Of a stretch of 64,000 nucleotides of DNA, positions 1 through 64,000 are shown one piece after another. The notes under the pieces were generated by a model. It saw only the letters and a program-made list of their open reading frames with translations, was not told the DNA's origin and searched no databases. A program made the translations under genes and the position numbers. The DNA lies in assembly GCA_030697555.1 (NCBI GenBank), contig JAUYPV010000054.1, positions 1-64,000 of the forward strand, in the 5' to 3' direction. The stretch is from Hyphomonadaceae bacterium. Lineage in GTDB: Bacteria; Pseudomonadota; Alphaproteobacteria; Caulobacterales; Hyphomonadaceae. How positions within the stretch are numbered: position 1 is the stretch's first letter; the number at the start of each line of letters is the position of its first letter.

Positions 1-1363
<1,363 letters not shown>

Positions 1364-1367
<4 letters not shown>

Positions 1368-2614
1368 GATTTCCCTCCTGCTGCCGGCGTACCCAGCGTT
1401 GCGCGCTGGACGTCCGGCTGCCGCGTCAGCGTGACCTGTTCGACGACCCCGTGATGGGTTTCAAAGCGGACATCGATGGCGAGCGCCTGCGGATGCTTGG
1501 GCAACACGACGATGCGCTCGCCGTCTGACAGCGACGCGACCTCGCCCTGGCGCAGGCCCTGATCGCCGACCCGCAGGCCTGACTGGCCCGCGGCTCTTAC
1601 ACAGAGCGCGCCGTTCTGGACGAAGAGGTCGAAATGCCGGCGCGAGATTTCCTCGCTAAGCGCAGCGTTGAGGGCGCCGCCGGCGTCACGGACGACAAGG
1701 CGAGCGTCATTGACGCCGCCGCGCGACTTGATGCGCGAACGCCCCAGAGCAAGCAGGCCGTCAGGCGTGAGGATCGGCCCGGGCGGTCCCGCTTCGTCGC
1801 TGCTGAACCCTTTCCAGGCGAGGCGTACGGTTCGGTCGACGCGGCCGACCTGCGGGTCGCCCCGCAGTCCCCGGGCGCGCTCGAAGCCGTCGGCGCGCGT
1901 TAGCGCCAGCGGCGAGGGCGCGGTGGTAGCCGAATCCTGGTCGCCCCGGCCACGGTCCTCGCCTTCGATCCGGATCGGCGCGTAGACGGTGTGACCTGCG
2001 CCGGCCGTTTCCCCGCCAGCGACATGGATCGTCTGGTTGACGACAACCTTGCCGTCATCCTCGACGCCGATCTCCAGGTTGGCCGCGACAGCGAAAATTT
2101 CCTCTCGCCAGCGGCTGCGGCTGGCGGCGACCAGGATCACTTCCAGACCCTGGCGGCCGGTTTGCTGCAGCGGTTGCGTCTGGAGCGTCCACGGCGCGCT
2201 CTGTCCGGCGTCGAGGCGCTCCCAGGGCAGCTCCTGCTGCTTGCGCTCGCCGGCGCCCTGCCGGACCCAGAATTCCGTGATGAAGAGAGCCCGGCCATGC
2301 GCGCCTGCGTTGGCGACAATGAGCGGAAGCGTCATCGCGGCGCCGACTTTCGCACGCCGCGCCGCGCCTGAGTCGAGATAGAGTTCGAGATTGAAGCAGG
2401 AGGGACAGAAGCCGCTCGCGTCCACCAAGCCGCCGCACTCCTCGTAGGCTGAGCAGCGCAGCAGAAGGCTGCCGCATTCCGCGCAGAACACCGCATCGGC
2501 CGCCGCCGCGGCGCTTGCCTGGCAGCACGCGGGCCGGGAGTGAGCCGCCGCAAGGCTGGCGCCGGTCCGGCCGGCGGCGCTGCGTGCTGCTATGGGAGGA
2601 ACGGAGCGAGGCAT
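1364..2614 (-). CDS. FHA-domain protein with N-terminal cysteine-rich zinc ribbon
   Basis: 416-residue cytoplasmic protein. Residues about 44-74 contain CAEC, CSAYEEC and CPSC, a zinc-ribbon-like cluster. The middle (about 95-240) is beta-rich and unassigned. Residues about 300-390 look like a forkhead-associated domain, with ALGRSR, then EISRRHF and later NGALCV and LSDGERIVV; the GR...S-R-H pattern forms the phosphothreonine pocket in this family. It lies 1 nt after the SPFH gene and overlaps the kinase start by 4 nt, so the three are co-transcribed. The likely role is a phospho-dependent adaptor for the kinase; the partner is inferred. The FHA call is good, the exact domain edges are not. 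Confidence 0.75.
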
Positions 2615-2615
2615 G

Positions 2616-4220
2616 TCAGGTGCGCAACTGATGGCCGCAGCCGGCGCAGAAGCGCGCCTTGGGCATGTTGGTGCGACCGCATTTGGGGCAGTCGATTTCG
2701 GCGACCGTGGTGGCTGCAGGCGAGCGGCCTGCCGCTTCGGCGGCCGACGCGGGCGCCGCGGCCTTGCCCCCGGCGCCGAAGGATACCCCCACCGCGCCGT
2801 CCATGCCCATCTGGAACATCGCCTTGGCCTGCTGCTCGGAGGAGACGCGGGCTTCCTTGGCTGCCTCGACCATCTCGCGCATCAGCGACATGGACTGGGC
2901 GCTGGAACTCCCTTGCGCGCGCGCCTGCTCGGCCAGCACCGCGGAGACCTCGGGGCTGAGCCCCGCCTGGGCGGCCAGAAGCTGTTCGGGCGACATGGTC
3001 GCCTTGATGCGCAGCAGATCGAGTTCGCTTTGCTGGCCCGTGCGGCTTAGCGCGATCTGGCGCTCGTGCTCGGCCTGACGATCCCGCTCGCGCTGGGCGG
3101 CGCGGCGCTCGTCCTCCTCGGCGTCTATCGAGGCGAGCGTGCGGATGTTGTTGGTCGCGTTGGTGTTGGCCGCCTGGTTGATTTCCAGGCGCGTCATCGC
3201 CTCGAGCTTCTCAAGATCGAGCTTCGTCCGGCGCTCGAGCGATTCGATTTCAAGCTCGATCTTGCGTATCGCGAGCTTGCGCTGCGTCAGGTCGACGATC
3301 TGTCCCGCCTCGGCCAGTTCGTTCTCGAACCGCGCCTGGCGCTCGTGCGACAGCGTCAGCACCTCGTGCTGGATCATCTCGAGCTCCTGCCGGCGCTGGG
3401 CGGCCTCGCGGAGGTCGACGAACTCGACTTCCTTCGAGAGGATCAGCTGGGCGAGTTCCTGCTCCTTGATGAGCGCGAACTTCTTGCTGTCGATGTCGGT
3501 GCGGATGCCGAACTCCGTCGCATCCTTGATGCGCTCGGCGTCGTGCATGGCGCGCTTGATCGCGATCTCGCGCTCGGCCTCGCCGCGGTCGGCGTCGGCG
3601 CGCTCCATCTCGGCCCGTTCGACCTGATTGACCGCCCATTCCATGGAGACGGCGTTGACGGTGAGGCCAAGACCCCCGACCACGCGCTCCACCTCGCGCA
3701 TGATATCGGCCTGGATCTTGTCCTGCAGGCCGACATTGCCGCGGAGGTCGCTCGCATCGTGGCGGGCGAGGGCGGCTTCCATGATCCGGTCGGACAGGTG
3801 AGGCCGGATGCGCTCGAGAATGTCCGCCCGCGACAGCGAGCGCCGGCCCGACATCATGCCGAGAATGTTCTGCGGCTGCTCGGGATCAATCTGGATCTCG
3901 ATGGCGGCGACGCCGACGATCTCGACCTTGTCCCGCGAGAGTCCGCGGAAGGTCTGGCGAACCTGGAAGGGCTTGAGATCGGCGATGAGAAGCCCGACAC
4001 TGGTCGAGCCGCCGATGATGCCCTTCAGCGAGTTGACGACGCCGCCGACCGAGAAGTGCGCGCCCTTATAGGCGTCGACGATCTTTCCATTGCGGAAGAG
4101 GATCGCGAGATAATCCTCGGGAACAGCGAAGCGCTTTTCGAGGATTCCCTGGAATTCCGACTGACGGACGAATTCGGCCACCAGGGAGGGATCGCTAACC
4201 AGGAGGGTCTTGCTGGACAT
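2616..4220 (-). CDS. SPFH/Band-7 domain protein with C-terminal zinc ribbon
   Basis: 534-residue protein. The N-terminal third (about 25-240) resembles the SPFH domain of the virion-core/YdjI-type subgroup, which forms membrane-associated oligomers. Residues about 200-400 are very rich in Glu, Arg and Lys and should form a long coiled coil. An Ala/Pro/Gly linker follows, and the protein ends in a zinc ribbon (CPKCGRTNMPKARFCAGCG). There is no signal peptide or clear membrane span. It is the first of three tightly packed genes (SPFH, FHA, kinase), with 1 nt to the next, and is probably the scaffold that the phospho-signalling proteins act on. That role is inferred from context. Confidence 0.85.
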   Translation of the reverse strand: MSSKTLLVSDPSLVAEFVRQSEFQGILEKRFAVPEDYLAILFRNGKIVDAYKGAHFSVGGVVNSLKGIIGGSTSVGLLIADLKPFQVRQTFRGLSRDKVEIVGVAAIEIQIDPEQPQNILGMMSGRRSLSRADILERIRPHLSDRIMEAALARHDASDLRGNVGLQDKIQADIMREVERVVGGLGLTVNAVSMEWAVNQVERAEMERADADRGEAEREIAIKRAMHDAERIKDATEFGIRTDIDSKKFALIKEQELAQLILSKEVEFVDLREAAQRRQELEMIQHEVLTLSHERQARFENELAEAGQIVDLTQRKLAIRKIELEIESLERRTKLDLEKLEAMTRLEINQAANTNATNNIRTLASIDAEEDERRAAQRERDRQAEHERQIALSRTGQQSELDLLRIKATMSPEQLLAAQAGLSPEVSAVLAEQARAQGSSSAQSMSLMREMVEAAKEARVSSEQQAKAMFQMGMDGAVGVSFGAGGKAAAPASAAEAAGRSPAATTVAEIDCPKCGRTNMPKARFCAGCGHQLRT

Positions 4221-4285
4221 GGAATGAGCTTTCTTGATTCAGGAGAGGACGGCTTGATTCAGGAAAGGATGGGGGCCGGGGCCGC

Positions 4286-4849
4286 TCACGCTTCCTCCTC
4301 CTCGGGCTTCCACTTCTTGTCGGTGAAGAAGGTCACGACGTAGTAGAGGATGACGACCGTGGCGACCGTGACGCCGATCGGGTGTTTCTGGACCAGCTCG
4401 ATGATGCGATCGCCGGCCGAGGCTTTCTCGAGCAGGCCGGTGATGTAGGTGACCTGGAAGACTGCGCCGGCGATCATCGTGGCGAGCGAGAACACCGACA
4501 TCAGCAGCGTCATCACGCGGATGAGCCGCTGGAAGGTGGTGAGCTGGGTGCGCGTCTTGCGGCTGGCGCGTTCGTTTTCGGCTTTCTCCGCCTTGTCGAG
4601 GTCGCGCTCGTAGGCGTCGCCGCGCTCCAGCGCTTCGCGGCGCTTCTTCGTGTCGCCATCGAGGAAGTCGGGCCGGGCGCTTGGCCTGATCTTCGCCGCC
4701 TGCACAGGCGTGAGGCCTGACGCGTTGCGGCGCATGGCGATGAAGATCACCGACGCCAGCCAGAGTACGGCAAACACCACCGTGCCCGTGAACAGCCAGT
4801 CGATCAGCGGCCAGTAGCGCTCGGGAATGCCTTCGAGGGTAGCTTGCAT
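4286..4849 (-). CDS. Small three-span membrane protein
   Basis: I do not recognise a named family. The ATG at 4849 is chosen because GGAG lies about 8 nt before it; an upstream in-frame start at 4996 would add a segment without coding character. The 187-residue protein has hydrophobic spans near residues 14-35, 110-133 and 155-175. Between spans 1 and 2 lies a charged cytoplasmic stretch rich in Lys, Glu and Arg (KKRREALERGDAYERDLDKA). The C-terminus is acidic. It precedes the SPFH gene by 65 nt on the same strand, so it may be the first gene of that operon and could anchor the SPFH assembly (inference). Confidence 0.7.
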   Translation of the reverse strand: MQATLEGIPERYWPLIDWLFTGTVVFAVLWLASVIFIAMRRNASGLTPVQAAKIRPSARPDFLDGDTKKRREALERGDAYERDLDKAEKAENERASRKTRTQLTTFQRLIRVMTLLMSVFSLATMIAGAVFQVTYITGLLEKASAGDRIIELVQKHPIGVTVATVVILYYVVTFFTDKKWKPEEEEA

Positions 4850-4966
4850 CGGCGTCGCTCCATTGGGTCTCACTTCCAATGGCGTGGCGGGGAGGGAAAA
4901 TGGGTCAGGGCGAATGCAATAAAGTCTTCGGCGCGTCCGTTTGAGAGACCGTCCTGCTGCTGTCTC

Positions 4967-4995
4967 TTGCGATAAGCGCGTGTTTCTATTATACA
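4967..4995 (+). promoter_or_regulatory. Candidate promoter of the ECF sigma/kinase pair
   Basis: TTGCGA at 4967-4972 and TATACA at 4990-4995 are separated by 17 nt, each matching the sigma-70 consensus at four of six positions. The start codon follows 28 nt later. The region is the divergent gap between the zinc-ribbon operon and the sigma factor gene, and it is locally AT-rich. It is a prediction from pattern only. Confidence 0.4.
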
Positions 4996-5022
4996 AATTC
5001 GACGGGACAGGGACGCCAGCTT

Positions 5023-5610
5023 ATGGCCGACGGAGCGCGCGACACCGCGAAGGAGCTGCTCGTCGCCTGGCGTGCCGGTGACCTCAAGGCCCGCGACACG
5101 CTGTTCAATCTCGTCTATCGCGAACTCGTCCAGGTGGCCGCGGCGCTGCTGCGAACCGACCGCAAGACTTCACTCAGTTCCGGCGACCTGGTCAGCGAAA
5201 CGGTGCTGCGCCTGATCGCGCTCGACCGTATCGAATGGCAGGATAAGGCCCATTTCCTTGCGCTGTCGGCCCGCGTGATGCGGCAGGTCCTGGTCGATCA
5301 GGCGCGACGCCGCGCGACGGATCGCCGCCAGCATCACAAGGTGACCTTGATCTCGCAGCTTGGCGCCCACGGCTCACTCGAGCTTGAGCTCGATCAGCTC
5401 GAGAAGGCGTTGATCCGCCTCGCCGCGATCGAGCCAAGGCATGCGGAAGTGGTGGAGCTGCGCTTCTTCGGCAACCTCACGCTTGAAGAAGTTGCCGAAG
5501 TGCTCGGCATGTCGGGTTCCACCGTCAAGCGAATCTGGCGCTCGTCGCGCGCCTGGCTGGTGTCCGCGTGCGGGCCCGATGGCAACGCGTTCGTACCCGT
5601 CGAGGTCTGA
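5023..5610 (+). CDS. ECF-type RNA polymerase sigma factor (Sigma70_ECF, PF07638-like)
   Basis: 195-residue sigma factor. Region 2 covers about residues 12-95 (DLVSETVLRLIALDRIEW, then an MRQVLVDQARRR block that should contact the -10 element). Region 4 covers about 125-180 with a helix-turn-helix (TLEEVAEVLGMSGSTVKRIW). The long basic RRRATDRRQHH linker and overall style match the subgroup usually encoded beside a Ser/Thr kinase rather than a classical anti-sigma factor. The kinase gene follows after 2 nt, so the pair is one operon. Its activity is probably controlled by that kinase (family knowledge plus context); target promoters are unknown. Confidence 0.9.
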   Translation: MADGARDTAKELLVAWRAGDLKARDTLFNLVYRELVQVAAALLRTDRKTSLSSGDLVSETVLRLIALDRIEWQDKAHFLALSARVMRQVLVDQARRRATDRRQHHKVTLISQLGAHGSLELELDQLEKALIRLAAIEPRHAEVVELRFFGNLTLEEVAEVLGMSGSTVKRIWRSSRAWLVSACGPDGNAFVPVEV

Positions 5611-5612
5611 CA

Positions 5613-8030
5613 ATGTCCGCCCGCGAGAGTCTCGGCGCCCGGGCGCTTGCCCTGTTCGAGGCCTCGCTGGAGACGCCCTCGCCGGAAAGGCGAGAGTGGA
5701 TCATCAACGCGGCTCGCCACGATCCGGCGCTCTCCTCGGCGGCCCTGTCGCTGCTCGAGGGCGACAAGCAGGCGGCTCGGCTGATGCCGACGGGCGGCTC
5801 CGCGCTCGCCGCTGAGATAGCGGACCCGCCGGAACGGATCGGGCCTTATCGCTTGCTTGAGCGCATCGGCGCCGGCGGCATGGGCGCCGTTTACCGCGGC
5901 CAGCGCGACGATGGCGCCTTCGAGCAGACGGTCGCCATCAAGATCATCCGCCCCGGGATACTGATGGGCGACCTGGTGGAGCGCTTCGTTCGCGAGCGGC
6001 GCATCCAGGCGGCGCTGCAGCATGCCAACATCGCGCGGCTCTATGATGGCGGGGCGCTGCCGGACGGCGCGCCCTACATGGTGATGGAGTTTGTCGACGG
6101 CGCGCCGATCCTGACACATGCGGATCGCGACGGGCTGTCGCCCAAGGCGCGCCTGCAGCTGTTCCGGGACGTGGTGGGGGCGGTGGCGCACGCACACCAG
6201 AACCTGATCGTCCATCGCGATCTTACGCCGAACAACGTCCTGGTGACACGCGATGGCGTGGTGAAGCTGATCGACTTCGGAATCTCGCGGCCGGAAACCG
6301 AGGCGGTCGCGGGCACGCCTGAGGTGCAGCTGTCTCACACGCCCGGCTATGCCGCGCCCGAACGCTCGAGCGCGAGCGTCGCGACGACTCTGGTCGACAT
6401 CTATTCACTCGGTATGCTGCTGGACGATCTCTGCCCGAAACCGCGTTCGCGCGACGTTGATGCGATTGTCGCAAAGGCGTCGGCGGCGGATCCGCGCGAG
6501 CGCTACGCTTCGGCCAGCGCGCTGTTCGAGGACGTCAACCGGACGCTGTCGGGCCGGGCGGTCGCAGCGCGGCGCGGCGAAACGTTCTATCCGGTGCTTG
6601 CTTTCGCCAAGCGGCATCCTCTGAGCGTCGGCGGGGCATTCGCCGCGGTGCTGGCGCTGTCGGGAGCACTCGTCGTCACAGCAACGCTCTACCAGCGCGC
6701 CGAAGAGGCGCGGGCGATCGAGCAGGCGCGATTCAACGATGTGCGCGGCATCTCGACCTTCATGATGAACGAACTCTATGACCGGATCGGCGAGCTGCCG
6801 CGGTCGACGCCGGCAAGGGCGCGGCTTGCCGAGGAGGCGCAGTTCTATCTCGACCGGCTCGCCGACTCCCGGCGGCGCGATGCGGCGCCGGATCTCGACC
6901 TGACATTGAACCTCGTCGAAGGCTACCGGCGCCTTGCCGAAGTGCGGGGCTCACCGTCGATACCCAATCTCGGCGACCGGGAGGGGGCCAAGGCAGCTTT
7001 CGCGGCCGCCCATGCGATCGCGGCGACGCTCGACCGTGGCGAGCTGGACAAGCGGATTGCAGATGGCGCAGCGCCTTCACCGCGCGAGACGCGGATCGCC
7101 TATGTGCTGGGACGGCTCGAGGAATCGGAGGCCGTGCTCGACTTCTATGGCGACTATCGGGCTGACCGGGCGCATGAGCGGCTCGACCGGGCGCGCGCTC
7201 AGCTTCTCGCGGCGAGCCGGGGCGGGGGGCTGGTCGAGCAGGTCGGGGCGACGTTCGCGCTCGCCGACAAGGTGGAGATCCTGTCGAAGACCGATCCTGC
7301 GAATGCGATCCTGCCGGGGCTGGTCGACCAGCTGGAGCGCGAGCTGGGCGAGATCGATCTTGATCATCCCGATCTTGGCGAGACCGAAGCACAACGGGCC
7401 CGCGGACTTGTCGCGCTGCTGCCCAAGGCGCGGGCCAACTATATCTATGCGGCGGGCGACAAGCCCGGCTCCGGGGTGGAGATCAGCAAGGCGATCGAGC
7501 AGTTCGGCGCGCTGGTGGCGGCCCATCCCGAGAACCGGCTCTATCTCAAGAATCTCTCGCTGATCTATGTCTGGCGGGCGGGGCTCTTCCTGGAGATGGA
7601 CGATGCGCCGAAGGCGACGGCCGATTACGACAAGGCCGTGGAAGTGCTCGAGAGGTTTGTCGTGCTCGATCCTGCCGACGACGAGGTCGAGGAGATGGAG
7701 ACCTATGTGCGCGGGTCGCGGGCTTTCTTCCGGGCGCTGATCCTAAAGGACCCGAAGGCATTGAAAGAGATGGCCGCGAATGCGGAGGCCAAGCGGCAGC
7801 GCGCGGAGGCGGACCCGGCGAGCCGGATGAAACGGCTCAACTACATTCTGGCGTTGCGGCCGCTGGGGGACGCCTACTGGAACCAGGACCGCGTGGCGGA
7901 TGCCTGCCGGAGCTACCGGCTGGCCAAGAGCGAGTACGACACGCTCGCGGCGGGGGCGCCGCTAAGCCACCGGGACGAGCAGAACGATTATGCCCTGGTG
8001 GTGGATGCGATCACTTACTGCAAGGCGTGA
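5613..8030 (+). CDS. Transmembrane Ser/Thr kinase with C-terminal TPR-like region
   Basis: 805 residues from ATG 5613, 2 nt after the sigma gene stop. Kinase domain about 76-335: GAGGMG loop, VAIK lysine K110, HRD at 201-203 and DFG at 221. The catalytic loop reads HRDLTPNN, so the usual Lys two residues after Asp203 is Thr205. A single membrane span lies near residues 338-360. The remaining ~440 residues are helical and should be periplasmic. Parts near 610-690 (AIEQFGALVAAHPENRLY, KATADYDKAVEVLERFVVL) resemble tetratricopeptide repeats. The pairing with an ECF sigma factor suggests a one-operon signalling unit in which the outer region senses and the kinase adjusts the sigma factor (inference). 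Confidence 0.88.
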   Translation: MSARESLGARALALFEASLETPSPERREWIINAARHDPALSSAALSLLEGDKQAARLMPTGGSALAAEIADPPERIGPYRLLERIGAGGMGAVYRGQRDDGAFEQTVAIKIIRPGILMGDLVERFVRERRIQAALQHANIARLYDGGALPDGAPYMVMEFVDGAPILTHADRDGLSPKARLQLFRDVVGAVAHAHQNLIVHRDLTPNNVLVTRDGVVKLIDFGISRPETEAVAGTPEVQLSHTPGYAAPERSSASVATTLVDIYSLGMLLDDLCPKPRSRDVDAIVAKASAADPRERYASASALFEDVNRTLSGRAVAARRGETFYPVLAFAKRHPLSVGGAFAAVLALSGALVVTATLYQRAEEARAIEQARFNDVRGISTFMMNELYDRIGELPRSTPARARLAEEAQFYLDRLADSRRRDAAPDLDLTLNLVEGYRRLAEVRGSPSIPNLGDREGAKAAFAAAHAIAATLDRGELDKRIADGAAPSPRETRIAYVLGRLEESEAVLDFYGDYRADRAHERLDRARAQLLAASRGGGLVEQVGATFALADKVEILSKTDPANAILPGLVDQLERELGEIDLDHPDLGETEAQRARGLVALLPKARANYIYAAGDKPGSGVEISKAIEQFGALVAAHPENRLYLKNLSLIYVWRAGLFLEMDDAPKATADYDKAVEVLERFVVLDPADDEVEEMETYVRGSRAFFRALILKDPKALKEMAANAEAKRQRAEADPASRMKRLNYILALRPLGDAYWNQDRVADACRSYRLAKSEYDTLAAGAPLSHRDEQNDYALVVDAITYCKA

Positions 8031-8040
8031 GGCTTACGGC

Positions 8041-9594
8041 TTACGGCAGCGGTTCGATGACGAATACCTCGCCGCCGATGTCGACGATGTACATATTGCC
8101 GTCCGTGTCGGTCCCGAAGGCGACGACCAAGTTGATCGAGCCTGCGTCCGGAGCAAACGCGGTGGTGCGCACGGTGAGGCTGGTCGACGGCAGGACGCTG
8201 CCGATCACCAGGTTGGCGATCGGGACAGACCACAGCGTGTTCGAGCCGAAATCGCCGAAGATGTACTGGCCCTGCAGGTCCTCGACCGGGCCGCGATAGA
8301 CCGCGCCGCCGGTGACGGTTGTTCCGACCGAGCGAACGTATTCGGTCACGGGCAGGGTGAACGCGGCGCCGTCGGCGCCGCCATTGTAGGCCAGCGATCC
8401 TTCGCGGCGGTCCCAGCCGAAATTGACGATGGCGGTCTGGGTGGCGGGCACCCGGTCCACCTCCTCGATCGCGCTCTGGCCGACATCGCCGATGAAGAGA
8501 TCGCCGCCGACGGCGTCGATGCTCATGCGGAACGGGTTGCGCAGGCCCATCGCGTAGATCTCCGGCAGTCCGCCGGTGGTCGCGAAGGGGTTCGTGGGGG
8601 GAATGGCGTAGTCGCGCGCGGCGTCGGCCGGGAAGGCGTCGGTCGCCGGGTTGATGCGCAGGATCTTGCCGAGCAGGCTCTGCGGATCCTGGGCCGTCTG
8701 CGGCGTGTTTCCGCCATCGCCGAGGCTGATGAGCAGGCGGCCGGCGGCGTCGAACGCCACTGTCCCGCCCTTGTGGTTGCCGGCGGACGGCTGGGCGACG
8801 GAGAGGATGGGGTCGGCGGTCGCCGTATCCGCCTGCGCCAGGTTCGTCGTCAGCGTCGTGTATTTCCTGATCTCGCTGGTGTTGGACGCCAACGGGTTCA
8901 TGTGGAGATAGACGGTGCGGTCGCTGAGGAAGTTGGGTGAGAACGCGATCGACAGCAGGCCCTTCTCGCCGCTGGTGTCGATCTGCGTCGAGATGTTGAG
9001 GAAGTCGGTCGCCTCGAAGGCGCCCGTCGAAGGATTGAGTACGCGAATGCGGCCACCCCGCTCCACGATGGCGACGCGGCCCGTGCCGTCCGGCAGCCCG
9101 GCTGCATAGATCGGAGCGCTGAGGCCGCTGGCGACGCGGCGGACGCGGAAGCCGCTGGCGACGTTGGTGACGGTGACGGCGACGTTCTGGGTGACGGTGC
9201 TGGCGCCATCGGAAGCCGTGACGCTGATGTCGTAGACGTTGTTGGCGCCGGCATCGGCCGGGGCCTCGAAGTCGGGCTGGGCGGCAAAACGGATTTCGCG
9301 TGTCACGGGATTCATGACGAAGCGCGCCGCGTCCGGCCCGCCTATCGTCGCGCCATAGGTGACGGTGTCGCCATTCGGATCGGTGGCGACCGGCCGGTAG
9401 ACGACGCCGATCGCGTTCTCACGCGTGCTGACCGCGGTGGGCGACGTGAACGTTGGCGGCGCAGCCGGCCCGGGCGGCGGCGATGTGGGCGGTGGAGGAG
9501 GCGGGGGCGGGCTGTAATCGCTGCCGCCGCCACACGAGGAAACCGTTACAGCGGCGAGAGCCGCTAGCAGACAGGCCCGCACGGCGCTGGTCAT
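8041..9594 (-). CDS. Secreted PQQ-type sugar dehydrogenase (GSDH family) with cadherin-like domain, lipoprotein
   Basis: 517 residues from ATG 9594, chosen for the GGAGG 8 nt upstream and because it starts the signal peptide directly. The lipobox SSC is followed by a GGGSDY spacer and a proline run (8 Pro then TSPPPGP). Residues about 45-145 resemble a cadherin-type repeat (VATDPNGDTVTY, ITVTASDG-like). Residues about 150-515 match the glucose/sorbosone dehydrogenase beta-propeller: LPDGTGRVAIVERGGRI, GLLSIAFSPNF, LLISLGDGG and ALRNPFR-like blades. The family oxidises aldoses or other alcohols using PQQ in the periplasm; the substrate here is unknown. It ends 11 nt after the convergent kinase gene. 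Confidence 0.85.
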   Translation of the reverse strand: MTSAVRACLLAALAAVTVSSCGGGSDYSPPPPPPPPTSPPPGPAAPPTFTSPTAVSTRENAIGVVYRPVATDPNGDTVTYGATIGGPDAARFVMNPVTREIRFAAQPDFEAPADAGANNVYDISVTASDGASTVTQNVAVTVTNVASGFRVRRVASGLSAPIYAAGLPDGTGRVAIVERGGRIRVLNPSTGAFEATDFLNISTQIDTSGEKGLLSIAFSPNFLSDRTVYLHMNPLASNTSEIRKYTTLTTNLAQADTATADPILSVAQPSAGNHKGGTVAFDAAGRLLISLGDGGNTPQTAQDPQSLLGKILRINPATDAFPADAARDYAIPPTNPFATTGGLPEIYAMGLRNPFRMSIDAVGGDLFIGDVGQSAIEEVDRVPATQTAIVNFGWDRREGSLAYNGGADGAAFTLPVTEYVRSVGTTVTGGAVYRGPVEDLQGQYIFGDFGSNTLWSVPIANLVIGSVLPSTSLTVRTTAFAPDAGSINLVVAFGTDTDGNMYIVDIGGEVFVIEPLP

Positions 9595-9800
9595 TGAAGC
9601 CTCCACGCTGAAGGGCGAGAGAGTAAGCCGCTTCACCGGAGCGTGAAGACCCGGAGGGGGTCGGTGTCGATTATATTTGCGAAGGAATTCAAACTGCAGG
9701 GTTCATCCCGTATAGAATGCGTACTAGAGAGTTTCCGTAATTTCCCTGTGGCGAGAATGGTCATGTCACCGCAGTCGGGTCAGGAGCAGCGGTAGCGAGC

Positions 9801-10895
9801 ATGTCGCCCCAGCCAGACCCACGGGCCGATCGCGGCGTGGCCGCGCGACAGCATGGCGCGAAACCGCCATCGGCTGTCGACAACAACTTCAACGCGCTGC
9901 GCCTGATGTTCGCTTTGATGGTCGCGGTCTATCACGCGATCCTGCTCCCCGGCGTGCCGGGCTGGAAGGTCCTTGAAGGCCCCACCAGCGTCATGGCCGA
10001 GGTCGGCGTGCAGGGCTTCTTCATGCTCTCGGGCTACCTTGTGTACGCCAGCCTCGAGCGGTCGTCCTCGCTGCGCCTCTACGCCGAGAAGCGCGTGAGG
10101 CGGCTTTATCCCGCCTACGCAACAGTCGTGATCGTATGCGCCGTAGCGGCTGTGGTGCTCGTCCCCGAGGCGCGCGCCAACCTCGCGGGCGTCGGCGGAT
10201 ATCTCGGCTGGAATCTCGTCTTCCTGAACTTCATGGCGCCCGACCTGCCCGGCGTTTTCCAGGCGAACCGATTCCACGAAGTGAATGGCGCGCTCTGGAC
10301 GCTGAAGATCGAGGTGATGTTCTACATCATCCTGCCGTTGCTGATCTGGTTGCTGCGGGCCGTCGGACGCATGCGTTGGGGGCTGATTATCCTGATCTAT
10401 GTCGGCGCCGAAGCATGGCGCTGGGGATTCGAAACGATGGACGGGAACGTGTCGCTGGGCGCAGAGATCGCGCGCCAGCTTCCCGGCCAGATGAGCTTCT
10501 TCATCACCGGCATCGCCTTCCGGATCAGCAGGCTGGACGTAAAGCGCCTGCAACTCGCGGGACTGATAGGGGCGGGCCTCCTGGTTCTGTCCCTGATGTT
10601 CCCGCTGGCCGAGCCGCTGCGGGCGGTCGGGCTGGGATCGGTGATGATCTTCCTGGCGACGGGGCAAAGCCGCGTGTTCGACGCGGCCAAATTCGGCGAT
10701 CTCTCTTACGGCCTCTATATCGTGCATTTCCCCATCATCCAGACGGCGATCGTGGCGGGACTGTTTGCATCCTCGCCTATGCTGGGCCTTGGCGTATCGT
10801 TGTTCATGGCTTTTGCGGCGGCGTTGGTGCTGTGGTGGCTGATCGAGCGTCCCGCCCTGCGGACCGACAGCGCCTACAGGGTCCATGGCCGTTAG
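9801..10895 (+). CDS. Acyltransferase 3 family membrane protein (OafA/NodX-like)
   Basis: 364 residues with about ten hydrophobic spans. The N-terminal block NALRLMFALMVAVYHAI carries the family's conserved histidine, and GFFMLSGYLVYASLER and KRVRRLYPAY match the next conserved blocks. WTLKIEVMFYIILPLL is the usual third motif. The C-terminus (SYGLYIVHFPIIQT, then LIERPAL) is also typical. Such proteins O-acetylate or O-acylate surface polysaccharides, moving acyl groups across the inner membrane. The next genes make GDP-mannose and epimerised UDP sugars, so an exopolysaccharide or O-antigen substrate is likely (inference). About 100 nt separate it from the next gene. Confidence 0.88.
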   Translation: MSPQPDPRADRGVAARQHGAKPPSAVDNNFNALRLMFALMVAVYHAILLPGVPGWKVLEGPTSVMAEVGVQGFFMLSGYLVYASLERSSSLRLYAEKRVRRLYPAYATVVIVCAVAAVVLVPEARANLAGVGGYLGWNLVFLNFMAPDLPGVFQANRFHEVNGALWTLKIEVMFYIILPLLIWLLRAVGRMRWGLIILIYVGAEAWRWGFETMDGNVSLGAEIARQLPGQMSFFITGIAFRISRLDVKRLQLAGLIGAGLLVLSLMFPLAEPLRAVGLGSVMIFLATGQSRVFDAAKFGDLSYGLYIVHFPIIQTAIVAGLFASSPMLGLGVSLFMAFAAALVLWWLIERPALRTDSAYRVHGR

Positions 10896-10995
10896 GAGGG
10901 CGCGCCTTAGATGAGCGGGCAGGAGATTGCCCGCGCCCATCCTTGCGCTGGGCCGAGGGGCCGATAGAACGGCAGCCAACTCAAGGAGCTCCAGT

Positions 10996-12057
10996 TTGGC
11001 GGCGACGAAGATATTTCCGGTCATCATGTCGGGCGGGTCGGGCACCCGGCTATGGCCCCTGTCGACCGAAACGCGTCCCAAGCAGTTTCATGCCCTGGGC
11101 GGCGCGAAATCGATGATCGAGGAAACCGCGCTGCGTCTCTCGGGCAAGCACGGGGACATCGAATTCCTCGGCCCCATCGTCATTGCCGGCGAAAGCCATC
11201 GCAGTCTGGTGCGCGAGCTGCTGGCGCGCTCGGGCATCACGCCGGCCGCGCTGGTGTTCGAGCCGATGGGGCGCAACACGGCTGCAACCGCCGCGCTCGC
11301 CGCGCTGGTCGCGCGCGAACTCGATCCGGAGGCGATGGTCCTGCTGATGCCGGCGGACCATCTCGTCGCACGGCCGGAGGCGCTGATCGAGACGGTGCGG
11401 GCCGCCGCCGCCGTGGCCAGCGACCGCATCGTCACCTTCGGCATCACGCCGTCGCATCCCGAAACCGGCTATGGTTACATCAAGCAGGGCGCGGCGCTGG
11501 GCGACTGCGTCCACGAGGTCGCAGCGTTCAAGGAAAAGCCAAAGCTTCCCGTCGCCGAGGGCTACATCAAGGAAGGCGGCTATAGCTGGAATTCCGGCAT
11601 CTTCTTCTTCCGCCCGGATGTGATGCTCGAAGAGTTCAGTATCGCCTCGGCCGACATACGCGACGGCGCGGCCCACGCGCTCAAGCTCGCCACCCGCAAG
11701 GACAGGGAGATCGGTCTCGATCCGGCGGTGTTCTCCAAGGTGCGGGCCGAGCCTGTCGATATCGCCGTGATGGAAAAGACCAAGCGGGCGGCGGTCGCGC
11801 CCTGCGATATCGGCTGGGCCGATGTCGGCTCGTGGGCGGAGCTGTGGCGCCTGTCCGAACAGGACGACGGACAGAACGTGGTTTCCGGCTCGGTCTCGGT
11901 CCTGGACGCTACCGGCAATCTCGTACGGGCCGAGGGCATTCATGTCTCTGTCATCGGCGTCTCCGACCTGGTGATCGTGGCGACGCCCGACGCGGTGCTG
12001 GTGATGCCGCGCGACCGGGCGCAGGACGTCAAGAAAGTGATCCCGGACAAGGGCTAA
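10996..12057 (+). CDS. Mannose-1-phosphate guanylyltransferase (single-domain)
   Basis: GDP-mannose pyrophosphorylase, making GDP-mannose from mannose-1-phosphate and GTP. The proposed TTG start at 10996 has AAGGAG 7 nt upstream and places the signature [16 protein letters not shown] near residue 7; longer readings lack a ribosome site. Other family motifs are [31 protein letters not shown] and WNSGIFFF. At 353 residues it has the nucleotidyltransferase and beta-helix parts only and lacks the C-terminal cupin isomerase of bifunctional AlgA/ManC enzymes. A separate mannose-6-phosphate isomerase must lie elsewhere. It sits within a group of envelope sugar genes. Confidence 0.92.
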
Positions 12058-12158
12058 CCTCTCCAAGCCTGGCCCCCGCTGGCCCGACTCTTGCCTTTGC
12101 CGCAGAGCCGCATAGACGTTGGGCCGCCCCCTCAACAGGCCCTCGGGAGACCCGCGAC

Positions 12159-12812
12159 ATGCAGCTTTTCATCGATTCGGCCGACGTGGCCGAACTGCAC
12201 GCCGCGGCGGCAAGCGGTCTCATCGATGGCGTCACGACCAACCCTTCCCTGATCGCCAAGAGCGGCCGGAAGATGAAGGAAGCGATCGCCGAGATCTGCT
12301 CAATCATCCCCGGTCCGGTGAGCGCAGAGGCGGTTGCGACCGATGTCGAAGGCATGTTGTCCGAAGGACGCTATCTGGCGCGCATCGCCTCCAATGTCGT
12401 GGTCAAGCTGCCGCTGACGGAGAACGGGCTTAGGGCCTGCCGCACGCTGGCGGACGAGGGCATCCGCGTGAACGTCACCCTGTGCTTCTCGGCTGTGCAG
12501 GCAATGCTCGCCGCCAAGGCCGGCGCCTATTTCATCTCGCCCTTCATCGGCCGGCTGGACGACATCAAGGTCGACGGCGTGGGCCTCATCCGCGAGATCC
12601 GGAAGGTCTATGACAACTACAACTTCCGGACGCAGGTTCTGGCCGCCTCGATCCGCACCCCTGAGCACGTGCGTGACTGTGCGCTGGCCGGCGCCGATTG
12701 CGCGACGCTGCCGCCCAAGATCTTCGCCGCTCTCTACAAGCACCCCCTGACCGATTCCGGCATTGAGGCCTTCCTCAAGGACTGGAAATCGACAGGACAG
12801 TCGATCCTCTGA
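12159..12812 (+). CDS. Transaldolase / fructose-6-phosphate aldolase family protein
   Basis: 217-residue small transaldolase (TalC/Fsa-type). [13 protein letters not shown] at the start, [13 protein letters not shown] near residue 26 and VVKLPLT near residue 83 (Schiff-base lysine) are family signatures. [19 protein letters not shown] and SPFIGRLDD complete the TIM barrel motifs. It transfers dihydroxyacetone units between sugar phosphates in the non-oxidative pentose phosphate pathway, or acts as an aldolase; the two cannot be told apart here. The length is normal for the family. It lies 101 nt after the guanylyltransferase and 14 nt before an epimerase, so it may be co-transcribed with the latter. 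Confidence 0.92.
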
Positions 12813-12826
12813 AGGACCTGCCGCCG

Positions 12827-13825
12827 ATGACTTCGTCCTGGACCGCACCGCGCCATGTTCTGCTCACGGGAGCGGCGGGATTCATCGGCGCCCATGTGGC
12901 GAAGGTTCTGCTCGACCGCGGCATCGAAGTGACCGGCGTCGACAATCTCAACACCTATTATCCGGTCGAACTCAAGCAGGCGCGGCTGAAGAGCCTCACC
13001 GGGCGCAACGGCTTCTCCTTCCATCAAGTCGACATTTCCGACCATGACGCGCTGCGCGCGTTGCCCGCGGCGCAGACCGCTGACGCCGTGCTACACCTCG
13101 CCGCCCAGGCGGGCGTCCGCTATTCGATCGAAAATCCGTTCGCCTATGCGGCGTCGAACCTTGTTGGCCATCTTTCCGTGCTGGAGCTGGTGCGCCACTC
13201 GCCGATGAAGCCGAGGCTGGTCTACGCCTCGTCGAGCTCGGTCTACGGCGCCAACACCAAGGCCCCCTTCAGCGAGGAAGACCGGGTCGACAGTCCCGTC
13301 TCGCTTTATGCGGCGACCAAGCGCGCCGACGAGCTGATGAGCGAGACCTATGCCCGGCTCTACGGCATGCAGCAGATCGGCCTGCGCTTCTTCACGGTCT
13401 ACGGACCCTGGGGCCGGCCGGACATGGCCTACTGGTCGTTCACGAAGAACATCCTCGAAGGCGCACCGATCCGCGTCTTCAACAACGGCAATCTCGAGCG
13501 CGATTTCACCTATATCGACGACATCGTCACGGGCGTCGTCGCAACGCTGACCGAGCAGCCCAGGACGCCGAACCTGGCCACGCACCGCGTCTACAACATC
13601 GGCAACAACAAGCCCGTGAAGCTTGGACGTTTCATCGAAATCGTTGAGCAGGCCGTTGGAAAACCGGCGCAGAAGATCATGGAGCCGATGCAGCCGGGGG
13701 ATGTGCTCGCCACCTACGCCAACATCGACGCCCTGTCGCGCGACTACGGCTTTGCGCCGGCGACATCGCTCGAGGCCGGCATTCCGAAATTCGTCGAATG
13801 GTATCGCAGCTACTTCAGTGTCTGA
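12827..13825 (+). CDS. NAD-dependent sugar epimerase, UDP-glucuronate 4-epimerase-like
   Basis: 332-residue extended SDR enzyme. The NAD-binding motif GAAGFIGAHVAKVLL is near residue 15. The series VDNLNTYYPVELKQARL, AAQAGVRYSIENPFAY, YASSSSVYGANTKAPFSE and GLRFFTVYGPWGRPDMA is characteristic of the LpsL/UDP-glucuronate 4-epimerase group. The catalytic pair is in SLYAATK (Tyr-x-x-x-Lys). The enzyme would convert UDP-glucuronate to UDP-galacturonate for surface polysaccharide, in the cytoplasm. It follows the transaldolase by 14 nt. The family is certain; the exact sugar is likely but not proven by sequence. Confidence 0.9.
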   Translation: MTSSWTAPRHVLLTGAAGFIGAHVAKVLLDRGIEVTGVDNLNTYYPVELKQARLKSLTGRNGFSFHQVDISDHDALRALPAAQTADAVLHLAAQAGVRYSIENPFAYAASNLVGHLSVLELVRHSPMKPRLVYASSSSVYGANTKAPFSEEDRVDSPVSLYAATKRADELMSETYARLYGMQQIGLRFFTVYGPWGRPDMAYWSFTKNILEGAPIRVFNNGNLERDFTYIDDIVTGVVATLTEQPRTPNLATHRVYNIGNNKPVKLGRFIEIVEQAVGKPAQKIMEPMQPGDVLATYANIDALSRDYGFAPATSLEAGIPKFVEWYRSYFSV

Positions 13826-13838
13826 TCGGGCGGCGCGC

Positions 13839-14762
13839 CTAGACTGATGCGAAGGCCTCGGTCCAGAAGCCGAAAGCCGCCTTCTCCATCGTGTTCTGTT
13901 TCGACGGGTCGATCCTGACGCCCAGCACCTCGACATTGGTGCCGCCGGCGAGCGCGATACCGTGGGCGAGCAACTTATAGTCCGCGCCATTGGAGACGTA
14001 GAGATACTGCGGCCCCTCGCGGTCGTTCGACAGCGCCGGATCGCGCGGCAGCTCGGCGATGAAGTCCGGGCTGAGGCCGGGGACCCACGCCTTGCCGCGA
14101 TCAGGGAAGCCCTTGAGGCCGTCGGCCTTTGGGTAGGCGCCGTTCTTGGCGTGATAGGCCTTGATCGCGTCGTTGATGGTGACGAGGTCGGAGACGCGCT
14201 TGCGATTGGTGAAGCGGGGGTCCTGCGACCAGGTCGGGCCGGTGTCCTCGGCTTTCGTTGCGGGCCGTGAAGAGGCCGGATGGGAGGCGGGCTGCGCAAG
14301 CGGCGGCGGGTTGGCGGAAGCCTGCGGTTTGACGGAGGGCGGAGGGACGGGCCTGAACCCGGATCCCCCGGTCGTCTGGGTCGCCGGCTGGAGGGCAGGC
14401 TGTGGCGCGGGTTTGGCGGCCATTGGCGCGGGAGCAGGTTTCGTCTTCGGCCGGGGTTCAGGCTTCGGTTCAGGCGCTGCAGCGCGCCTTGTCTCGCGAA
14501 CCGGGTCTGGCGGGGCCGTGGGCTCCCTTGCCTTGCGTTTCTTTCCGCCGCCCGTCGCGATGCCGATGATCATCAGCAGCAGGCCGAAGCCCGCCGCGCC
14601 GCCGCCGGCAAAGAGCGCTGTCTGCGTCTTCAGGAAATCCTGCGCGCCGGGAATGGAGGCAAGGAAGGAGAGATCGAGCGAGGGCGGTGCGAACTGCACA
14701 CCGGCGACCGCGCCGCCGCCGAGAAGCAGCAGAAAGCCGAGAAAGATCACCACGCCACGCAT
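13839..14762 (-). CDS. Two-span membrane protein with Pro/Ala linker and pseudopilin-like C-terminal domain
   Basis: 307 residues. Hydrophobic spans lie near residues 3-23 and 48-70. A long Pro/Ala/Lys-rich linker covers about 75-185. The C-terminal ~115 residues resemble the globular part of GspG-type pseudopilins: a helix (VSDLVTINDAIKAYHAKNGAYP) followed by GLKGFPDRGKAWVPGL, ELPRDPAL and YLYVSNGADYKLLAHG. There is no prepilin peptidase site and no type II secretion genes nearby, so this looks like a pseudopilin fold reused on a membrane stalk. It is convergent with the epimerase (13 nt gap). I do not know its function. Confidence 0.65.
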   Translation of the reverse strand: MRGVVIFLGFLLLLGGGAVAGVQFAPPSLDLSFLASIPGAQDFLKTQTALFAGGGAAGFGLLLMIIGIATGGGKKRKAREPTAPPDPVRETRRAAAPEPKPEPRPKTKPAPAPMAAKPAPQPALQPATQTTGGSGFRPVPPPSVKPQASANPPPLAQPASHPASSRPATKAEDTGPTWSQDPRFTNRKRVSDLVTINDAIKAYHAKNGAYPKADGLKGFPDRGKAWVPGLSPDFIAELPRDPALSNDREGPQYLYVSNGADYKLLAHGIALAGGTNVEVLGVRIDPSKQNTMEKAAFGFWTEAFASV

Positions 14763-14901
14763 GCGCGACTAACTCCATCCACCCCGGTCCCGAGCTTCCC
14801 TTAGCGCGCCTGAGGCAGGGTCTTCAACTGCATAGACTGCTTGTGTCGGGCAATGTCGCTGTGCGGATGACAAGCAGGCAATTCTGGTCCAAATCAAGGG
14901 C

Positions 14902-15861
14902 ATGTCAGACCACGCTCATATCGCTACGGCACGCCGCGTGCTGGCGCTGGAGGCCGACGCCCTGGGCGCCCTTTCCCGGGTGCTGGGTGATGATTTCGTG
15001 AAGGCCGTGGAAACGATCCTGACGGCCAAGGGCCGCGTCATCTGTACTGGCATCGGCAAGTCCGGCCATGTTGCGCGCAAGATCGCGGCCACCATGGCCT
15101 CGACCGGCACGCCCGCCTATTTCGTCCATCCGAGCGAAGCGAGCCATGGCGATCTCGGCATGATCGGGCAGGGCGATGTCGTGCTGGCGCTGTCGAAATC
15201 GGGCGGCGTCACTGAGCTTACCGATATTCTCCACTATTCGCGCCGCTACGGCATTCCGCTGATAGCGATGACGGCAAAGCCCAAGAGCACGCTGGGCGAG
15301 GCGGCCGATATCCGCCTCATCATCCCTGACGCTCCGGAAGCCTGCGCCGAGACCAATGCGCCTACCACGTCGACGACGCTGATGATGGCGCTGGGCGATG
15401 CGCTGGCGGTGGCGCTGCTGGAAAGCCGAGGCTTCAAGGCGGACCAGTTCAAGGTGTTCCACCCGGGCGGCAAGCTGGGCGCGATGCTGAAGACTGCCGT
15501 CGATGTGATGCACAAGGATGCGGAGCTGCCGCTGGCGAAATCGGGCGCTGATTTTCATGCCGCCGTTCAGGCCATGTCGGACAAGGGGTTCGGCGTTCTG
15601 GGGGTGGTGGGCGCCGATGGAAAGCTCGCGGGCCTGGTGACCGACGGCGACCTCCGGCGCTTCATGCTGTCGGGCAGGTCCGTGCGCACTATCGACGAGG
15701 TGATGAACGCCTCGCCGCGCACCGTCGCGCCGGAGACGCCTGCCGGCACGGTGCTGCATACGATGAACGAGCGGAAGATCACGCAGATGTTCGTGCTCGA
15801 CCAGGGCAGGCCGGTCGGGCTGATCCACCTGCATGATCTCCTGAAGGCGGGCGTGGCGTGA
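14902..15861 (+). CDS. kdsD: Arabinose-5-phosphate isomerase
   Basis: 319-residue KdsD/KpsF enzyme, interconverting ribulose-5-phosphate and arabinose-5-phosphate for Kdo synthesis. The N-terminal sugar isomerase (SIS) domain contains ICTGIGKSGHVARKIAATMA, STGTPAYFVHPSEASHGDLG and LALSKSGGVTEL. Two CBS repeats follow: about residues 200-255 (FGVLGVVGADGKLAGLVTDG) and 265-318. Length and domain order are standard. It lies 10 nt before kdsB, so the two Kdo genes form an operon with the phosphatase downstream. It acts in the cytoplasm for lipopolysaccharide core assembly. Confidence 0.96.
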   Translation: MSDHAHIATARRVLALEADALGALSRVLGDDFVKAVETILTAKGRVICTGIGKSGHVARKIAATMASTGTPAYFVHPSEASHGDLGMIGQGDVVLALSKSGGVTELTDILHYSRRYGIPLIAMTAKPKSTLGEAADIRLIIPDAPEACAETNAPTTSTTLMMALGDALAVALLESRGFKADQFKVFHPGGKLGAMLKTAVDVMHKDAELPLAKSGADFHAAVQAMSDKGFGVLGVVGADGKLAGLVTDGDLRRFMLSGRSVRTIDEVMNASPRTVAPETPAGTVLHTMNERKITQMFVLDQGRPVGLIHLHDLLKAGVA

Positions 15862-15871
15862 AGGCGTCGCC

Positions 15872-16672
15872 ATGAAAACGCTGATCGTCATACCGGCGCG
15901 CTACGCTTCGAGCCGGTTTCCGGGCAAGCCGCTGCATCTTATCAACGGCGTCTCCATGCTGGCGCGGACGGCGGGCGCGGCCCAGCGGGCGGGCAAGGCG
16001 GCCGGCGCGCGCGTCGTGGTCGCCACGGACGACCAGCGTATCGCCGCGCATGCGAAAGAGATCGGCGTTGAAAGCGTGATGACGGATCCCGATCTTCCTT
16101 CGGGCACGGACCGTTGCCGCGCCGCTGCTGAGCTGGTGGCGCCGGATGCTGACTTCGTTGTCAACCTGCAGGGCGATGCGCCGTTTACCCCGCCCGCGCA
16201 TGTCAGCGCGCTGATCGACAACGCGGCGAAGGGTGATGTGGTGACCCCGGTGATTCGGCTGGGCTGGGCCGAGCTCGACGGGCTGCGCGAGCGAAAAACG
16301 ACAACGCCGTTCTCGGGCACAACCTGCATTCGTGGGCAGGATGGTCGCGCGATCTGGTTTTCCAAAAACATTATTCCCGCCATCCGCGCCGAGGAGAAGA
16401 TGCGCAGGGCGGGCGGGCTATCGCCCGTGCTCCAGCATGTCGGTCTCTATGGCTACAAACGCGAGGCTCTGGCGAAGATCGCGAAGCTTCCGCCCTCGTA
16501 TTACGAAGAACTCGAAGGGCTAGAGCAATTGCGCTTTCTCGAGAACGGGCTTTCCGTCTTCACGGTCGATGTGGAAGCCTCGAAGCTTCCCTCTGCAGGC
16601 ATCGACACGCCGGAGGACGCCGCCCACGCGACCGAGATGCTGAAGGCCCATGGCGATCCGCATTTCGCATGA
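15872..16672 (+). CDS. kdsB: 3-deoxy-manno-octulosonate cytidylyltransferase (CMP-Kdo synthetase)
   Basis: 266 residues. It activates Kdo with CTP for transfer to lipid A. The N-terminal IPARYASSRFPGKPL is the nucleotide-binding signature. VVVATDDQRI, PDLPSGTDRCRAAAEL and VVNLQGDAPF are conserved family blocks, and YKREAL...LEGLEQLRFLENGL is typical of the C-terminal part. The TPFSGTTCIR and PAIRAEEKMR segments differ somewhat from enterobacterial enzymes, as expected for the longer alphaproteobacterial type. It follows kdsD by 10 nt and precedes the histidine phosphatase by 10 nt. Confidence 0.93.
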   Translation: MKTLIVIPARYASSRFPGKPLHLINGVSMLARTAGAAQRAGKAAGARVVVATDDQRIAAHAKEIGVESVMTDPDLPSGTDRCRAAAELVAPDADFVVNLQGDAPFTPPAHVSALIDNAAKGDVVTPVIRLGWAELDGLRERKTTTPFSGTTCIRGQDGRAIWFSKNIIPAIRAEEKMRRAGGLSPVLQHVGLYGYKREALAKIAKLPPSYYEELEGLEQLRFLENGLSVFTVDVEASKLPSAGIDTPEDAAHATEMLKAHGDPHFA

Positions 16673-16682
16673 GCGCGCGCCA

Positions 16683-17282
16683 ATGAAGATAAAAGTCTAC
16701 ATTGTCCGCCACGGCAACACCTTCGAGAAGGGCGATGTCGTCACCCGTGTCGGCGGCCGCACTGACCTGGCGCTGTCGGCTTCCGGCGAAGTCCAGGCGC
16801 AGAAACTGGCGCAGCATTTCGTGGGCGCGGGTGTTGCCTTCGCGACCGCCCGCTCGGGTCCGCTGAAGCGCACGCGCCGTACGGCGCAGGTTATCCTTGC
16901 CGCGCAGCCGGCCGCGCCCGATCTTACGACCGACCTTTTCCTTCGCGAGATCGACTATGGGCCGGATGAGAATCGGCCTGAAGATCAAGTCATCGCGCGC
17001 ATCGGCAGGCCTGCGCTCGAGGCTTGGGAGCGCGAGTCCATTCCGCCTCCTGGCTGGCGTGTTGATCCGGCCGCCATCACGGGCAACTGGCAGGAGCTGT
17101 TCGCTGACCTGCGCGGGGAGGCAGGTAATCATCTGGTGGTGACGTCCAATGGCATCGCGCGCTTCGCTTTAGCGGCGGCAGGTGAGACGCGCTCGGACGC
17201 AAAACTGGCGACTGGCGCTTATGGCGTCGTCGAGATCGACGATGATGCAGCGCGCGTGCTTGAGTGGAATCGCCGGCCTTGA
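16683..17282 (+). CDS. Histidine phosphatase family protein (phosphoglycerate mutase-like)
   Basis: 199 residues from ATG 16683. IVRHGNTFEKGDVV near residue 6 carries the Arg-His-Gly phosphohistidine motif, SGPLKRTRRTAQVIL supplies the second Arg, and EIDYGPDENRPEDQV the acid. The second catalytic His common near the C-terminus is not obvious: VVTSNGIARFAL occupies the usual VVSHGG position, with Asn in place of His. The family removes phosphate from small molecules or proteins; substrate unknown. It closes the kdsD-kdsB operon and could act on a sugar phosphate in the Kdo route, but that is only context. Confidence 0.82.
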   Translation: MKIKVYIVRHGNTFEKGDVVTRVGGRTDLALSASGEVQAQKLAQHFVGAGVAFATARSGPLKRTRRTAQVILAAQPAAPDLTTDLFLREIDYGPDENRPEDQVIARIGRPALEAWERESIPPPGWRVDPAAITGNWQELFADLRGEAGNHLVVTSNGIARFALAAAGETRSDAKLATGAYGVVEIDDDAARVLEWNRRP

Positions 17283-17285
17283 GGC

Positions 17286-17903
17286 TCAGCCCGGGTTGAC
17301 CGGCGGCGCGGTTTTCGGCCCCACGGTATGGATGCGCACCGAGCGGACTTCCATCACGCGGCGCTTGTCGGGCGCGACAGGGCGGATGCCGAGATAGTCA
17401 TAGCCTTCCGTGTCGCCCCGCGGCGGGGCGTTGAACTTGAACGAATAGGTCTGGAAATCCCGGGTCAGGTTGAAAGGCCACCAGCCGCTTTCGCCCTCAG
17501 CCTTGGCGAAATAGTCCGCTTCAAACTGGGTCGCGCCGAAATCGGTAACCGACCGCGCCTCGATCTGGATCTCGATCTCGCTCGACTCGAAGGCGTATTC
17601 GAGATCCTCGGCCAGCACGATGTGAGGGCCGGAGCGCGGGTCCTCGTAGATCTGGTCGGCAAGCCGCGTGATGCGCATGACGGGCGGGCCACCCTCGGGT
17701 GGAGAGGCGATGGCGATGCCGTCGTAATTGCCCGGCAAGAACCGGTGCAGTTCCGGGCCCGCGATCGTCTTGTCTTCCTTGTTCTCGCAATTGCCGCAGC
17801 TTACCGGCCCGGTCGGCGGGCGTTCGACGAAAGGCTGCAGCGCCGTGACGATGAAGGCGCCGGCGACGAGAGCTGCAAGGGGGAAAAACAGGGTGTCCCG
17901 CAT
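17286..17903 (-). CDS. Conserved hypothetical membrane-anchored protein
   Basis: 205 residues. One N-terminal membrane segment (about 5-25) is followed by a periplasmic part with CGNCENKEDK, a CxxC pair that could bind metal or form a disulphide. The rest is beta-rich with a carbohydrate-module-like rhythm (LEYAFESSEIEIQIEARS, FQTYSFKFNAPPRGDTEGYDYLGI, RRVMEVRSVRIHTVG). This looks like a jelly-roll fold, but I cannot name the family. It is convergent with the phosphatase gene (3 nt gap) and divergent from the acetyltransferase pair. Confidence 0.7.
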   Translation of the reverse strand: MRDTLFFPLAALVAGAFIVTALQPFVERPPTGPVSCGNCENKEDKTIAGPELHRFLPGNYDGIAIASPPEGGPPVMRITRLADQIYEDPRSGPHIVLAEDLEYAFESSEIEIQIEARSVTDFGATQFEADYFAKAEGESGWWPFNLTRDFQTYSFKFNAPPRGDTEGYDYLGIRPVAPDKRRVMEVRSVRIHTVGPKTAPPVNPG

Positions 17904-18002
17904 GGCTCACATCCCTAGACCAGAGGATGCCTCCAAGCAAACGCCGATGGCTGCGGCGTCACGGGGCTTTTCCTTGGGATCAGGGCCGCCTACATCGCAG
18001 CG

Positions 18003-18308
18003 ATGGCCGACATCACCGTCCGACGCGAGGAAACCAAAACGGGCAGGCGCTATGTCGCCGGGGTCGATGGTTTCGAATCGGAACTCACCTTCACCCGCGC
18101 CACCCGCAAGGGACAGAAGCTGATGATCGCGAACCACACAGGCGTTCCCTCGGCGCTTTCCGGCAAGGGCGTCGGGCTTGCGCTGCTTGGCCAAGCGGTC
18201 GAGGATGCGCGGGCGGAGGGTTTCCGCATCGTACCCAACTGTTCCTTCGTGCGTGTCATGCTGCAGCGTCACAAGGAATGGCAGGACGTGCTGGCGAAGG
18301 AGTCCTGA
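18003..18308 (+). CDS. Small GNAT-fold N-acetyltransferase (YidJ/PF14542-like), copy 1
   Basis: 101 residues. The core motif NHTGVPSALSGKGVGLALLGQAVEDAR holds the acetyl-CoA loop (G-K-G-V-G), and FRIVPNCSFVRVMLQRHKEW is the usual C-terminal block. These miniature GNAT proteins bind acetyl-CoA; substrates are mostly unknown. The next gene is a close paralogue starting 2 nt after this stop, so this is a tandem duplication. An AAGGAG near its 3' end (18297-18302) serves as the ribosome site of the second copy. Confidence 0.88.
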   Translation: MADITVRREETKTGRRYVAGVDGFESELTFTRATRKGQKLMIANHTGVPSALSGKGVGLALLGQAVEDARAEGFRIVPNCSFVRVMLQRHKEWQDVLAKES

Positions 18309-18310
18309 AT

Positions 18311-18625
18311 TTGGTCGAGGTTCCGAAGGTCAGGGTCAGCATCGTGCGCGAGGACAAGCCGACCGGCGGTCGCTATGTCGCCCGTATCGAGGGCAAGCCC
18401 GACGCCGAGATGACCTTCTCCAAGGCAGGGGAAAAGATTCTCATCATCGACCACACCGGCGTGCCGGAGGAGCTGGGCGGAATGGGCGTCGGCAAGGCCC
18501 TGGTCGAACACATGGTGATGGATGTGCGGGCGCGGGGGCTGAAGATCATTCCGCTTTGCCCGTTTACCCGGGCGACCCTCGAAAAGCACAAGGAATGGCA
18601 GGACATATTGAAGGACCCGTTCTAG
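18311..18625 (+). CDS. Small GNAT-fold N-acetyltransferase, copy 2
   Basis: 104 residues. The TTG at 18311 is chosen because AAGGAG lies 8 nt upstream and no ATG gives a full-length domain. DHTGVPEELGGMGVGKALVEHMVMD and KIIPLCPFTRATLEKHKEW align block for block with copy 1 (HTGVP, G-x-GVG, CxF, HKEWQD). The two are clearly homologous but well diverged, so the duplication is old. Function is unknown beyond acetyl-CoA binding. It is followed 9 nt later by the cysteine-cluster protein gene. Confidence 0.85.
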   Translation: MVEVPKVRVSIVREDKPTGGRYVARIEGKPDAEMTFSKAGEKILIIDHTGVPEELGGMGVGKALVEHMVMDVRARGLKIIPLCPFTRATLEKHKEWQDILKDPF

Positions 18626-18634
18626 TATCCCGCC

Positions 18635-19111
18635 ATGGCCGCTGAACCTTTCTGGAAGACCAAGAAGCTGGACGAGATGTCGCCCAAGGAGTGGGAATCA
18701 CTCTGCGACGGCTGCGCCAAATGCTGCCTGGTGAAGCTCGAGGACGAGGACACCAAGGAGCTGTTCTTCACCGGACTCCACTGCAAGCTGCTGGACGCCA
18801 AGACATGCCAGTGCTCGGACTATCCCAACCGCAAGAAATACGTTCCCATCTGCGTGAAGCTGACGCCCAAGATCGTCGCCGAGGTCGACTGGCTGCCGGA
18901 GTCCTGCGCCTATCGTCTGGTGCATGAGGGCAAGGACCTGCACGACTGGCATCACCTGATCAGCGGCGACCGGAATGCCGTTCACCGCCGCGGTTATTCG
19001 GCGATGGGCAAGACGCGGACCGAGGAGGGCGTCGATGACGAAGACGCCATCGACTATGTGATCGACTGGTTCCATGGTCCGCCGAAGCGCCGGCGGGTCA
19101 AACGGAAGTAG
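18635..19111 (+). CDS. YcgN-type cysteine cluster protein (UPF0260)
   Basis: 158 residues. The cysteines are CDGCAKCC near residue 24, then CKLLDAKTCQCSDYPNR near residue 50, CVKL near 72 and SCAYRL near 88. This spacing is that of the YcgN/YkgJ-like family, thought to bind iron-sulphur or zinc. WHHLISGDRNAVHRRGYSA is the conserved C-terminal block. The biochemical role is not known. It lies 9 nt behind the GNAT pair on the same strand. Confidence 0.93.
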   Translation: MAAEPFWKTKKLDEMSPKEWESLCDGCAKCCLVKLEDEDTKELFFTGLHCKLLDAKTCQCSDYPNRKKYVPICVKLTPKIVAEVDWLPESCAYRLVHEGKDLHDWHHLISGDRNAVHRRGYSAMGKTRTEEGVDDEDAIDYVIDWFHGPPKRRRVKRK

Positions 19112-19166
19112 GTGGGCGCAACTAGTTTGGCGCAAGTAAGAGTGCTCGATTGATCAGAGTCCGAAA

Positions 19167-20324
19167 TTGATTCAGGGCGCACACAGGTTCCCGCGTCAGG
19201 ACACGGTGGTCTATGGCCGCCCGGCAGCCGAAGTCGTGATCGAGCTGGCCAAGCGCTATGGCGCCTCGCGCCTGATGATCATGACCACCAAGTCGCTACT
19301 CGAAGCCGCCCAGACGCTGTCCGCGGATCTCGGCATTCTTTCGGCCGGCGTGTTCAGCGACATCGCCGCGCATTCCCCCCGCACCGATGTGATCGCCGGC
19401 GCCAACGCTGCGCGCGAGGCGAAGGCCGACCTGCTTGTCGCCTTCGGCGGCGGCTCGGTGATCGACGCGACCAAGGTGATGCAGCTCTGCCTCTGGTGGG
19501 CCGGCATCAAGCAGCCGGAAGATCTCGGCCCGTGGAGGCTCGGCCGTGGCGAGGATCGCAGGGACGCCTCGGCGATCCAGTCCGGCGTCCGTATGATCGC
19601 CATTCCGACGACATTGTCGGCCGCGGAGTTCACCGCCGTCGCCGGCGTCACCGACGGCGAGAAGAAGGTCAAGGAAGCCTACACCCACCCCGACATGGCG
19701 CCGAAGGCCGTCGTGCTCGATCCCGCGCTCACGCTGACGACGCCCGCCAAGCTCTGGTTCTCCACCGGCCTCAAGGCGATCGATCACGCCGTCGAACAGC
19801 TCTGCAACCTGCAGCGCGCCCCGATGGGCGATGCGGTCGCCGCCGAAGGCCTGCGTCTTCTTGCCGAAGGCCTTCCGGCTTGCAAGGAAACCCCCAACGA
19901 TCTCGAAGCACGCGCGATATGCCAGCACGGCATGTGGCTCGCCATATCCGGCGGCGCGTCAGGGCGGGGCATGGGCGCCAGCCACGCCATCGGCCACACG
20001 CTCGGCGGAACCTATGGCGTGCCGCACGGCATAACGTCATGCATCACGCTGCACGCTGTGCTGGAGTGGAACAAGAACTACGGCGCCGACCGGCAAGCGC
20101 TCGTCGCCAAGCTCATGGGCAGAAGAACGCTGCCCGCCTCGGTCGTCGTCCGCGACCTGGTGATCAAGCTCGGCCTTCCCTGGCGCCTCTCCGAAGTCCT
20201 CATCGGCGCGTCCCATTTACGCGACATCGCCGAACACACGATGCACGACCGCGGCATCCGCACGAATCCGCGCCCGATAAGAAACGCCGACGACATCATC
20301 CAGATCCTCGAACTGGCCGCGTAG
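19167..20324 (+). CDS. Iron-containing alcohol dehydrogenase family protein
   Basis: 385 residues, group III (Fe-ADH/maleylacetate reductase-like). VAFGGGSVIDATKVMQL is the NAD-binding glycine block, IPTTLSAAEFTAVAGVTDG the next conserved loop, and FSTGLKAIDHAVEQL, GASHAIGHTLGGTYGVPHG carry the Asp and His residues that bind the metal. It reduces or oxidises an alcohol/ketone with NAD(P)H in the cytoplasm; the AEFTAVAGVTD loop resembles maleylacetate reductases, but the substrate is open. The start is a TTG at 19167 with no strong ribosome site, so the N-terminus could be a few residues off. It is convergent with the amidohydrolase. Confidence 0.85.
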   Translation: MIQGAHRFPRQDTVVYGRPAAEVVIELAKRYGASRLMIMTTKSLLEAAQTLSADLGILSAGVFSDIAAHSPRTDVIAGANAAREAKADLLVAFGGGSVIDATKVMQLCLWWAGIKQPEDLGPWRLGRGEDRRDASAIQSGVRMIAIPTTLSAAEFTAVAGVTDGEKKVKEAYTHPDMAPKAVVLDPALTLTTPAKLWFSTGLKAIDHAVEQLCNLQRAPMGDAVAAEGLRLLAEGLPACKETPNDLEARAICQHGMWLAISGGASGRGMGASHAIGHTLGGTYGVPHGITSCITLHAVLEWNKNYGADRQALVAKLMGRRTLPASVVVRDLVIKLGLPWRLSEVLIGASHLRDIAEHTMHDRGIRTNPRPIRNADDIIQILELAA

Positions 20325-20550
20325 GCGCTCCGAAATAGGGGAGACAAAGTCGCCTAATTCCGCAGGTTAAGGACGCGCGTGGATAATGCCGCCCTGACCG
20401 AGGCGCCCTTCACGTGCAAACTGGAGCGGCGTCTCTTCGCTCACGCCGCACGGGATCGCTGTCAACACAATCAGCCGAGACGAAACACCTTCGCCGGGAC
20501 ACAGAGAGAGAATCGAGGGAAACCTTACTCTCCACTCACGGCTCGAGCCG

Positions 20551-21420
20551 CTAGCCGAGCCCCAGCACCCGCACCGCATTGTCCTTCATGATCGCCGGCA
20601 TCACGTCGTCGCGAAATCCCGCTTCCTTCGCCGCCTCAATCCACTTCTCTGGCTTGATCAGTGGGAAGTCGGAGCCGAACAGCATCTTCGTCTTGAGCTG
20701 CGTGTTGGCGTACTGGATCACCTGCTTCGGAAAATACTTCGGCGACCAGCCCGACAGGTCGATGAACACATTCTCCTTGTGCAGCGCCATCGACAGGCTT
20801 TCGTCAGTCCACGGCCAGCTCGGATGCGCGAGAATGATTTTCATGTCGGGAAAATCGACGGCGACATCGTCGACCAGCATCGGCTGTCCGTATTTGAGGC
20901 GCACCCCACCGCCGCCTTTCATTCCGGTGCCCATGCCGGAATGGCCGGTGTGGAAGACCGCAGGCAGCTTGTGCTCTGCAATCACCTCATAGAGCGGCCA
21001 GGCCATGCGATCGCTGGGATGGAAATCCTGCATCGGCGGATGGAATTTGAAGCCTTTGATCCCGTGATCCTTGATCAGCCGTCGCGCCTCGATCGCGCCG
21101 AGCTTGCCCTTGTGGGGATCGATCGAGGCGAAGGGGATCATGATGTCGGCGTTGGCGCGCGCCGCCTCGGCGATCTCCTCGTTGGCGACGCGCTTGGCGC
21201 CGGTCCCCGCCTCCATGTCCACCGTGAACATGACGAACGCAATGTTCTGTGCCCGGAAATGCGCGATCGTATCGGTGATCGTCGGGCGCTTGCGGTCGGC
21301 CTTGAAGTAGGCGCTGGCCGCATCGAAGAACTTGCCCATCACCGGGTCTTCCGGATCGTGACACGACACCTCGGCGTGAACGTGCACGTCAATGGCGCGA
21401 ATGGCGGCGAGATCGATCAT
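20551..21420 (-). CDS. Amidohydrolase_2 family protein (ACMSD/resorcylate decarboxylase-like)
   Basis: 289-residue TIM-barrel enzyme. DVHVHAE gives the first metal histidines, IKGFKFHPPMQDFHPSD the next block, AVFHTGHSG a metal His, IILAHPSWPW another, and FGSDFPLI the C-terminal Asp. Members decarboxylate or hydrolyse aromatic acids such as gamma-resorcylate, 5-carboxyvanillate or aminocarboxymuconate semialdehyde. In this aromatic-compound setting a decarboxylase role is plausible, but the substrate cannot be read from sequence. It is divergent from the triple NTF2-fold gene, across a gap holding an 8-bp inverted repeat. Confidence 0.87.
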   Translation of the reverse strand: MIDLAAIRAIDVHVHAEVSCHDPEDPVMGKFFDAASAYFKADRKRPTITDTIAHFRAQNIAFVMFTVDMEAGTGAKRVANEEIAEAARANADIMIPFASIDPHKGKLGAIEARRLIKDHGIKGFKFHPPMQDFHPSDRMAWPLYEVIAEHKLPAVFHTGHSGMGTGMKGGGGVRLKYGQPMLVDDVAVDFPDMKIILAHPSWPWTDESLSMALHKENVFIDLSGWSPKYFPKQVIQYANTQLKTKMLFGSDFPLIKPEKWIEAAKEAGFRDDVMPAIMKDNAVRVLGLG

Positions 21421-21503
21421 GGGTCACGTCAACCGGATTGCTGCGTCCCGCCTACGCTATCGAAAAACGACAGATTCGCCATGCCTTACCGAAGCGCCCA
21501 GGG

Positions 21504-21537
21504 ATACTTGCGCTTATTAGTTATGAGAGGCAAGTAT
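21504..21537. promoter_or_regulatory. Inverted repeat, candidate operator between divergent genes
   Basis: ATACTTGC at 21504-21511 is repeated exactly in reverse complement as GCAAGTAT at 21530-21537, with an 18-nt AT-rich centre. The centre includes TAGTTAT (21518-21524), the first seven bases of the element found upstream of five other units in this window. Position between the amidohydrolase and the triple NTF2-fold gene suits a regulator site. A hairpin is the alternative. Confidence 0.45.
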
Positions 21538-21565
21538 TGGAGGCGCCAGCCGCCAGAGCTGGAAC

Positions 21566-23629
21566 ATGAGGGAACTTGGGGGAGGTTGGGTGAACGCGCG
21601 ACCGGTCCTCCTGCTTTCTTTCCTGCTGGCCGCGGCGCTGGCGGCGTGTACCTCGCAGCCGGAACCGGAGTCCGCGCGCGTCGCGGCGCTTCGGCGGCAG
21701 GCGGACGCCCTGCAGATCGAGACCACGCGCGCCGAAGACATTCGCGCCATCAAGAAACTGCAGCGGATCTACGGCTACTACCTCGAGAAGGGGCAGGGCG
21801 ACGATCTGGCCGATCTCTTCAGCAGCGGTGCCGAGGCGGAATATGCGGCGGGCGTCTATGTCGGCAATGAAAATATCCGCGCCTGGTTCCGCCAGCTTGG
21901 GCCCGGCAATCGGATCGCAGATGGCCGGATCAGCGACCATATGATGCTTCAGCCCGTGGTCGACCTGGCGCCGGACGGCAAGACGGCGAAAGGCCGCTGG
22001 CGCGCGCTTTTGATGGCCGGGACATCTGGGCAGAGCGCGAGCTGGGGCGAGGGCGCCTATGAGATCGGCTATGTGAAGGAAGCCGGCGTCTGGAAGATCG
22101 ACCGACTGCACTGGTATCAGAATTTCATCGCACCCTATGAGGGCGGCTGGACAAAGAAGGCGGATGCACCTGCGGGCGCGCGTCCGGCCCGGCCGGGCGC
22201 GGTCGTTCCCGCAAAGCCCCGCAGCGATCCCAACCAGAAGACCTGGCCGGAAGCCTACGTTCCGCCCTTTCACTACCCCGACCGCAATGTGAAGGCGGGC
22301 AACATGGCCGCCGACTCGCCGGCAGAGGTTACCGACGCATCGAGCTTTGCTACGCTGGGGCCGGAGATCGAGGCGAGCGTAAGGCGCATCGAGCGTCTCG
22401 CCGACGAGCAGGCGGTCGAGACCCTTCAGGCCAGCTTCGGATACTACTTCGACAAGAAGCTCTGGGGCGAGGCCATCGGCCTGTTCGCGGACGATGCGAC
22501 GTTTGAGACAGGTCTGCTCGGCGTCTATGCCGGGAAGGAAAGCATCAAGCGCCTGTTCGCCAGCATGGGTCCCGGCGGGCTCGGACAAGGTGAGCTGTTC
22601 CATCACATCGAGCTGGCGCCGGTGATCCACGTTGCGGCGGATGGGCGGACGGCGAAGGCTCGGGTCCACATGATCGGGGAGATCGGCGAGCATGGGACAA
22701 CCGCGCTGTGGCGCGGGGGGATTTACGAGAACGGGTATGTTAAGGAAGCCGGCGTCTGGAAGATCAAGTCCGTCCATTTTTTCGATACGTTTGCCGCGTC
22801 GTATGAGTTGGGCTGGGGCAAGGCAGCACTAGCGCATTTCGATCCGACGGACGGGAGGGCGCCGAAGGCAGACCGGCCGCCGAGCATCGTCTATCCTGTC
22901 TACCCCAACTACTTCCTGCCGCCTTTCCATTTCGCCAATCCGGCCGCCGCCCAACCCGCGAAGGCGGCGCAGCCTGCGCCTTCAACAAACTCTACGACCT
23001 CGCTTGCACGCGCTGAAAGTTTGATCACCGCGGCCGAGCGCCGATTGCAGCGAGTGAGGGATCACGACGAGCTGGAGAACCTGAAGAGCGCCTACGGATA
23101 CTATCTCGACAAATCGCTGTGGGCCGAGGTCGCCGGCCTGTTCGCCGAGGACGGCACGCTGGAGATCGGCGGCCGTGGCGTCTTCGTAGGCCGGGACAAG
23201 GTGCATCAGTCACTCAGCACCTATGGACCGCAGGGTCTCGAATCCGGCCGCTTGTTCAACCACATCATTGTCCAGCCCGTGATCACCGTCGCGCCGGACG
23301 GCATGACGGCCAAGATGCGCTCGCGCGCGATGGTGCAGACGGGGGTCTATGGCGGCGCCGGAACCTGGGGGGAGGGCATCTACGAGGACGAGTTTGTGAA
23401 GGTGGACGGCGTCTGGAAATTCAAGACGCTGCATTTCTACATGACGTTCGCCACCGACTACACCAAGGGCTGGGCCAAGGACGCCATGCCCAACACCAAG
23501 CCCAATCCGCAATACCCGCCTGACCGGCCGCCGACCGCGGTCTACGACACCTATCCCGCCCAATCCTTCATTCCGCCCTTCCACTATCCAAACCCCGTGA
23601 CGGGCCAAACTTACTCTGGAGCGAAATGA
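21566..23629 (+). CDS. Lipoprotein with three tandem NTF2/SnoaL-like domains
   Basis: 687 residues, signal peptide with lipobox LAAC, so membrane-attached outside the cytoplasm. Three repeats cover about residues 50-190, 270-410 and 485-625. Each has an YGYYLxK or FGYYFDK helix end, an LFA/LFS turn, a GxY/VFxG step, a GP...H block, TAKxR, W-E/R-G-Y/IYE and GVWKI/F...H-W/F-Y/F. Each is followed by a Pro-rich tail ending PPFHYP or PPFHFA. This matches the SnoaL_4 (PF13577) style, usually a single ~140-residue domain. A GTG at 21590 after GGAGG is an alternative start. It overlaps the next gene by 4 nt. A lyase, isomerase or binding role is possible; not known. Confidence 0.8.
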   Translation: MRELGGGWVNARPVLLLSFLLAAALAACTSQPEPESARVAALRRQADALQIETTRAEDIRAIKKLQRIYGYYLEKGQGDDLADLFSSGAEAEYAAGVYVGNENIRAWFRQLGPGNRIADGRISDHMMLQPVVDLAPDGKTAKGRWRALLMAGTSGQSASWGEGAYEIGYVKEAGVWKIDRLHWYQNFIAPYEGGWTKKADAPAGARPARPGAVVPAKPRSDPNQKTWPEAYVPPFHYPDRNVKAGNMAADSPAEVTDASSFATLGPEIEASVRRIERLADEQAVETLQASFGYYFDKKLWGEAIGLFADDATFETGLLGVYAGKESIKRLFASMGPGGLGQGELFHHIELAPVIHVAADGRTAKARVHMIGEIGEHGTTALWRGGIYENGYVKEAGVWKIKSVHFFDTFAASYELGWGKAALAHFDPTDGRAPKADRPPSIVYPVYPNYFLPPFHFANPAAAQPAKAAQPAPSTNSTTSLARAESLITAAERRLQRVRDHDELENLKSAYGYYLDKSLWAEVAGLFAEDGTLEIGGRGVFVGRDKVHQSLSTYGPQGLESGRLFNHIIVQPVITVAPDGMTAKMRSRAMVQTGVYGGAGTWGEGIYEDEFVKVDGVWKFKTLHFYMTFATDYTKGWAKDAMPNTKPNPQYPPDRPPTAVYDTYPAQSFIPPFHYPNPVTGQTYSGAK

Positions 23630-24582
23630 CCATGCAGCATTTCATCCGGCGCGCCTTGATCGCCGCGAGCCTGATCGTGACGGGCTTCATGTCGCCGTCC
23701 GGGTTGGCACAGACGCCGGCATCCACTCTAACTCCAGCCGCCACATCCGCCTGCGACCGCGCCTGTCTCAAAGGCATGCTGGAGCTCTATCTCGACGCCC
23801 TTGCGAAGCGCGACTCGGCCAAGCTACCGCTCGCCAAGTTCGCGAAGTTCACCGAGAACGGCGCCGTGCTCTACCCCGGGGAGGGGCTCTGGAAGACCGC
23901 CACCAGCATCACGCCTTACCGTCTCTATGTACTCGATCCCGAAGGCGGCCAGGCAGCGGTGTCGGCCGTCGTGATGGAGGATGCTGCGCCGGTGATCTTC
24001 CTCCTCCGGATCAAGGTCGATGGCGGCAAGATCAGCGAGATGGAAACGGTGCTGTGCCGCAAGGGCGGCACGTCGCTGTTTGCTCCCGACAAGCTGGTCG
24101 ATCCTCCCAAGCCCTTCACCGACGTCGTCCCCGCCGCCAAGCGCAACAGCCGCGGCGAGATCATCGCGGCTTCCAACGCCTATTTCGAGGCGGTCGAGAC
24201 CGAGGGCAAGCCCACTTACCAGCCCGCGCCCTTCGCCAAGGGCGCCAACCGGATCGAGAACGGCGTTCAGACCACCAATATCTCGCTACGCGGCGGCAAG
24301 CCGATGAGCGCTGACGAACAGCTCGACGCCGGCCTGTTCACCGGTACGCTGGCGACTGACCGGCGCTATCCCGTCGTCGACGTCGAAACCGGCATCGCGC
24401 TTGGCATCGTGATGTACCGGCGCGATCCCACCATCGTCGAAACAGAAGTCACCGCCCGCCAGGCGGCGCGGGGCCAACTGCTGCTCGCCGAATTCTTCAA
24501 GGTCACCGACAGCAAGATCCAGGAAATCCGCGCCGTGATGGTCGATCGTCCGAGGACGGCGCCGACCGGTTGGAATGACTAG
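23626..24582 (+). CDS. Secreted two-repeat NTF2-like protein (DUF8021-like), paralogue 1
   Basis: 318 residues with a type I signal peptide (cleavage after LAQ region). The N-half begins CDRACL, then LDALAKRDSAKLPLAKFAKF and TENGAVLYPG, ending RIKVDGGKISEMETV. The C-half repeats the plan: SNAYFEAVE, RIENGVQTTN, ending FKVTDSKIQEIRAV. The halves therefore look like an internal duplication of an NTF2-type unit. Two more copies occur at 25681 and 41615. I recall this family as DUF8021, mostly known from fungi and some bacteria; that name should be checked. The start overlaps the preceding stop (ATGA), so it is coupled to the triple-domain lipoprotein. Confidence 0.75.
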   Translation: MTMQHFIRRALIAASLIVTGFMSPSGLAQTPASTLTPAATSACDRACLKGMLELYLDALAKRDSAKLPLAKFAKFTENGAVLYPGEGLWKTATSITPYRLYVLDPEGGQAAVSAVVMEDAAPVIFLLRIKVDGGKISEMETVLCRKGGTSLFAPDKLVDPPKPFTDVVPAAKRNSRGEIIAASNAYFEAVETEGKPTYQPAPFAKGANRIENGVQTTNISLRGGKPMSADEQLDAGLFTGTLATDRRYPVVDVETGIALGIVMYRRDPTIVETEVTARQAARGQLLLAEFFKVTDSKIQEIRAVMVDRPRTAPTGWND

Positions 24583-25571
24583 AGCAGACTGGGGTCGGGC
24601 GTGACGATCAGCTTGCCGGTCACGCCCCGATCCGCAAGGCGCCGCAGGGCCGCCGACGCCTCGTCAAGGCGATAGCGACCCGCGATCTCCGCCTTGAACG
24701 GTTCGCGTGCATGCAGCGCCAGCAGATCGTCGATCACCGCCTGCGCCGAAGCTGGGTCTTCCGCCATCAACCCGCCGAAGCCCACGCCGATCACGCTCAG
24801 ATTCTTGACCAGCAGATACTCCGCCGCGATGCGAGGTATGTCGCCGCTTGCGAAACCGACTACCGCCATGCGGCCCCACCTCGCCATGCCCCTGAGCGCC
24901 GCATCGAACACTGCCCCGCCCACCGTATCGAGCACGACATCGACGCCATCGCCGCCGGTGCGCGCCTTGAGCTCCTTGGCGAGATCCTGCGCGCGATAGT
25001 CGATCAGTTCGTCGGCGCCATGCGCTTTCGCAACCGCCAGCTTGTCCGCCGATCCGGCTGCGGCGACGACCCATGCGCCCATCCGCTTGGCGACGTCGAT
25101 GGCCGCCACGCCGACCCCGCCGCCTGCGCCGGTCACCAGCACGCGCTCGCCCGGCTTGAGTCCGGTGCGCCGAAAGGAGAACGCAGCTGTGCCATGGCCA
25201 ATCAGGAACCCCGCCGCCAGCTCGAAGGGCAGGGCTTCGGGCGCCGCGAACGCCTTGTCCGCCGGCAGGCAGACATACTCCGCAAAGCAACCGCCCGTCG
25301 TCGGCGCTCCCATCACCCGGTCGCCAACACGCCAGCGCTCGGCGCCCGGACCGACGGCCGTCACCACGCCTGCAAACTCCAGCCCGGGCACGAACGGCCG
25401 CGGCGGTCGCACGACATACCGTCCCGCCGTCATCAGCACGTCGGCGAAGTTGACCCCCGCGGCATGAACCCGAGCGACGATCTCCCCGGGGCCCGGCGCC
25501 GGAATCGGCCGGTCTTCGAGCACGATCCCCTCGGGCGGGCCGAATTCGTGAACGACCGCTGCGCGCATCAT
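24579..25571 (-). CDS. Zinc-independent NADPH:quinone oxidoreductase (MDR family)
   Basis: About 330 residues. It has the GroES-like N-terminal domain (GVNFADVLMTAGRY, PFVPGLEFAGVV) and a Rossmann domain with VLVTGAGGGVGVAAIDVAK. The zinc-binding cysteines of classical alcohol dehydrogenases are absent, as in QOR and enoyl-reductase members. HGADELIDYRAQDLAKELK and VVLDTVGGAVFDAALRG are standard. It reduces quinones or alpha,beta-unsaturated carbonyls with NADPH. Its stop overlaps the stop of the convergent DUF8021-like gene by 4 nt. GTG 25577 and ATG 25568 are other possible starts. A TAGTTATAT element lies 10 nt before the start. Confidence 0.9.
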   Translation of the reverse strand: MMRAAVVHEFGPPEGIVLEDRPIPAPGPGEIVARVHAAGVNFADVLMTAGRYVVRPPRPFVPGLEFAGVVTAVGPGAERWRVGDRVMGAPTTGGCFAEYVCLPADKAFAAPEALPFELAAGFLIGHGTAAFSFRRTGLKPGERVLVTGAGGGVGVAAIDVAKRMGAWVVAAAGSADKLAVAKAHGADELIDYRAQDLAKELKARTGGDGVDVVLDTVGGAVFDAALRGMARWGRMAVVGFASGDIPRIAAEYLLVKNLSVIGVGFGGLMAEDPASAQAVIDDLLALHAREPFKAEIAGRYRLDEASAALRRLADRGVTGKLIVTPDPSLL

Positions 25572-25580
25572 TGCCACTCA

Positions 25581-25599
25581 TAGTTATATTACATCATCA
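25581..25599. promoter_or_regulatory. Shared operator-like element, site 1
   Basis: TAGTTATAT-TAC-ATCATCA. The left half is identical to sites at 35609 and 53002; the right half is a partial mirror image. It lies 10 nt from the quinone oxidoreductase start and 82 nt from the beta-oxidation operon's first start, placed to control both directions. Found by eye; no statistics. Confidence 0.4.
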
Positions 25600-25680
25600 A
25601 TGGCTAGCGCGAACGGGCGCCTCAAGGCTAGAGATGTCGCAAGGCCTGCGAGAGACAGGTTGGAAGGATGGGGAAACGCT

Positions 25681-26646
25681 ATGCGGCTACTGGCGGTAAT
25701 CCTGGCTATGGCGGCGGCCGGATGCGCCTCGATGACTGCGGCGCAGCAATCGGCAAATTGCGATCGGACCTGCCTTTATGGCGTGCTCGACGAGTATCTC
25801 GCGGCGCTTGCGGCCAAGGACCCGTCCAAAGCCCCTCTCGCCTCGGACGTCCGCTACACCGAGAACAATGTCGCCCTGAAAGTCGGCGACGGCGTCTGGG
25901 GCACCATCGCCTCGATGGGCAAATACGATTTCCGCTTCGCCGATCCCGAGGCGGGCGGCATCGGCTTCTACGGTGTCCTGACCGAAGCCAGGACCGCCGC
26001 TCCGTACACGCTGCGCCTCAAGGTGAAAGACAAAAAGATCACCGAGATCGAGACCATCGTTGCCCGTCCGCAGGATTCGCTGGTCCCATTCACCACGGCC
26101 GACCTGACCGACAAGCCGATCCTCAACGAGATCCTGACACCCGAGCAGCGCACGCCGCGCAAGCGCATGATCGAACTCGCCGACGGCTATTTCAACACGC
26201 TGCAGCAGAACAACGGCCAGATCCACACCGTGTTCGACCCGGCCTGCAATCGCCGCGAGAACGGCTTCCAGACCACCAACAACATCGGCGAGGGCGCCAG
26301 CCCCACCATGCGCATGGGTTGCGAGGAAGCCTTCAAGCTCGGCTACTACCTGTTCGACGACCGCCTGCGTTCGCGCCGCTTCGAAGTGATCGACGAGGAA
26401 CGTGGGCTCGTCATGGCCGCCGCCTTCATCGACCACGCCGGGGTCATCGGCGAGTACAAGCTCACCGACGGCCGCACCATGAACGCCTCCTACCGGCGGC
26501 CACACACCTGGTGCCTGATGGAGACCTTCAAGATCAAGGCCGGCAAGATCGAGCAGATCGAGGCTGTCTTCGTCTACGTCCCCTACCGCATGCCCTCGCC
26601 CTGGACGAACAAGGAATGGGTGAAGGGCGGCTTCGAGTACGAGTAG
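25681..26646 (+). CDS. Lipoprotein, two-repeat NTF2-like (DUF8021-like), paralogue 2
   Basis: 321 residues from ATG 25681, which begins the signal peptide; lipobox AAGC. The N-half has CDRTCLYGVLDEYLAALAA, KDPSKAPLASDVRYTEN and LRLKVKDKKITEIETIV. The C-half has LADGYFNTLQQ, CNRRENGFQTTNN and FKIKAGKIEQIEAVF. It is homologous to the gene at 23626 and the one at 41615. It is the first gene of a tightly packed operon continuing with thiolase, acyl-CoA ligase, hydratase, SDR, racemase and a SnoaL protein, so it probably works on the same compound before uptake or in the periplasm (inference). No catalytic residues are known. Confidence 0.78.
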   Translation: MRLLAVILAMAAAGCASMTAAQQSANCDRTCLYGVLDEYLAALAAKDPSKAPLASDVRYTENNVALKVGDGVWGTIASMGKYDFRFADPEAGGIGFYGVLTEARTAAPYTLRLKVKDKKITEIETIVARPQDSLVPFTTADLTDKPILNEILTPEQRTPRKRMIELADGYFNTLQQNNGQIHTVFDPACNRRENGFQTTNNIGEGASPTMRMGCEEAFKLGYYLFDDRLRSRRFEVIDEERGLVMAAAFIDHAGVIGEYKLTDGRTMNASYRRPHTWCLMETFKIKAGKIEQIEAVFVYVPYRMPSPWTNKEWVKGGFEYE

Positions 26647-26656
26647 GGGATCGCGC

Positions 26657-27895
26657 ATGCGGGAAGTTTTCATAATCGGCGTCGGCATGACGCGCTTCGG
26701 CGCCCACGCAGACAGATCGGTCGGCGATCTCGCGCGCGAGGCGGTGGGGCTCGCCCTGTCAGACGCCGAGGCGGAAGCGGGCGATCTCGAGGCGGTGTTC
26801 TACGCCAATACGGCGCAGGGCGCGATCGAAGGCCAGCATGGCGTCAAGGGTCAGCACGCCCTGCGGCCCATCGGCGTCGAACACTGCCTTTTCGTCAATG
26901 TGGAGGACGCATGCGCGGGCTCTTCCGCCGCCCTCAATCTTGCCTTCGCACAGGTCGCCGGCGGCTTCTGCGACATCGCGATGGCCGTAGGCGCCGAAAA
27001 GCTCAACACGCCTGACAAGGTCCGCCGCCTCGCGGCCTTCAGCCAGCCTGAAGATCTCGCCGCGGTCACCGCCTTCGTCGAAACCTATTCGCCGCGTGCA
27101 GCGGACATTCAACCGCCCCCCGGCGTCGTCAACGACGAGCGCATGCGCTCGATCTTCATGGACGCCTATTCCGTCAACGCCCGCCTGCACATGAAGAAAT
27201 ACGGCACGACCTGGGAGCAGATCGCCCAGGTCTCGGCCAAGAACCACCATCACTCGACGATGAACCCGCTGGCCCAGTTCCAGAAGGAATTCCCGCTCGC
27301 CGAAATTCTCGCTGCCCGCGTCATCTCCTGGCCGCTGACCCTGCCCATGTGCGCTCCGGTCAGCGACGGCGCTTCGGCCGTCATCGTCTGCTCCCGCGAA
27401 GCCCTGGCCCGGTTCGACGAACGCCGCGCCGTGCGCATTCTCGCCAGTGTGCTGCGCAGCGGATCGGACCGCGACATCGAGGACGTCGAAAACGCCTCCG
27501 TCCGCCTCACCGCGAAAGCCGCCTTCAAGCAGGCCGGCCTCAAGCCGTCCGACATCTCGCTGGCCGAAGTCCACGACGCCAGCGCCTATGCCGAAATCGC
27601 CCAGATCGAGATGGTCGGCCTGTGCAACTTCGGCGAGGGCGGGCCACTCACGGCAAGCGGCGCGACGGCGCTCGGCGGCCGCATTCCCGTCAACGTCTCC
27701 GGCGGTCTCCAGTCCAAGGGCCATCCCGTTGCCGCCACCGGCGCCGGACAGATCTACGAACTGGTCCAGCACCTGCGCAACGAAGCGGGCCAGCGCCAGG
27801 TCGAAGGCGCGCGGTACGCGCTCGCCTCCTGCAGCGGCGGCTTCATCGGCGTCGAGGACGCCGCAGCGTGCGCCACCATCCTCGGTCGAGCGTGA
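26657..27895 (+). CDS. Thiolase family protein (SCP-x/lipid-transfer type)
   Basis: 412 residues. DACAGSSAAL holds the nucleophilic Cys near residue 86, SKGHPVAATGAGQIYEL the general-base His near 356, and ASCSGGF a second Cys near 392, so the thiolase active site is complete. The N-terminal IIGVGMTRFGAHADRSVGDLA is typical of the SCP-x thiolase subgroup used for branched or sterol side chains. It would cleave a 3-ketoacyl-CoA with CoA in the last beta-oxidation step. It lies 10 nt after the lipoprotein gene and 8 nt before the ligase. Confidence 0.9.
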   Translation: MREVFIIGVGMTRFGAHADRSVGDLAREAVGLALSDAEAEAGDLEAVFYANTAQGAIEGQHGVKGQHALRPIGVEHCLFVNVEDACAGSSAALNLAFAQVAGGFCDIAMAVGAEKLNTPDKVRRLAAFSQPEDLAAVTAFVETYSPRAADIQPPPGVVNDERMRSIFMDAYSVNARLHMKKYGTTWEQIAQVSAKNHHHSTMNPLAQFQKEFPLAEILAARVISWPLTLPMCAPVSDGASAVIVCSREALARFDERRAVRILASVLRSGSDRDIEDVENASVRLTAKAAFKQAGLKPSDISLAEVHDASAYAEIAQIEMVGLCNFGEGGPLTASGATALGGRIPVNVSGGLQSKGHPVAATGAGQIYELVQHLRNEAGQRQVEGARYALASCSGGFIGVEDAAACATILGRA

Positions 27896-27903
27896 GCCCC
27901 GCA

Positions 27904-29478
27904 ATGGACACAGGCTCGCCCGGCGGCATGCGTCTGATCGATTATTTCGACAAGGGCGTCGAACGCGCGCCAACCCGCGCCTTCCTGGTCGACGGCGATC
28001 TTGTCCGCACCTATGCGCAGTCCCAGGCGATGTCGCATCGCATCGCCAACGCGCTCCATGCAGCAGGCGTTCAACCGGGAACCAGGGCCGCTGTGCTGAG
28101 CGGCAACAGCGCGCCAGCCTTCGAATGCGTCATCGGCATTATTCGCGCCGGCTGCATCTGGGTCCCGATCAACGGCCGCAACACGATCGAGGACAACACC
28201 TACGTCCTCAACAACACCGACGCCGAAGTGCTGTTCTACGCTTCGGCCTTCTCTGTCCTGGCCCGCCAGCTCGTCGCCGCCTGCCCCAGGATCACGCGCA
28301 CCATCTGCATCGACAAGGAAGATGCCCCCGCGCCATCGCTCGCCACATTCGTCGAAGGCATGCCCGACGACCGCTCCCCGGAAATCATTCAGTCGAGCGA
28401 GACCATCGTCGTACTCTTAAGCTCGGGCGGCACCACCGGCGCGCCCAAGGGCGTCATGATGCCCAACCGCGCCTGGCAGACCATGATCGCCTCGACGCGC
28501 ACCGTAAGCTGGATGGACGACGCCATCCACCTCGTCGCCGCCCCGATGACGCACGCCGCCGGCGGCTCGGCGCTCGTCATGTCGCCCATGGCCGCCACCA
28601 ACGTGCTGCTTCCGGCGCCCGATCCGCTCGCCGTTATGCAGGCGATCGAAAAGCATCGCGTCACTCATCTATTTTTGCCGCCCACCGTCATCTACCGCCT
28701 GCTCGCCCATCCCGACGTGCGCAAGTACGACTATTCCAGCCTGCGCTATTTCACCTACGCCTCCGCCCCGATGGCGCCCGCAAAGATAAAAGAGGCGATG
28801 GAGGTCTTCGGCCCTTGCATGACCAATTCGTTCGGCCAGTCTGAAGCCGGCCTCAACATCACTTTCTTCTCGCCCGAGGATCATGTCCGCGTCCTCCAAA
28901 GCGGCGACGAGCGCCGCCTCTCCAGCGTCGGCCGCGCGACTCTCTTCACGCGCGTCGAGATCATGGACGACGAGGGCAATCTTCTGCCGCCCGAAACCGT
29001 CGGCGAGATCGTCATGCGCGGCGACCAGCTGATGATCGGCTACTACAAGAACCCGGAGGAGACCGCCGCCGCCAACGCCTTCGGCTGGCGCCACACCGGC
29101 GACCTCGGCTTCAAGGACGCCGAAGGCTGGATCTTCCTGGTCGACCGCAAGCGGGACATGATCATCACCGGCGGCTTCAACGTCTTCCCCGCCGAGGTTG
29201 AAAAAGCGCTGCTCGCCCATCCCGCCGTGCAGGACTGCGCCGTCGTCGGCGCGCCCGACGAGGAATGGGGCGAACGCGTCACCGCCGTGGTGGAGCTGAA
29301 GGCCGGCGCCTCGGCGAATGAGGCCGAACTTCTCGCCTTCGCGCGCGAACACCTCAGCGGCGTGAAAGCCCCGAAGGCGATCCAATTCATCGCCGAACTG
29401 CCGCGCAGTCCCGTGGGCAAGCTGCTGCGCCGAAAAGTGCGCGAGCCGTTCTGGGCGGGACGGGAAAGGAAGATCTGA
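27904..29478 (+). CDS. AMP-forming acyl-CoA synthetase
   Basis: 524 residues from ATG 27904, 8 nt after the thiolase stop. LLSSGGTTGAPKGVMMPNR is the ATP/AMP P-loop motif, FGQSEAGLNITF the A5-type motif (usual YGxTE, here FGQSE), WRHTGDLGFKD and DRKRDMIITGGFNVFPAEVE the hinge motifs, and PRSPVGKLLRRKVRE the C-terminal catalytic Lys. It activates a carboxylic acid to its CoA ester through an adenylate. In this operon it starts side-chain beta-oxidation. Its TGA shares one base with the next ATG (TGATG). Substrate not readable. Confidence 0.93.
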   Translation: MDTGSPGGMRLIDYFDKGVERAPTRAFLVDGDLVRTYAQSQAMSHRIANALHAAGVQPGTRAAVLSGNSAPAFECVIGIIRAGCIWVPINGRNTIEDNTYVLNNTDAEVLFYASAFSVLARQLVAACPRITRTICIDKEDAPAPSLATFVEGMPDDRSPEIIQSSETIVVLLSSGGTTGAPKGVMMPNRAWQTMIASTRTVSWMDDAIHLVAAPMTHAAGGSALVMSPMAATNVLLPAPDPLAVMQAIEKHRVTHLFLPPTVIYRLLAHPDVRKYDYSSLRYFTYASAPMAPAKIKEAMEVFGPCMTNSFGQSEAGLNITFFSPEDHVRVLQSGDERRLSSVGRATLFTRVEIMDDEGNLLPPETVGEIVMRGDQLMIGYYKNPEETAAANAFGWRHTGDLGFKDAEGWIFLVDRKRDMIITGGFNVFPAEVEKALLAHPAVQDCAVVGAPDEEWGERVTAVVELKAGASANEAELLAFAREHLSGVKAPKAIQFIAELPRSPVGKLLRRKVREPFWAGRERKI

Positions 29479-30272
29479 TGCCGTACGAAACGCTTCTCAT
29501 CGAGCACCGCGGCCCAGAGTCCTGCCAAGTCTCGTGGCTCTACCTCAATCGCCCGCAGGCGATGAACGCCCTCTCCCTGACCGGCATGCGCGAACTGCGC
29601 GAAGCGCTGATCGTACTCCGCGACCGCGCCGACACCCGCGCCATCGTCATCAGCGGCAAGGGCAGGGGCTTTTGCGCCGGCGCGGATTTGACTGGCGCTC
29701 TCCCCGGCGATCTTCCCCCAGGCAGTCCCTCCTTCCTCGACCTCGGCGCCGCGATGGAGGACGTGCTCAACAATCTCGGAAAGCCCGTCATCGCCGCGAT
29801 CAACGGCGTCACTGCCGGCGGCGGTCTCGAGCTCGCCCTGATGTGTGACTTCATGCTGGGAACGCAAAGCGCCCGTATCGGCGACGCCCACGCCAATTTC
29901 GGCGCGCTTCCCGGCGGCGGCGCCACCTTGCGCCTGCCTCGCGTCGTCGGCGTCAACTGGGCGCGCTATCTCATGTTCACCGGCGAGTTGCTGAACGCGG
30001 CCGACGCGCAGGCAATCGGCCTCCTCATCCGCGTCTTCCCGGACGAGACGTTCGAAGCCGACGTCCAGGCCATCGCTGAAAAAGTCGCCGCCAAGAGCCC
30101 GCTCGGCCTCAAGCGCATGAAGATGCTGGTGAAGGATGCGCTCGACCAAACCACCGACGCGGCGCTGAAGAACGAAAAGCGCGTCTCCGCCGAGCACATG
30201 GTCTCGGAAGACGCCGCCGAAGGCGGCAAGGCCTTCGCGGAAAAACGCAAACCCGTGTTCAAGGGACGATAG
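29478..30272 (+). CDS. Enoyl-CoA hydratase/isomerase family protein
   Basis: 264 residues, crotonase fold. LNRPQAMNALSLTGMREL is the N-terminal block, GKGRGFCAGADLTGA the first oxyanion loop, and INGVTAGGGLELALMCD the second. DAHANFGALPGGGATLRLPRVVG carries the position where hydratases have the second catalytic Glu; here it reads ALPGGGAT rather than the common GxxPE-G, so the reaction (hydration or isomerisation) is uncertain. C-terminal KSPLGLKRMKMLVKD is typical. It starts inside the ligase stop and ends 1 nt before the SDR gene. Confidence 0.9.
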   Translation: MPYETLLIEHRGPESCQVSWLYLNRPQAMNALSLTGMRELREALIVLRDRADTRAIVISGKGRGFCAGADLTGALPGDLPPGSPSFLDLGAAMEDVLNNLGKPVIAAINGVTAGGGLELALMCDFMLGTQSARIGDAHANFGALPGGGATLRLPRVVGVNWARYLMFTGELLNAADAQAIGLLIRVFPDETFEADVQAIAEKVAAKSPLGLKRMKMLVKDALDQTTDAALKNEKRVSAEHMVSEDAAEGGKAFAEKRKPVFKGR

Positions 30273-30273
30273 A

Positions 30274-31047
30274 ATGAAGATCGAGAACAGCGTCGCCATC
30301 GTCACCGGCGGCGCCTCCGGCCTCGGCGAAGCGACCGTTCGCCGCCTCATCGCCGGCAGCGGCAAGGCCGCGATCTTCGATCTCAACGAGGCGCGCGGGC
30401 AGGCGCTCGCGAAAGAACTCGGCCCCAACGCGATCTTCGCCAAGGTCGATGTCGCCGACGAAGCCTCTGCCGAAGCAGGCCTCGCCGCGACACGCGACGC
30501 ATTCGGCGGGCTCAACGCCTGCATCAACTGCGCCGGCATTCCCGGCAGGATCGGCCGCATCGTTGGCAAGTCCGGCCCGATGGCGCTCGCCGACTTCAAG
30601 CGCGCCATCGATGTCAATCTCGTTGGCACATTCAACATCTGCCGCCTCGCCGCCGCCGAGATGCTGAAGAATCAGCCCGATCCCGAAACCGGCGAGCGCG
30701 GCGTGATCGTCAACACGTCGTCCCTGGCCGGCATCGAAGGCCAGATGGGCCAGATCCCCTACGCCGCCAGCAAGGCCGGCGTCATCGGCATGATGCTCCC
30801 CATGGTGCGCGACCTCTCGCAGTTCGGCGTCCGCGTGAACACCATCGCCCCCGGACTCTTCGAAACCCCGATGGGCGCCGGCGCGCCTCCAGAGCTGAAG
30901 GAAAAGCTGATCTCCACGCTGGAATTCCCCAAGCGCATGGGCGCCCCCGCCGAATACGCCGCCCTCGTCGTCCACCTGATCGAGAACAGCTACATCAACG
31001 GTGAACTCATCCGCATCGACGCCGGCACGCGAGCGCCGCCGAGATGA
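30274..31047 (+). CDS. SDR, 3-hydroxyacyl-CoA dehydrogenase type 2-like
   Basis: 257 residues. IVTGGASGLGEATVRRL is the NAD motif (TGxxxGxG), NCAGI matches NNAG with Cys, and NTSSLAGIEGQMGQIPYAASKAG contains Ser and the Tyr-x-x-x-Lys pair. The order of motifs and the DLNEARGQALAKELG and ARNTIAPGLFETPM-like parts resemble HSD10-type 3-hydroxyacyl-CoA dehydrogenases. It would oxidise the 3-hydroxyacyl-CoA made by the hydratase, giving the substrate of the thiolase. It sits 1 nt after the hydratase gene and 19 nt before the racemase. Confidence 0.9.
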   Translation: MKIENSVAIVTGGASGLGEATVRRLIAGSGKAAIFDLNEARGQALAKELGPNAIFAKVDVADEASAEAGLAATRDAFGGLNACINCAGIPGRIGRIVGKSGPMALADFKRAIDVNLVGTFNICRLAAAEMLKNQPDPETGERGVIVNTSSLAGIEGQMGQIPYAASKAGVIGMMLPMVRDLSQFGVRVNTIAPGLFETPMGAGAPPELKEKLISTLEFPKRMGAPAEYAALVVHLIENSYINGELIRIDAGTRAPPR

Positions 31048-31066
31048 AGCTGCGGAGATGCCAATC

Positions 31067-32152
31067 ATGAACGCGCGAGGACCCCTTGCGGGCGTCAGGA
31101 TTGTCGAGCTTCAGGCGATCGGGCCCGTGCCCTATTGCGGCATGCTGCTCGCCGACATGGGCGCGGAAATCCTGCTGGTCGAACCTCCGCAAGCCCGCGA
31201 AGCCAGGATGCCAGTCCCGATGGAAAAGGATCCGCTCTGGCGCGGCCGCTCGCGCCTGGCGCTCGATCTCAAGGATCCCGCAGCGATCGAGCGGCTTCTC
31301 TCTATCCTCGAGAAAGCCGACATCCTGCTCGAAGGCTTTCGCCCCGGCGTGATGGAGCGCCTGGGCCTGGGACCCGACGTCTGCCTCAAGCGCAGTCCCA
31401 AACTTGTCTATGGCCGCATGACCGGCTGGGGCCAGACCGGCTCTCTCTCCAGAACCGCTGGCCACGATCCCAACTACACCTCGCTGGTCGGCGTGATCCA
31501 CTCGCTTGGGCATGCCGACCGTCCACCCACTCCGCCGCTGAATCTGGTCGGCGACTTCGCCGGCGGCTCGCTGTTCCTGGCGATGGGCGTACTCGCCGCC
31601 CTCACCCACGCTCGGGCCGGTGGAGCAGGGCAAGTGGTCGACGCCGCGATCGTCGACGGCGCCGCCTCGCTGATGACCATGATCTATTCCATGCGCGCCA
31701 ACGGCCTGTGGTCGGACCAGCGCGGTACAAACATGATGGACGGCTCTTGTCCTTTCGGTTGCGCCTACGAGACGGCGGACGGCCACTACATGATGACCTG
31801 CTGCATCGAGCCGCCCTTCTACGCGGAGATGCTGAAAGGCCTGGGCCTCGATCCAGCAAGTCTTCCCAAACAATACGACCGCTCCCGCTGGCCCGAACTG
31901 CATGATCGCTTCGCCGCCGTCTTCCGCACACGCACGCGCGATGAATGGACAAAAGTGTTCGAGTTGACCGACGCCTGCGTCACGCCCGTGCTCGATATGG
32001 GCGAAGCGATGCAGCATCCGCAGAACACCGAGCGCAGCGTCTTCATCGACGGCCTGCCCGCCGCCGCTCCGCGCTTCGAGGCTACGCCGACCGGTCACGC
32101 GCCAAAGGCGCCCATGCCCGCCGATCTGCTCCGCCGCTGGGGCGTGGACTAG
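31067..32152 (+). CDS. Alpha-methylacyl-CoA racemase (CaiB/BaiF family)
   Basis: 361 residues from ATG 31067, with GGAG 9 nt upstream; an ATG at 31058 has no spaced site. GPLAGVRIVELQAIGPVPYC is the family N-terminus. The racemase-specific residues appear: GHDPNYTSLVG (His/Asp pair), NLVGDFAGGSLFLAMG, and CCIEPPFYAEML (the Glu motif). CoA transferases of this family use an Asp in a different setting, so racemase is the better call. It turns (2R)- into (2S)-methylacyl-CoA, needed for beta-oxidation of methyl-branched chains such as sterol or isoprenoid side chains. That points to a branched substrate for the operon. Confidence 0.88.
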   Translation: MNARGPLAGVRIVELQAIGPVPYCGMLLADMGAEILLVEPPQAREARMPVPMEKDPLWRGRSRLALDLKDPAAIERLLSILEKADILLEGFRPGVMERLGLGPDVCLKRSPKLVYGRMTGWGQTGSLSRTAGHDPNYTSLVGVIHSLGHADRPPTPPLNLVGDFAGGSLFLAMGVLAALTHARAGGAGQVVDAAIVDGAASLMTMIYSMRANGLWSDQRGTNMMDGSCPFGCAYETADGHYMMTCCIEPPFYAEMLKGLGLDPASLPKQYDRSRWPELHDRFAAVFRTRTRDEWTKVFELTDACVTPVLDMGEAMQHPQNTERSVFIDGLPAAAPRFEATPTGHAPKAPMPADLLRRWGVD

Positions 32153-32176
32153 CCAATTTCTGGGAAGGGAAACGTC

Positions 32177-32611
32177 ATGGCCAAACCACTGACTCTTGAA
32201 GATCGCGCCGCGATCGAGGATCGCCTCGGCCGCTACGCCTGGGAGCTCGACACCGGAAATATCGCAGGCGTCGTCGCCTGCTTCACGCCCGACGGCGTCA
32301 CCCTCGACACCCAGGGCAACCGCAAGGATCCGCTGGCATTCGCCCACGACTTCATCACGCGCCCGGATTTCCGCGGCCGCCAGCACCAGGTCACGCACCT
32401 GTTCTTCGATGGCGACGATGAGCGTTGCGTCGTCACCTCCTACTGGACGGTGTTCCGCTGGCAGTTCAAGGCAGAAAAGAGAGAAGTCGCCTCGGTCGGG
32501 TATTCAAAAGACACGATGGCCAAGCGAAACGGTAAATGGCTGATCGCCGAACGCGCCCTCTACTGGCTGACCGACGAGCACGGGCCCTGGTTCGGACCGA
32601 AGACGCCGTAA
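32177..32611 (+). CDS. SnoaL_4-type NTF2-like protein, cytoplasmic
   Basis: 144 residues without signal peptide. LTLEDRAAIEDRLGRYAWELD is the usual first helix of PF13577 proteins, VVACFTPDGVTLDTQG the first strand, and SKDTMAKRNGKWLIAERALYWL the closing strands. This fold includes dehydratases, isomerases, lyases and non-catalytic binders. It is the last gene of the beta-oxidation operon, 24 nt after the racemase, and is convergent with the second acyl-CoA ligase (7 nt gap). A role as a hydratase or lyase on a CoA ester is possible but unproven. Confidence 0.8.
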   Translation: MAKPLTLEDRAAIEDRLGRYAWELDTGNIAGVVACFTPDGVTLDTQGNRKDPLAFAHDFITRPDFRGRQHQVTHLFFDGDDERCVVTSYWTVFRWQFKAEKREVASVGYSKDTMAKRNGKWLIAERALYWLTDEHGPWFGPKTP

Positions 32612-32618
32612 CGGCCGC

Positions 32619-34148
32619 TCATCCCTTGCCGAACTGCGCCTTGAGAACTGCCTTCTGCACCTTGTCGCTGGCGTTGCGGGGCAGGGCTTGAAGCACATCG
32701 ATGCGTCGCGGAATCTTATAGCCGGCGATCTTGCCGCGGCAGAAGGCGGTTAGCTCGTCGATGCTCGCCGTCTGGTTCGGAAAAAGAGAAACCGCGGCGC
32801 AGACCGATTCTCCATAGAGCTCATGCGCCACGCCGAACACCGCGACCTCGCGCACGGCCGGATGCGCCGCGAGCACGTTCTCCACCTCCTTGGGATAGAT
32901 GTTCTCCCCGCCCGAGATGATCAGGTCCTTGCGGCGGTCGACGAGCGTGAAGAAGCCCTCGGGCTCCACTCGCGCCAGATCGCCCGTATAGATCCATCCG
33001 TTGCGGATAGTTTCCGCTGTGGCCCGGTCATTGCGCCAGTAGCCGATCATGCCCATCGTCCGCTGCGCGCCGATCACTTCGCCGACCCCGCCGACGGGAA
33101 CGGCTTGGCCGTCATCGTCCACGATCCGCATTTCGCTCAGGAGCGCCTGCCGGCCGGTGGTCTGCGACCAGCGGCCATGGTCGGCCCAGCGCAGCACGCC
33201 CAGCATGCCGCTCTCGGTCGAGCCATAGAGCTGCGTGAAGGCGACATTGGGAAAGACGTGTCGCGCCTGATCCAGAATACGCGGCGTGATCGGCATCGAG
33301 CCGTAGAAGATCTTGTCGAGGCTGGAAACGTCATAGGCCTCGACGCCCGGATGGAAGGCGAGCATTCCAACGGTGGTCGGCACCATGACGGCGAAGGTGA
33401 CGCGATGGTCCTGGATCATGCGCAGAATCAGGTCCGGCTCGAACGGGCCGCGATGGATGACGCCGCTTGCGCCCATGAACAGCGCCTGGTGCAGCATCAT
33501 GTTTAGCCCGGCCGCGTGGAACATCGGCACGGCCATCAAGTAGACGTCGTCATGGCGGAGCGAGGCCTCGACGGCCGTCGCTAGGTACATGCGGAAATAG
33601 GTTTCATGGGAGACGAGCACGCCTTTCGGCGCGCCGGTCGTGCCGCTGGTATACATGATCACGCACGGGCTTTCCTGTGCGACCAGCAGCGATGGAGCGG
33701 ACGTCGGCTGGCCCTCGCAGAGGCTGGCCAGCGTCGGCGCGCCGGGCGGCTGCGGATCGGGATCTGGAAGAAATACGATCTCGGGCCCGGCGCCACGCAT
33801 TGCCTCGGCGACGGCGGCCGCAAAGCCTGGCTCCATGAACAGGACTTTCGGCTCACAATCGCGCAGGATGGTCGCGATCTCCTGCGGCGCCAGCCGGAAG
33901 TTCATCGGCGTCAGGATCGCGCCGCACTTGGCGACGCCCTGCGTGATGATGGCGTAGTCAAGCCGGTTGTAGGCGAGGAGGGCGATGCGGTCGCCGGGCG
34001 CCACGCCGCGTGCGGTCAGGGCATGGGCGAGCTGGTTGCTTCGCTCATCCAGCTGTTCATAGGTCAGGCTGTCCCCGCCCATGCGCAGCGCGATCTTGTG
34101 CGGATAGCGGATCGCATTCAGCCGCGAGAGATCGCCGATCACCCTCAT
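32619..34148 (-). CDS. AMP-forming acyl-CoA synthetase, second copy
   Basis: 509 residues from ATG 34148. IMYTSGTTGAPKGVLVSHE is the P-loop motif, LYGSTESGMLGVL the adenine motif, WIYTGDLARVEPEGFF and DRRKDLIISGGENIYPKEVE the hinge, and PRNASDKVQKAVL the catalytic Lys segment. It is clearly distinct from the ligase at 27904, so the region has two acid-activating enzymes. Its start overlaps the transporter's stop (ATGA), so uptake and CoA activation are coupled. The likely substrate is the acid brought in by that transporter (inference). Confidence 0.93.
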   Translation of the reverse strand: MRVIGDLSRLNAIRYPHKIALRMGGDSLTYEQLDERSNQLAHALTARGVAPGDRIALLAYNRLDYAIITQGVAKCGAILTPMNFRLAPQEIATILRDCEPKVLFMEPGFAAAVAEAMRGAGPEIVFLPDPDPQPPGAPTLASLCEGQPTSAPSLLVAQESPCVIMYTSGTTGAPKGVLVSHETYFRMYLATAVEASLRHDDVYLMAVPMFHAAGLNMMLHQALFMGASGVIHRGPFEPDLILRMIQDHRVTFAVMVPTTVGMLAFHPGVEAYDVSSLDKIFYGSMPITPRILDQARHVFPNVAFTQLYGSTESGMLGVLRWADHGRWSQTTGRQALLSEMRIVDDDGQAVPVGGVGEVIGAQRTMGMIGYWRNDRATAETIRNGWIYTGDLARVEPEGFFTLVDRRKDLIISGGENIYPKEVENVLAAHPAVREVAVFGVAHELYGESVCAAVSLFPNQTASIDELTAFCRGKIAGYKIPRRIDVLQALPRNASDKVQKAVLKAQFGKG

Positions 34149-35542
34149 GACGCTGCGGTCGCGATCTCGGGCGTCTTGCCGTGGGTCTCGTAGCGCAGGA
34201 ACAGCATCGCGATCCCGGCGGCGAGGCATACCCCCGCCATCAGCAGAAAGGCCGGCGTGATTGCCTCCGATGTCGCCCTCGGCGTCACCAGATTGTCCGA
34301 TCCGGCGATCAGCGCGAGCAGCGCCGGGCCCGCCAGCTTGGTGAAGCCTGTCACCGTATTTCCCAGCGCGCCGCCTTGCGCTGCGATGCGCACCGGAAAC
34401 AGCTCGACGCAATAGGGCGCCACATTGGTCATGCAGCCATCATAGAGGACCGCGCCCGCCATCAGGCACAACAGGAACACCGACATTTCGCCGATGAACG
34501 CATTGTGGAACAAGGCCGCGACGCTCAGCACCACGGCGGAGCCGAACAGGCAGACCAGCATTGCCCGCCACCGTCCGATGAACAGCGGCGCGAATGTGAA
34601 CAGTATGCGCCCCGCCAGCCCCGCGAAGGCGACGCCGGAGAAGAGCAGGGCGGCCTCGGCCGGCGATACCTGCAGCGCCATCGACAGGATGGTCGGCCCC
34701 CAGGAGGAGACGGTGAAACTGGCGAGGCCGATAGCCGTCACCATGACGATCACCAGCCAGAACCGGCCGGGATGTGCGTAGAGGTCTACCAGGCGCGGCT
34801 TTTCCGGCGCGGGCGGCACAGCCGGCGGGGCAAGCTCGTCGCTGGTACGGATATGCGCCTTGATGATGTCGCGCGCCCGCGCCGCCCTGCCGCGCGAGAT
34901 CAGCCAGCGCGGCGATTCCGGCGCGATCAGCAGCAGGATAGCTGCGAAGATCATCGGGATGTACCCCAGCGCCGCCAGACCGCGCCATCCTCCCAGCTGC
35001 GCCAGCAGCGTCCCGGCCGAGAGGCTCGCCACGATCACCCCCACCGTCGCCACCGCGCCCGAAGCGTTGGAGATGAGCGTTCGATACCGGTTGGGCGAGA
35101 ATTCCACGATCAGCGTGATCTGCGACACCAGCGCGCCTGCGAACCCCACGCCCACCAGGAAGCGCAGCGCGGCGAACATCATCCATCCGCCTTCCGGCAC
35201 GAAGGAGATCGAGCCCGCCGCGGCCGAATAGATCACGATGCTGGCGATCAGTACGGGCTTGCGTCCCCAGTGGTCCGCCGCCCGCGCCAGGGGCAGCGCC
35301 GCGCAGATCTGCCCCAGTCCGGCGGCAAGAAGGATGGTCGCGACCTGCCCGAAATTCAGCTGCCATTCCCCTGCGACGATCGCGATGAAGAAGCCGACCA
35401 GGTAGAAGTCGAACATCTCGACGATGCCGTGCGCCATCAGCACGGCGATCAGCAGCCAGTAGCGGGGCCCAAGCTGCGCGCGGTCGAAGGCGACGAGGGC
35501 GTCGACGGCCGGACTGGCGGGGCTCCCCGAAACGTTTGCCAT
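34145..35542 (-). CDS. MFS transporter, aromatic acid/H+ symporter-like
   Basis: 465 residues from ATG 35542, with GGGGAG just upstream. Twelve hydrophobic spans. ARAADHWGRKPVLIAS is the MFS loop 2-3 signature (usually GxLaDrxGRR/K), and ADIWGxx-like repeats occur again near FIGRWRAMLVCLFG. ALVSQITLIVEFSPNRYRTLI in the fourth span area resembles the AAHS family (aromatic acid:proton symporters), in which the E-x-x-P-x-x-R motif is common. It forms an operon with the acyl-CoA synthetase and faces the PQQ dehydrogenase gene across a shared regulatory gap. Confidence 0.87.
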   Translation of the reverse strand: MANVSGSPASPAVDALVAFDRAQLGPRYWLLIAVLMAHGIVEMFDFYLVGFFIAIVAGEWQLNFGQVATILLAAGLGQICAALPLARAADHWGRKPVLIASIVIYSAAAGSISFVPEGGWMMFAALRFLVGVGFAGALVSQITLIVEFSPNRYRTLISNASGAVATVGVIVASLSAGTLLAQLGGWRGLAALGYIPMIFAAILLLIAPESPRWLISRGRAARARDIIKAHIRTSDELAPPAVPPAPEKPRLVDLYAHPGRFWLVIVMVTAIGLASFTVSSWGPTILSMALQVSPAEAALLFSGVAFAGLAGRILFTFAPLFIGRWRAMLVCLFGSAVVLSVAALFHNAFIGEMSVFLLCLMAGAVLYDGCMTNVAPYCVELFPVRIAAQGGALGNTVTGFTKLAGPALLALIAGSDNLVTPRATSEAITPAFLLMAGVCLAAGIAMLFLRYETHGKTPEIATAAS

Positions 35543-35608
35543 GCTCTCCCCCCGGACTCGCGGCTTTCGCAGCGCAGCAAGTCTCGCCATCCGCCGCAAT
35601 AAACCCTC

Positions 35609-35627
35609 TAGTTATATCACATATCTT
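35609..35627. promoter_or_regulatory. Shared operator-like element, site 2
   Basis: TAGTTATAT-CAC-ATATCTT, giving an exact ATAT-N3-ATAT palindrome core. It lies 66 nt before the transporter start and 88 nt before the PQQ dehydrogenase start, in the middle of a divergent promoter region. The left half is identical to sites 1 and 4. Confidence 0.45.
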
Positions 35628-35715
35628 TCGTTAGGCTCGCAGCCAAGGGCGGACTTACGCGCCCGCCAGGTTGCTTCCGTAGCAACGAGAGGGAAAAACG
35701 CCGGAGGGGGAGGCG

Positions 35716-37812
35716 ATGCGGCAACTTGAATTCACGTGGGTGGCCCTGCTCGCCGCTGCGCTTTGCCTGTCCGGCTGCGATGCGTCGGATCGGTTTGCTT
35801 CGCCTGCATTCAACGCCAGGCAGTTGGCCGAAGCCCCACGCAAAGGGTGGATCACCAACGGTGGGAATATCTTGAATCACAGGTATTCGCCGCTCGACAC
35901 CATCGATCGGGAAAATGTCGCCAAGCTGAAGGGCGTGTGGCGGGCGTCGCTGGGCGGCTCCGGCATGGGCCCCGGCTTTTCCGCGGAGGCTCAGCCCCTG
36001 ATCCACGAGGGCGTCATCTATGTGGTCACCGGCGAGAACGACGCTTTCGCGATCGATGTCGAGACCGGGAACACGCTCTGGAAGTATGACGCCGGGATCG
36101 ATCTCAAGAAAACCGTGAACGTCTGCTGCGGCTGGCTCAGCCGCGGCCTCGGCATGGGTGAGGGCAAGATCTTCGTCGGCCAGCTCGACGCCAAGCTCGT
36201 GGCGCTCGATCAGCGAACCGGAGAGATCATCTGGTCAGTGCAGGCGGCCGATCCCTCCGTCGGTTATTCGATCACATCTGCGCCGCTCTACTATGAGGGA
36301 CTGGTCATTGTAGGCTTTGCCGGAGGCGAGTACGGCATACGCGGCCGAATCTCCGCTTACGACGCCAAGACCGGCGAGGAAATCTGGAATTTCTGGACCA
36401 TCCCACGGCCGGGTGAGTTCGGCCATGACACCTGGCCGCAGGACAATGACGCCTGGAAGTATGGCGGCGCGCCGGTCTGGCAGACGCCGGCAGTCGATCC
36501 CGAACTCGGCCTGATCTATTTTTCCACCGGCAATCCCGGTCCCGATCTCAACGGCGCGATCCGCGCGGGCGACAACCTGTTCAGCGTCGCGGTTGTCGCG
36601 CTGGATGTGAAGACCGGCAAGTATCGCTGGCACTTCCAGGAAGTGCATCACGACATCTGGGACTATGACTCGCCCAACCCGGTCATCCTTTTCGACGCTG
36701 CCGTTGACGGCAAACCGCGCAAAGGAATCGCGAACGCGTCCAAGTCCGGCTACCTCTATATTCTCGACCGCGTCACAGGCGAGCCGTTGATTGGCATTCC
36801 CGAAACGCCGGTGCCGCAGGAGCCGACTCAGGCGACGGCGGCGACGCAGCCCATCCCCGTCGGCGATGATCTGGTTGCGCACCGCATTCTCAAAGCGCCC
36901 GAGGGCTGGGAGCTGGTCAACGAGGGCAAGACCTTCGCCCCCTTCAAGTCCGACAAGGCCACGCTCTATGCGCCAAGCGCGGGGGTAAACTGGCCGCCGA
37001 GTTCCTACGATCCAAAATCCAATCTGATGTTCATCTGCACCAATAGCGGTATTGGCGGCGCGTTCGGCGGGGATGCCGATGGCATGATCGGCCCGCCGCC
37101 CGGACAGCAATATATGCAGGGCGGCTTCTCCGGTGCGCGGGGCGCCGGAGGCGTGGTCGAACCTCAAGGCCCTTCATTCGCAGCGGTCAATCTCACTACC
37201 AACCGCATCGCCTGGCGCCAGATGGGCCGGGTCTGTGCTGGCGGTTCGATCACTACCGCCGGCGGACTGATATTCGTCGGCCGCGCCGACGGCGTGATGA
37301 CGGCGCTCGACAGTTCGGACGGAAAGCTGCTCTGGGAATTCCAGACGGACGGCGGCATTCACGGAACGCCGACCACGTTCGAGTACAAGGGCAAGCAGTA
37401 TGTCGTCGTCATCGCCGGCGGCCACATCTTCTCGACGCTCAAGAGCAATGACGGCGTTTGGCTGTTCGCCCTGGACGGAGCGATGCAGCCGCTGCCTGCT
37501 GACGTCACAAAGGCGATCGGCCCCAGAGGCGTTGCCGTCTTCGCGCCGCCTCCGGCCGTGCCGTCCACCCGGAAAGCCGACGTCAAGCATGGCGAGGAAA
37601 TCTACCGCACGGTCTGCATGGCCTGCCATGGCGAGAACGGAGAGGGCGGCCATGAGAACGGCCCGCCGCTGCCGAAGACGCTGACCATCGACTCGATCAT
37701 GTACACCGCGGACGCAGGGCGGAACGACATGCCCTCCTTCCGCGGAACTTATAACGCCGGGGATTTCCACGATGTCGCCAGCTACATCCACGACGTGCTT
37801 CTGGCGAGGTAG
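35716..37812 (+). CDS. PQQ-dependent quinohaemoprotein alcohol dehydrogenase, lipoprotein
   Basis: 698 residues. Lipobox LSGC near residue 21. The eight-bladed propeller carries the vicinal disulphide pair NVCCGW (C137, C138), catalytic Asp in WDYD (D316, with a second Asp at 318), NPGPDLNGAIRAGDNLF, and several W-docking repeats (TGEIIW, TGEEIWNF, TGKYRWHF, DGKLLWEF). A C-terminal cytochrome c domain has CMACH (C634-H638) and GxNDMPSF, which supplies the distal Met. It oxidises alcohols in the periplasm and passes electrons through its haem. No PQQ synthesis genes lie in the window. An Asp two residues after the catalytic Asp can mark lanthanide use but is not decisive here. Confidence 0.93.
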   Translation: MRQLEFTWVALLAAALCLSGCDASDRFASPAFNARQLAEAPRKGWITNGGNILNHRYSPLDTIDRENVAKLKGVWRASLGGSGMGPGFSAEAQPLIHEGVIYVVTGENDAFAIDVETGNTLWKYDAGIDLKKTVNVCCGWLSRGLGMGEGKIFVGQLDAKLVALDQRTGEIIWSVQAADPSVGYSITSAPLYYEGLVIVGFAGGEYGIRGRISAYDAKTGEEIWNFWTIPRPGEFGHDTWPQDNDAWKYGGAPVWQTPAVDPELGLIYFSTGNPGPDLNGAIRAGDNLFSVAVVALDVKTGKYRWHFQEVHHDIWDYDSPNPVILFDAAVDGKPRKGIANASKSGYLYILDRVTGEPLIGIPETPVPQEPTQATAATQPIPVGDDLVAHRILKAPEGWELVNEGKTFAPFKSDKATLYAPSAGVNWPPSSYDPKSNLMFICTNSGIGGAFGGDADGMIGPPPGQQYMQGGFSGARGAGGVVEPQGPSFAAVNLTTNRIAWRQMGRVCAGGSITTAGGLIFVGRADGVMTALDSSDGKLLWEFQTDGGIHGTPTTFEYKGKQYVVVIAGGHIFSTLKSNDGVWLFALDGAMQPLPADVTKAIGPRGVAVFAPPPAVPSTRKADVKHGEEIYRTVCMACHGENGEGGHENGPPLPKTLTIDSIMYTADAGRNDMPSFRGTYNAGDFHDVASYIHDVLLAR

Positions 37813-37863
37813 GCGCTGAAGCCTCCGCGCGCGGCAGGTTGGCGTTGGTCTCCTCGGCACGTA

Positions 37864-37882
37864 TGATTATATCGTATAAGTA
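37864..37882. promoter_or_regulatory. Shared operator-like element, site 3
   Basis: TGATTATAT-CGT-ATAAGTA. TTATA-TCG-TATAA within it is a perfect inverted repeat. It lies 14 nt before the lignostilbene-type oxygenase ATG and next to its ribosome site (AGGAAGG), so a bound protein would block transcription or ribosome access. Confidence 0.4.
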
Positions 37883-37896
37883 GGAAGGGCAGGAGC

Positions 37897-39357
37897 ATGG
37901 TCACCTTAACCCAGACCACAACACGCCAGGGGTTCTTCGCACCGGGGCGGTTCGAGGCGGATGTCTTCGACTGCGAGGTCCAGGGCGGGAAAATCCCCGA
38001 AGATCTCAACGGCGCCTTCGTCCGCGTTGGCGGCGAGTTCTTCTATCCCTCCATGTATCCCAATGACGGCGGCTTCAGCGTCGATGGCTACATCTCGATG
38101 TTTCGCTTCAAGAAAGGGATCGTCGACTATCGCGGCCGCTGGGTGAAGACCCCGCGCTGGAAAGCCAACCGGGCCGCCAACCGCCAGCTCTTCGGCAATT
38201 ATCGCAACCCCTTCTTCGACGATCCCAGCGTCAAGGGCCTAGATCGCACCGTCGCCAACACTGCTGTGGTTGCGCACGCCGGCAAGCTCTTCGCGCTCAA
38301 GGAGGATGCGCTTCCCTACGAGATCAACCCCAAGACGCTGGAGACAATCGGTCCGTGGGATTTCAACGGCAAATACAAGTCGGAGACCTTCACCGCCCAC
38401 CCGAGATGGGATCCCGTCACCGGCGACATGATCACCTACGGCTATGAAGCCTCGGGCCTGCTCACCAACGACATCTATGTCTGCGTCGTCGACAAGCACG
38501 GCAATGTAAAGAACGAGACGCGCTTCAAGGCGCCTTACCTCTCGATGATGCACGACATGGTGCTGACCGAGAAACACCTCGTCTTCCCGATGGGCGGTTA
38601 TGTCACGAACATGAAGCGGCTCAAGGCCAACAAAGTCCATTGGGGATGGGACAAGTCGGCGCCGGGCTATATTGGCATCCTGCCGCGCGACGGCGACGGC
38701 AAGGACGTACGCTGGTTCAAGACGCCGCTCACGGCGGCTGTGCATGTCTTCGGCGGCCGCACGGTCGGAAACAAAGTGATCATCGAGGCGGGCCTCTACA
38801 ATTCGAACCCGTTTCCCTTCTTCGAGAATACGGACGGCTCGCCCTTCGATCCCACCAAGACGACCTGTTATCTCCATCGCCAGACCTTCGATCTCAATTC
38901 GAAGAGGGATGGATTCGAGGACGAGATCATCTTCTCCGATCCGGCCAGCGACCTTGGAAAGATCGACGATCGCTATACCGGCCAGGCGTATCGCGAGATT
39001 TTCACGACCTACGCCGATCCCAAACGTCCGTTCGACGAGGCCCGCGCCGGCAACCTGCGCGGCCGCGTCAGCAACTGCTATGGCCGGTTCGATCTGGGCA
39101 CGAAGAAGATCACGCCGCTGTTCGCCGGCAACACGCATTCTCTGCAGGAATCCACCTTCGTTCCCAAGAGCAAGAATGCGCCGGAAGGCGAGGGCTATCT
39201 TATGGGTGTCGCCTCCAACTACGCCGAGATGCGCGCCGAGCTGATCATCGCAGACGCCCAATCAATGACCGAGCTTGCGCGCGTGATCCTGCCCTTCCGC
39301 TCCAGCGCTGCATTGCACGGCAAATGGATGGGCGACGACGAACTCGATTTCGGATGA
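37897..39357 (+). CDS. Carotenoid cleavage oxygenase, lignostilbene dioxygenase type
   Basis: 486-residue seven-bladed propeller enzyme. The four iron-binding histidines are in TAHPRWDP (H168), MMHDMV (H219), AAVHVFGG (H283) and ALHGKW (H474). The residues that recognise the 4-hydroxystilbene ring in Sphingomonas LsdA (Phe59, Tyr101, Lys134 as I recall them) fall at F60, Y102 and K135 here (GGF, FGNYRNP, FALKED), a constant offset of one. It should split a stilbene-type C=C bond with O2 to give two aromatic aldehydes. No signal peptide. It lies 84 nt after the PQQ dehydrogenase and 8 nt before a small Tat-signal gene. Confidence 0.9.
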   Translation: MVTLTQTTTRQGFFAPGRFEADVFDCEVQGGKIPEDLNGAFVRVGGEFFYPSMYPNDGGFSVDGYISMFRFKKGIVDYRGRWVKTPRWKANRAANRQLFGNYRNPFFDDPSVKGLDRTVANTAVVAHAGKLFALKEDALPYEINPKTLETIGPWDFNGKYKSETFTAHPRWDPVTGDMITYGYEASGLLTNDIYVCVVDKHGNVKNETRFKAPYLSMMHDMVLTEKHLVFPMGGYVTNMKRLKANKVHWGWDKSAPGYIGILPRDGDGKDVRWFKTPLTAAVHVFGGRTVGNKVIIEAGLYNSNPFPFFENTDGSPFDPTKTTCYLHRQTFDLNSKRDGFEDEIIFSDPASDLGKIDDRYTGQAYREIFTTYADPKRPFDEARAGNLRGRVSNCYGRFDLGTKKITPLFAGNTHSLQESTFVPKSKNAPEGEGYLMGVASNYAEMRAELIIADAQSMTELARVILPFRSSAALHGKWMGDDELDFG

Positions 39358-39365
39358 GGCGCGCC

Positions 39366-39635
39366 ATGGCTGGTCAATCGCTTCAACCTTCCCGGCGGGC
39401 GCTCATGAAGGGCGCCGCCGTCCTGGCCGGCGCCACAGCTCTGCCTGCGGCCTGGGCGGCCGGCGCCATCGGCGAAACGCCCTCCAGGCCGGTCGTCACC
39501 TTCTACATGGATCAGCTGATCATCGACCAAACGGGCAAGTCGCCCGCCTATCGGCCGCCAGCCGGGCTTCGTTCTGCGGGGCCGGTCGAGCACCTGAGCG
39601 ATGCCGAGATCAGGTTGCTGCAGGGCTGGGCATGA
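39366..39635 (+). CDS. Small twin-arginine signal protein (89 residues), unknown
   Basis: The N-terminus has SRRALMKG followed by a hydrophobic run ending LPAAWA, a good Tat signal with a cleavage site. The mature part is only ~57 residues (FYMDQLIIDQTGKSPAYRPP, ending SDAEIRLLQGWA) and contains no cysteine. Tat substrates are exported folded, so such a small one usually travels with a partner. The adjacent oxygenase lacks its own signal and starts the pair, making it a candidate passenger (inference). It starts 8 nt after the oxygenase stop. I know no named family for it. Confidence 0.65.
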   Translation: MAGQSLQPSRRALMKGAAVLAGATALPAAWAAGAIGETPSRPVVTFYMDQLIIDQTGKSPAYRPPAGLRSAGPVEHLSDAEIRLLQGWA

Positions 39636-39683
39636 GCCCGCCCAAAGACGAGAAACAAGAGAAAGAAAACAGGGGAGAGAAAG

Positions 39684-40295
39684 ATGACATCGCACTTGAA
39701 ACTTGCAGGCGCCGCATTGGCCTTGGCGCGTGTACTCACCGCATGCAGCCCAGCGCCGGACAGCGCTGCCGCCGCGCCGGCGGCCCCCGCCGCATCGAGC
39801 TATGCAGACGATCGCGCAGCGATCGAGGATCTTCAGGGGCGCTATATGTTCGCGCTCGACTGGCGTGACGAGGATGCTTATGCAGCGACCTTCGCGCCGG
39901 ATGGCCAGATGGATTCCGCCGCCGTCACCGGCAAGGGCCGCGACGCCATCCGCCAGGAGATCATCGATATGGAAGCGCGCGAGGCCAAGCGAGCAACCGA
40001 AACCGGCAAGCCGGTTCCGCGCATGCGCCACAACATCACCAACGTGGCGCTCGAGATCGACGGCGATCACGCTTACGGTAAGGCCTATTGGACGTCCTAC
40101 ACCAACGCCAACGGCAAGCCGGAGATCAACGGCTATGGCCACTATGAAGACGAGATGATCAAGATCGACGGCATGTGGTATTTCGTGAAGCGCAAGATCT
40201 ACAACGAGTTTGCGCCCGGCCGCGAAGCGCCCGCCAAGGTGAACTGGCCACCGACCGGCGCTACGCCGACAGCCACGCCCGCATCGCCGTCGTAA
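39684..40295 (+). CDS. SnoaL_4-type NTF2-like lipoprotein
   Basis: 203 residues; signal peptide with lipobox LTAC, then an Ala/Pro linker. The domain (about 38-175) has YADDRAAIEDLQGRYMFALDW, YAATFAPDGQMDSAAVTG and MIKIDGMWYFVKRKIYNEF, the usual PF13577 plan. It is anchored on the outer face of a membrane. It is the last gene of the PQQ dehydrogenase-oxygenase-Tat protein series. NTF2-type lyases that make lignostilbenes for LSD enzymes are known, so it could be such a lyase, although those are not lipoproteins as far as I know. The 3' end overlaps the convergent hydrolase gene by 35 nt. Confidence 0.78.
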   Translation: MTSHLKLAGAALALARVLTACSPAPDSAAAAPAAPAASSYADDRAAIEDLQGRYMFALDWRDEDAYAATFAPDGQMDSAAVTGKGRDAIRQEIIDMEAREAKRATETGKPVPRMRHNITNVALEIDGDHAYGKAYWTSYTNANGKPEINGYGHYEDEMIKIDGMWYFVKRKIYNEFAPGREAPAKVNWPPTGATPTATPASPS

Positions 40296-40953
40296 CCTGA
40301 TCGGGGGCCTCGCAGGGCGCAAAGTGACCGGCATGTTCGAACACGATGAGGTTTGCACCCGGTACGGCTTGGGCGATCGCTTCGTGCTGGGCGGGCGGAC
40401 TCCACGCGTCCTGACGGCCGACGCCGACCAGCGTAGGGCATGTGATCGCGGAAAGCAGCGGCGCCGGGTCCGGCCGGTTGAGCAGGGCTCTGATCTGGGC
40501 CTCGTGCCGCTCGGGCGTGAAGCGGGTCACCATCTCCCGCAGCGGCTGCATCAGAGCGCTGTCCTGAACGCGGTCTGGATGCACCATTGGCGGCAGCCAG
40601 GCGTCGCACAGCGCCGCCATTCCTTCCCGATAGGCCAGCTCCACCAGCTGCATCCGCTTCTCGGTTTCGCCGGGCCTGAGTGTATGGATGCCGGTGTCCA
40701 GCAAGGCGAGGTGCTCCACTCGCTCGGGAGCGATCCGCATGACCTCGAGCGCCACTCGTGCGCCCATCGAATGTCCTGCCAGCGCAAAGCGCTTCGGAGC
40801 GCTATCGAGAGCGCACTCGGCCATCGCGGTCAGGCTGTCGCGTGCGCCATAGTCTACAACGATGGGAAGCGCGATATCGGAGAGTCCATCGGCCTGCGCA
40901 CGCCAGACCGTCGCATCGCACAGAAGGCCAGGAAGCAGGACGAGTTCGATCAT
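40261..40953 (-). CDS. Alpha/beta hydrolase
   Basis: 230 residues. LLPGLLCDATVW is the oxyanion-hole start, ALAGHSMGARVAL contains the nucleophile Ser (GHSMG), VGVGRQDAWSPPAQHE the Asp, and FEHAGHFAPCEAP the His, so the triad is complete. It is a cytoplasmic esterase or C-C hydrolase, substrate unknown. It is close in style to the hydrolase at 62553 (both begin LxPGxxCDxxxW). The 35-nt tail-to-tail overlap with the SnoaL lipoprotein means neither 3' end can change freely. Confidence 0.88.
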   Translation of the reverse strand: MIELVLLPGLLCDATVWRAQADGLSDIALPIVVDYGARDSLTAMAECALDSAPKRFALAGHSMGARVALEVMRIAPERVEHLALLDTGIHTLRPGETEKRMQLVELAYREGMAALCDAWLPPMVHPDRVQDSALMQPLREMVTRFTPERHEAQIRALLNRPDPAPLLSAITCPTLVGVGRQDAWSPPAQHEAIAQAVPGANLIVFEHAGHFAPCEAPDQVTTAMRAWLSA

Positions 40954-41030
40954 GGCTTGACGCTCGAAGCAGACTGGACACGCGCGAAGTTACCGTCAGG
41001 CTTTGCTAATATGTCGGAGGAGATCGCAGC

Positions 41031-41558
41031 ATGAGGGAACAGATCACCTGGGTGCGCGCATGGATTGCTGGCGCGATATGCGTAGCTCTGGCCGCGTGTT
41101 CGCCCGGTGAGCAGGCGAGCAAGGGTCTGGCGGAAACGGCCGCTGCCGCGGCGCCGGCGGTCGCTGCGCCTGATCACGCCAAGGAAGCGAACAAGGCCGT
41201 TGCCATCGCTTTCTACAATGCAGCGCTCAACGACAAGGATTGGAATGCGGCCTCGAAACTGATCGGGTCGCACTACACCCAGCACAATCCGGCCGCGGTC
41301 GATGGCGTCGAGGGGATCAAGGCTCATGTCGAGAATCTCAAGAAGAATTTTCCGCTCAATCATGGCGAGATCAAACGCGCCTTCGTTGATGGCGACATTG
41401 TGATCCTGCACATCCACTCAAAGCGCACGCCGGAGTCCCTGGGCAACGCCATCGTCGACATGTTCCGTATCGAGGACGGCAAGGTCGTGGAGCATTGGGA
41501 CGTGGTCCAGCGCGTACCCGAAGCCAAAGACGCCCGGAACGCCAACACGATGTTCTAA
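41031..41558 (+). CDS. SnoaL-like (NTF2-fold) lipoprotein, second type
   Basis: 175 residues; lipobox LAAC. The domain has EANKAVAIAFYNAALNDKDW, IGSHYTQHNPAAVDGVEGI and a C-terminus of VEHWDVVQRVPEAKDARNANTMF type. This is the SnoaL/NTF2 variety common in proteobacteria with a conserved H-W-D-x-x-Q. It differs clearly from the PF13577-type proteins nearby. Members may isomerise or cyclise small ketones; most are uncharacterised. GGAGGAG lies about 10 nt before the ATG. It stands alone between divergent and convergent neighbours. Confidence 0.82.
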   Translation: MREQITWVRAWIAGAICVALAACSPGEQASKGLAETAAAAAPAVAAPDHAKEANKAVAIAFYNAALNDKDWNAASKLIGSHYTQHNPAAVDGVEGIKAHVENLKKNFPLNHGEIKRAFVDGDIVILHIHSKRTPESLGNAIVDMFRIEDGKVVEHWDVVQRVPEAKDARNANTMF

Positions 41559-41614
41559 GGTCCTGGAAATTGCCGGGTGAGCCGCAGAAGGGCCACCGCC
41601 CGGCAGTTTCCGTT

Positions 41615-42559
41615 TCAGAGTCCCGGCGGAGGAGGCGCAGCGCGTACTGCGGGTGGCGGGCCACTCACATCCCCCCATCCCGTGGGCTCATCCCGCGGCA
41701 TCAGCTTCATGAACGCTTCGACGCCGTGGAGTTCTCCGCCGTAGACCTTGAACGCCTCCCAGACCACCAAGCGAGTGCTTTCCCCGCGCGCCCACGATAG
41801 GCGGTACCAGACGATCTGCATCTCCTCGTCTACCGCCGCGAGGCGCTGCTGGAAGGAGCCGCGGCCATCCCCGATCGGCTGGGCTTTCATGTTCTTGCAG
41901 GTGTCGGTGCGCGTGCACTGCGGCCCAGCCATGACGTTGCCGTTCTCAAAGCGATAGGCATCGTCGGCGAAGGGCGCGTTGACGGCAACGAAGCTGCCGG
42001 CCAGCAGGCCCTTGGGATAGTGCTCGGCCACCTTGATCATGTTGGCGCGAGACATGCGCTGTTCCCTGGTTGGCACATAGGCCATGGCCGCGCTCGCCTT
42101 CTCCAGCGCGTCGATGTTGAAGATCACGCCCTCGGTCTGGTTGCGCGTTACCTGGGTTTCGATTTCGGCGATCTTGCCGTCCGCCAGCTTCATGCGCAGC
42201 ACGAGCATCACCGGCACGCCATACTCTTCCAGCATGATATGCGAGCCAGCCACGCCCTGGCGCACGTCGATGAAGTCCTGCCGGTAGTCGCGCGGTCGCG
42301 AAGCGCCTTTCCACAGCGGGCTCTCGCCAACTTTGTATTGCGCGTAGTCCTCGGTGAATTTGACGTTCTCCGCCAGCGGCAGTTTCGAAGGATCGTGCGC
42401 CAACAGCGCATCCGCGTAACTGGTTATCGCGGCAGACAGACAGGTCCGGTCGCAGCTGGCGTTCTTCAGCGCCGCGCCGTCGGTAGTCGCGCAGCCGCCG
42501 AGCATTGCGGCGAACGCAATCGCAATGGCGGTGAAGCTGATGGGCTTATGCAGGTTCAT
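41615..42559 (-). CDS. Lipoprotein, two-repeat NTF2-like (DUF8021-like), paralogue 3
   Basis: 314 residues; lipobox LGGC; GGGAGG 6 nt before the ATG. The N-half has CDRTCLSAAITSYADALLAH, DPSKLPLAENVKFTED, LRMKLADGKIAEIETQV. The C-half has MIKVAEHYPKGLL, YRFENGNVMAGP and FKVYGGELHGVEAFM. It aligns with the proteins at 23626 and 25681. It also contains a C-T-R-T-D-T-C segment absent from the other two, which may form a disulphide. The Pro-rich tail (PPPAVRAAPPPPG) is unusual. Function unknown; context suggests the same catabolic role. Confidence 0.75.
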   Translation of the reverse strand: MNLHKPISFTAIAIAFAAMLGGCATTDGAALKNASCDRTCLSAAITSYADALLAHDPSKLPLAENVKFTEDYAQYKVGESPLWKGASRPRDYRQDFIDVRQGVAGSHIMLEEYGVPVMLVLRMKLADGKIAEIETQVTRNQTEGVIFNIDALEKASAAMAYVPTREQRMSRANMIKVAEHYPKGLLAGSFVAVNAPFADDAYRFENGNVMAGPQCTRTDTCKNMKAQPIGDGRGSFQQRLAAVDEEMQIVWYRLSWARGESTRLVVWEAFKVYGGELHGVEAFMKLMPRDEPTGWGDVSGPPPAVRAAPPPPGL

Positions 42560-42613
42560 CTTGTCCCTCCCTAAGGCATGCCGGATTTGCGTTGACGCGC
42601 AGCCGGGACCAAA

Positions 42614-42632
42614 TCATTATCTAACATAATGA
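42614..42632. promoter_or_regulatory. Perfect 7-bp palindrome, candidate operator
   Basis: TCATTAT-CTAAC-ATAATGA is an exact inverted repeat with 7-bp arms and a 5-nt centre. It lies 55 nt upstream of the DUF8021-like gene and 52 nt upstream of the FAD dehydrogenase gene, between divergent starts. The arm length suits a TetR- or MarR-type dimer. It differs in spacing from the TAGTTATAT element, so it may belong to another regulator. Confidence 0.5.
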
Positions 42633-42683
42633 TAGGGAAAGCGGAGTTCCCCGTCATGCGATATTCGCATCCGCCAAGGGGGC

Positions 42684-44069
42684 ATGTTGGAGCTCCTGGA
42701 CAAACTCATGCGGGCAGTCGGTCCCGGCGTGGTCACGGCGCCTGAGGGCGCCGATCTCGCGCGGCGTCTGCACGACTTCACTCAATCAGCGCCGGCAGGA
42801 GTGTCGATCATCGGCGTCGCCTGTCCGCGAACGACATCGGAAGTCTCCGCGATTCTGCGAATCTGCAACGCCGCGAACGTCAAGGTAACGCCCCAGGGCG
42901 GCATGACCGGAATGGTTGGCGGCGGCGTGCCGGTCGAACCATGCCTCATCCTCTCGCTGGAGCGCATGCGGGCCATCGAAGAGATCGACCGGAACGCATC
43001 CACGATGACCGTCGAGGCGGGCGTTGTGCTCGAGACGGTGCAGGCGGCGGCCGATGCGGCTGGTTTCTTCTTTCCACTGGACCTGGGCGGGCGCGGCTCG
43101 ACCCAGATGGGCGGGGCAGCTTCGACCAACGCCGGCGGCAACCGGGTGATCCGCTTCGGCATGATGCGGGATCTGGTGCTGGGCGTAGAGGCGGTGCTGG
43201 CGGACGGCACGGTGGTCTCAAGCCTCAACAAGATGATCAAGAACAATACCGGCTACGACATCAAGCAGCTGTTCATTGGTTCCGAAGGCACGCTGGGGGT
43301 CATCACGCGGCTCGTCCTGCGACTATCGCCCAAGCCGCGGAGCGTCTGCACAGCTCTTTGCGCTGTGGCGGACTATGATGCCGTGCTCAACCTCCTGCGC
43401 GTGGCGAGAAGCGGCCTTGGCGGCGGACTCTCCGCGTTCGAGGCGATGTGGCCGGAATTCTATCGTCTCGGCACGACAGCGCTTGGGCGTCAGCCGCCGA
43501 TTGCGCCGGCTCATGGCCTCTATGTGCTGATCGAGACGATGGGCGCCGATCCGGAGGGAGATGCTGCGCGGTTCGAAGCCGTCATTGGCGCGGCGATCGA
43601 GGAGGGCGTCGTCGCGGACGCCGTCATTGCGGGATCTGGCGCGCAGGCTCGGGCCTTGTGGGACATACGCGACTGTCCGGGCGAATTTCCGAAAGTCTTC
43701 TGGCCGCAGATGGCGTTCGACATCTCCGCCCCGACGGGCGAGATCGCGGCGCTGAAACACGAGATCGAAACCGCGTTGCGCGCCCGCTGGCCGAAGATCG
43801 AGACCGTGTTCTTCGGGCACGTCGCGGACGCCAATCTTCACTTCTCGGCAAAGCTCGGCGGCGGGCCCATGCCCGAGCACGAGATCGATGAAGTCGTCTA
43901 CGCAGCGGTCGGGCGGCGCAAGGGCGCGATCTCGGCGGAGCACGGGATCGGATTGGCCAAGCGCGCCTTCCTGCATCATTCGCGCAGCGCCGAGGAATTG
44001 GCGCTGATGCGGACGATCAAGGCGGCGCTGGACCCGAAGGGCATCCTCAATCCTGGCAAGGTGCTGTGA
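42684..44069 (+). CDS. FAD-linked 2-hydroxyacid dehydrogenase (GlcD/D-2-HGDH-like)
   Basis: 461 residues, VAO-type FAD protein. CPRTTSEVSAILRICN and TPQGGMTGMVGGGVP are the FAD pyrophosphate loop, GGAASTNAGGNRVIRFGMMRD and FIGSEGTLGVIT the second FAD block, and GHVADANLHFS plus EHGIGLAKRAF the C-terminal catalytic area with the metal/substrate histidines. It oxidises a D-2-hydroxy acid (lactate, 2-hydroxyglutarate or an aryl analogue) to a 2-oxo acid. A benzoylformate decarboxylase-type gene lies nearby, so a mandelate-like acid is a sensible guess. It is 4 nt from the next gene. Confidence 0.92.
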   Translation: MLELLDKLMRAVGPGVVTAPEGADLARRLHDFTQSAPAGVSIIGVACPRTTSEVSAILRICNAANVKVTPQGGMTGMVGGGVPVEPCLILSLERMRAIEEIDRNASTMTVEAGVVLETVQAAADAAGFFFPLDLGGRGSTQMGGAASTNAGGNRVIRFGMMRDLVLGVEAVLADGTVVSSLNKMIKNNTGYDIKQLFIGSEGTLGVITRLVLRLSPKPRSVCTALCAVADYDAVLNLLRVARSGLGGGLSAFEAMWPEFYRLGTTALGRQPPIAPAHGLYVLIETMGADPEGDAARFEAVIGAAIEEGVVADAVIAGSGAQARALWDIRDCPGEFPKVFWPQMAFDISAPTGEIAALKHEIETALRARWPKIETVFFGHVADANLHFSAKLGGGPMPEHEIDEVVYAAVGRRKGAISAEHGIGLAKRAFLHHSRSAEELALMRTIKAALDPKGILNPGKVL

Positions 44070-44073
44070 GGCG

Positions 44074-45024
44074 ATGGCGATGACCGATCTGCGCAGTGTG
44101 GCGATTGTCGGAGCGGGGGCGATGGGATGCTTCTTCGCCGCGCGGCTGACCGAGAGCGGGGCAGCGGTGACGCTCATCGATATCGACGCTGCGCGGCTGG
44201 CGGCCCTCGTGCGTGATGGCGTCACCGTCAGCGACGATCGCGGAGAGCGCGTCGTCAAGGTCGGCGCCGCCAAAGCAACCGAAGTTGCCGGGCCGGTTGA
44301 TCTGGTGGTGCTGTTCACCAAGTCCATGCACAGCTCGGCGGCGATCGCATCGGTGGTGCATCTCGCCTCGCCGGAGACATGGGCGCTGACGCTGCAGAAT
44401 GGCTTGGGCAATGCCGAGGTCATGGCGGAGGTGTTCGCCCCGGAGCGCATCCTCGCCGGTGTGACCAACGTGCCGGCCGATCTGCAGGGACCGACCCGGG
44501 TCGCATCGCATGGCGCGGGACAGATCACGCTGGGCGGGTTCGTTGCTTCGGCTAAGGGAGGCGCCGAGCCGGTTGCGGCGCTGCTGCGCAGGGCGGGCCT
44601 GACGGTCACCGTCGATGAGAATGTGGCGGCGGCGATATGGGACAAGGTCGCATTCAACGCCGCGCTGAACGCGCTCGCGGCGATCACTCTGTTGCCGAAT
44701 GGCGGGCTCGATTGTCCGGCGGGGCGGCGGGTGGCGGCAAGCGTTGTCGGGGAGGTGGTCGCTGTCGCCGCCGCGAAAGGCATCCGGCTGGAGCGCGGGC
44801 GGATCGAGGCGAGGATCGACTATGCGCTGGCCAGCCATCGAACCCACAAGGCGTCGATGCTGCAGGACAGGCTGGCGGGCAGGCGGACAGAGATCGAGCA
44901 GATCAACGGCGCCATCGTGTGGGAGGCCGAGGCCGTGGGGCTGCAAGCGCCGGTCAACGCGACGCTCGCGGACCTGGTGCGGATGATCGAGGCGCCGCCG
45001 GCCGGTGTTTCTATTCCACGCTGA
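44074..45024 (+). CDS. Ketopantoate reductase family protein (PanE/ApbA-like)
   Basis: 316 residues. The NADP motif VAIVGAGAMGCFFAARL is near residue 8; VVLFTKSMHSSAAI, TLQNGLGNAEVM and LAGVTNVPADLQGP follow. The catalytic lysine is in AIWDKVAFNAALNALAAIT, and KASMLQDRLAGRRTEIEQINGAIV is the C-terminal signature. It reduces a 2-oxo acid to a hydroxy acid with NADPH. Being coupled to a 2-hydroxyacid dehydrogenase outside any pantothenate context, it may act on an aromatic or branched 2-oxo acid. The last 14 nt overlap the convergent decarboxylase gene. Confidence 0.9.
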   Translation: MAMTDLRSVAIVGAGAMGCFFAARLTESGAAVTLIDIDAARLAALVRDGVTVSDDRGERVVKVGAAKATEVAGPVDLVVLFTKSMHSSAAIASVVHLASPETWALTLQNGLGNAEVMAEVFAPERILAGVTNVPADLQGPTRVASHGAGQITLGGFVASAKGGAEPVAALLRRAGLTVTVDENVAAAIWDKVAFNAALNALAAITLLPNGGLDCPAGRRVAASVVGEVVAVAAAKGIRLERGRIEARIDYALASHRTHKASMLQDRLAGRRTEIEQINGAIVWEAEAVGLQAPVNATLADLVRMIEAPPAGVSIPR

Positions 45025-46642
45025 CTTCCACGAGGCTCGGCCCTTTCATCCTGAAGGCTTCGAGCAAGGCTTCATCGAGATCGGCGGTGGAATCGGCATG
45101 GCGCGCTGCAACGCCCTGGCCGCGGGCGAGTGCGCAGAAGTCGATCTCCGGCAGGTCGGCGCCCGGCGTGCGGTCGAGGCCGAAGCGGCGGCCGAATTCG
45201 TAGAGCGCCTCGTAGCGTCCGTTCTTGACGATGATGAAGGTGACGGAGAGGCCGAGCTGGGCTGCGCTCCACAGGCCCTGGATGGCGTACATGCTCGAGC
45301 CGTCGCCGAGGAGGGCGATGACTTTGTCCTTCGGCCGCGCCAGCGCCACGCCGATGGCCGCGGGCAGGGCGTGGCCGAGGCCGCCGCTGGCGCAGGTGTA
45401 GAAGGTGTCGCGGTCGATCATTGGAAGATGATCGTGCATCGGCCCGCGCGTGCTCGGCGCTTCCTCGACGATGACGGCGCCTTTGGGGCGCAGGGTCGCG
45501 ATCTGCTGGCAGAGATAAGAGTCGGTAAGTTTCCCGCCGGTGAGCTTGCGCGGACGGACCAGAGGCTTGGGCGCGGCGCGGACGCGCGGCTGGGCGCGGG
45601 CGAGCAGGTCGCCGACGCCTGTCTTGATGCTGGTGACGATCGCGGTTCCGACAGGCGCCCAGGCGGCGATGGTGGGGTCGTCGACCAGCTGGACGAGGGT
45701 CGATCCTTCGGGTGCGCACGGGCCGAAGCCTTCGATATGGTAGGTGAAGACGGGGGCGCCGAGGACTAAGATGAAATCGTGTCCCGACAGCGCCGCGACG
45801 ACTGCTTCGCGCGCGGGCGTCAGGAAGCCGGCGAACAGCCTGTGGTCTTCGGGAAAGCTGTTGCGCGAGGAGAATGGCGCTACCCAGACCTGCGCCTGGT
45901 GTTTTTCGGCGAGGGCGATCACCTCGTCCCAGGCGTCGTCGCGGGCGACGCCAGCGCCGACGATGATGGCGGGACGCGCGGCCTTGTCGAGCGCTTTGGC
46001 CGCCGCATCGAGCATGGCTTCATCGCCGCGTATGCTGTCGCTGACGTGACGTGGCGCGACGGGCATACACACGCGCTCCCAATCGTCGATCGGAATCGAC
46101 ACGAAGGTCGGCCCGCGCGGGGGCTGCATCGCGACGTAATAGGCGCGGGCGATAGCGGCGGGCACGTCTTCGGCGCGGGCGGGTTCGCAGGCCCACTTCA
46201 CGAAAGGCTTGGGAAAATCGGTGGCCTGCTGGGCGAACAGAAAGGGCTCGAGCGGCATGATCGAGCGCGCCTGCTGGCCTGCCGTCACGACCAGCGGCGT
46301 CTGGTTGCGGTAGGCGGTGAAGAGATTGCCGAGGGCGTGGCCGACGCCGGCGGAGGAGTGGAGATTGACCAGCGCCGGCCGGCGGTTGGTCTGCGCGAAC
46401 CCATCGGCCATGCCGAGGACGATGGATTCCTGAAGCCCCAGCACATAGCGGAAATCATCCGGAAATTCCTTGAACATCGGCAACTCGGTCGAGCCGGGAT
46501 TGCCGAACACTGTAGTCATGCCGAAGCTGCGGAACAGGTCGAACACGGCTTCGCGAACGGTGAGGCGTTGCGTCGATTCGGCGACTTGTTCTTTAGCGTG
46601 CCTGGTCGGCGGGCGCGTGGATGGCGTCTTGGTTTTGGACAT
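45011..46642 (-). CDS. mdlC: Benzoylformate decarboxylase-like ThDP enzyme
   Basis: 543 residues. Aligned by motif to Pseudomonas BFD: FGNPGSTELP (Ser51 = Ser26), LGLQESIVLGMADG (Glu72 = Glu47, the ThDP glutamate), VNLHSSAGVGHALG (His95 = His70) and GAPVFTYHIEG (His = His281). All four active-site residues are kept. The ThDP-Mg motif is LLGDGSSMYAIQGLW...IVKNGRY. It decarboxylates aryl-glyoxylates to aldehydes, the second step after mandelate oxidation. A 25-residue N-terminal tail (Lys/Thr/Pro-rich) is extra. It is last in an operon with an HD protein, an oxygenase and an esterase. Confidence 0.9.
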   Translation of the reverse strand: MSKTKTPSTRPPTRHAKEQVAESTQRLTVREAVFDLFRSFGMTTVFGNPGSTELPMFKEFPDDFRYVLGLQESIVLGMADGFAQTNRRPALVNLHSSAGVGHALGNLFTAYRNQTPLVVTAGQQARSIMPLEPFLFAQQATDFPKPFVKWACEPARAEDVPAAIARAYYVAMQPPRGPTFVSIPIDDWERVCMPVAPRHVSDSIRGDEAMLDAAAKALDKAARPAIIVGAGVARDDAWDEVIALAEKHQAQVWVAPFSSRNSFPEDHRLFAGFLTPAREAVVAALSGHDFILVLGAPVFTYHIEGFGPCAPEGSTLVQLVDDPTIAAWAPVGTAIVTSIKTGVGDLLARAQPRVRAAPKPLVRPRKLTGGKLTDSYLCQQIATLRPKGAVIVEEAPSTRGPMHDHLPMIDRDTFYTCASGGLGHALPAAIGVALARPKDKVIALLGDGSSMYAIQGLWSAAQLGLSVTFIIVKNGRYEALYEFGRRFGLDRTPGADLPEIDFCALARGQGVAARHADSTADLDEALLEAFRMKGPSLVEVSVE

Positions 46643-46690
46643 TAGCTTTCTCTGGACTGCGCTGGTTGGGGTCGACCTGCAGCGCCGAGG

Positions 46691-47461
46691 TCATAGGAAG
46701 TTGTTCGGCCAGATCATGGTCCGCCACATATGCGCGACGGCCGAGCCGTCAAAACCCAGTCCTTCTTCGGGCTGCTTGAAGTGGCGGCCGATGATGTCGG
46801 TGAAGATGTTCGGATCGACCGGCTCGCTCTTCTCGAAAAAGTAGACATCGTAAAGCGTGACCAGCCGCGAGCTCATGTACCAGCGGTGCCGGCGGGCCTC
46901 TTCGGCGTCCTTGCGGATGTAGTTGGGCGGCACATAGTCGTGACCGAAGAATTTGAGGTAGCTTTCCGGGTAGGAGTAGCCATTGGCCTCGTCAGCGACA
47001 TAGCGCAGGGCCTGATGGTATTTCACCGCCCAGGCAATCTCGTCGCTGACATAGGGGGCGATCATCTGCGCGCCCCAATAGCCGTGGTCGGCGCGCACGA
47101 AGCAGCCATTGGAGATGTCGTGCAGCAGGATCGCCATCACGGTTTTCTCGTCCTGCCCCTGCTCGAGCGCGCGTTTGGCGCTGGTGAGGAGGTGGGTGAT
47201 GGTGATGCCGCCGAAGCGGAGCCGGAAGAAGTCGAGCAGGTGCGGCTTCGCTGGCATTCTCGGCAATCTGGGATTGTCGCCCATCATGAAGACGGCGTTC
47301 GGCGACATCTTCGCCAGCAGCGGCATTTCGAGGCTTTCCATTCCCGTGCCGACCGAGGCGATAGGATGGGGCATGATCATCCGCTGGCGGCCGGCCTGCG
47401 GGTAGTCGTCGCCCAGCGCTTCCTGGATCAGGTAGTCTTCGTAACGGTCGTCGTCGGTCAT
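46691..47461 (-). CDS. HD-domain metal protein (hydrolase or diiron oxygenase-like)
   Basis: 256 residues from ATG 47461, which overlaps the oxygenase stop (ATGA). Possible metal ligands follow an H...HD...H...H...D order: ITHLLTSAKRAL, AILLHDISNG, RADHGYWGAQMIAPYV, WAVKYHQALRYV and VTLYDVYFF. This order is shared by HD phosphohydrolases and by the PhnZ/inositol-oxygenase group of mixed-valent diiron oxygenases. Position beside a stilbene-type oxygenase and an aryl-oxo-acid decarboxylase makes an oxidative C-C or C-P style cleavage interesting but unproven. Residues 130-175 (ESYLKFFGHDYVPPNY) are not from the core domain. Confidence 0.7.
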   Translation of the reverse strand: MTDDDRYEDYLIQEALGDDYPQAGRQRMIMPHPIASVGTGMESLEMPLLAKMSPNAVFMMGDNPRLPRMPAKPHLLDFFRLRFGGITITHLLTSAKRALEQGQDEKTVMAILLHDISNGCFVRADHGYWGAQMIAPYVSDEIAWAVKYHQALRYVADEANGYSYPESYLKFFGHDYVPPNYIRKDAEEARRHRWYMSSRLVTLYDVYFFEKSEPVDPNIFTDIIGRHFKQPEEGLGFDGSAVAHMWRTMIWPNNFL

Positions 47462-48879
47462 AACGCTTTCGCTCGTTGTGCGCCGGAACTGGTTCGGGGC
47501 GCGAAGCAGCCATGAAACGCCATGGGCTGGTCGAAGGGAAGCTGGATCGTGGCCAGTGGGGGCGCCTCCATCGCGTTTGCGTCTAGCACGAGCAGATCGG
47601 CGCGGTTTTTCCCGAGGCGGTTGACGACACAAAGAATAAAGCCGTCGCCTTCGGCGCTGTCGGGCGAGCGCGGGACGAGGACCGGCTCCTGGGCGCTGCC
47701 ATCCGGGATGGGGTGCAGGCTGCGCACGCCGGTCTCCCAGTCGAGGCGGGCGATGCCGTCGCGGGTCTTCATGAAGCCATAGCGGTAGCGGCTCATCTGG
47801 AAGCGGTCGTCGCAGCGCGGCATCTCGCCCATGGCGCCGGGGAAGGGGCGCACTTCGGATGCAACATCGCTGTTGCTGGCGAGATCGAAGGTGACGCGGC
47901 TGACGGTGGGGATGCCTTTCATCGGATCGGTGCGTTGGCCTTTCACATCGCGGAAGAAGGGGAAAGCGTTGGTTCCGCTGATCGTGCAGTCGACATGCAC
48001 CTTCGAGCCCTCGGTGTAGGCGTTCATGACGTGGCCCATGAAAGCGCCGGGCGATCGGAACCAGCGTATGTCCTTGGTCGTGCCTGAGCGGGGCATGATC
48101 CCCCACATCGCCGGGAGGTTGGGATCAAAGGCGTAGAAGTCGCCGCCCTTGGTCAGGCGCTCCATGTCGACGGTCATCGGCATGACAGGGAAGATCACGT
48201 GCTCGCGCGTGACGGCGAAGTCGTGAGCGACGCCAGGATAGGGGGCCTGGAAGTCCTCCTGGCGGAAGAGTTTTCCGTCTTTGTCGATGACTTGCAGCAT
48301 CATGTCGCCGTCGAAGCGGCGGTGCGCGAAGAAGCTGAACGACCACCACTCTCCCGTGACCGGGTCGATCTTGGGATGGGCAGAGACGCTGGTGCTTTCG
48401 AGCGCGCCGTTGAAGTCCCAGGTGGGCAGGGTCTCGAGCGTATCGGGATCCATCTCGGTGGGGTGGCTGTCCTCGCGCAGGGCGAAGAGGCGGCCGTGGT
48501 GATAGTGGGCGTAGGTGTTGGCGGTGTTGTCGCGGTCTAGTCTCGGAGCGGCGGGGTCGTCGGTGTAGGGGTTGCGATACTTGCCGTAGAGCCGACGCCG
48601 CGCGGCGTCCTGCGCCTTGTAGCGTTCGGTTTTCACATACCGGCAGCGGAAGTCGACATGGCCATCCTCGAAGCGGAACAGTGACACCATGCCCTCGCCA
48701 TTGATGATGATGTCGCGGTCCAGCGTCGGATACTGGCTGTCGGGACCGGCGCGGTAATAGCTGCCGTTGAGCTCCCGTGGGATGGCGCCGATGACTTCGC
48801 AGTCGCGCACGTCGGCCTCGAAGCGAAGGGCGCGCTGCTGGCCGTAGAAGCTTTCGGCCGAATAGAAAGGCTCAGGCAT
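47458..48879 (-). CDS. Carotenoid oxygenase family protein, second copy with altered ring pocket
   Basis: 473 residues from ATG 48879 (a GTG at 48888 is an alternative). The four iron histidines are in VSAHPKID, GVAHDFAV, MGHVMNAY and AFHGCFA. At the three LsdA ring-binding positions it has Ile (near 58), Tyr101 (YGKYRNP) and Arg135 (FALREDS), so Phe and Lys are replaced. It is homologous to the enzyme at 37897 but well diverged. It probably cleaves a related, perhaps non-phenolic or differently substituted, alkene. It overlaps the esterase gene upstream by 8 nt and the HD gene downstream by 4 nt. Confidence 0.9.
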   Translation of the reverse strand: MPEPFYSAESFYGQQRALRFEADVRDCEVIGAIPRELNGSYYRAGPDSQYPTLDRDIIINGEGMVSLFRFEDGHVDFRCRYVKTERYKAQDAARRRLYGKYRNPYTDDPAAPRLDRDNTANTYAHYHHGRLFALREDSHPTEMDPDTLETLPTWDFNGALESTSVSAHPKIDPVTGEWWSFSFFAHRRFDGDMMLQVIDKDGKLFRQEDFQAPYPGVAHDFAVTREHVIFPVMPMTVDMERLTKGGDFYAFDPNLPAMWGIMPRSGTTKDIRWFRSPGAFMGHVMNAYTEGSKVHVDCTISGTNAFPFFRDVKGQRTDPMKGIPTVSRVTFDLASNSDVASEVRPFPGAMGEMPRCDDRFQMSRYRYGFMKTRDGIARLDWETGVRSLHPIPDGSAQEPVLVPRSPDSAEGDGFILCVVNRLGKNRADLLVLDANAMEAPPLATIQLPFDQPMAFHGCFAPRTSSGAQRAKAL

Positions 48880-49756
48880 TATCGCCACCGGATTTTCTGA
48901 TGAAGGCTGCGAGTTCGCCGCCGAGACTATCTTCGCTCGATCCGAGAGAGAGTGCGGCCGTCATGTGGTTGCCGTCGGGAAGGAAAAGCATGCGCGGCAA
49001 GGCGCGCCTGGCTCGGAACCATTCTTCGGCCAGCAGAGCCGCCTGACGCTGGAACAGAGGTGGGTCGTATTCGGCGACGGTGAAGAGGCACGGCGTCTCT
49101 GTCGCGATCAGCCCGGGCAGGGACGACTGGTCGGGGAATCGCGAGGGATCGGTTCCATAGTAGGCGTTCTCGAAGGGCCCGTGCTCGAGGCGAACGACGT
49201 CGTAGATGCCCGACAGCATGATGGCGCCGGCGATTGTTGGTCGATCGCCGTGGAAACAGGTCATCGCGACGTAGCTCGCCACATGCGCCGCTCCGGCGGA
49301 CTGGCCCACCAGGAAGATGCGACCCGGATCGCCGCCATGCTGCGTGGCGTTGGCTCTCAGCCAAGCGACGACTGCCGCCAGATCCTCCGCGCCGGCGGGC
49401 CAGGGGAAAGCCGGAGCGAGGCGGTAAGTCATCGTGACGCCGATGAATCCGCTGCGCGCCGCCCACGCGCCGACATTGTTGTAGAAGGGCGCGCTCTCAG
49501 CGCCCTTGTCTCCTCCGATGAAACCGCCGCCGTGGACATAGACCACGATGGCGCGCGCGCCGCCTTTCGTGGCCGGCTGGAAGACGTCGAGCCTGTGACG
49601 CGGATCGGGGCCGTAGGAGATATTGCGTTCGACGGTGCAGATGTCCGGGGAAGGGCGCAGGGCGAGTGGCGCAAACAATGCAATGGTCTCGGCGAACATC
49701 TCCGGTCGCATCACGCTGCCGATTTCGCGAACGCGCTTGCGGATCTGGTCATCCAC
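48872..49756 (-). CDS. Alpha/beta hydrolase_3 esterase (HSL family)
   Basis: 294 residues. YVHGGGFIGGDKGAES is the oxyanion-hole HGGG motif, LVGQSAGAAHVASY the nucleophile elbow, and FLPDGNHMTAALSLG contains the catalytic His; the Asp is probably in EYDPPLFQ. Members hydrolyse small acyl or aryl esters in the cytoplasm. It is the first gene of a four-gene minus-strand operon (esterase, oxygenase, HD protein, decarboxylase). It could free a phenolic or carboxyl group before double-bond cleavage (inference). A CTTGACC inverted repeat lies just upstream. Confidence 0.88.
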   Translation of the reverse strand: MDDQIRKRVREIGSVMRPEMFAETIALFAPLALRPSPDICTVERNISYGPDPRHRLDVFQPATKGGARAIVVYVHGGGFIGGDKGAESAPFYNNVGAWAARSGFIGVTMTYRLAPAFPWPAGAEDLAAVVAWLRANATQHGGDPGRIFLVGQSAGAAHVASYVAMTCFHGDRPTIAGAIMLSGIYDVVRLEHGPFENAYYGTDPSRFPDQSSLPGLIATETPCLFTVAEYDPPLFQRQAALLAEEWFRARRALPRMLFLPDGNHMTAALSLGSSEDSLGGELAAFIRKSGGDNA

Positions 49757-49791
49757 GAGACTGGTCTCCGGCAGGCGCCGCCGCGCAGGCT

Positions 49792-49818
49792 CTTGACCCG
49801 ATGCTGACGGCGGTCAAG
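49792..49818. promoter_or_regulatory. Inverted repeat, candidate operator
   Basis: CTTGACC at 49792-49798 and its exact reverse complement GGTCAAG at 49812-49818, with a 13-nt centre. It lies 35 nt upstream of the esterase operon and 41 nt upstream of the SnoaL gene, in the divergent gap. Spacing between arm centres is about two helix turns, as for dimeric regulators. Confidence 0.45.
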
Positions 49819-49859
49819 CTCAGGCGAGCGATGCACATATCATCAGGGAAGGCATAGCG

Positions 49860-50408
49860 ATGGCGAATGACGGGTTGGCCTGGCCCAGTGGCGTTCCCGC
49901 GACGATGCCGGCGCAGGATCGGGTGGACATCGAGGAGACCTACGCCCGCTATGCCTGGGGCATCGATCTTGCCGATTCCGAAATGGCGCTCAGCGCGTTC
50001 GCCGAGGACGGGGAGTTCGATCATCTCTGGCAGGGTCGGGTCAAAGGCCACGCGGCGATCCTGAAAAGCCTCGAAGAGCTTTGGTATGACCGCCAGCACT
50101 GGTGGCTTGGGCGGCAGCACCTGTTCAACCATTTCATCATGACGCCCACCGAAGAGGGCGCACGGGTGCGGTGCTTCTTTCAGATCGTGCAGTACAATGT
50201 CGACTACGGCACGAATTTCCTGTTCGGCATCGGCACGCGCGACGATCAACTGGTGCAGCGCGACGGCCGCTGGCTCTTCCGCACGCTCTACGTCAACGCC
50301 TGGCGCGCCATGGGCGACGTGCCGTGGAAGGGGAAGGTGACGATGAAGAGCCGGCCCATGCCTCCGCCCAGCCATCCGGACAAGGCGCAGGACGGGATGA
50401 AGCGGTAG
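49860..50408 (+). CDS. SnoaL_4-type NTF2-like protein, cytoplasmic
   Basis: 182 residues, no signal peptide. DRVDIEETYARYAWGIDLADSE is the first helix with the Y-A-x-G-x-D style of PF13577, followed by ALSAFAEDGEFDHLWQGRVKG, LFNHFIMTPTEEGARVRCFF and DDQLVQRDGRWLFRTLYVN. AGGGAAGG lies about 8 nt before the ATG. It is divergent from the esterase-oxygenase operon, so it is the best local candidate for an NTF2-type lyase feeding the oxygenase (context plus analogy to LdpA-like enzymes). No catalytic residue has been checked. Confidence 0.8.
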   Translation: MANDGLAWPSGVPATMPAQDRVDIEETYARYAWGIDLADSEMALSAFAEDGEFDHLWQGRVKGHAAILKSLEELWYDRQHWWLGRQHLFNHFIMTPTEEGARVRCFFQIVQYNVDYGTNFLFGIGTRDDQLVQRDGRWLFRTLYVNAWRAMGDVPWKGKVTMKSRPMPPPSHPDKAQDGMKR

Positions 50409-50428
50409 GGATCGCTGCAGCGGGCCGG

Positions 50429-51196
50429 CTACTTGTCTCCCAGGATGTACTGGGTCTTGCCGTCCTCGCCGATCGGATTGCGGTCGTTCTCTGCGCAGAT
50501 GAATTCGATTTGCTCCCATTCCCGGTGCCGGACGAAGGCGTAGGTTTGCTGCCACGGCCGCTCCAGCGCCTTAGGGTCGGTGAAGGTGAACTCGAGGCTC
50601 AGCTTGTCAGGATTTGCGGGATCCAGGCGGTAGCGTTCGACGACGCGAAGCTGGTCGCTGTGGCTGACCCCCACGCGTCCGAGCTGGGTGTCCTCGCGAA
50701 TGCCGGCAGTCTCCACCACCAGCGTGTCGCCTTCCCAATGGCCGATCGAGTGGCCGTTGAACGCGGGGTCCGGATCCTCGGGAAGCGGGCGGCCGTCGGT
50801 GAATACCCGGCGCACCTGCATATAGGCTTCCTGGATGATGGTGACGCGCCCGGGCGTGAACAGGAACTCGATGTTGTATGGCTGCAGCATGATGCGCGGC
50901 ATGCCCGGCGGCTGGCAATTCGAAGGCCGGCCATTGCCGGCGTCCCGTCCAGCGGCGGATGCGGCGCGGAAAGCATCGTAGCGGGTCTTGTATTCCGGCG
51001 TGAGCGGCGGGTCGCCGCCGCCGGAAGCGGCCGGGCTGAACGCCGGCGCCCAGACGCCGCCCCAGTCGGGCAGGGCGTTGAGCTTGGTGTACGGGGCGGT
51101 CGCCGTCGCCGGCTTCACCTGTTGAGCATCGGCAAGGGCGCAGGCCGTTGCGGATCCAAGCGCGATCATCAGGGCTCGTAGAATCGGCGCGGCCAT
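50429..51196 (-). CDS. Secreted protein with SIGHWEGDTLVVET motif, copy A
   Basis: 255 residues from ATG 51196; type I signal peptide (ALADA). The first part holds NCQPPGMPRIM, then YMQVRRVFTDGRPLPEDP, FNGHSIGHWEGDTLVVET and later SDQLRVVERYRL. These blocks recur in many uncharacterised secreted proteins encoded beside DUF6152 genes. A relative with the same block order lies three genes upstream (52085). It is the last gene of the four-gene operon. The function is unknown; the beta-rich repeats suggest a lipocalin-like or binding fold rather than an enzyme, but this is a guess. Confidence 0.78.
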   Translation of the reverse strand: MAAPILRALMIALGSATACALADAQQVKPATATAPYTKLNALPDWGGVWAPAFSPAASGGGDPPLTPEYKTRYDAFRAASAAGRDAGNGRPSNCQPPGMPRIMLQPYNIEFLFTPGRVTIIQEAYMQVRRVFTDGRPLPEDPDPAFNGHSIGHWEGDTLVVETAGIREDTQLGRVGVSHSDQLRVVERYRLDPANPDKLSLEFTFTDPKALERPWQQTYAFVRHREWEQIEFICAENDRNPIGEDGKTQYILGDK

Positions 51197-51225
51197 GCTC
51201 CTCACCCTTCCTTCCGCCGGATCGG

Positions 51226-51636
51226 TTAAGTTTTCTTAGGCTCGCGTCCGAGGTAGCTTCCGTCCGGCAGTTTCACGCCGAGAAACGATCCGCCCGGTTT
51301 ACCGTCGCGCAGCGGAGCGACAAGCAATTCGACCTTATCGCCTACGCGGAGCGTCGAGCGTTTCCAGCCGTCGTCCGTGAGGAGACTCGGGCTCGTCATC
51401 TCCACGCCCCAGGTGACGGGTTTCCCGGCGCTGTCGGGTACGTCGATCTCGATCCAGGCGTGCGGATTGGACCACCTGAAAGTCTTGATCACGCCGACGA
51501 GGCGCACTTCCCTGGTCGAATCGAACATGGCCCCGCTGTGATGGGCGAGCGCGGGGCCGGGCGTCAGGAGCAAGATGGCGGATACGAGAGCGAGCAACGC
51601 GGCCCTCACGGATCCTTTTTCCAACACGTGTCTCAT
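51226..51636 (-). CDS. DUF6152 family secreted protein, copy 1
   Basis: 136 residues; signal peptide ending GPALA, so the mature chain would begin His-His-Ser. HHSGAMFDSTREVRLVGVI and FRWSNPHAWIEIDVPD are the defining blocks of the family; WKRSTLRVGDKVELLVAPLRDGK completes a small beta barrel. A mature N-terminal His together with the NPH histidine could form a copper site similar to a histidine brace; this is a hypothesis. It lies 17 nt from copy 2 and 29 nt from the GHWEGD gene. Confidence 0.87.
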   Translation of the reverse strand: MRHVLEKGSVRAALLALVSAILLLTPGPALAHHSGAMFDSTREVRLVGVIKTFRWSNPHAWIEIDVPDSAGKPVTWGVEMTSPSLLTDDGWKRSTLRVGDKVELLVAPLRDGKPGGSFLGVKLPDGSYLGREPKKT

Positions 51637-51653
51637 GGCTGCGCGATTTCTCC

Positions 51654-52088
51654 CTATTGAGCCGCCGGCTCGCTGGATCGGAGCGAGGGATCCTTATGCA
51701 CGCGGCCGTCGGCGAGCGTCACGATCTTGAAAAGGCCGCCGAGCTTTCCGTCGCGCAGTGGATTGAGCGTGAGCGTGATCTTGTCTCCCGGCTTGAGATC
51801 GTGGCGGCTCCAGCCCTGTCGAGAGAGATTGTTGGGGCTGTTGAGCTCGATGCTCCAGCGCTCCACCTTGCCGGCGGCGTTCGGCACGTCGATTTCGATC
51901 CAGGAATGGGGATTGGTCCACTGGAATTCCACGACGACGCCTTTGATTTCGACCATTTTGGCTGTGTCGAAGGCTGCGAAGGAATGGTGGGCCGACGCCG
52001 TACCGGAGACCGGGACGGCCAGTGCAGCGAGTGCGAGCATGGCGGCCGCGACGGGGGCCATGCGCCGGCTCGGGCTGCGTGTTTTCAT
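51654..52088 (-). CDS. DUF6152 family secreted protein, copy 2
   Basis: 144 residues from ATG 52088, overlapping the upstream gene's stop (ATGA). Signal peptide ends GTASA; the mature chain would again begin His-His-Ser (HHSFAAFD). FQWTNPHSWIEIDVPNAAGK, WSIELNSPNNLSRQGW and GDKITLTLNPLRDGKLGG align closely with copy 1. An N-terminal Arg-rich start (KTRSPSRRM) precedes the signal. The two copies are adjacent and flanked by the two GHWEGD-type genes, giving a B-A-A-B layout. Confidence 0.88.
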   Translation of the reverse strand: MKTRSPSRRMAPVAAAMLALAALAVPVSGTASAHHSFAAFDTAKMVEIKGVVVEFQWTNPHSWIEIDVPNAAGKVERWSIELNSPNNLSRQGWSRHDLKPGDKITLTLNPLRDGKLGGLFKIVTLADGRVHKDPSLRSSEPAAQ

Positions 52089-52951
52089 TGGGCCTTCTCC
52101 CGGGCTTCGAGTGCGGAATTGCCCTGCAGCGTTCCCGGCAAATGGTCGTTCAAGTTGGGTAAGCACTCGACTTCCACGATGTCGGTGTAGTCCTGGCGGT
52201 TCCAGCGCTTGGTTGATCGCCACTCGCCGACCCAGTTCTCGGGATCGGTCATGATGTACTCGATCTCCAGCGTCGTGCCGCCATTGATCGACCGGATGCG
52301 CTCGACGATTTCGAACTGCTCCGAGACCGGCAGGCCGCTATCGATCCAGTGATGTTCTGTCTCGAAATACTTGCTGTGGACGACCAGGGTCTGGGCTTCC
52401 CAGCGTCCAATGGATTCGCCGTTGTAGGAGTAGACGACCGTGTCGGGGTCGGAAAACTTTCGTCCGTCGAGATAGATGATGCGCAGGCCGTTGTCGAAAC
52501 CCGACACCATGTAGACCGCGGTCGGCGCCTGAATCATGGCGATTGGCCACACGCGCGTCATCATCATCGGCATTCCGGGCGGAAAGCATTGGCCAATGCT
52601 GTCGCGGTAGGGCTCGCCCGCCGCACGCGCCGCTGCGCCTTCCTTCAACGCCGCAGCCGCCGCTTCCTTGAATTCAGGGTAGGGCGGGCCGAAGCGAAAC
52701 TTGCTGAATCCCTCGCTGAGATCGATGAACCACGTTCCGGTCATATCGAACGGCGCCGCTGGACGCTTCGCCTTGAGATTGTCCGGCGCCAGTGCGCCCA
52801 GGAAGTCTGGATGCTTCGGTATGGCTGGGCCACGCGCCGCTGGGCGCTGTCCGGCAGCCTCGGTCGGAGGCTGCTGGGCAATTGCTGCTGAAGACAGCAA
52901 CGACACGGCGATTACAAGCGTCGCCGCCAACAAGGCTACCGCCCGCACCAT
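52085..52951 (-). CDS. Secreted protein with NGESIGRWEAQTLVV motif, copy B
   Basis: 288 residues from ATG 52951, with AAGGAGG 7 nt upstream. Type I signal peptide (SSAAIAQ). IGQCFPPGMPMMM, RIIYLDGRKFSDPD, YNGESIGRWEAQTLVVHS and SEQFEIVERIRSING match the block order of the copy A protein (50429), though the rest is diverged. It is the first gene of the operon that continues with two DUF6152 genes and copy A. The operon faces a TonB-dependent receptor. Function unknown; possibly periplasmic handling of the imported compound. Confidence 0.78.
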   Translation of the reverse strand: MVRAVALLAATLVIAVSLLSSAAIAQQPPTEAAGQRPAARGPAIPKHPDFLGALAPDNLKAKRPAAPFDMTGTWFIDLSEGFSKFRFGPPYPEFKEAAAAALKEGAAARAAGEPYRDSIGQCFPPGMPMMMTRVWPIAMIQAPTAVYMVSGFDNGLRIIYLDGRKFSDPDTVVYSYNGESIGRWEAQTLVVHSKYFETEHHWIDSGLPVSEQFEIVERIRSINGGTTLEIEYIMTDPENWVGEWRSTKRWNRQDYTDIVEVECLPNLNDHLPGTLQGNSALEAREKAQ

Positions 52952-53001
52952 GTGCGTGTCCTCCTTCCTACGGGTGCGGTCCCGCCGCTCCTCTTTGTAA
53001 T

Positions 53002-53020
53002 TAGTTATATGCGACAACAA
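53002..53020. promoter_or_regulatory. Shared operator-like element, site 4
   Basis: TAGTTATAT-GCG-ACAACAA. The left half is identical to sites 1 and 2; the right half is degenerate. Read on the minus strand it includes TATAAC, a plausible -10 box for the DUF6152 operon, whose start lies 51 nt further on. Confidence 0.4.
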
Positions 53021-53177
53021 TTTGCGCCACTTCGTCAACTGCGATGCTGCGTTTCAAGCGACATTTCTCCAAAGAAATGGATTGACCGGGCCATCTGCGC
53101 ACGGCGCAGAACGAGTAATCGGTCGCCCGTTGGCCGCGCCGCTCTCGGACGAGGGGAAGCCCGAAAGCACAGATGAC

Positions 53178-53206
53178 TTGACATCCTGTGTTGCGTGACA
53201 TGGAAT
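53178..53206 (+). promoter_or_regulatory. Candidate promoter of the TonB-dependent receptor
   Basis: A perfect TTGACA at 53178-53183, a 17-nt spacer and TGGAAT at 53201-53206 (four of six). The predicted start of transcription falls in the palindrome at 53207-53223, so that element is well placed as a repressor site. Confidence 0.55.
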
Positions 53207-53223
53207 ACATATGTCATATAAAC
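53207..53223. promoter_or_regulatory. Shared operator-like element, site 5, downstream of the -10 box
   Basis: ACATAT-GTC-ATATAAAC. The core ATAT-N3-ATAT is exact, and the minus strand reads TGTTTATAT like the left half of the other sites. A wider inverted repeat, TGACAT (53197) to ATGTCA (53211), overlaps it. It sits directly after the -10 box of the receptor promoter. Confidence 0.5.
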
Positions 53224-53508
53224 ATCGCGCTTCTCCATGCATCTCCCGGCGGAAGAGCGCGCCAGCGACAAAGTCCGCAGACTCAAAAAGCGGTCGTGTC
53301 GATGACAAGGGAAGGAAAGCAGTTGTGTGTTTTTCCGCCCACTTTAGGAGGGCGGGACGCCGATCATCCCGCGCAAGGGATTGCTCTGAAACGATCTATC
53401 GAGCGCCGCGCCGGATTGATGCGCACGCCTGAGCTGTGCAGCGCCGAAACGGCAGGCGCTCCATCAAGCCAGTCAAAAACAATGCCGTCGAACAAGGGGA
53501 GGACGCTA

Positions 53509-56349
53509 ATGACCAGAATCACACTCAGAGGCGCAACGGCACTTGCAACAGGGCTGTTCGGCGGGATTTTCGCGGCGTCGCCGGCTTTCGGGCAGGCGGC
53601 GGATCAGGCGGCGGAGGAGTCGAAGACCCGCGAGGTCGTCGTGGTGACGGCTACCCGGCGCGAGGAGGATGTCCAGGACATTCCGTTGACAATCGCGGCC
53701 ATCGGACAGGATCAAATTGACGAACTGGGGATCAAGAACGCGGCCGACCTCGTCCGCGTGATCCCTGGGCTCAATACGGTCGCAAACGCCGGTGGCGCAC
53801 AGCAAACATTCTCTGTGCGCGGGATCGTGGCGGCCACTGGGGCAGCGACAACCAGCGTTTATCTGGACGAAACCAATCTCACCAAGCGCAACAATGGTGG
53901 GGTGGCTCAGAACAACGGCGTGACCATTCCGTTGCTTTACGATCTCGAGCGGGTCGAAGTGCTGAAGGGCCCGCAAGGAACGCTGTTCGGCGGCTCTTCT
54001 CAGGGCGGTACGATACGGTTCATCACCCCACGGCCCGATCTCGACGAGTTTTCCGCCAAGCTCCGAACCGAGGCTTCGACGATGGGCGACCGTAGCGAGG
54101 AAAGCTACGAATTCGCCGGCTCCGTCGGCGGCCCGATCGTGCAGGATGCCCTCGGCTTCCGCGTCAGCGGCATCTATCGCGAGAACGGAGGCTGGGTCGA
54201 TGTCTACAGCGGCTACACGAACCAGTTGATCGCCGAGAACGCCAACTCGTCGGAGGCCTACGCCGCTCGCGGCGTTCTGCTGTGGGAGGTCAATGACGGT
54301 CTCGACGTGCAGCTCTCGACCTACTACGTCCACAACGAATCAGAAGGCGGACCGGCGTCTACCACGGCGATCTACCTGCCGGGCGGCGGCCTCGCGCCAG
54401 CGGGCACGACCTTCACGACGCCCGCTATCAACATCTGCAGCCTGAACCGAACCCGCACCCTGTCGACGCAGAACTTCGCGCAGCCCAACGGCCCTGCGGC
54501 CGCGAGCGTCAGCCCGGTCGGCAACAGGCCGCCCCCCAGCCCTCAACCGAACTGCTCGGCAGCGCAGTTGTTGGCGGGCGGCGTCAACTATACCCGGCCC
54601 TCCTTCACTTACGGTCCGTGGACCACCGGCGAGGACATCTCCATCGCCACCGGCCGCCAGACGATCGTTGGAACCGAGGCGGAGGAATGGGTCAGCGCGT
54701 TCACAGTCAACGCCGACCTGGGCTTTGCAGAGCTGACTTCGATCACCTCCTACCTCCAGGACATCGGCCGCAGCGACAATCCGGGCGGCGAGGAGTGGGC
54801 GTCTCCCGTGACAGGGCAATGGACGAACCTGAGCGTTGCCGGCTGCGTCAGCTCCGTGCCAACCGTCGTCGCGGTGCCGACCACCTGCCGCGGCTTTCCG
54901 CTGTTCATGCCATCGAACAGCTATCCCGTCCCGGGCAACACCCAGACCTTCAAGGCCAAGAACGCTCGCGAGGGATGGGAGCAGGAGATACGCCTGACAT
55001 CGAATACCGACGGCCCGCTGGAATGGGTGGCGGGCGCCTATTTCTCGCGCGCCTCAACGCACATCCTCTATTTCGGCGAGGCCAACGTAAATGTCACCGA
55101 CCAGATGCTGCGGGATTATTACGGCCCGACCTGGTTCACGCGGCCGACCCCGGCATCCACTGTCTATACGCCCGTCGCCTCGTCCAGCCTCGTGCGCTAC
55201 GGCCTGCCGCTCGATCAGGGTTTTCAGGCCCGCCTTGAAGCCTTCATCACCGAGAAGGAACTGGCCGGCTACGCCGACGTCAACTACTGGCTCGTACCGG
55301 ACGAGTTCAAGCTGATCCTTGGCCTGCGCGTATCCCAGGTCGAGCTTGATTATTTCCAGACCAACCACGGCCAGTTCAGCGGTCGTCTGCCGAGTTCTCT
55401 CGGCGCCAATACTATCGGCAGCGGCGAGAATACGCCGATTACCCCGAAATACGGCGTCCAGTGGCACATCGACAACGACAACATGATGTATGCCACCTAC
55501 TCCAAGGGATTCCGCGCCGGCGGCGTCAACCCGCAGCTTTCGGCTGTGGTCTGCGATGCGCCTCTGACGCAGTTCTTTGGCATCACATCGAACGAGGTCC
55601 CCGCGGACTTTGCTCCGGATACGGTTTGGAACACGGAGATCGGCGGTAAGTTCTCGCTATTCGGCGATACGCTCACGCTCAATCTCGCCGGCTACAACAT
55701 CGACTGGCAGGACATCCAGGCAACGATCTCGGCGGGAACCTGCCCGCAAAGCTTCGTGGTCAACGGAGGCAGCGCACGTAGTCAAGGGGTCGACCTGCAG
55801 GCGATCTACCGGCCGATTGATCCCCTGACGCTGACCTTGGCAGCCGGCTATACCGACGCCTACTACGTTGATCCGGTACGGGGCCCCATCGGGCCAGCCC
55901 TCGCGACACCTCCCCAACCGGCGTTCAATCCAGGCGACCAGTTCGACGTGCCGCCTTTCCAGGTGAGCGCCAGCGCGCAGTACGAGCAATCGCTCGGCGC
56001 GTTCGGGGAGGGATTTGTCCGCCTCGACTGGAACTACCAGAACGAATACACCTCCGGCGCCACGTTCGGGACCACCGGCTGGTCGGCCAACTACTTCGCC
56101 CGCTACAACCCGGAGCGCCAGATCTTCAACCTGCGGGCGGGCCTGCGGATGGAGAACGGGGCCGACATCAATTTCTTCGTCAACAACCTCCTCGACAACG
56201 ACGAGCAGACGGGCGGCTTCAGCGACGGCCGAGGCTCGTGTACCGCCTCCTCGTTGACCTGCGCCTCGTTCGGCACGTTCAACCCCTTCGTAGCGCAGAC
56301 CTTCCTCACGCCGCGGGTGTTCGGGGTGCAGATGAACTATCGCTACTAG
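53509..56349 (+). CDS. TonB-dependent outer-membrane receptor
   Basis: 946 residues from ATG 53509, chosen for GGGGAGG 6 nt upstream and because a clean signal peptide (ASPAFGQ) follows. The TonB-box-like VVVVTATRREEDVQDIP is followed by a plug domain (about 45-170) with PGLNTVANAGG, FSVRGI and RVEVLKGPQGTLFGGSSQGG. The rest is a 22-strand barrel; the chain ends VQMNYRY, with the aromatic terminus needed for outer-membrane insertion. This subgroup, common in sphingomonads and caulobacters, imports diverse hydrophobic or aromatic substrates. It is divergent from the DUF6152 operon and probably shares its regulator. A perfect terminator follows. Confidence 0.95.
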   Translation: MTRITLRGATALATGLFGGIFAASPAFGQAADQAAEESKTREVVVVTATRREEDVQDIPLTIAAIGQDQIDELGIKNAADLVRVIPGLNTVANAGGAQQTFSVRGIVAATGAATTSVYLDETNLTKRNNGGVAQNNGVTIPLLYDLERVEVLKGPQGTLFGGSSQGGTIRFITPRPDLDEFSAKLRTEASTMGDRSEESYEFAGSVGGPIVQDALGFRVSGIYRENGGWVDVYSGYTNQLIAENANSSEAYAARGVLLWEVNDGLDVQLSTYYVHNESEGGPASTTAIYLPGGGLAPAGTTFTTPAINICSLNRTRTLSTQNFAQPNGPAAASVSPVGNRPPPSPQPNCSAAQLLAGGVNYTRPSFTYGPWTTGEDISIATGRQTIVGTEAEEWVSAFTVNADLGFAELTSITSYLQDIGRSDNPGGEEWASPVTGQWTNLSVAGCVSSVPTVVAVPTTCRGFPLFMPSNSYPVPGNTQTFKAKNAREGWEQEIRLTSNTDGPLEWVAGAYFSRASTHILYFGEANVNVTDQMLRDYYGPTWFTRPTPASTVYTPVASSSLVRYGLPLDQGFQARLEAFITEKELAGYADVNYWLVPDEFKLILGLRVSQVELDYFQTNHGQFSGRLPSSLGANTIGSGENTPITPKYGVQWHIDNDNMMYATYSKGFRAGGVNPQLSAVVCDAPLTQFFGITSNEVPADFAPDTVWNTEIGGKFSLFGDTLTLNLAGYNIDWQDIQATISAGTCPQSFVVNGGSARSQGVDLQAIYRPIDPLTLTLAAGYTDAYYVDPVRGPIGPALATPPQPAFNPGDQFDVPPFQVSASAQYEQSLGAFGEGFVRLDWNYQNEYTSGATFGTTGWSANYFARYNPERQIFNLRAGLRMENGADINFFVNNLLDNDEQTGGFSDGRGSCTASSLTCASFGTFNPFVAQTFLTPRVFGVQMNYRY

Positions 56350-56372
56350 GACGCGGGACGGCGTCCAGGACT

Positions 56373-56400
56373 GGGCGGAGGGCGACCTCCGCCCTTTTTG
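56373..56400 (+). terminator. Rho-independent terminator of the TonB receptor
   Basis: GGGCGGAGG (56373-56381), loop GCGA, CCTCCGCCC (56386-56394), then five T. A perfect 9-bp stem with a stable tetraloop, 23 nt after the stop codon. Confidence 0.93.
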
Positions 56401-56649
56401 TTTGAGGGCCGGGGTGATTTGACGGGCATGAGCCTCAAGCTTCAGAAGATATCGAGTCCTCTTCCAGGATTCGTATCCAGAGGGCGGGCGCCGCGTGCTT
56501 GATGGTTCCCGCAGCTCGCGCTGCATCTACGCTTGAGACGTTGCTGGCGGTTGAGAGTCGCGAGAAGCTGACGGCCCCAGCCGGTGCTGCAGCGCCTGCG
56601 CCTGCGGCGAGCGCCCACGGTCACGACACTCTATAATCAGTCACAGCTC
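56401..56649. other. Non-coding stretch before thiolase remnant
   Basis: About 250 nt between the terminator and the thiolase fragment. No open frame with recognisable protein similarity, no RNA gene and no repeat was seen. It may hold decayed upstream parts of the thiolase gene, but no thiolase motif could be read in any frame. Confidence 0.5.
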
Positions 56650-56838
56650 GAAACGCCGTGGGAGACCACCAACGTCAATGGCGGCGCCTTCGCGCTCGGG
56701 TATCCCTATGGCATGTCCGGCATCCGCTATCTCGGCTCGACGCTGATGGAACTCGGCCGGCGCGGCAAGCGAAAGGCTGTAGTGGGCGTCTGCACCGCAG
56801 GCGGCATGGCGACGGCGGCCTATCTTGAGCGTGTATAG
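56650..56838 (+). pseudogene. C-terminal remnant of a thiolase gene
   Basis: In one frame the translation reads TNVNGGAFALGYPYGMSGIR, then LMELGRRGKRKAVVG and VCTAGGMATAAYLERV, ending in a stop at 56836. This is the last ~60 residues of a thiolase: NVNGG, the GHP-type His loop (here GYP, so the histidine is lost) and the C-x-GGGM-type Cys loop (CTAGGM). The remaining ~330 residues, including the nucleophilic Cys domain, are absent, and no start or ribosome site fits. It is a gene fragment left by deletion or rearrangement. It is unlike the intact thiolase at 26657. Confidence 0.75.
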
Positions 56839-56907
56839 GTCGTAACGGCCGGGTTGTGTTTCCCGCCATTTCCCGCCATTCCTCCTCTCGAAGACGAGGA
56901 GACTTGT

Positions 56908-57522
56908 GTGGCTATCCACAATCACGAAGGCGACCTGCCGGCACACGTGCAGTTCACCGGATCGGTCGCGATCGATACCGAGACGATGGGGCTGAACCCG
57001 TTCCGGGATGCGCTTTGTGTCGTGCAGCTTTCGGACGGCAAGGGCGATGCTCATGTCGTTCGCCTCAAGCGGCCGGAATACAACTGCCCCAACCTCAAGG
57101 CGCTCGTGTCCAATCCGAAGATCCTCAAGATCTTCCACTTCGCGCGCTTCGACCTTGGCATGATCCAGCAATGGCTCGGCGCGCCGTGCTTTCCGGTCTA
57201 CTGCACCAAGATCGCCTCGCGGCTCGCGCGCACCTACACCGATCGCCATTCGCTAAAGGAGATCGCGCGCGAGCTGCTCGGTCTCGACATGTCGAAGGCG
57301 CAGCAGAGTTCTGACTGGGGTGCGGAGAAGCTCTCGGAGGCGCAGCTCGCCTACGCCGCTTCCGATGTGACTCATCTGCATGAGCTGAAGTCGAAACTCG
57401 ACGTCATGCTGGCCCGCGAGGGCAGGACGGAGCTGGCGCAGGCCTGTTTCGATTTCTTGCCCGTGCGCGCGGCCCTCGACCTTTCCGGCTGGGCCGATCA
57501 GGACATTTTTGCGCATTCCTGA
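56908..57522 (+). CDS. rnd: Ribonuclease D, short alphaproteobacterial form
   Basis: 204 residues from GTG 56908, with GAGGAG 6 nt upstream. DEDDy exonuclease: AIDTETMGL gives the first Asp and Glu, IFHFARFDLGMI the next Asp, and AYAASDVTHLHEL the Tyr and last Asp. CTKIASRLARTYTDRHSLKEI is the usual middle block. The HRDC domains of the E. coli enzyme are missing, as is normal for this ~200-residue form. It trims 3' ends of tRNA and other stable RNA. It lies about 100 nt before lptC, an order seen in many alphaproteobacteria. Confidence 0.93.
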   Translation: MAIHNHEGDLPAHVQFTGSVAIDTETMGLNPFRDALCVVQLSDGKGDAHVVRLKRPEYNCPNLKALVSNPKILKIFHFARFDLGMIQQWLGAPCFPVYCTKIASRLARTYTDRHSLKEIARELLGLDMSKAQQSSDWGAEKLSEAQLAYAASDVTHLHELKSKLDVMLAREGRTELAQACFDFLPVRAALDLSGWADQDIFAHS

Positions 57523-57620
57523 GGTTTGCGTGCATCTGGCCTGAGATTTCCGGTCTTCCGCCCCCATTTGACTGACGCGGGCGGTTTCAATACCGGCCCG
57601 TTCCTGTTTTAGTCCGGCCC

Positions 57621-58259
57621 ATGACGCATACCGCGCACCATTCGATGGACATCTGGGGGCCGCGCCGCGCGACCTCGCTCAAGGAGGCGCGCGCCAGGAC
57701 CGCACTCGTCCATATCATCCGCCTGCTCTTCACGATCGGCGCGATGCTGTCGGCGGGCGTGCTGATCGGTTACCTGATCAACCACTCGCTCAATGGATCG
57801 ACCTCGGCGCCGGCGACGGGAACGCTCGCGGCCACGATGCTCAACCCGCGCTTCGAAGGGCGTGACGCGAGCGATAAGCCCTACACGCTCACCGCCGATA
57901 CCGCGCGGCGGCGGCGCGAGAACATCTCACTCGTCGACCTGGTAAGCCCGCATCTCGAAGACGCCGCCTCGACCGCCGTCCAGGCGCGCGAAGGTGTGTG
58001 GAATGACAAGACCAAGGTGCTCGACCTTGTCGGCGATGTCGTGATGACGGACGCGGCAGGCTATACGTTCACCGCTGACAAGACTCGCATGTTCGTTGAG
58101 GAAAACCGCGTCGAAGGCGAGACCCCGCTAACCGGCGTGGGTCCTATTGGCGAAGTGAAGGCGGATTCGTATGAGGTTCTGGACGATGGCGACCGCCTGG
58201 TTCTGAAGGGCAATGTTTGGACAAGATTCGTCCGCAAGAAGAACCGGGGTGGGGGATAA
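57621..58259 (+). CDS. lptC: LPS export protein LptC
   Basis: 212 residues. One membrane span near 33-55 (IIRLLFTIGAMLSAGVLIGYL) anchors a periplasmic beta-jellyroll: MLNPRFEGRDASDKPYTLTAD, SPHLEDAASTAVQAREGVWND, GDVVMTDAAGYTFTADKTRMF and VLDDGDRLVLKGNVWTRF. This is the LptC fold that takes LPS from LptBFG and passes it to LptA. The gene order lptC-lptA-lptB supports it. The next gene starts after 13 nt. Confidence 0.92.
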   Translation: MTHTAHHSMDIWGPRRATSLKEARARTALVHIIRLLFTIGAMLSAGVLIGYLINHSLNGSTSAPATGTLAATMLNPRFEGRDASDKPYTLTADTARRRRENISLVDLVSPHLEDAASTAVQAREGVWNDKTKVLDLVGDVVMTDAAGYTFTADKTRMFVEENRVEGETPLTGVGPIGEVKADSYEVLDDGDRLVLKGNVWTRFVRKKNRGGG

Positions 58260-58272
58260 CAGGACAATGCCA

Positions 58273-58821
58273 ATGAAACACGTTTCAATCCTGGCTCTGG
58301 CGGCCGCGGTGCTGATCGCGACGCCCGCTTTCGCGCAGATCGGCGGACGGGGCGACGCCCCGGTCGAAGTGAAGTCCGACAAGGGCGAGTATCTGCAGAA
58401 CGAAGGCAAGTTCATTTATTCGGGCGACGTGGTGGCGACACAGGCGGATTCGCGCATCACCACCGATACGCTCACCGCGTTCTGCACGCGCGCCACCCCG
58501 CCGCCAGGCGAGCGCATCGCGGATCAGCCCTGCGAGGAAATCCGCCAGCTCGTTGCTGAAGGCAATGTCATCTACACGGCGCCCGATGTGACGATCCGCG
58601 GCGACAAGGCCGAGTACGACTATCCGACTGACACCATCACCATCACCGGCGACGTGATCCTGTCGCGCGGCAAAGAAGGCGTGGTGCAGGGCACCAAGGT
58701 TGTCTATCAAGTGGCCGAGGGCAAGACCGCCATCTCCGCCGGAAGCAATCGCGTCCTCTCGATCCTGACGCCGTCGAAGGGCAACAAATCGCAGGCTCCC
58801 GCGCCTGTGACGCCGAACTGA
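58273..58821 (+). CDS. lptA: LPS transport periplasmic protein LptA
   Basis: 182 residues from ATG 58273, with AGGA 8 nt upstream; ATG 58267 is possible. Signal peptide ends TPAFA. VEVKSDKGEYLQNEGKFIYSG, TDTLTAFCTRA and IYTAPDVTIRGDKAEYDY form the OstA-type jellyroll. The C-terminus is a Lys/Ser/Pro tail. Two cysteines (CTRA, CEEI) could pair. LptA polymerises into the bridge carrying LPS to the outer membrane. Confidence 0.92.
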   Translation: MKHVSILALAAAVLIATPAFAQIGGRGDAPVEVKSDKGEYLQNEGKFIYSGDVVATQADSRITTDTLTAFCTRATPPPGERIADQPCEEIRQLVAEGNVIYTAPDVTIRGDKAEYDYPTDTITITGDVILSRGKEGVVQGTKVVYQVAEGKTAISAGSNRVLSILTPSKGNKSQAPAPVTPN

Positions 58822-58828
58822 GACGCTG

Positions 58829-59605
58829 ATGGACGCGCGCACCGATACTTCCACGCCTCTGCCTGCCGCCAATCTTGGCGGTGAAGGCTTGCGCGCGATG
58901 AATCTCGCCAAGGCGTTCAAGGGCCGCCAGGTGGTGAAGGATGTCAGTCTGCGTCTGAAGCGGGGCGAGATCGCCGGCCTGCTGGGTCCCAACGGCGCCG
59001 GCAAGACGACCTGCTTCTACATGATCATGGGCCTCATCACAGCGGATGCCGGCCGCGTCGCTATCGACGGCGCGGACGTCACCTCGCTGCCGATGTACCA
59101 GCGCGCGCGCCTCGGCGTCGGCTACCTGCCGCAGGAGAACTCGATCTTCCGCGGCATGAGCGTCTGGGACAATGTGATGAGTGTCGCCGAGCTGACGGAA
59201 GACACCGCCTCCAAGCGCAAGGAACTCACCGAGTCCTTGCTCGAGGAGCTGCAGATCGCCCGCCTGGCCAAGCAGAACGCCAATTCGCTTTCCGGGGGCG
59301 AACGCCGCCGCGTCGAGATCGCCCGCGCGCTGGCCTCCCGCCCCAACTTCATGCTGCTGGACGAGCCCTTCACCGGTATCGACCCGCTGGCCGTTTCCGA
59401 CATTTCGGACCTCGTCCGCTACCTTAAGGGCAGGGGGCTGGGCGTCCTCATTACCGACCACCAGGTCCGGGAAACCCTTGATATCGTCGACCGCGCCTCG
59501 ATCATCTATGATGGCAAGGTTTTGTTCGAAGGAACGCCGTCAGAGGTGCTTTCCAACGAAGATGTGCGCCGCGTTTACCTCGGAGCAAGGTTCACGACGC
59601 AGTGA
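58829..59605 (+). CDS. lptB: LPS export ABC transporter ATP-binding protein LptB
   Basis: 258 residues. Walker A GPNGAGKTT, Q-loop LPQENSIFRGM, signature LSGGERRRVEIARAL, Walker B FMLLDEPFTGIDP and the switch His in ITDHQVRETL. The YLPQENSIFRGMSVWDNV stretch is typical of LptB rather than branched amino-acid LivF/G proteins. It powers LPS extraction through LptFG. It starts 7 nt after lptA. Confidence 0.96.
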   Translation: MDARTDTSTPLPAANLGGEGLRAMNLAKAFKGRQVVKDVSLRLKRGEIAGLLGPNGAGKTTCFYMIMGLITADAGRVAIDGADVTSLPMYQRARLGVGYLPQENSIFRGMSVWDNVMSVAELTEDTASKRKELTESLLEELQIARLAKQNANSLSGGERRRVEIARALASRPNFMLLDEPFTGIDPLAVSDISDLVRYLKGRGLGVLITDHQVRETLDIVDRASIIYDGKVLFEGTPSEVLSNEDVRRVYLGARFTTQ

Positions 59606-59734
59606 CGATAGGCCGGTCTTGGCCGTTTGCGATTAGGTAATTTTAAGACCGGTCAGTTAATGTAAGCCCTGTAACAAGGGTCCAGCCGCGCCGGGTCGAA
59701 ATGCCCCGGAATTTCGGCTCTGGGAGGCATATAA

Positions 59735-61237
59735 GTGGCGCTCGCGCATCGTCTTCAGCTGCGGCAGGGACAATCCCTTGTCATGACGCCGCAGCTGCAG
59801 CAGGCGATCAAGCTGCTTCAGCTCTCGAACGTCGAACTGCAGGAATATGTCGAGGGCGAGATCGAGCGGAACCCGCTCCTGGCCCGCGCCGAAAACGAAG
59901 GCGTCAACGAGGCGCCGGACGCGCCCGAAAAAGTCTCCGAAAAGCGCGAGGAAATGCGCCTCGACGACGCCAGCGGGGCCGAGGCCAGCCGCGAACTCGA
60001 TGCCCGCTCCGACGACGTCTACGAGTCCGACAGCCCTTCCGAAGGCGCCAGCGCCTCGCAGAGCGGCCCATCCGCCCAACTCGACTGGTCGAAAGCTGGA
60101 TCCGGCAAGCAGCGATCGGAAGACTTCGACCTCGAATCCATCACGGCGGAGGAAAAGACCCTCCGCGACCATCTAGACGACCAGCTCCACATCGCCGGGC
60201 TCAACGACGCCGACCGCCTGATCGCCTCGCGCCTCATCGAAGAGACGGATGAGGCCGGCTTCATGCGCGGCGACGTCCACGAGATCGCCGCCGCCCTCGG
60301 CACCGAGTTCGAGGATGTCGAAGCGGTGCTCAAGACCTGCCAGGGCTTCGAGCCTACCGGCGTGATGGCCCGCAATCTTCAGGAATGCCTCTCGCTGCAG
60401 CTGATCGAGCGCGACCGCTTCGATCCCGCGATGCAGGCGTTGATCGCCAACCTCGAACTGGCCGCGCGCCGCGACTTCAAGAAGCTCGCCGAGATCTGCG
60501 CCGTCGACCAGGAAGATGTGGTCGACATGCTGGCTGAGCTGCGCACGCTGACGCCGCGCCCTGGCGCTGCTTTCGCCGGCGATGCCGCGCCCGCCGTGAC
60601 GCCTGACGTGTTCGTGCGCGAGATGCCTAACGGCACCTTCTCGGTCGAACTCAACGCCGACACGCTGCCGCGCGTCCTTCTCGACCGTACTTACTACGCC
60701 GAAGTCTCCGGCCTCACGAAGAGCGAGGAAGACAAGGCGTTCATCTCGGAATGTCAGGCCAGCGCCAACTGGCTGATCAAGTCGCTCGACCAGCGCGCGC
60801 GCACCATCCTCAAGGTGGCCAGCGAAATCGTGCGACAGCAGGACGGCTTCTTCGTTTCCGGCGTTCGCGCCCTGCGCCCGCTCAATCTCAAGACCGTCGC
60901 CGATGCGGTCGAGATGCACGAGTCCACTGTATCGCGCGTTACGTCGAACAAATACGTCTCCACGCCACGCGGTGTTTTCGAGCTGAAATACTTCTTCTCG
61001 GCCTCGATTCCTTCCGTGCAGGGCGGTGAATCCCATTCGGCGGAAGCCGTGCGGCACCGCATCAAAGAGATGATCGACCAGGAGAACAAGGAAGCTGTCC
61101 TGTCCGACGATCAGATCGTGGAACGGTTGCGCGCCTTTGGTATAGATATAGCGCGCAGGACGGTCGCCAAGTACCGGGAGTCGCTCAGGATTCCGTCATC
61201 GGTCGAGCGGCGTCGGATCTTCTCCAGCGGCGGTTGA
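59735..61237 (+). CDS. rpoN: RNA polymerase sigma-54 factor
   Basis: 500 residues from GTG 59735 with GGGAGG 7 nt upstream. Region I is Gln/Leu-rich (QLRQGQSLVMTPQLQQAIKL, the activator-contact part). Region II (about 55-130) is acidic. The core-binding domain follows, then a helix-turn-helix (TVADAVEMHESTVSRVTSNK) and the RpoN box ARRTVAKYRE at 473-482, which reads the -24 element. Its place after lptB and before hpf and ptsN is the classical order in proteobacteria. Confidence 0.97.
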   Translation: MALAHRLQLRQGQSLVMTPQLQQAIKLLQLSNVELQEYVEGEIERNPLLARAENEGVNEAPDAPEKVSEKREEMRLDDASGAEASRELDARSDDVYESDSPSEGASASQSGPSAQLDWSKAGSGKQRSEDFDLESITAEEKTLRDHLDDQLHIAGLNDADRLIASRLIEETDEAGFMRGDVHEIAAALGTEFEDVEAVLKTCQGFEPTGVMARNLQECLSLQLIERDRFDPAMQALIANLELAARRDFKKLAEICAVDQEDVVDMLAELRTLTPRPGAAFAGDAAPAVTPDVFVREMPNGTFSVELNADTLPRVLLDRTYYAEVSGLTKSEEDKAFISECQASANWLIKSLDQRARTILKVASEIVRQQDGFFVSGVRALRPLNLKTVADAVEMHESTVSRVTSNKYVSTPRGVFELKYFFSASIPSVQGGESHSAEAVRHRIKEMIDQENKEAVLSDDQIVERLRAFGIDIARRTVAKYRESLRIPSSVERRRIFSSGG

Positions 61238-61349
61238 TTACATCGGCTTCTGGGCCGTTGACCTTCTTGTTCCACACTCCCAATGTCAGTCTGTGAGGTC
61301 GGGTCAGCCCGCGCGCATTCTCGTGCGGATGCAGAGAAGGAGCCTCCAT

Positions 61350-61940
61350 TTGCAAGTCCAGGTCGCAGGAAAGAAACTCGAGGTCGGCGCCGCGCTGCAG
61401 GAGCGAATATCGTTCGGTCTCGAATCCCGCGTCTCGAAATACTTCAACCGGACCGGCGAGGCTTTCGTCACCGTTTCCAAGCCCGGCTGGGCGTTCAATG
61501 TCGATTGTTCGATCCACCTGCCTTCGGGCGTGACGCTTCAGGCGCACGGCGAAGGCGACGATGGCTACCAGGCTTTCGAGCAGGCGCTGGACAAGATCGA
61601 GAAGCGCGTGCGGCGATACAAGAACCGGCTGCGCAACCACCGGGCGAAGGACGAAACTCCCGAACTTGTCTCGGAGCGGATCATTCTCTCGTCAACGGCG
61701 AGTGACGAGGACGATGAGCCCGAATCGGGGCTCGACGGATCGGCTGGAGATGCGCCCGCTATCGTCGCGGAATCCGACATGCGCATCCGCACAATGACCG
61801 TTTCCATGGCGGTGATGCAGCTCGAACTGGCCGATTCTCCGGCATTGCTCTTCCGGAATGCGGCGCATGGCCGCCTTAACATGGTCTACCGGCGCCCCGA
61901 CGGTAATGTCGGCTGGGTTGATCCGGGAAAAGACGGCTGA
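61350..61940 (+). CDS. hpf: Ribosome hibernation promoting factor, long form
   Basis: 196 residues. TTG 61350 is chosen because AAGGAG lies 7 nt upstream and the protein then begins with the usual QVQVAGKKLEVGAALQERI; an upstream ATG at 61329 would add seven residues without support. The N-terminal S30AE domain covers about 1-100. A Glu/Asp/Ser linker (SDEDDEPESGLDGS) leads to the C-terminal dimerisation domain (about 140-196) ending RPDGNVGWVDPG. It pairs 70S ribosomes into 100S dimers in stationary phase. Confidence 0.93.
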   Translation: MQVQVAGKKLEVGAALQERISFGLESRVSKYFNRTGEAFVTVSKPGWAFNVDCSIHLPSGVTLQAHGEGDDGYQAFEQALDKIEKRVRRYKNRLRNHRAKDETPELVSERIILSSTASDEDDEPESGLDGSAGDAPAIVAESDMRIRTMTVSMAVMQLELADSPALLFRNAAHGRLNMVYRRPDGNVGWVDPGKDG

Positions 61941-62088
61941 AATTTTGCAGATGTTTTTTGGCGGTCGGTCAGGCGCCTCTTGGCGCCCCACATCATTTTG
62001 CCTTATGGCGCCAGGACTGTACAAAGGGGGGTCCCGGGGAGGGATCAGGTAGAGTTATGACGATACGGTCTGTTACGCCGGTGCTCGC

Positions 62089-62556
62089 ATGAGCACGCTC
62101 GGCGATCTTCTTCTTCCGAACGCGATCATCCCGAGAGCGCGCTGGCAGGGCCGCAAGCAGGTCCTCAGCGAGATGTCAGCCATGATGGCGCGGGCGCTCG
62201 GCCTCGATGCACGCGAAGTCTACGAGGCTGTGCTGGAGCGCGAGCGACTGGGTTCCACCGGTGTCGGCGAGGGTGTCGCCATTCCGCACGCCCGCATCGA
62301 ACGCCTGAAGCAACCTGTCGGCGGCTTCGCCCGCCTGTTGGAGCCGGCCGACTTCGAGTCGATCGACGAACGCAAGGCCGACCTGGTGTTCATGCTGCTG
62401 GCCCCGACCGATGCCGGGGCGGAGCACTTGCGGGCGCTGGCCCGTGCGGCCCGCGCCTTTCGGCAGGAAGGCGTCCGCGCGGCCCTGCGCCAGGCTCAGA
62501 GCTCCGAAGCAGTGCTGGCGATCCTTGCGCCCAGCGCAGCGACCGACGCGGCCTAG
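62089..62556 (+). CDS. ptsN: PTS IIA-like nitrogen regulatory protein PtsN
   Basis: 155 residues. The phosphorylated histidine is H67 in GEGVAIPHARI. LGSTGVGEGVAIPHARIERL and KADLVFMLLAPTDAGAEHLRAL are the EIIA-Ntr signatures. It is part of the nitrogen PTS (PtsP-NPr-PtsN) that affects potassium uptake and sigma-54-linked metabolism. The 148-nt gap from hpf suggests its own promoter. Its 3' end overlaps the convergent hydrolase by 4 nt. Confidence 0.96.
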   Translation: MSTLGDLLLPNAIIPRARWQGRKQVLSEMSAMMARALGLDAREVYEAVLERERLGSTGVGEGVAIPHARIERLKQPVGGFARLLEPADFESIDERKADLVFMLLAPTDAGAEHLRALARAARAFRQEGVRAALRQAQSSEAVLAILAPSAATDAA

Positions 62557-63260
62557 TTACCCGCTGGATGAAGCCCAGCGATGCGGGCGGCCAGCCATGC
62601 CGGCTGCTCAAGCGGAAGCATATGGCCAGCTTCTCGCGCCAGCTCGCGCCGCGAATGCGGGATCAGCGCGTGCATGCGTTCGATATCCGCAGGCGACAGA
62701 TAAGGGTCGCTGTCGCTGCCGACCAGCAGGACAGGGCAGTCCAGCTCCCTGAGCCGCGGCTCGAGTGACTCGCGCGTCGTCGTCTCGCGCAACTGGGCCA
62801 TCAGCACCTCCTTCCCAAGATCGCGGTCCATGGCGCGGATGACGTCCACGACGCCGGGATCGGACTGATGCGAAGGATGGACGAACGGGTTGATCCGCGA
62901 CGGCGGAATGCCCCGATATTCATGCGTGGCCAGGTATTTCAGCGCCCGCCCCCGCTCGGCCTTTTCCTTCTCCGATAGTCCAAAGGCCGACGTTCCGATG
63001 ACGGCGAGTGAGGCGACCCGATCCGGATGGTCGAGCGTGTATTGCAGCGCGAGGTAGCCGCCCATCGAGAATGCCACGAGGTTGAGCTTCCTGCCCACTG
63101 ACGCGGCGGTGTCGAAAAGCCCAATCATGCCGTCGTGCGTGAATGTGGTCTCGATGGGGATGTAGCCCACCGGAAACCGCCCATTCAGCTCACGCCACAC
63201 CGGTTCCCAGATGCGGCGGTCGCACATCGTGCCGGGAACGAAAGTGAGCGTGGGGGGCAT
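62553..63260 (-). CDS. Alpha/beta hydrolase
   Basis: 235 residues from ATG 63260. A longer open frame (to 63329) runs into the tRNA gene and is rejected. TFVPGTMCDRRIWEPVW is the oxyanion start, VAFSMGGYLALQY the nucleophile elbow (FSMGG), VLLVGSDSDPYLSP the Asp and SRREAGHMLPLEQP-like end the His (REAGHMLP). The triad is complete. Substrate unknown; style is close to the hydrolase at 40261. The gene follows tRNA-Ala by 20 nt on the same strand. Confidence 0.88.
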   Translation of the reverse strand: MPPTLTFVPGTMCDRRIWEPVWRELNGRFPVGYIPIETTFTHDGMIGLFDTAASVGRKLNLVAFSMGGYLALQYTLDHPDRVASLAVIGTSAFGLSEKEKAERGRALKYLATHEYRGIPPSRINPFVHPSHQSDPGVVDVIRAMDRDLGKEVLMAQLRETTTRESLEPRLRELDCPVLLVGSDSDPYLSPADIERMHALIPHSRRELAREAGHMLPLEQPAWLAARIAGLHPAGN

Positions 63261-63280
63261 GGACCGCCGAACCCGGACGT

Positions 63281-63356
<76 letters not shown>

Positions 63357-63469
63357 GTTCCAGTCATCGCCGCGGTTGGTGGTGCGGCGTCAGTGGTCGA
63401 GTTTTGGGAGCGCCTGCTTATACCGCGCGCCCAGTGGGATCAATACCGGCCGTCTTTGGCCTTATTCCC

Positions 63470-64000
63470 TTAACTTTCTTCTTCTTCGTCCTTCACCTCG
63501 AGGTCATCGTCCTCGAACTCGTCTTCCTCGCCGATGACGGTGAGGTCGTCATCGTCATCGTCGTCATCGTCATCGTCCTCGAGTTCGTCGTCGACGTCAT
63601 CGTCGTCGGCGCCGGTGAATTCCTTGGCCTTGGTCTTGACCTTGGTCTTGGGGACGCCGGGGACGGTGTCGTCTTCCTCGTCTTCTACGACCTCGGCGGC
63701 GGCGGCGTCGTCGTCTTCGAGGTCGACGTCGTCCTCTTCGTCTTCGTCATCCTCGTCGTCCTCGTCGTCATCATCCTCGTCGTCGTCCTCGTCGTCATCC
63801 TCGTCGTCTTTGTCCTCGTCCTTGGCTTTTGCCTTGGATGCGGCCGCGGCCGGCTTGGCTTTGGCCGCCGCAGCCTTCTTGGCCTTGGTAGGCTCGGCTA
63901 CGCCTTCGAGCACGGTCTTGCACTTGGGGCAGACCGGCGGGTGCTTTCCGAGGTCATAGAATCTCGCCCCGCATTCCGGGCAGATGTGCTTCTCGCCGAG
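63470..64000 (-). CDS. TIGR02300-type FYDLN acid protein (5' end off window)
   Basis: The 177 codons present include a zinc ribbon at the start (CPECGARFYDLG, then VCPKC) followed by a Lys/Ala-rich linker and a very acidic tail. The FYDL block and the two CxxC pairs match the alphaproteobacterial family TIGR02300; this copy has FYDLG rather than FYDLN. The start codon lies beyond 64000. The tail is almost entirely Asp and Glu with short KTKVKTKAKEF breaks. The function is unknown; a metal- or nucleic-acid-linked role is often guessed. It is upstream of tRNA-Ala on the same strand. Confidence 0.9.
   Translation of the reverse strand, partial: LGEKHICPECGARFYDLGKHPPVCPKCKTVLEGVAEPTKAKKAAAAKAKPAAAASKAKAKDEDKDDEDDDEDDDEDDDDEDDEDDEDEEDDVDLEDDDAAAAEVVEDEEDDTVPGVPKTKVKTKAKEFTGADDDDVDDELEDDDDDDDDDDDLTVIGEEDEFEDDDLEVKDEEEES
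63535..63828 (-). repeat. Acidic low-complexity coding repeat (Asp/Glu codons)
   Basis: Two runs of GAT/GAC/GAG codons, about 63535-63600 and 63675-63828, encode long Asp/Glu tracts inside the FYDLN-acid protein. On the plus strand they read as imperfect TCGTCATCG-type trinucleotide arrays. Such arrays can change length by slippage. Confidence 0.8.

Follow-up and report, generated by a model that had tools for sequence, protein, structure and literature searches.

The window analyzed here, a stretch of 64,000 nucleotides from a Hyphomonadaceae bacterium taken as a whole, contains a group of genes that we consider, with moderate confidence, to be a catabolic island for lignin-type aryl dimers, part of which is predicted to operate in the periplasm. 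The substrates and each of the reactions proposed below are predicted from gene content, family placement, retained residues, conserved gene neighborhoods, and export signals read directly from the sequences. The island spans about 20.5 to 50.4 kb (Table 1), beyond the range of 35716 to 50408 that a first-pass annotation had proposed as a lignostilbene-type locus; every gene named in that annotation is present.

Table 1. Predicted genes of the island and its surroundings, with the evidence for each assignment
Feature	Coordinates	Strand	Evidence or remark
Amidohydrolase	20551..21420	-	PF04909
Triple protein: predicted exported lipoprotein with three LdpA-like NTF2/SnoaL_4 domains	21566..23629	+	SnoaL_4 x3, LdpA matches, trees
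CDR family protein 1, predicted exported, two-domain, probably NTF2-like	23626..24582	+	Alignment
Medium-chain quinone oxidoreductase/alcohol dehydrogenase, PIG3-like	24579..25577	-	
CDR family protein 2	25600..26646	+	Alignment
Thiolase, SCP-x/acetyl-CoA acetyltransferase type	26657..27895	+	
Acyl/aryl-CoA ligase 1	27973..29478	+	Start approximate
Enoyl-CoA hydratase	29478..30272	+	
Short-chain dehydrogenase	30274..31047	+	
Class III CoA-transferase	31001..32152	+	Start approximate; sequence reading; NCBIfam none at E 1e-40
Single-domain SnoaL_4 protein, no signal peptide	32177..32611	+	Pfam 48 bits
Acyl/aryl-CoA ligase 2	32619..34148	-	Start approximate
Major facilitator transporter, aromatic acid type	34145..35599	-	Sequence reading; related MFS genes in similar loci
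PQQ dehydrogenase with C-terminal cytochrome c, lipoprotein signal	35716..37812	+	364 bits
LSD1, lignostilbene-dioxygenase-branch oxygenase	37897..39357	+	PF03055 359 bits, residues, tree
Small ORF, 89 aa, twin-arginine-type signal	39366..39635	+	
SnoaL39, SnoaL_4 lipoprotein	39684..40295	+	Pfam SnoaL_4 78 bits
Alpha/beta hydrolase	40261..40953	-	
SnoaL/SnoaL_2 lipoprotein	41031..41558	+	Pfam 60 bits
CDR family protein 3, lipoprotein signal	41615..42559	-	Alignment, low-confidence model
FAD-linked 2-hydroxyacid oxidase/dehydrogenase, GlcD-like	42684..44069	+	
Ketopantoate reductase-like 2-oxoacid reductase, ApbA	44074..45024	+	
Benzoylformate (arylglyoxylate) decarboxylase, ThDP enzyme	45011..46642	-	NF005485
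HD-domain protein, weakly PhnZ-like oxygenase	46691..47458	-	
LSD2, lignostilbene-dioxygenase-branch oxygenase	47458..48888	-	PF03055 396 bits, residues, tree
HSL-type esterase	48872..49756	-	Overlaps LSD2 by 17 bp
SnoaL49, SnoaL_4 protein without export signal	49860..50408	+	Pfam 54 bits; conserved LSD2 partner
TonB-dependent outer-membrane receptor, possible substrate uptake	53188..56349	+	Sequence reading

The two oxygenases, which had been annotated as carotenoid/lignostilbene type, are genuine and belong to the stilbene-cleaving rather than the carotenoid branch of their family. Their nearest solved structures are LsdA, SYK-6 LSD4 (6xm6), NOV1, and the Pseudomonas LSD 5v2d, with E values from 1e-110 to 1e-95 for the LSD structures versus 2e-45 or weaker for carotenoid enzymes. 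Phylogenetic analysis places both within the stilbene-oxygenase clade (support 100/99), where their group is the sister of LsdA/NOV1 (88/82). Like LsdA, LSD4, and NOV1, to which they are 39 to 42% identical, both retain the four iron histidines (H167, H218, H282, and H472) and Y101. Among the residues that hold the 4-hydroxyphenyl ring in LSD enzymes, Phe-59, Tyr-101, and Lys-134 (PMC8191317), LSD1 has the full trio, whereas LSD2 deviates by I59 and R134; the stilbene-binding motif, YRNP and KED/RED, is found in the pair. At the position preceding the third iron histidine, LSD4 has Ser-283, LSD1 has Val, and LSD2 has Gly. With 489 and 468 bits, respectively, LSD1 and LSD2 fall below the NCBIfam LsdA equivalog cutoff (800 bits), and we thus treat them as LSD-branch enzymes, not as LsdA orthologues. 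That they cleave carotenoids or apocarotenoids is highly improbable: PF03055 is indeed common to both kinds of enzyme, but we rejected this activity on the basis of the structure matches, motif residues, and tree, and the host genome has a separate enzyme on contig C23 that looks carotenoid type.

The LdpA relative of the window is the protein encoded at 21566, upstream of the previously proposed range. Its 687 aa match SnoaL_4 three times (290 bits), with domains D1 at about 40 to 255, D2 at about 262 to 467, and D3 at about 483 to 685, and direct reading reveals a lipobox (LAAC); the chain might be pseudotrimeric. Each domain is homologous to LdpA (formerly LsdE), the NTF2-family diarylpropane gamma-formaldehyde lyase (8abt, 8abu, 8abv, and 8abw). 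The protein matches crystallized LdpA at E values of 3e-32 (8abt) and 1.5e-27 (8abv), and the best fold matches of its predicted model (pTM 0.62) are NaLdpA and SpLdpA. In contrast to this three-domain, predicted exported lipoprotein, LdpA has one domain and no export signal. Moreover, both LdpA loops (about residues 76 to 83 and 127 to 138) are gaps in all three domains, E143 is replaced by G, R, and G in D1, D2, and D3, respectively, and the LdpA clade (support 100/100) excludes all three. The triple protein is hence an LdpA homologue but not a true LdpA, whose presence in the window is ruled out by the missing loops and the clade position. The active-site comparison covers H97, the residue named in the PDB title of the substrate complex 8abu, in which it is exchanged to Gln. 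All three domains have His in this column, which counts for little since, on reading, the more distant SnoaL_4 proteins of the window also have His there. A scan of genome contigs with peptide patterns of the triple protein, which are poorly conserved, returned one distant single-domain match only. The first-pass annotation had listed 21566 as an NTF2 gene and overlooked its likeness to LdpA.

The genes at 39684, 41031, and 49860, which had been cast as LdpA-type lyases, are real NTF2/SnoaL genes, but their products are far from LdpA in sequence. The 39684 protein matches LdpA in the PDB at an E value of 0.8 only, and no LdpA occurs among the PDB matches of 49860 up to an E value of 1. When an LdpA-type profile search was applied to these three and to 32177, only 39684 responded, weakly (1e-10). 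The three predicted exported, two-domain CDR proteins (23626, 25600, and 41615), which are 33 to 34% identical to each other, have no match to Pfam domains and likely adopt an NTF2 fold. For 41615, the assignment comes from a weakly supported model (pLDDT 40), the leading Foldseek matches of which are NTF2-like proteins or NTF2-like designs. This family had also been overlooked.

An LSD-family gene alone is common (PF03055 in 102 of 150 relatives), and SYK-6 by itself encodes 62 homologues of NTF2 and 8 LSDs (PMC12997858); mere copresence of the two families therefore means little. Their co-occurrence goes beyond chance in that specific NTF2 genes recur as LSD partners in other genomes. The unit of LSD2, SnoaL49, and esterase recurs in genomes G173, G245, and G268, where the SnoaL49 orthologues are 64 to 67% identical; the G173 locus also has a homologue of ApbA 44074 (44%). 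The aryl-oxo-acid decarboxylase of the first-pass annotation scores 792 bits with NF005485, above the equivalog cutoff of 493, which identifies it as a benzoylformate decarboxylase; homologues (46 to 50%) occur elsewhere in six LdpA/LSD loci. The HD-domain gene 46691 was considered as a further conserved LSD partner and rejected, its homologues in G173 and G193, the genomes in which both genes were mapped, lying on contigs that lack an LSD. On the LSD1 side, the PQQ dehydrogenase gene ends 84 bp before LSD1, and dehydrogenases 52 to 64% identical to it adjoin LSDs in G268:C35 and G268:C8. LSD1 with CDR and a predicted exported SnoaL protein is also found on Croceicoccus and Novosphingobium plasmids; on plas1 of Croceicoccus marinus, the LSD1-clade oxygenase adjoins a predicted exported SnoaL39 homologue (39%).

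The combination of triple LdpA, PQQ dehydrogenase, and LSD recurs twice. G268:C8 has the triple protein with an adjoining MDR gene, two PQQ dehydrogenases (55 and 64% identical), an LSD, an amidohydrolase, and CDR, and G193:C6 has three separate D1-D2-D3 genes, a PQQ dehydrogenase, SnoaL, and an LSD. D1-D2-D3 genes plus a PQQ dehydrogenase also occur in G693, and other lineages encode the three domains in two or three neighboring genes, several of which adjoin a PQQ dehydrogenase gene. Linkage exceeds expectation for triple LdpA and LSD (3 of 11 within 15 kb versus 0.51 expected) and for CDR and PQQ dehydrogenase (7 of 35 within 3 kb versus 1.15), with P values that take related genomes to be independent. 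Amidohydrolase 20551 is 75 to 79% identical to enzymes in LdpA/PcfL/LSD neighborhoods of Novosphingobium sp. RL4, Sphingobium sp. V4, and G773, and receptors related to the TonB-dependent one lie near several related loci. The idea of several lyase/oxygenase pairs is therefore upheld insofar as NTF2-oxygenase neighborhoods are conserved, whereas the casting of the three originally proposed NTF2 genes as the lyases is not.

We propose that an aryl dimer would enter via the TonB receptor and that the PQQ dehydrogenase would oxidize a side-chain alcohol in the periplasm. The predicted exported NTF2-fold proteins, chiefly the triple LdpA relative, might then catalyze a cofactor-free elimination, either dehydration or deformylation through a quinone methide as in LdpA, to yield a 4-hydroxystilbene. 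LSD1 and LSD2 would split the stilbenes into aryl aldehydes in the cytoplasm, and the separation of exported lyases from cytoplasmic LSDs would require stilbene transport. The esterase, SnoaL49, LSD2, benzoylformate decarboxylase, and 2-oxoacid reductase may constitute a second branch, in which our guess is that the stilbene retains the gamma carbon in the form of a carboxylate; cleavage by LSD2 would give an aldehyde and an arylglyoxylate, from which the decarboxylase would produce a second aldehyde. Vanillin-type aldehydes could feed the LigM/LigAB pathway encoded on contig C167. The most specific version of this scheme combines a predicted exported single chain or three-gene heterotrimer of diverged LdpA-type domains, which with the PQQ dehydrogenase would make stilbenes outside the cytoplasm, with an undescribed SnoaL49-LSD2-esterase-benzoylformate decarboxylase branch, which would turn carboxystilbenes into aldehyde and arylglyoxylate without first losing the gamma carbon. 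We offer it tentatively and consider it rather unlikely.

It is quite possible, if not what we favor, that two or three unrelated pathways lie side by side with no single route through them, namely, one for CoA-ester side chains that includes the triple SnoaL protein (20.5 to 34 kb), one pairing PQQ dehydrogenase with LSD1, and one built on LSD2 and benzoylformate. The strand changes repeatedly among the modules, the base composition of the window gives no sign of island borders or recent acquisition, and in G268 the modules are on separate contigs (C8, C35, and C1). In the window, 14 kb separate the triple protein from the closest LSD, and many of its relatives are without one nearby, most of those in other genomes having none within 15 kb. 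A set of unrelated pathways sits less well with the joining of triple LdpA, PQQ dehydrogenase, and LSD in one stretch in both G193:C6 and G268:C8 and with the location of all three CDR copies of the genome within the window. It is also conceivable, though we doubt it, that the exported NTF2 proteins (39684, 41031, 21566, and CDR) are binding or scaffold proteins for PQQ dehydrogenases or uptake and not enzymes of the route. Within 3 kb, CDR genes are linked to PQQ dehydrogenases (7/35 versus 1.15 expected) and not to LSDs (1/25 versus 0.34), with P values subject to the same assumption of independence. No function is assigned to exported SnoaL lipoproteins in the described pathways considered here, and the earlier remark that these copies fit no known route stands. 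Against a mere binding role, the LdpA-like triplet is conserved in domain order and sequence between bacterial orders, and 16/16 third and 12/16 second domains retain the H97 column.

As to the substrate, the same host has on contig C167 a classical locus with an LdpA-clade gene, an LSD 60 to 62% identical to LsdA/LSD4/NOV1, LigM (807 bits), LigA/LigB, 4-oxalomesaconate tautomerase, LigK, and PobA. The presence of LigM and the 4,5-cleavage pathway beside the classical LSD and LdpA-clade gene suits methoxylated lignin units and speaks against a non-lignin two-ring phenol (plant stilbenoid, lignan, or bisphenol), from which the oxygenases would still split a 4-hydroxystilbene. Such a substrate has, in our view, a minority chance. 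Plasmid pBAR1 of Sphingomonas bisphenolicum AO1, a bisphenol degrader as its name indicates, carries the nearest plasmid relative of LSD2 (44%), yet this LSD joins the LSD2 group weakly (86/34). LSD-type enzymes also serve pinoresinol catabolism (PMC12607616). An NTF2 gene on the AO1 plasmid was considered as an island-type gene and found not to be of this kind. Lignin-type dimers remain our preferred substrates.

In the known routes from lignin dimers to stilbenes, the stilbene is formed by single-domain NTF2 lyases, decarboxylases, or oxidases. The PcfL-LsdD (beta-5) and LdpA-LsdA (beta-1) pathways of Novosphingobium aromaticivorans have the same logic of NTF2 lyase plus LSD; as described (PMC11323797, PMC12997858), they involve no PQQ dehydrogenase, exported NTF2 protein, or SnoaL49-LSD2-esterase unit. 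Homologues of the benzoylformate decarboxylase and amidohydrolase do occur in clusters of these types in related genomes. In the 4-hydroxybenzoylformate pathway of Rhodococcus jostii RHA1, a benzoylformate decarboxylase gives vanillin from an arylglyoxylate during lignin catabolism (PMC9811514). The island shares with RHA1, which turns methoxybenzoylformate into vanillin, a glycolate-oxidase-like enzyme and a benzoylformate decarboxylase; unlike in RHA1, the locus here is of alphaproteobacterial type and includes LSD genes, to which these two may be functionally linked.

According to a 2026 review (PMC12997858), most LSD and NTF2 homologues still lack an established specificity, and the conserved units, triple LdpA/PQQ dehydrogenase, LSD2/SnoaL49/esterase/benzoylformate decarboxylase, and LSD1/CDR/exported SnoaL, provide a short list of candidates for cloning and assay. 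Should the triple protein act outside the cytoplasm, lignin dimers would be broken down in part before the cell takes them up. With its functions predicted from sequence, the island suggests a candidate bacterial way of dismantling lignin fragments.

The genes listed by the first-pass annotation were found where it had placed them (see the table), and LSD1 and LSD2 are both full-length PF03055 proteins. It had missed three related proteins that match no Pfam family; they share a conserved CDRxCL motif, hence the name CDR family used here. Sequence reading revealed lipoprotein-type signals at the start of the proteins at 21566, 35716, 39684, 41031, and 41615 and no such signal in those at 32177, 37897, 47458, and 49860. 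Homologues of the HD-domain protein lie away from LSDs in other genomes. In G268:C2 and G268:C1 (G, a relative's genome; C, a contig), DUF6152 genes again pair with 50429-type genes close to CDR/PQQ or LSD genes.

Features of the window discussed in the text
Feature	Position	Strand	Remarks
Amidohydrolase	20551
Triple protein	21566-23629	plus	687 aa; three SnoaL_4 domains (D1, D2, D3), 290 bits
CDR family	23626, 25600, 41615
PQQ dehydrogenase	35716
LSD1	37897-39357	plus
Small ORF	39366-39635	plus	89 aa; twin-arginine-type signal; immediately 3' of LSD1
SnoaL proteins	39684 (SnoaL39), 41031, 49860 (SnoaL49)
Benzoylformate decarboxylase	45011-46642	minus	792 bits vs 493 cut-off
HD-domain protein	46691-47458	minus	weak likeness to PhnZ oxygenase; immediately behind LSD2
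LSD2	47458-48888	minus
HSL-type esterase	48872
DUF6152-type secreted pair	50429-53038	minus	51654 (Pfam), 51226 (similarity); bordered by 50429 and 52085, both without a Pfam family

LSD1 and LSD2 match LsdA, SYK-6 LSD4, and NOV1 at 1e-95 to 1e-110, versus 2e-45 or weaker for carotenoid/apocarotenoid oxygenases, and a tree of 49 proteins places both inside the stilbene branch (support, 100/99), in a sister group of LsdA/LSD4/NOV1; these structure matches and the tree rule out a carotenoid locus. An alignment of 39 enzymes shows that the two retain all four iron histidines. Phe-59 stacks on the 4-hydroxyphenyl ring of the substrate, which Tyr-101 and Lys-134 bind (Kuatsjah et al. 2021, PMC8191317). 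LSD1 has all three residues; LSD2 has Ile, Tyr, and Arg at these positions, the Ile being common to its closest relatives and the Arg found in no other enzyme of the alignment. Three more PF03055 genes occur elsewhere in the organism: a classical LSD on contig C167 (60 to 62% to LsdA, LSD4, and NOV1) and two without the Y101/K134 motif on C151 and C23, the latter clustering with W134-type enzymes.

The island does not hold a set of true copies of LdpA, the NTF2-family diarylpropane gamma-formaldehyde lyase. The best Protein Data Bank matches of the triple protein are indeed 8abt, 8abu, and 8abv (3e-32 to 1.5e-27; titled NaLdpA with resveratrol, NaLdpA H97Q with erythro-DGPD, and SpLdpA with erythro-DGPD), which are also the top fold matches of its shallow predicted model (5 sequences; mean pLDDT, 61; pTM, 0.62), and the H97 column is kept in D1, D2, and D3. 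However, all three domains lack the two insertions and E143 of LdpA. Two trees, built from 59 and 65 domains, place them outside a 100/100 clade in which LdpA joins PcfL-like and further single-domain proteins that have no export signal; a C167 gene of the same organism belongs to this clade.

The D1-D2-D3 order recurs as a single gene (G268:C8, G268:C2, G173, G245, G281, G366, and G693), split one plus two (G193:C6 104145/104894 and G268:C27), or as three adjacent genes (G193:C6 115351/116061/116798 and G693 110338/111033/111740). The domains cluster largely by position (9 label changes on the tree, against a minimum of 4 and a shuffled mean of ~30), which suggests that the three parts form a fixed assembly, whether fused or split. 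Since the LdpA relatives BaiE, LinA, and scytalone dehydratase are trimers, the triple protein is plausibly a single-chain pseudo-trimer. Many triplets carry export signals on sequence reading; G193 104145/104894 has none. A second triple-LdpA group with no LSD nearby (G173:C7:544-556 kb, G245:C70:152-178 kb, G281:C1:2.047 Mb, and G366:C12:69-73 kb), some members of which, on sequence reading, lie near genes for an aldehyde dehydrogenase, a beta-keto acid cleavage enzyme, an AraC-type protein, and an amidohydrolase, probably has a different substrate.

Parts of the island are conserved across families. In G268:C8, from another family, 17 kb holds a triple protein, an MDR, two PQQ dehydrogenases (64 and 55% identical to that of the window), an LSD, an amidohydrolase, and a CDR protein; in G193:C6, from a third, 8 kb holds D1-D2-D3, a PQQ dehydrogenase, a SnoaL, and an LSD. 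The 3.2-Mb genome G268 is unusually rich, with four triple-LdpA sets, 7 PF03055 genes, and 24 and 42 matches to the CDR family and PQQ domains, respectively. LSD2, SnoaL49, and the esterase occur together in G173:C3, G245:C6, and G268:C1, with a decarboxylase in G245:C6 and, in the same 14 kb of G173:C3, a decarboxylase (50%) and ApbA (44%). The SnoaL49 set is 64 to 67% identical over the whole length (73% by BLAST over 152 aa in G173:C3), above the ~40% of LSD2. LSD1 adjoins PQQ dehydrogenases in G268:C35, and its relative on Croceicoccus marinus plas1 is flanked by a CDR protein and an exported SnoaL39 homologue. The amidohydrolase has 75 to 79% identity to counterparts from Novosphingobium sp. 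RL4 and Sphingobium sp. V4, where these sit in clusters with LSDs and LdpA- or PcfL-like genes; another of this set lies near an LdpA gene in G773. Searches of the open-access literature that combined lignostilbene with benzoylformate decarboxylase, PQQ/periplasm, or signal peptides turned up no description of such units.

Against Poisson expectations from genome size, CDR genes lie within 3 kb of a PQQ dehydrogenase in 7 of 35 cases (expected, 1.15; P = 2e-4), and triple proteins do so in 4 of 14 (0.43; 1e-3) and lie within 15 kb of an LSD in 3 of 11 (0.51; 0.015), figures that are indicative only: no correction is made for shared ancestry or contig ends, the window itself is counted, and the gene sets were picked after some neighborhoods had been seen. 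The window's three CDR genes are all that the genome has; CDR genes are absent from three congeners and another member of the family, and a search of 14 congeners found no triple protein and no single LdpA. With 62 NTF2 homologues and eight LSDs present in SYK-6 (PMC12997858), the number of NTF2 genes close to an LSD means little in itself; conserved NTF2-LSD pairs do carry weight.

Twin-arginine-type N-terminal signals (KRRNFVGG, SRRNLLKG, and SRRSVLTG) on LSD homologues of C. marinus plas1 (11851-13467) and G268:C2 (46126-47769 and 47738-49501) suggest exported stilbene oxygenases; LSD1, unlike these, lacks such a signal. In Sphingomonas bisphenolicum AO1, a bisphenol degrader, plasmid pBAR1 carries an LSD-type gene (10007-11446; 44% identical to LSD2) with an aldehyde dehydrogenase gene and an NTF2 gene behind it. 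The enzyme is a candidate for cleaving the bisphenol A stilbene intermediate.

The gene island is not yet evidence for any particular dimer as substrate. LSD2 may convert a stilbene carboxylate to an arylglyoxylate, a step that would account for the benzoylformate decarboxylase and 2-oxoacid reductase recurring beside it. Equally open is that the decarboxylase instead acts on arylglyoxylates from the GlcD-like oxidase; these two enzymes of the window have parallels in the pathway that leads from methoxybenzoylformate to vanillin in Rhodococcus jostii RHA1 (PMC9811514). On C167 of the same genome, LigM (807 bits vs 580), LigA, LigB, 4-oxalomesaconate tautomerase, LigK, PobA, and PurU are encoded alongside the classical LSD and the LdpA-clade gene. 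Judging from this gene set, vanillin from any LSD reaction would have an outlet in this organism.
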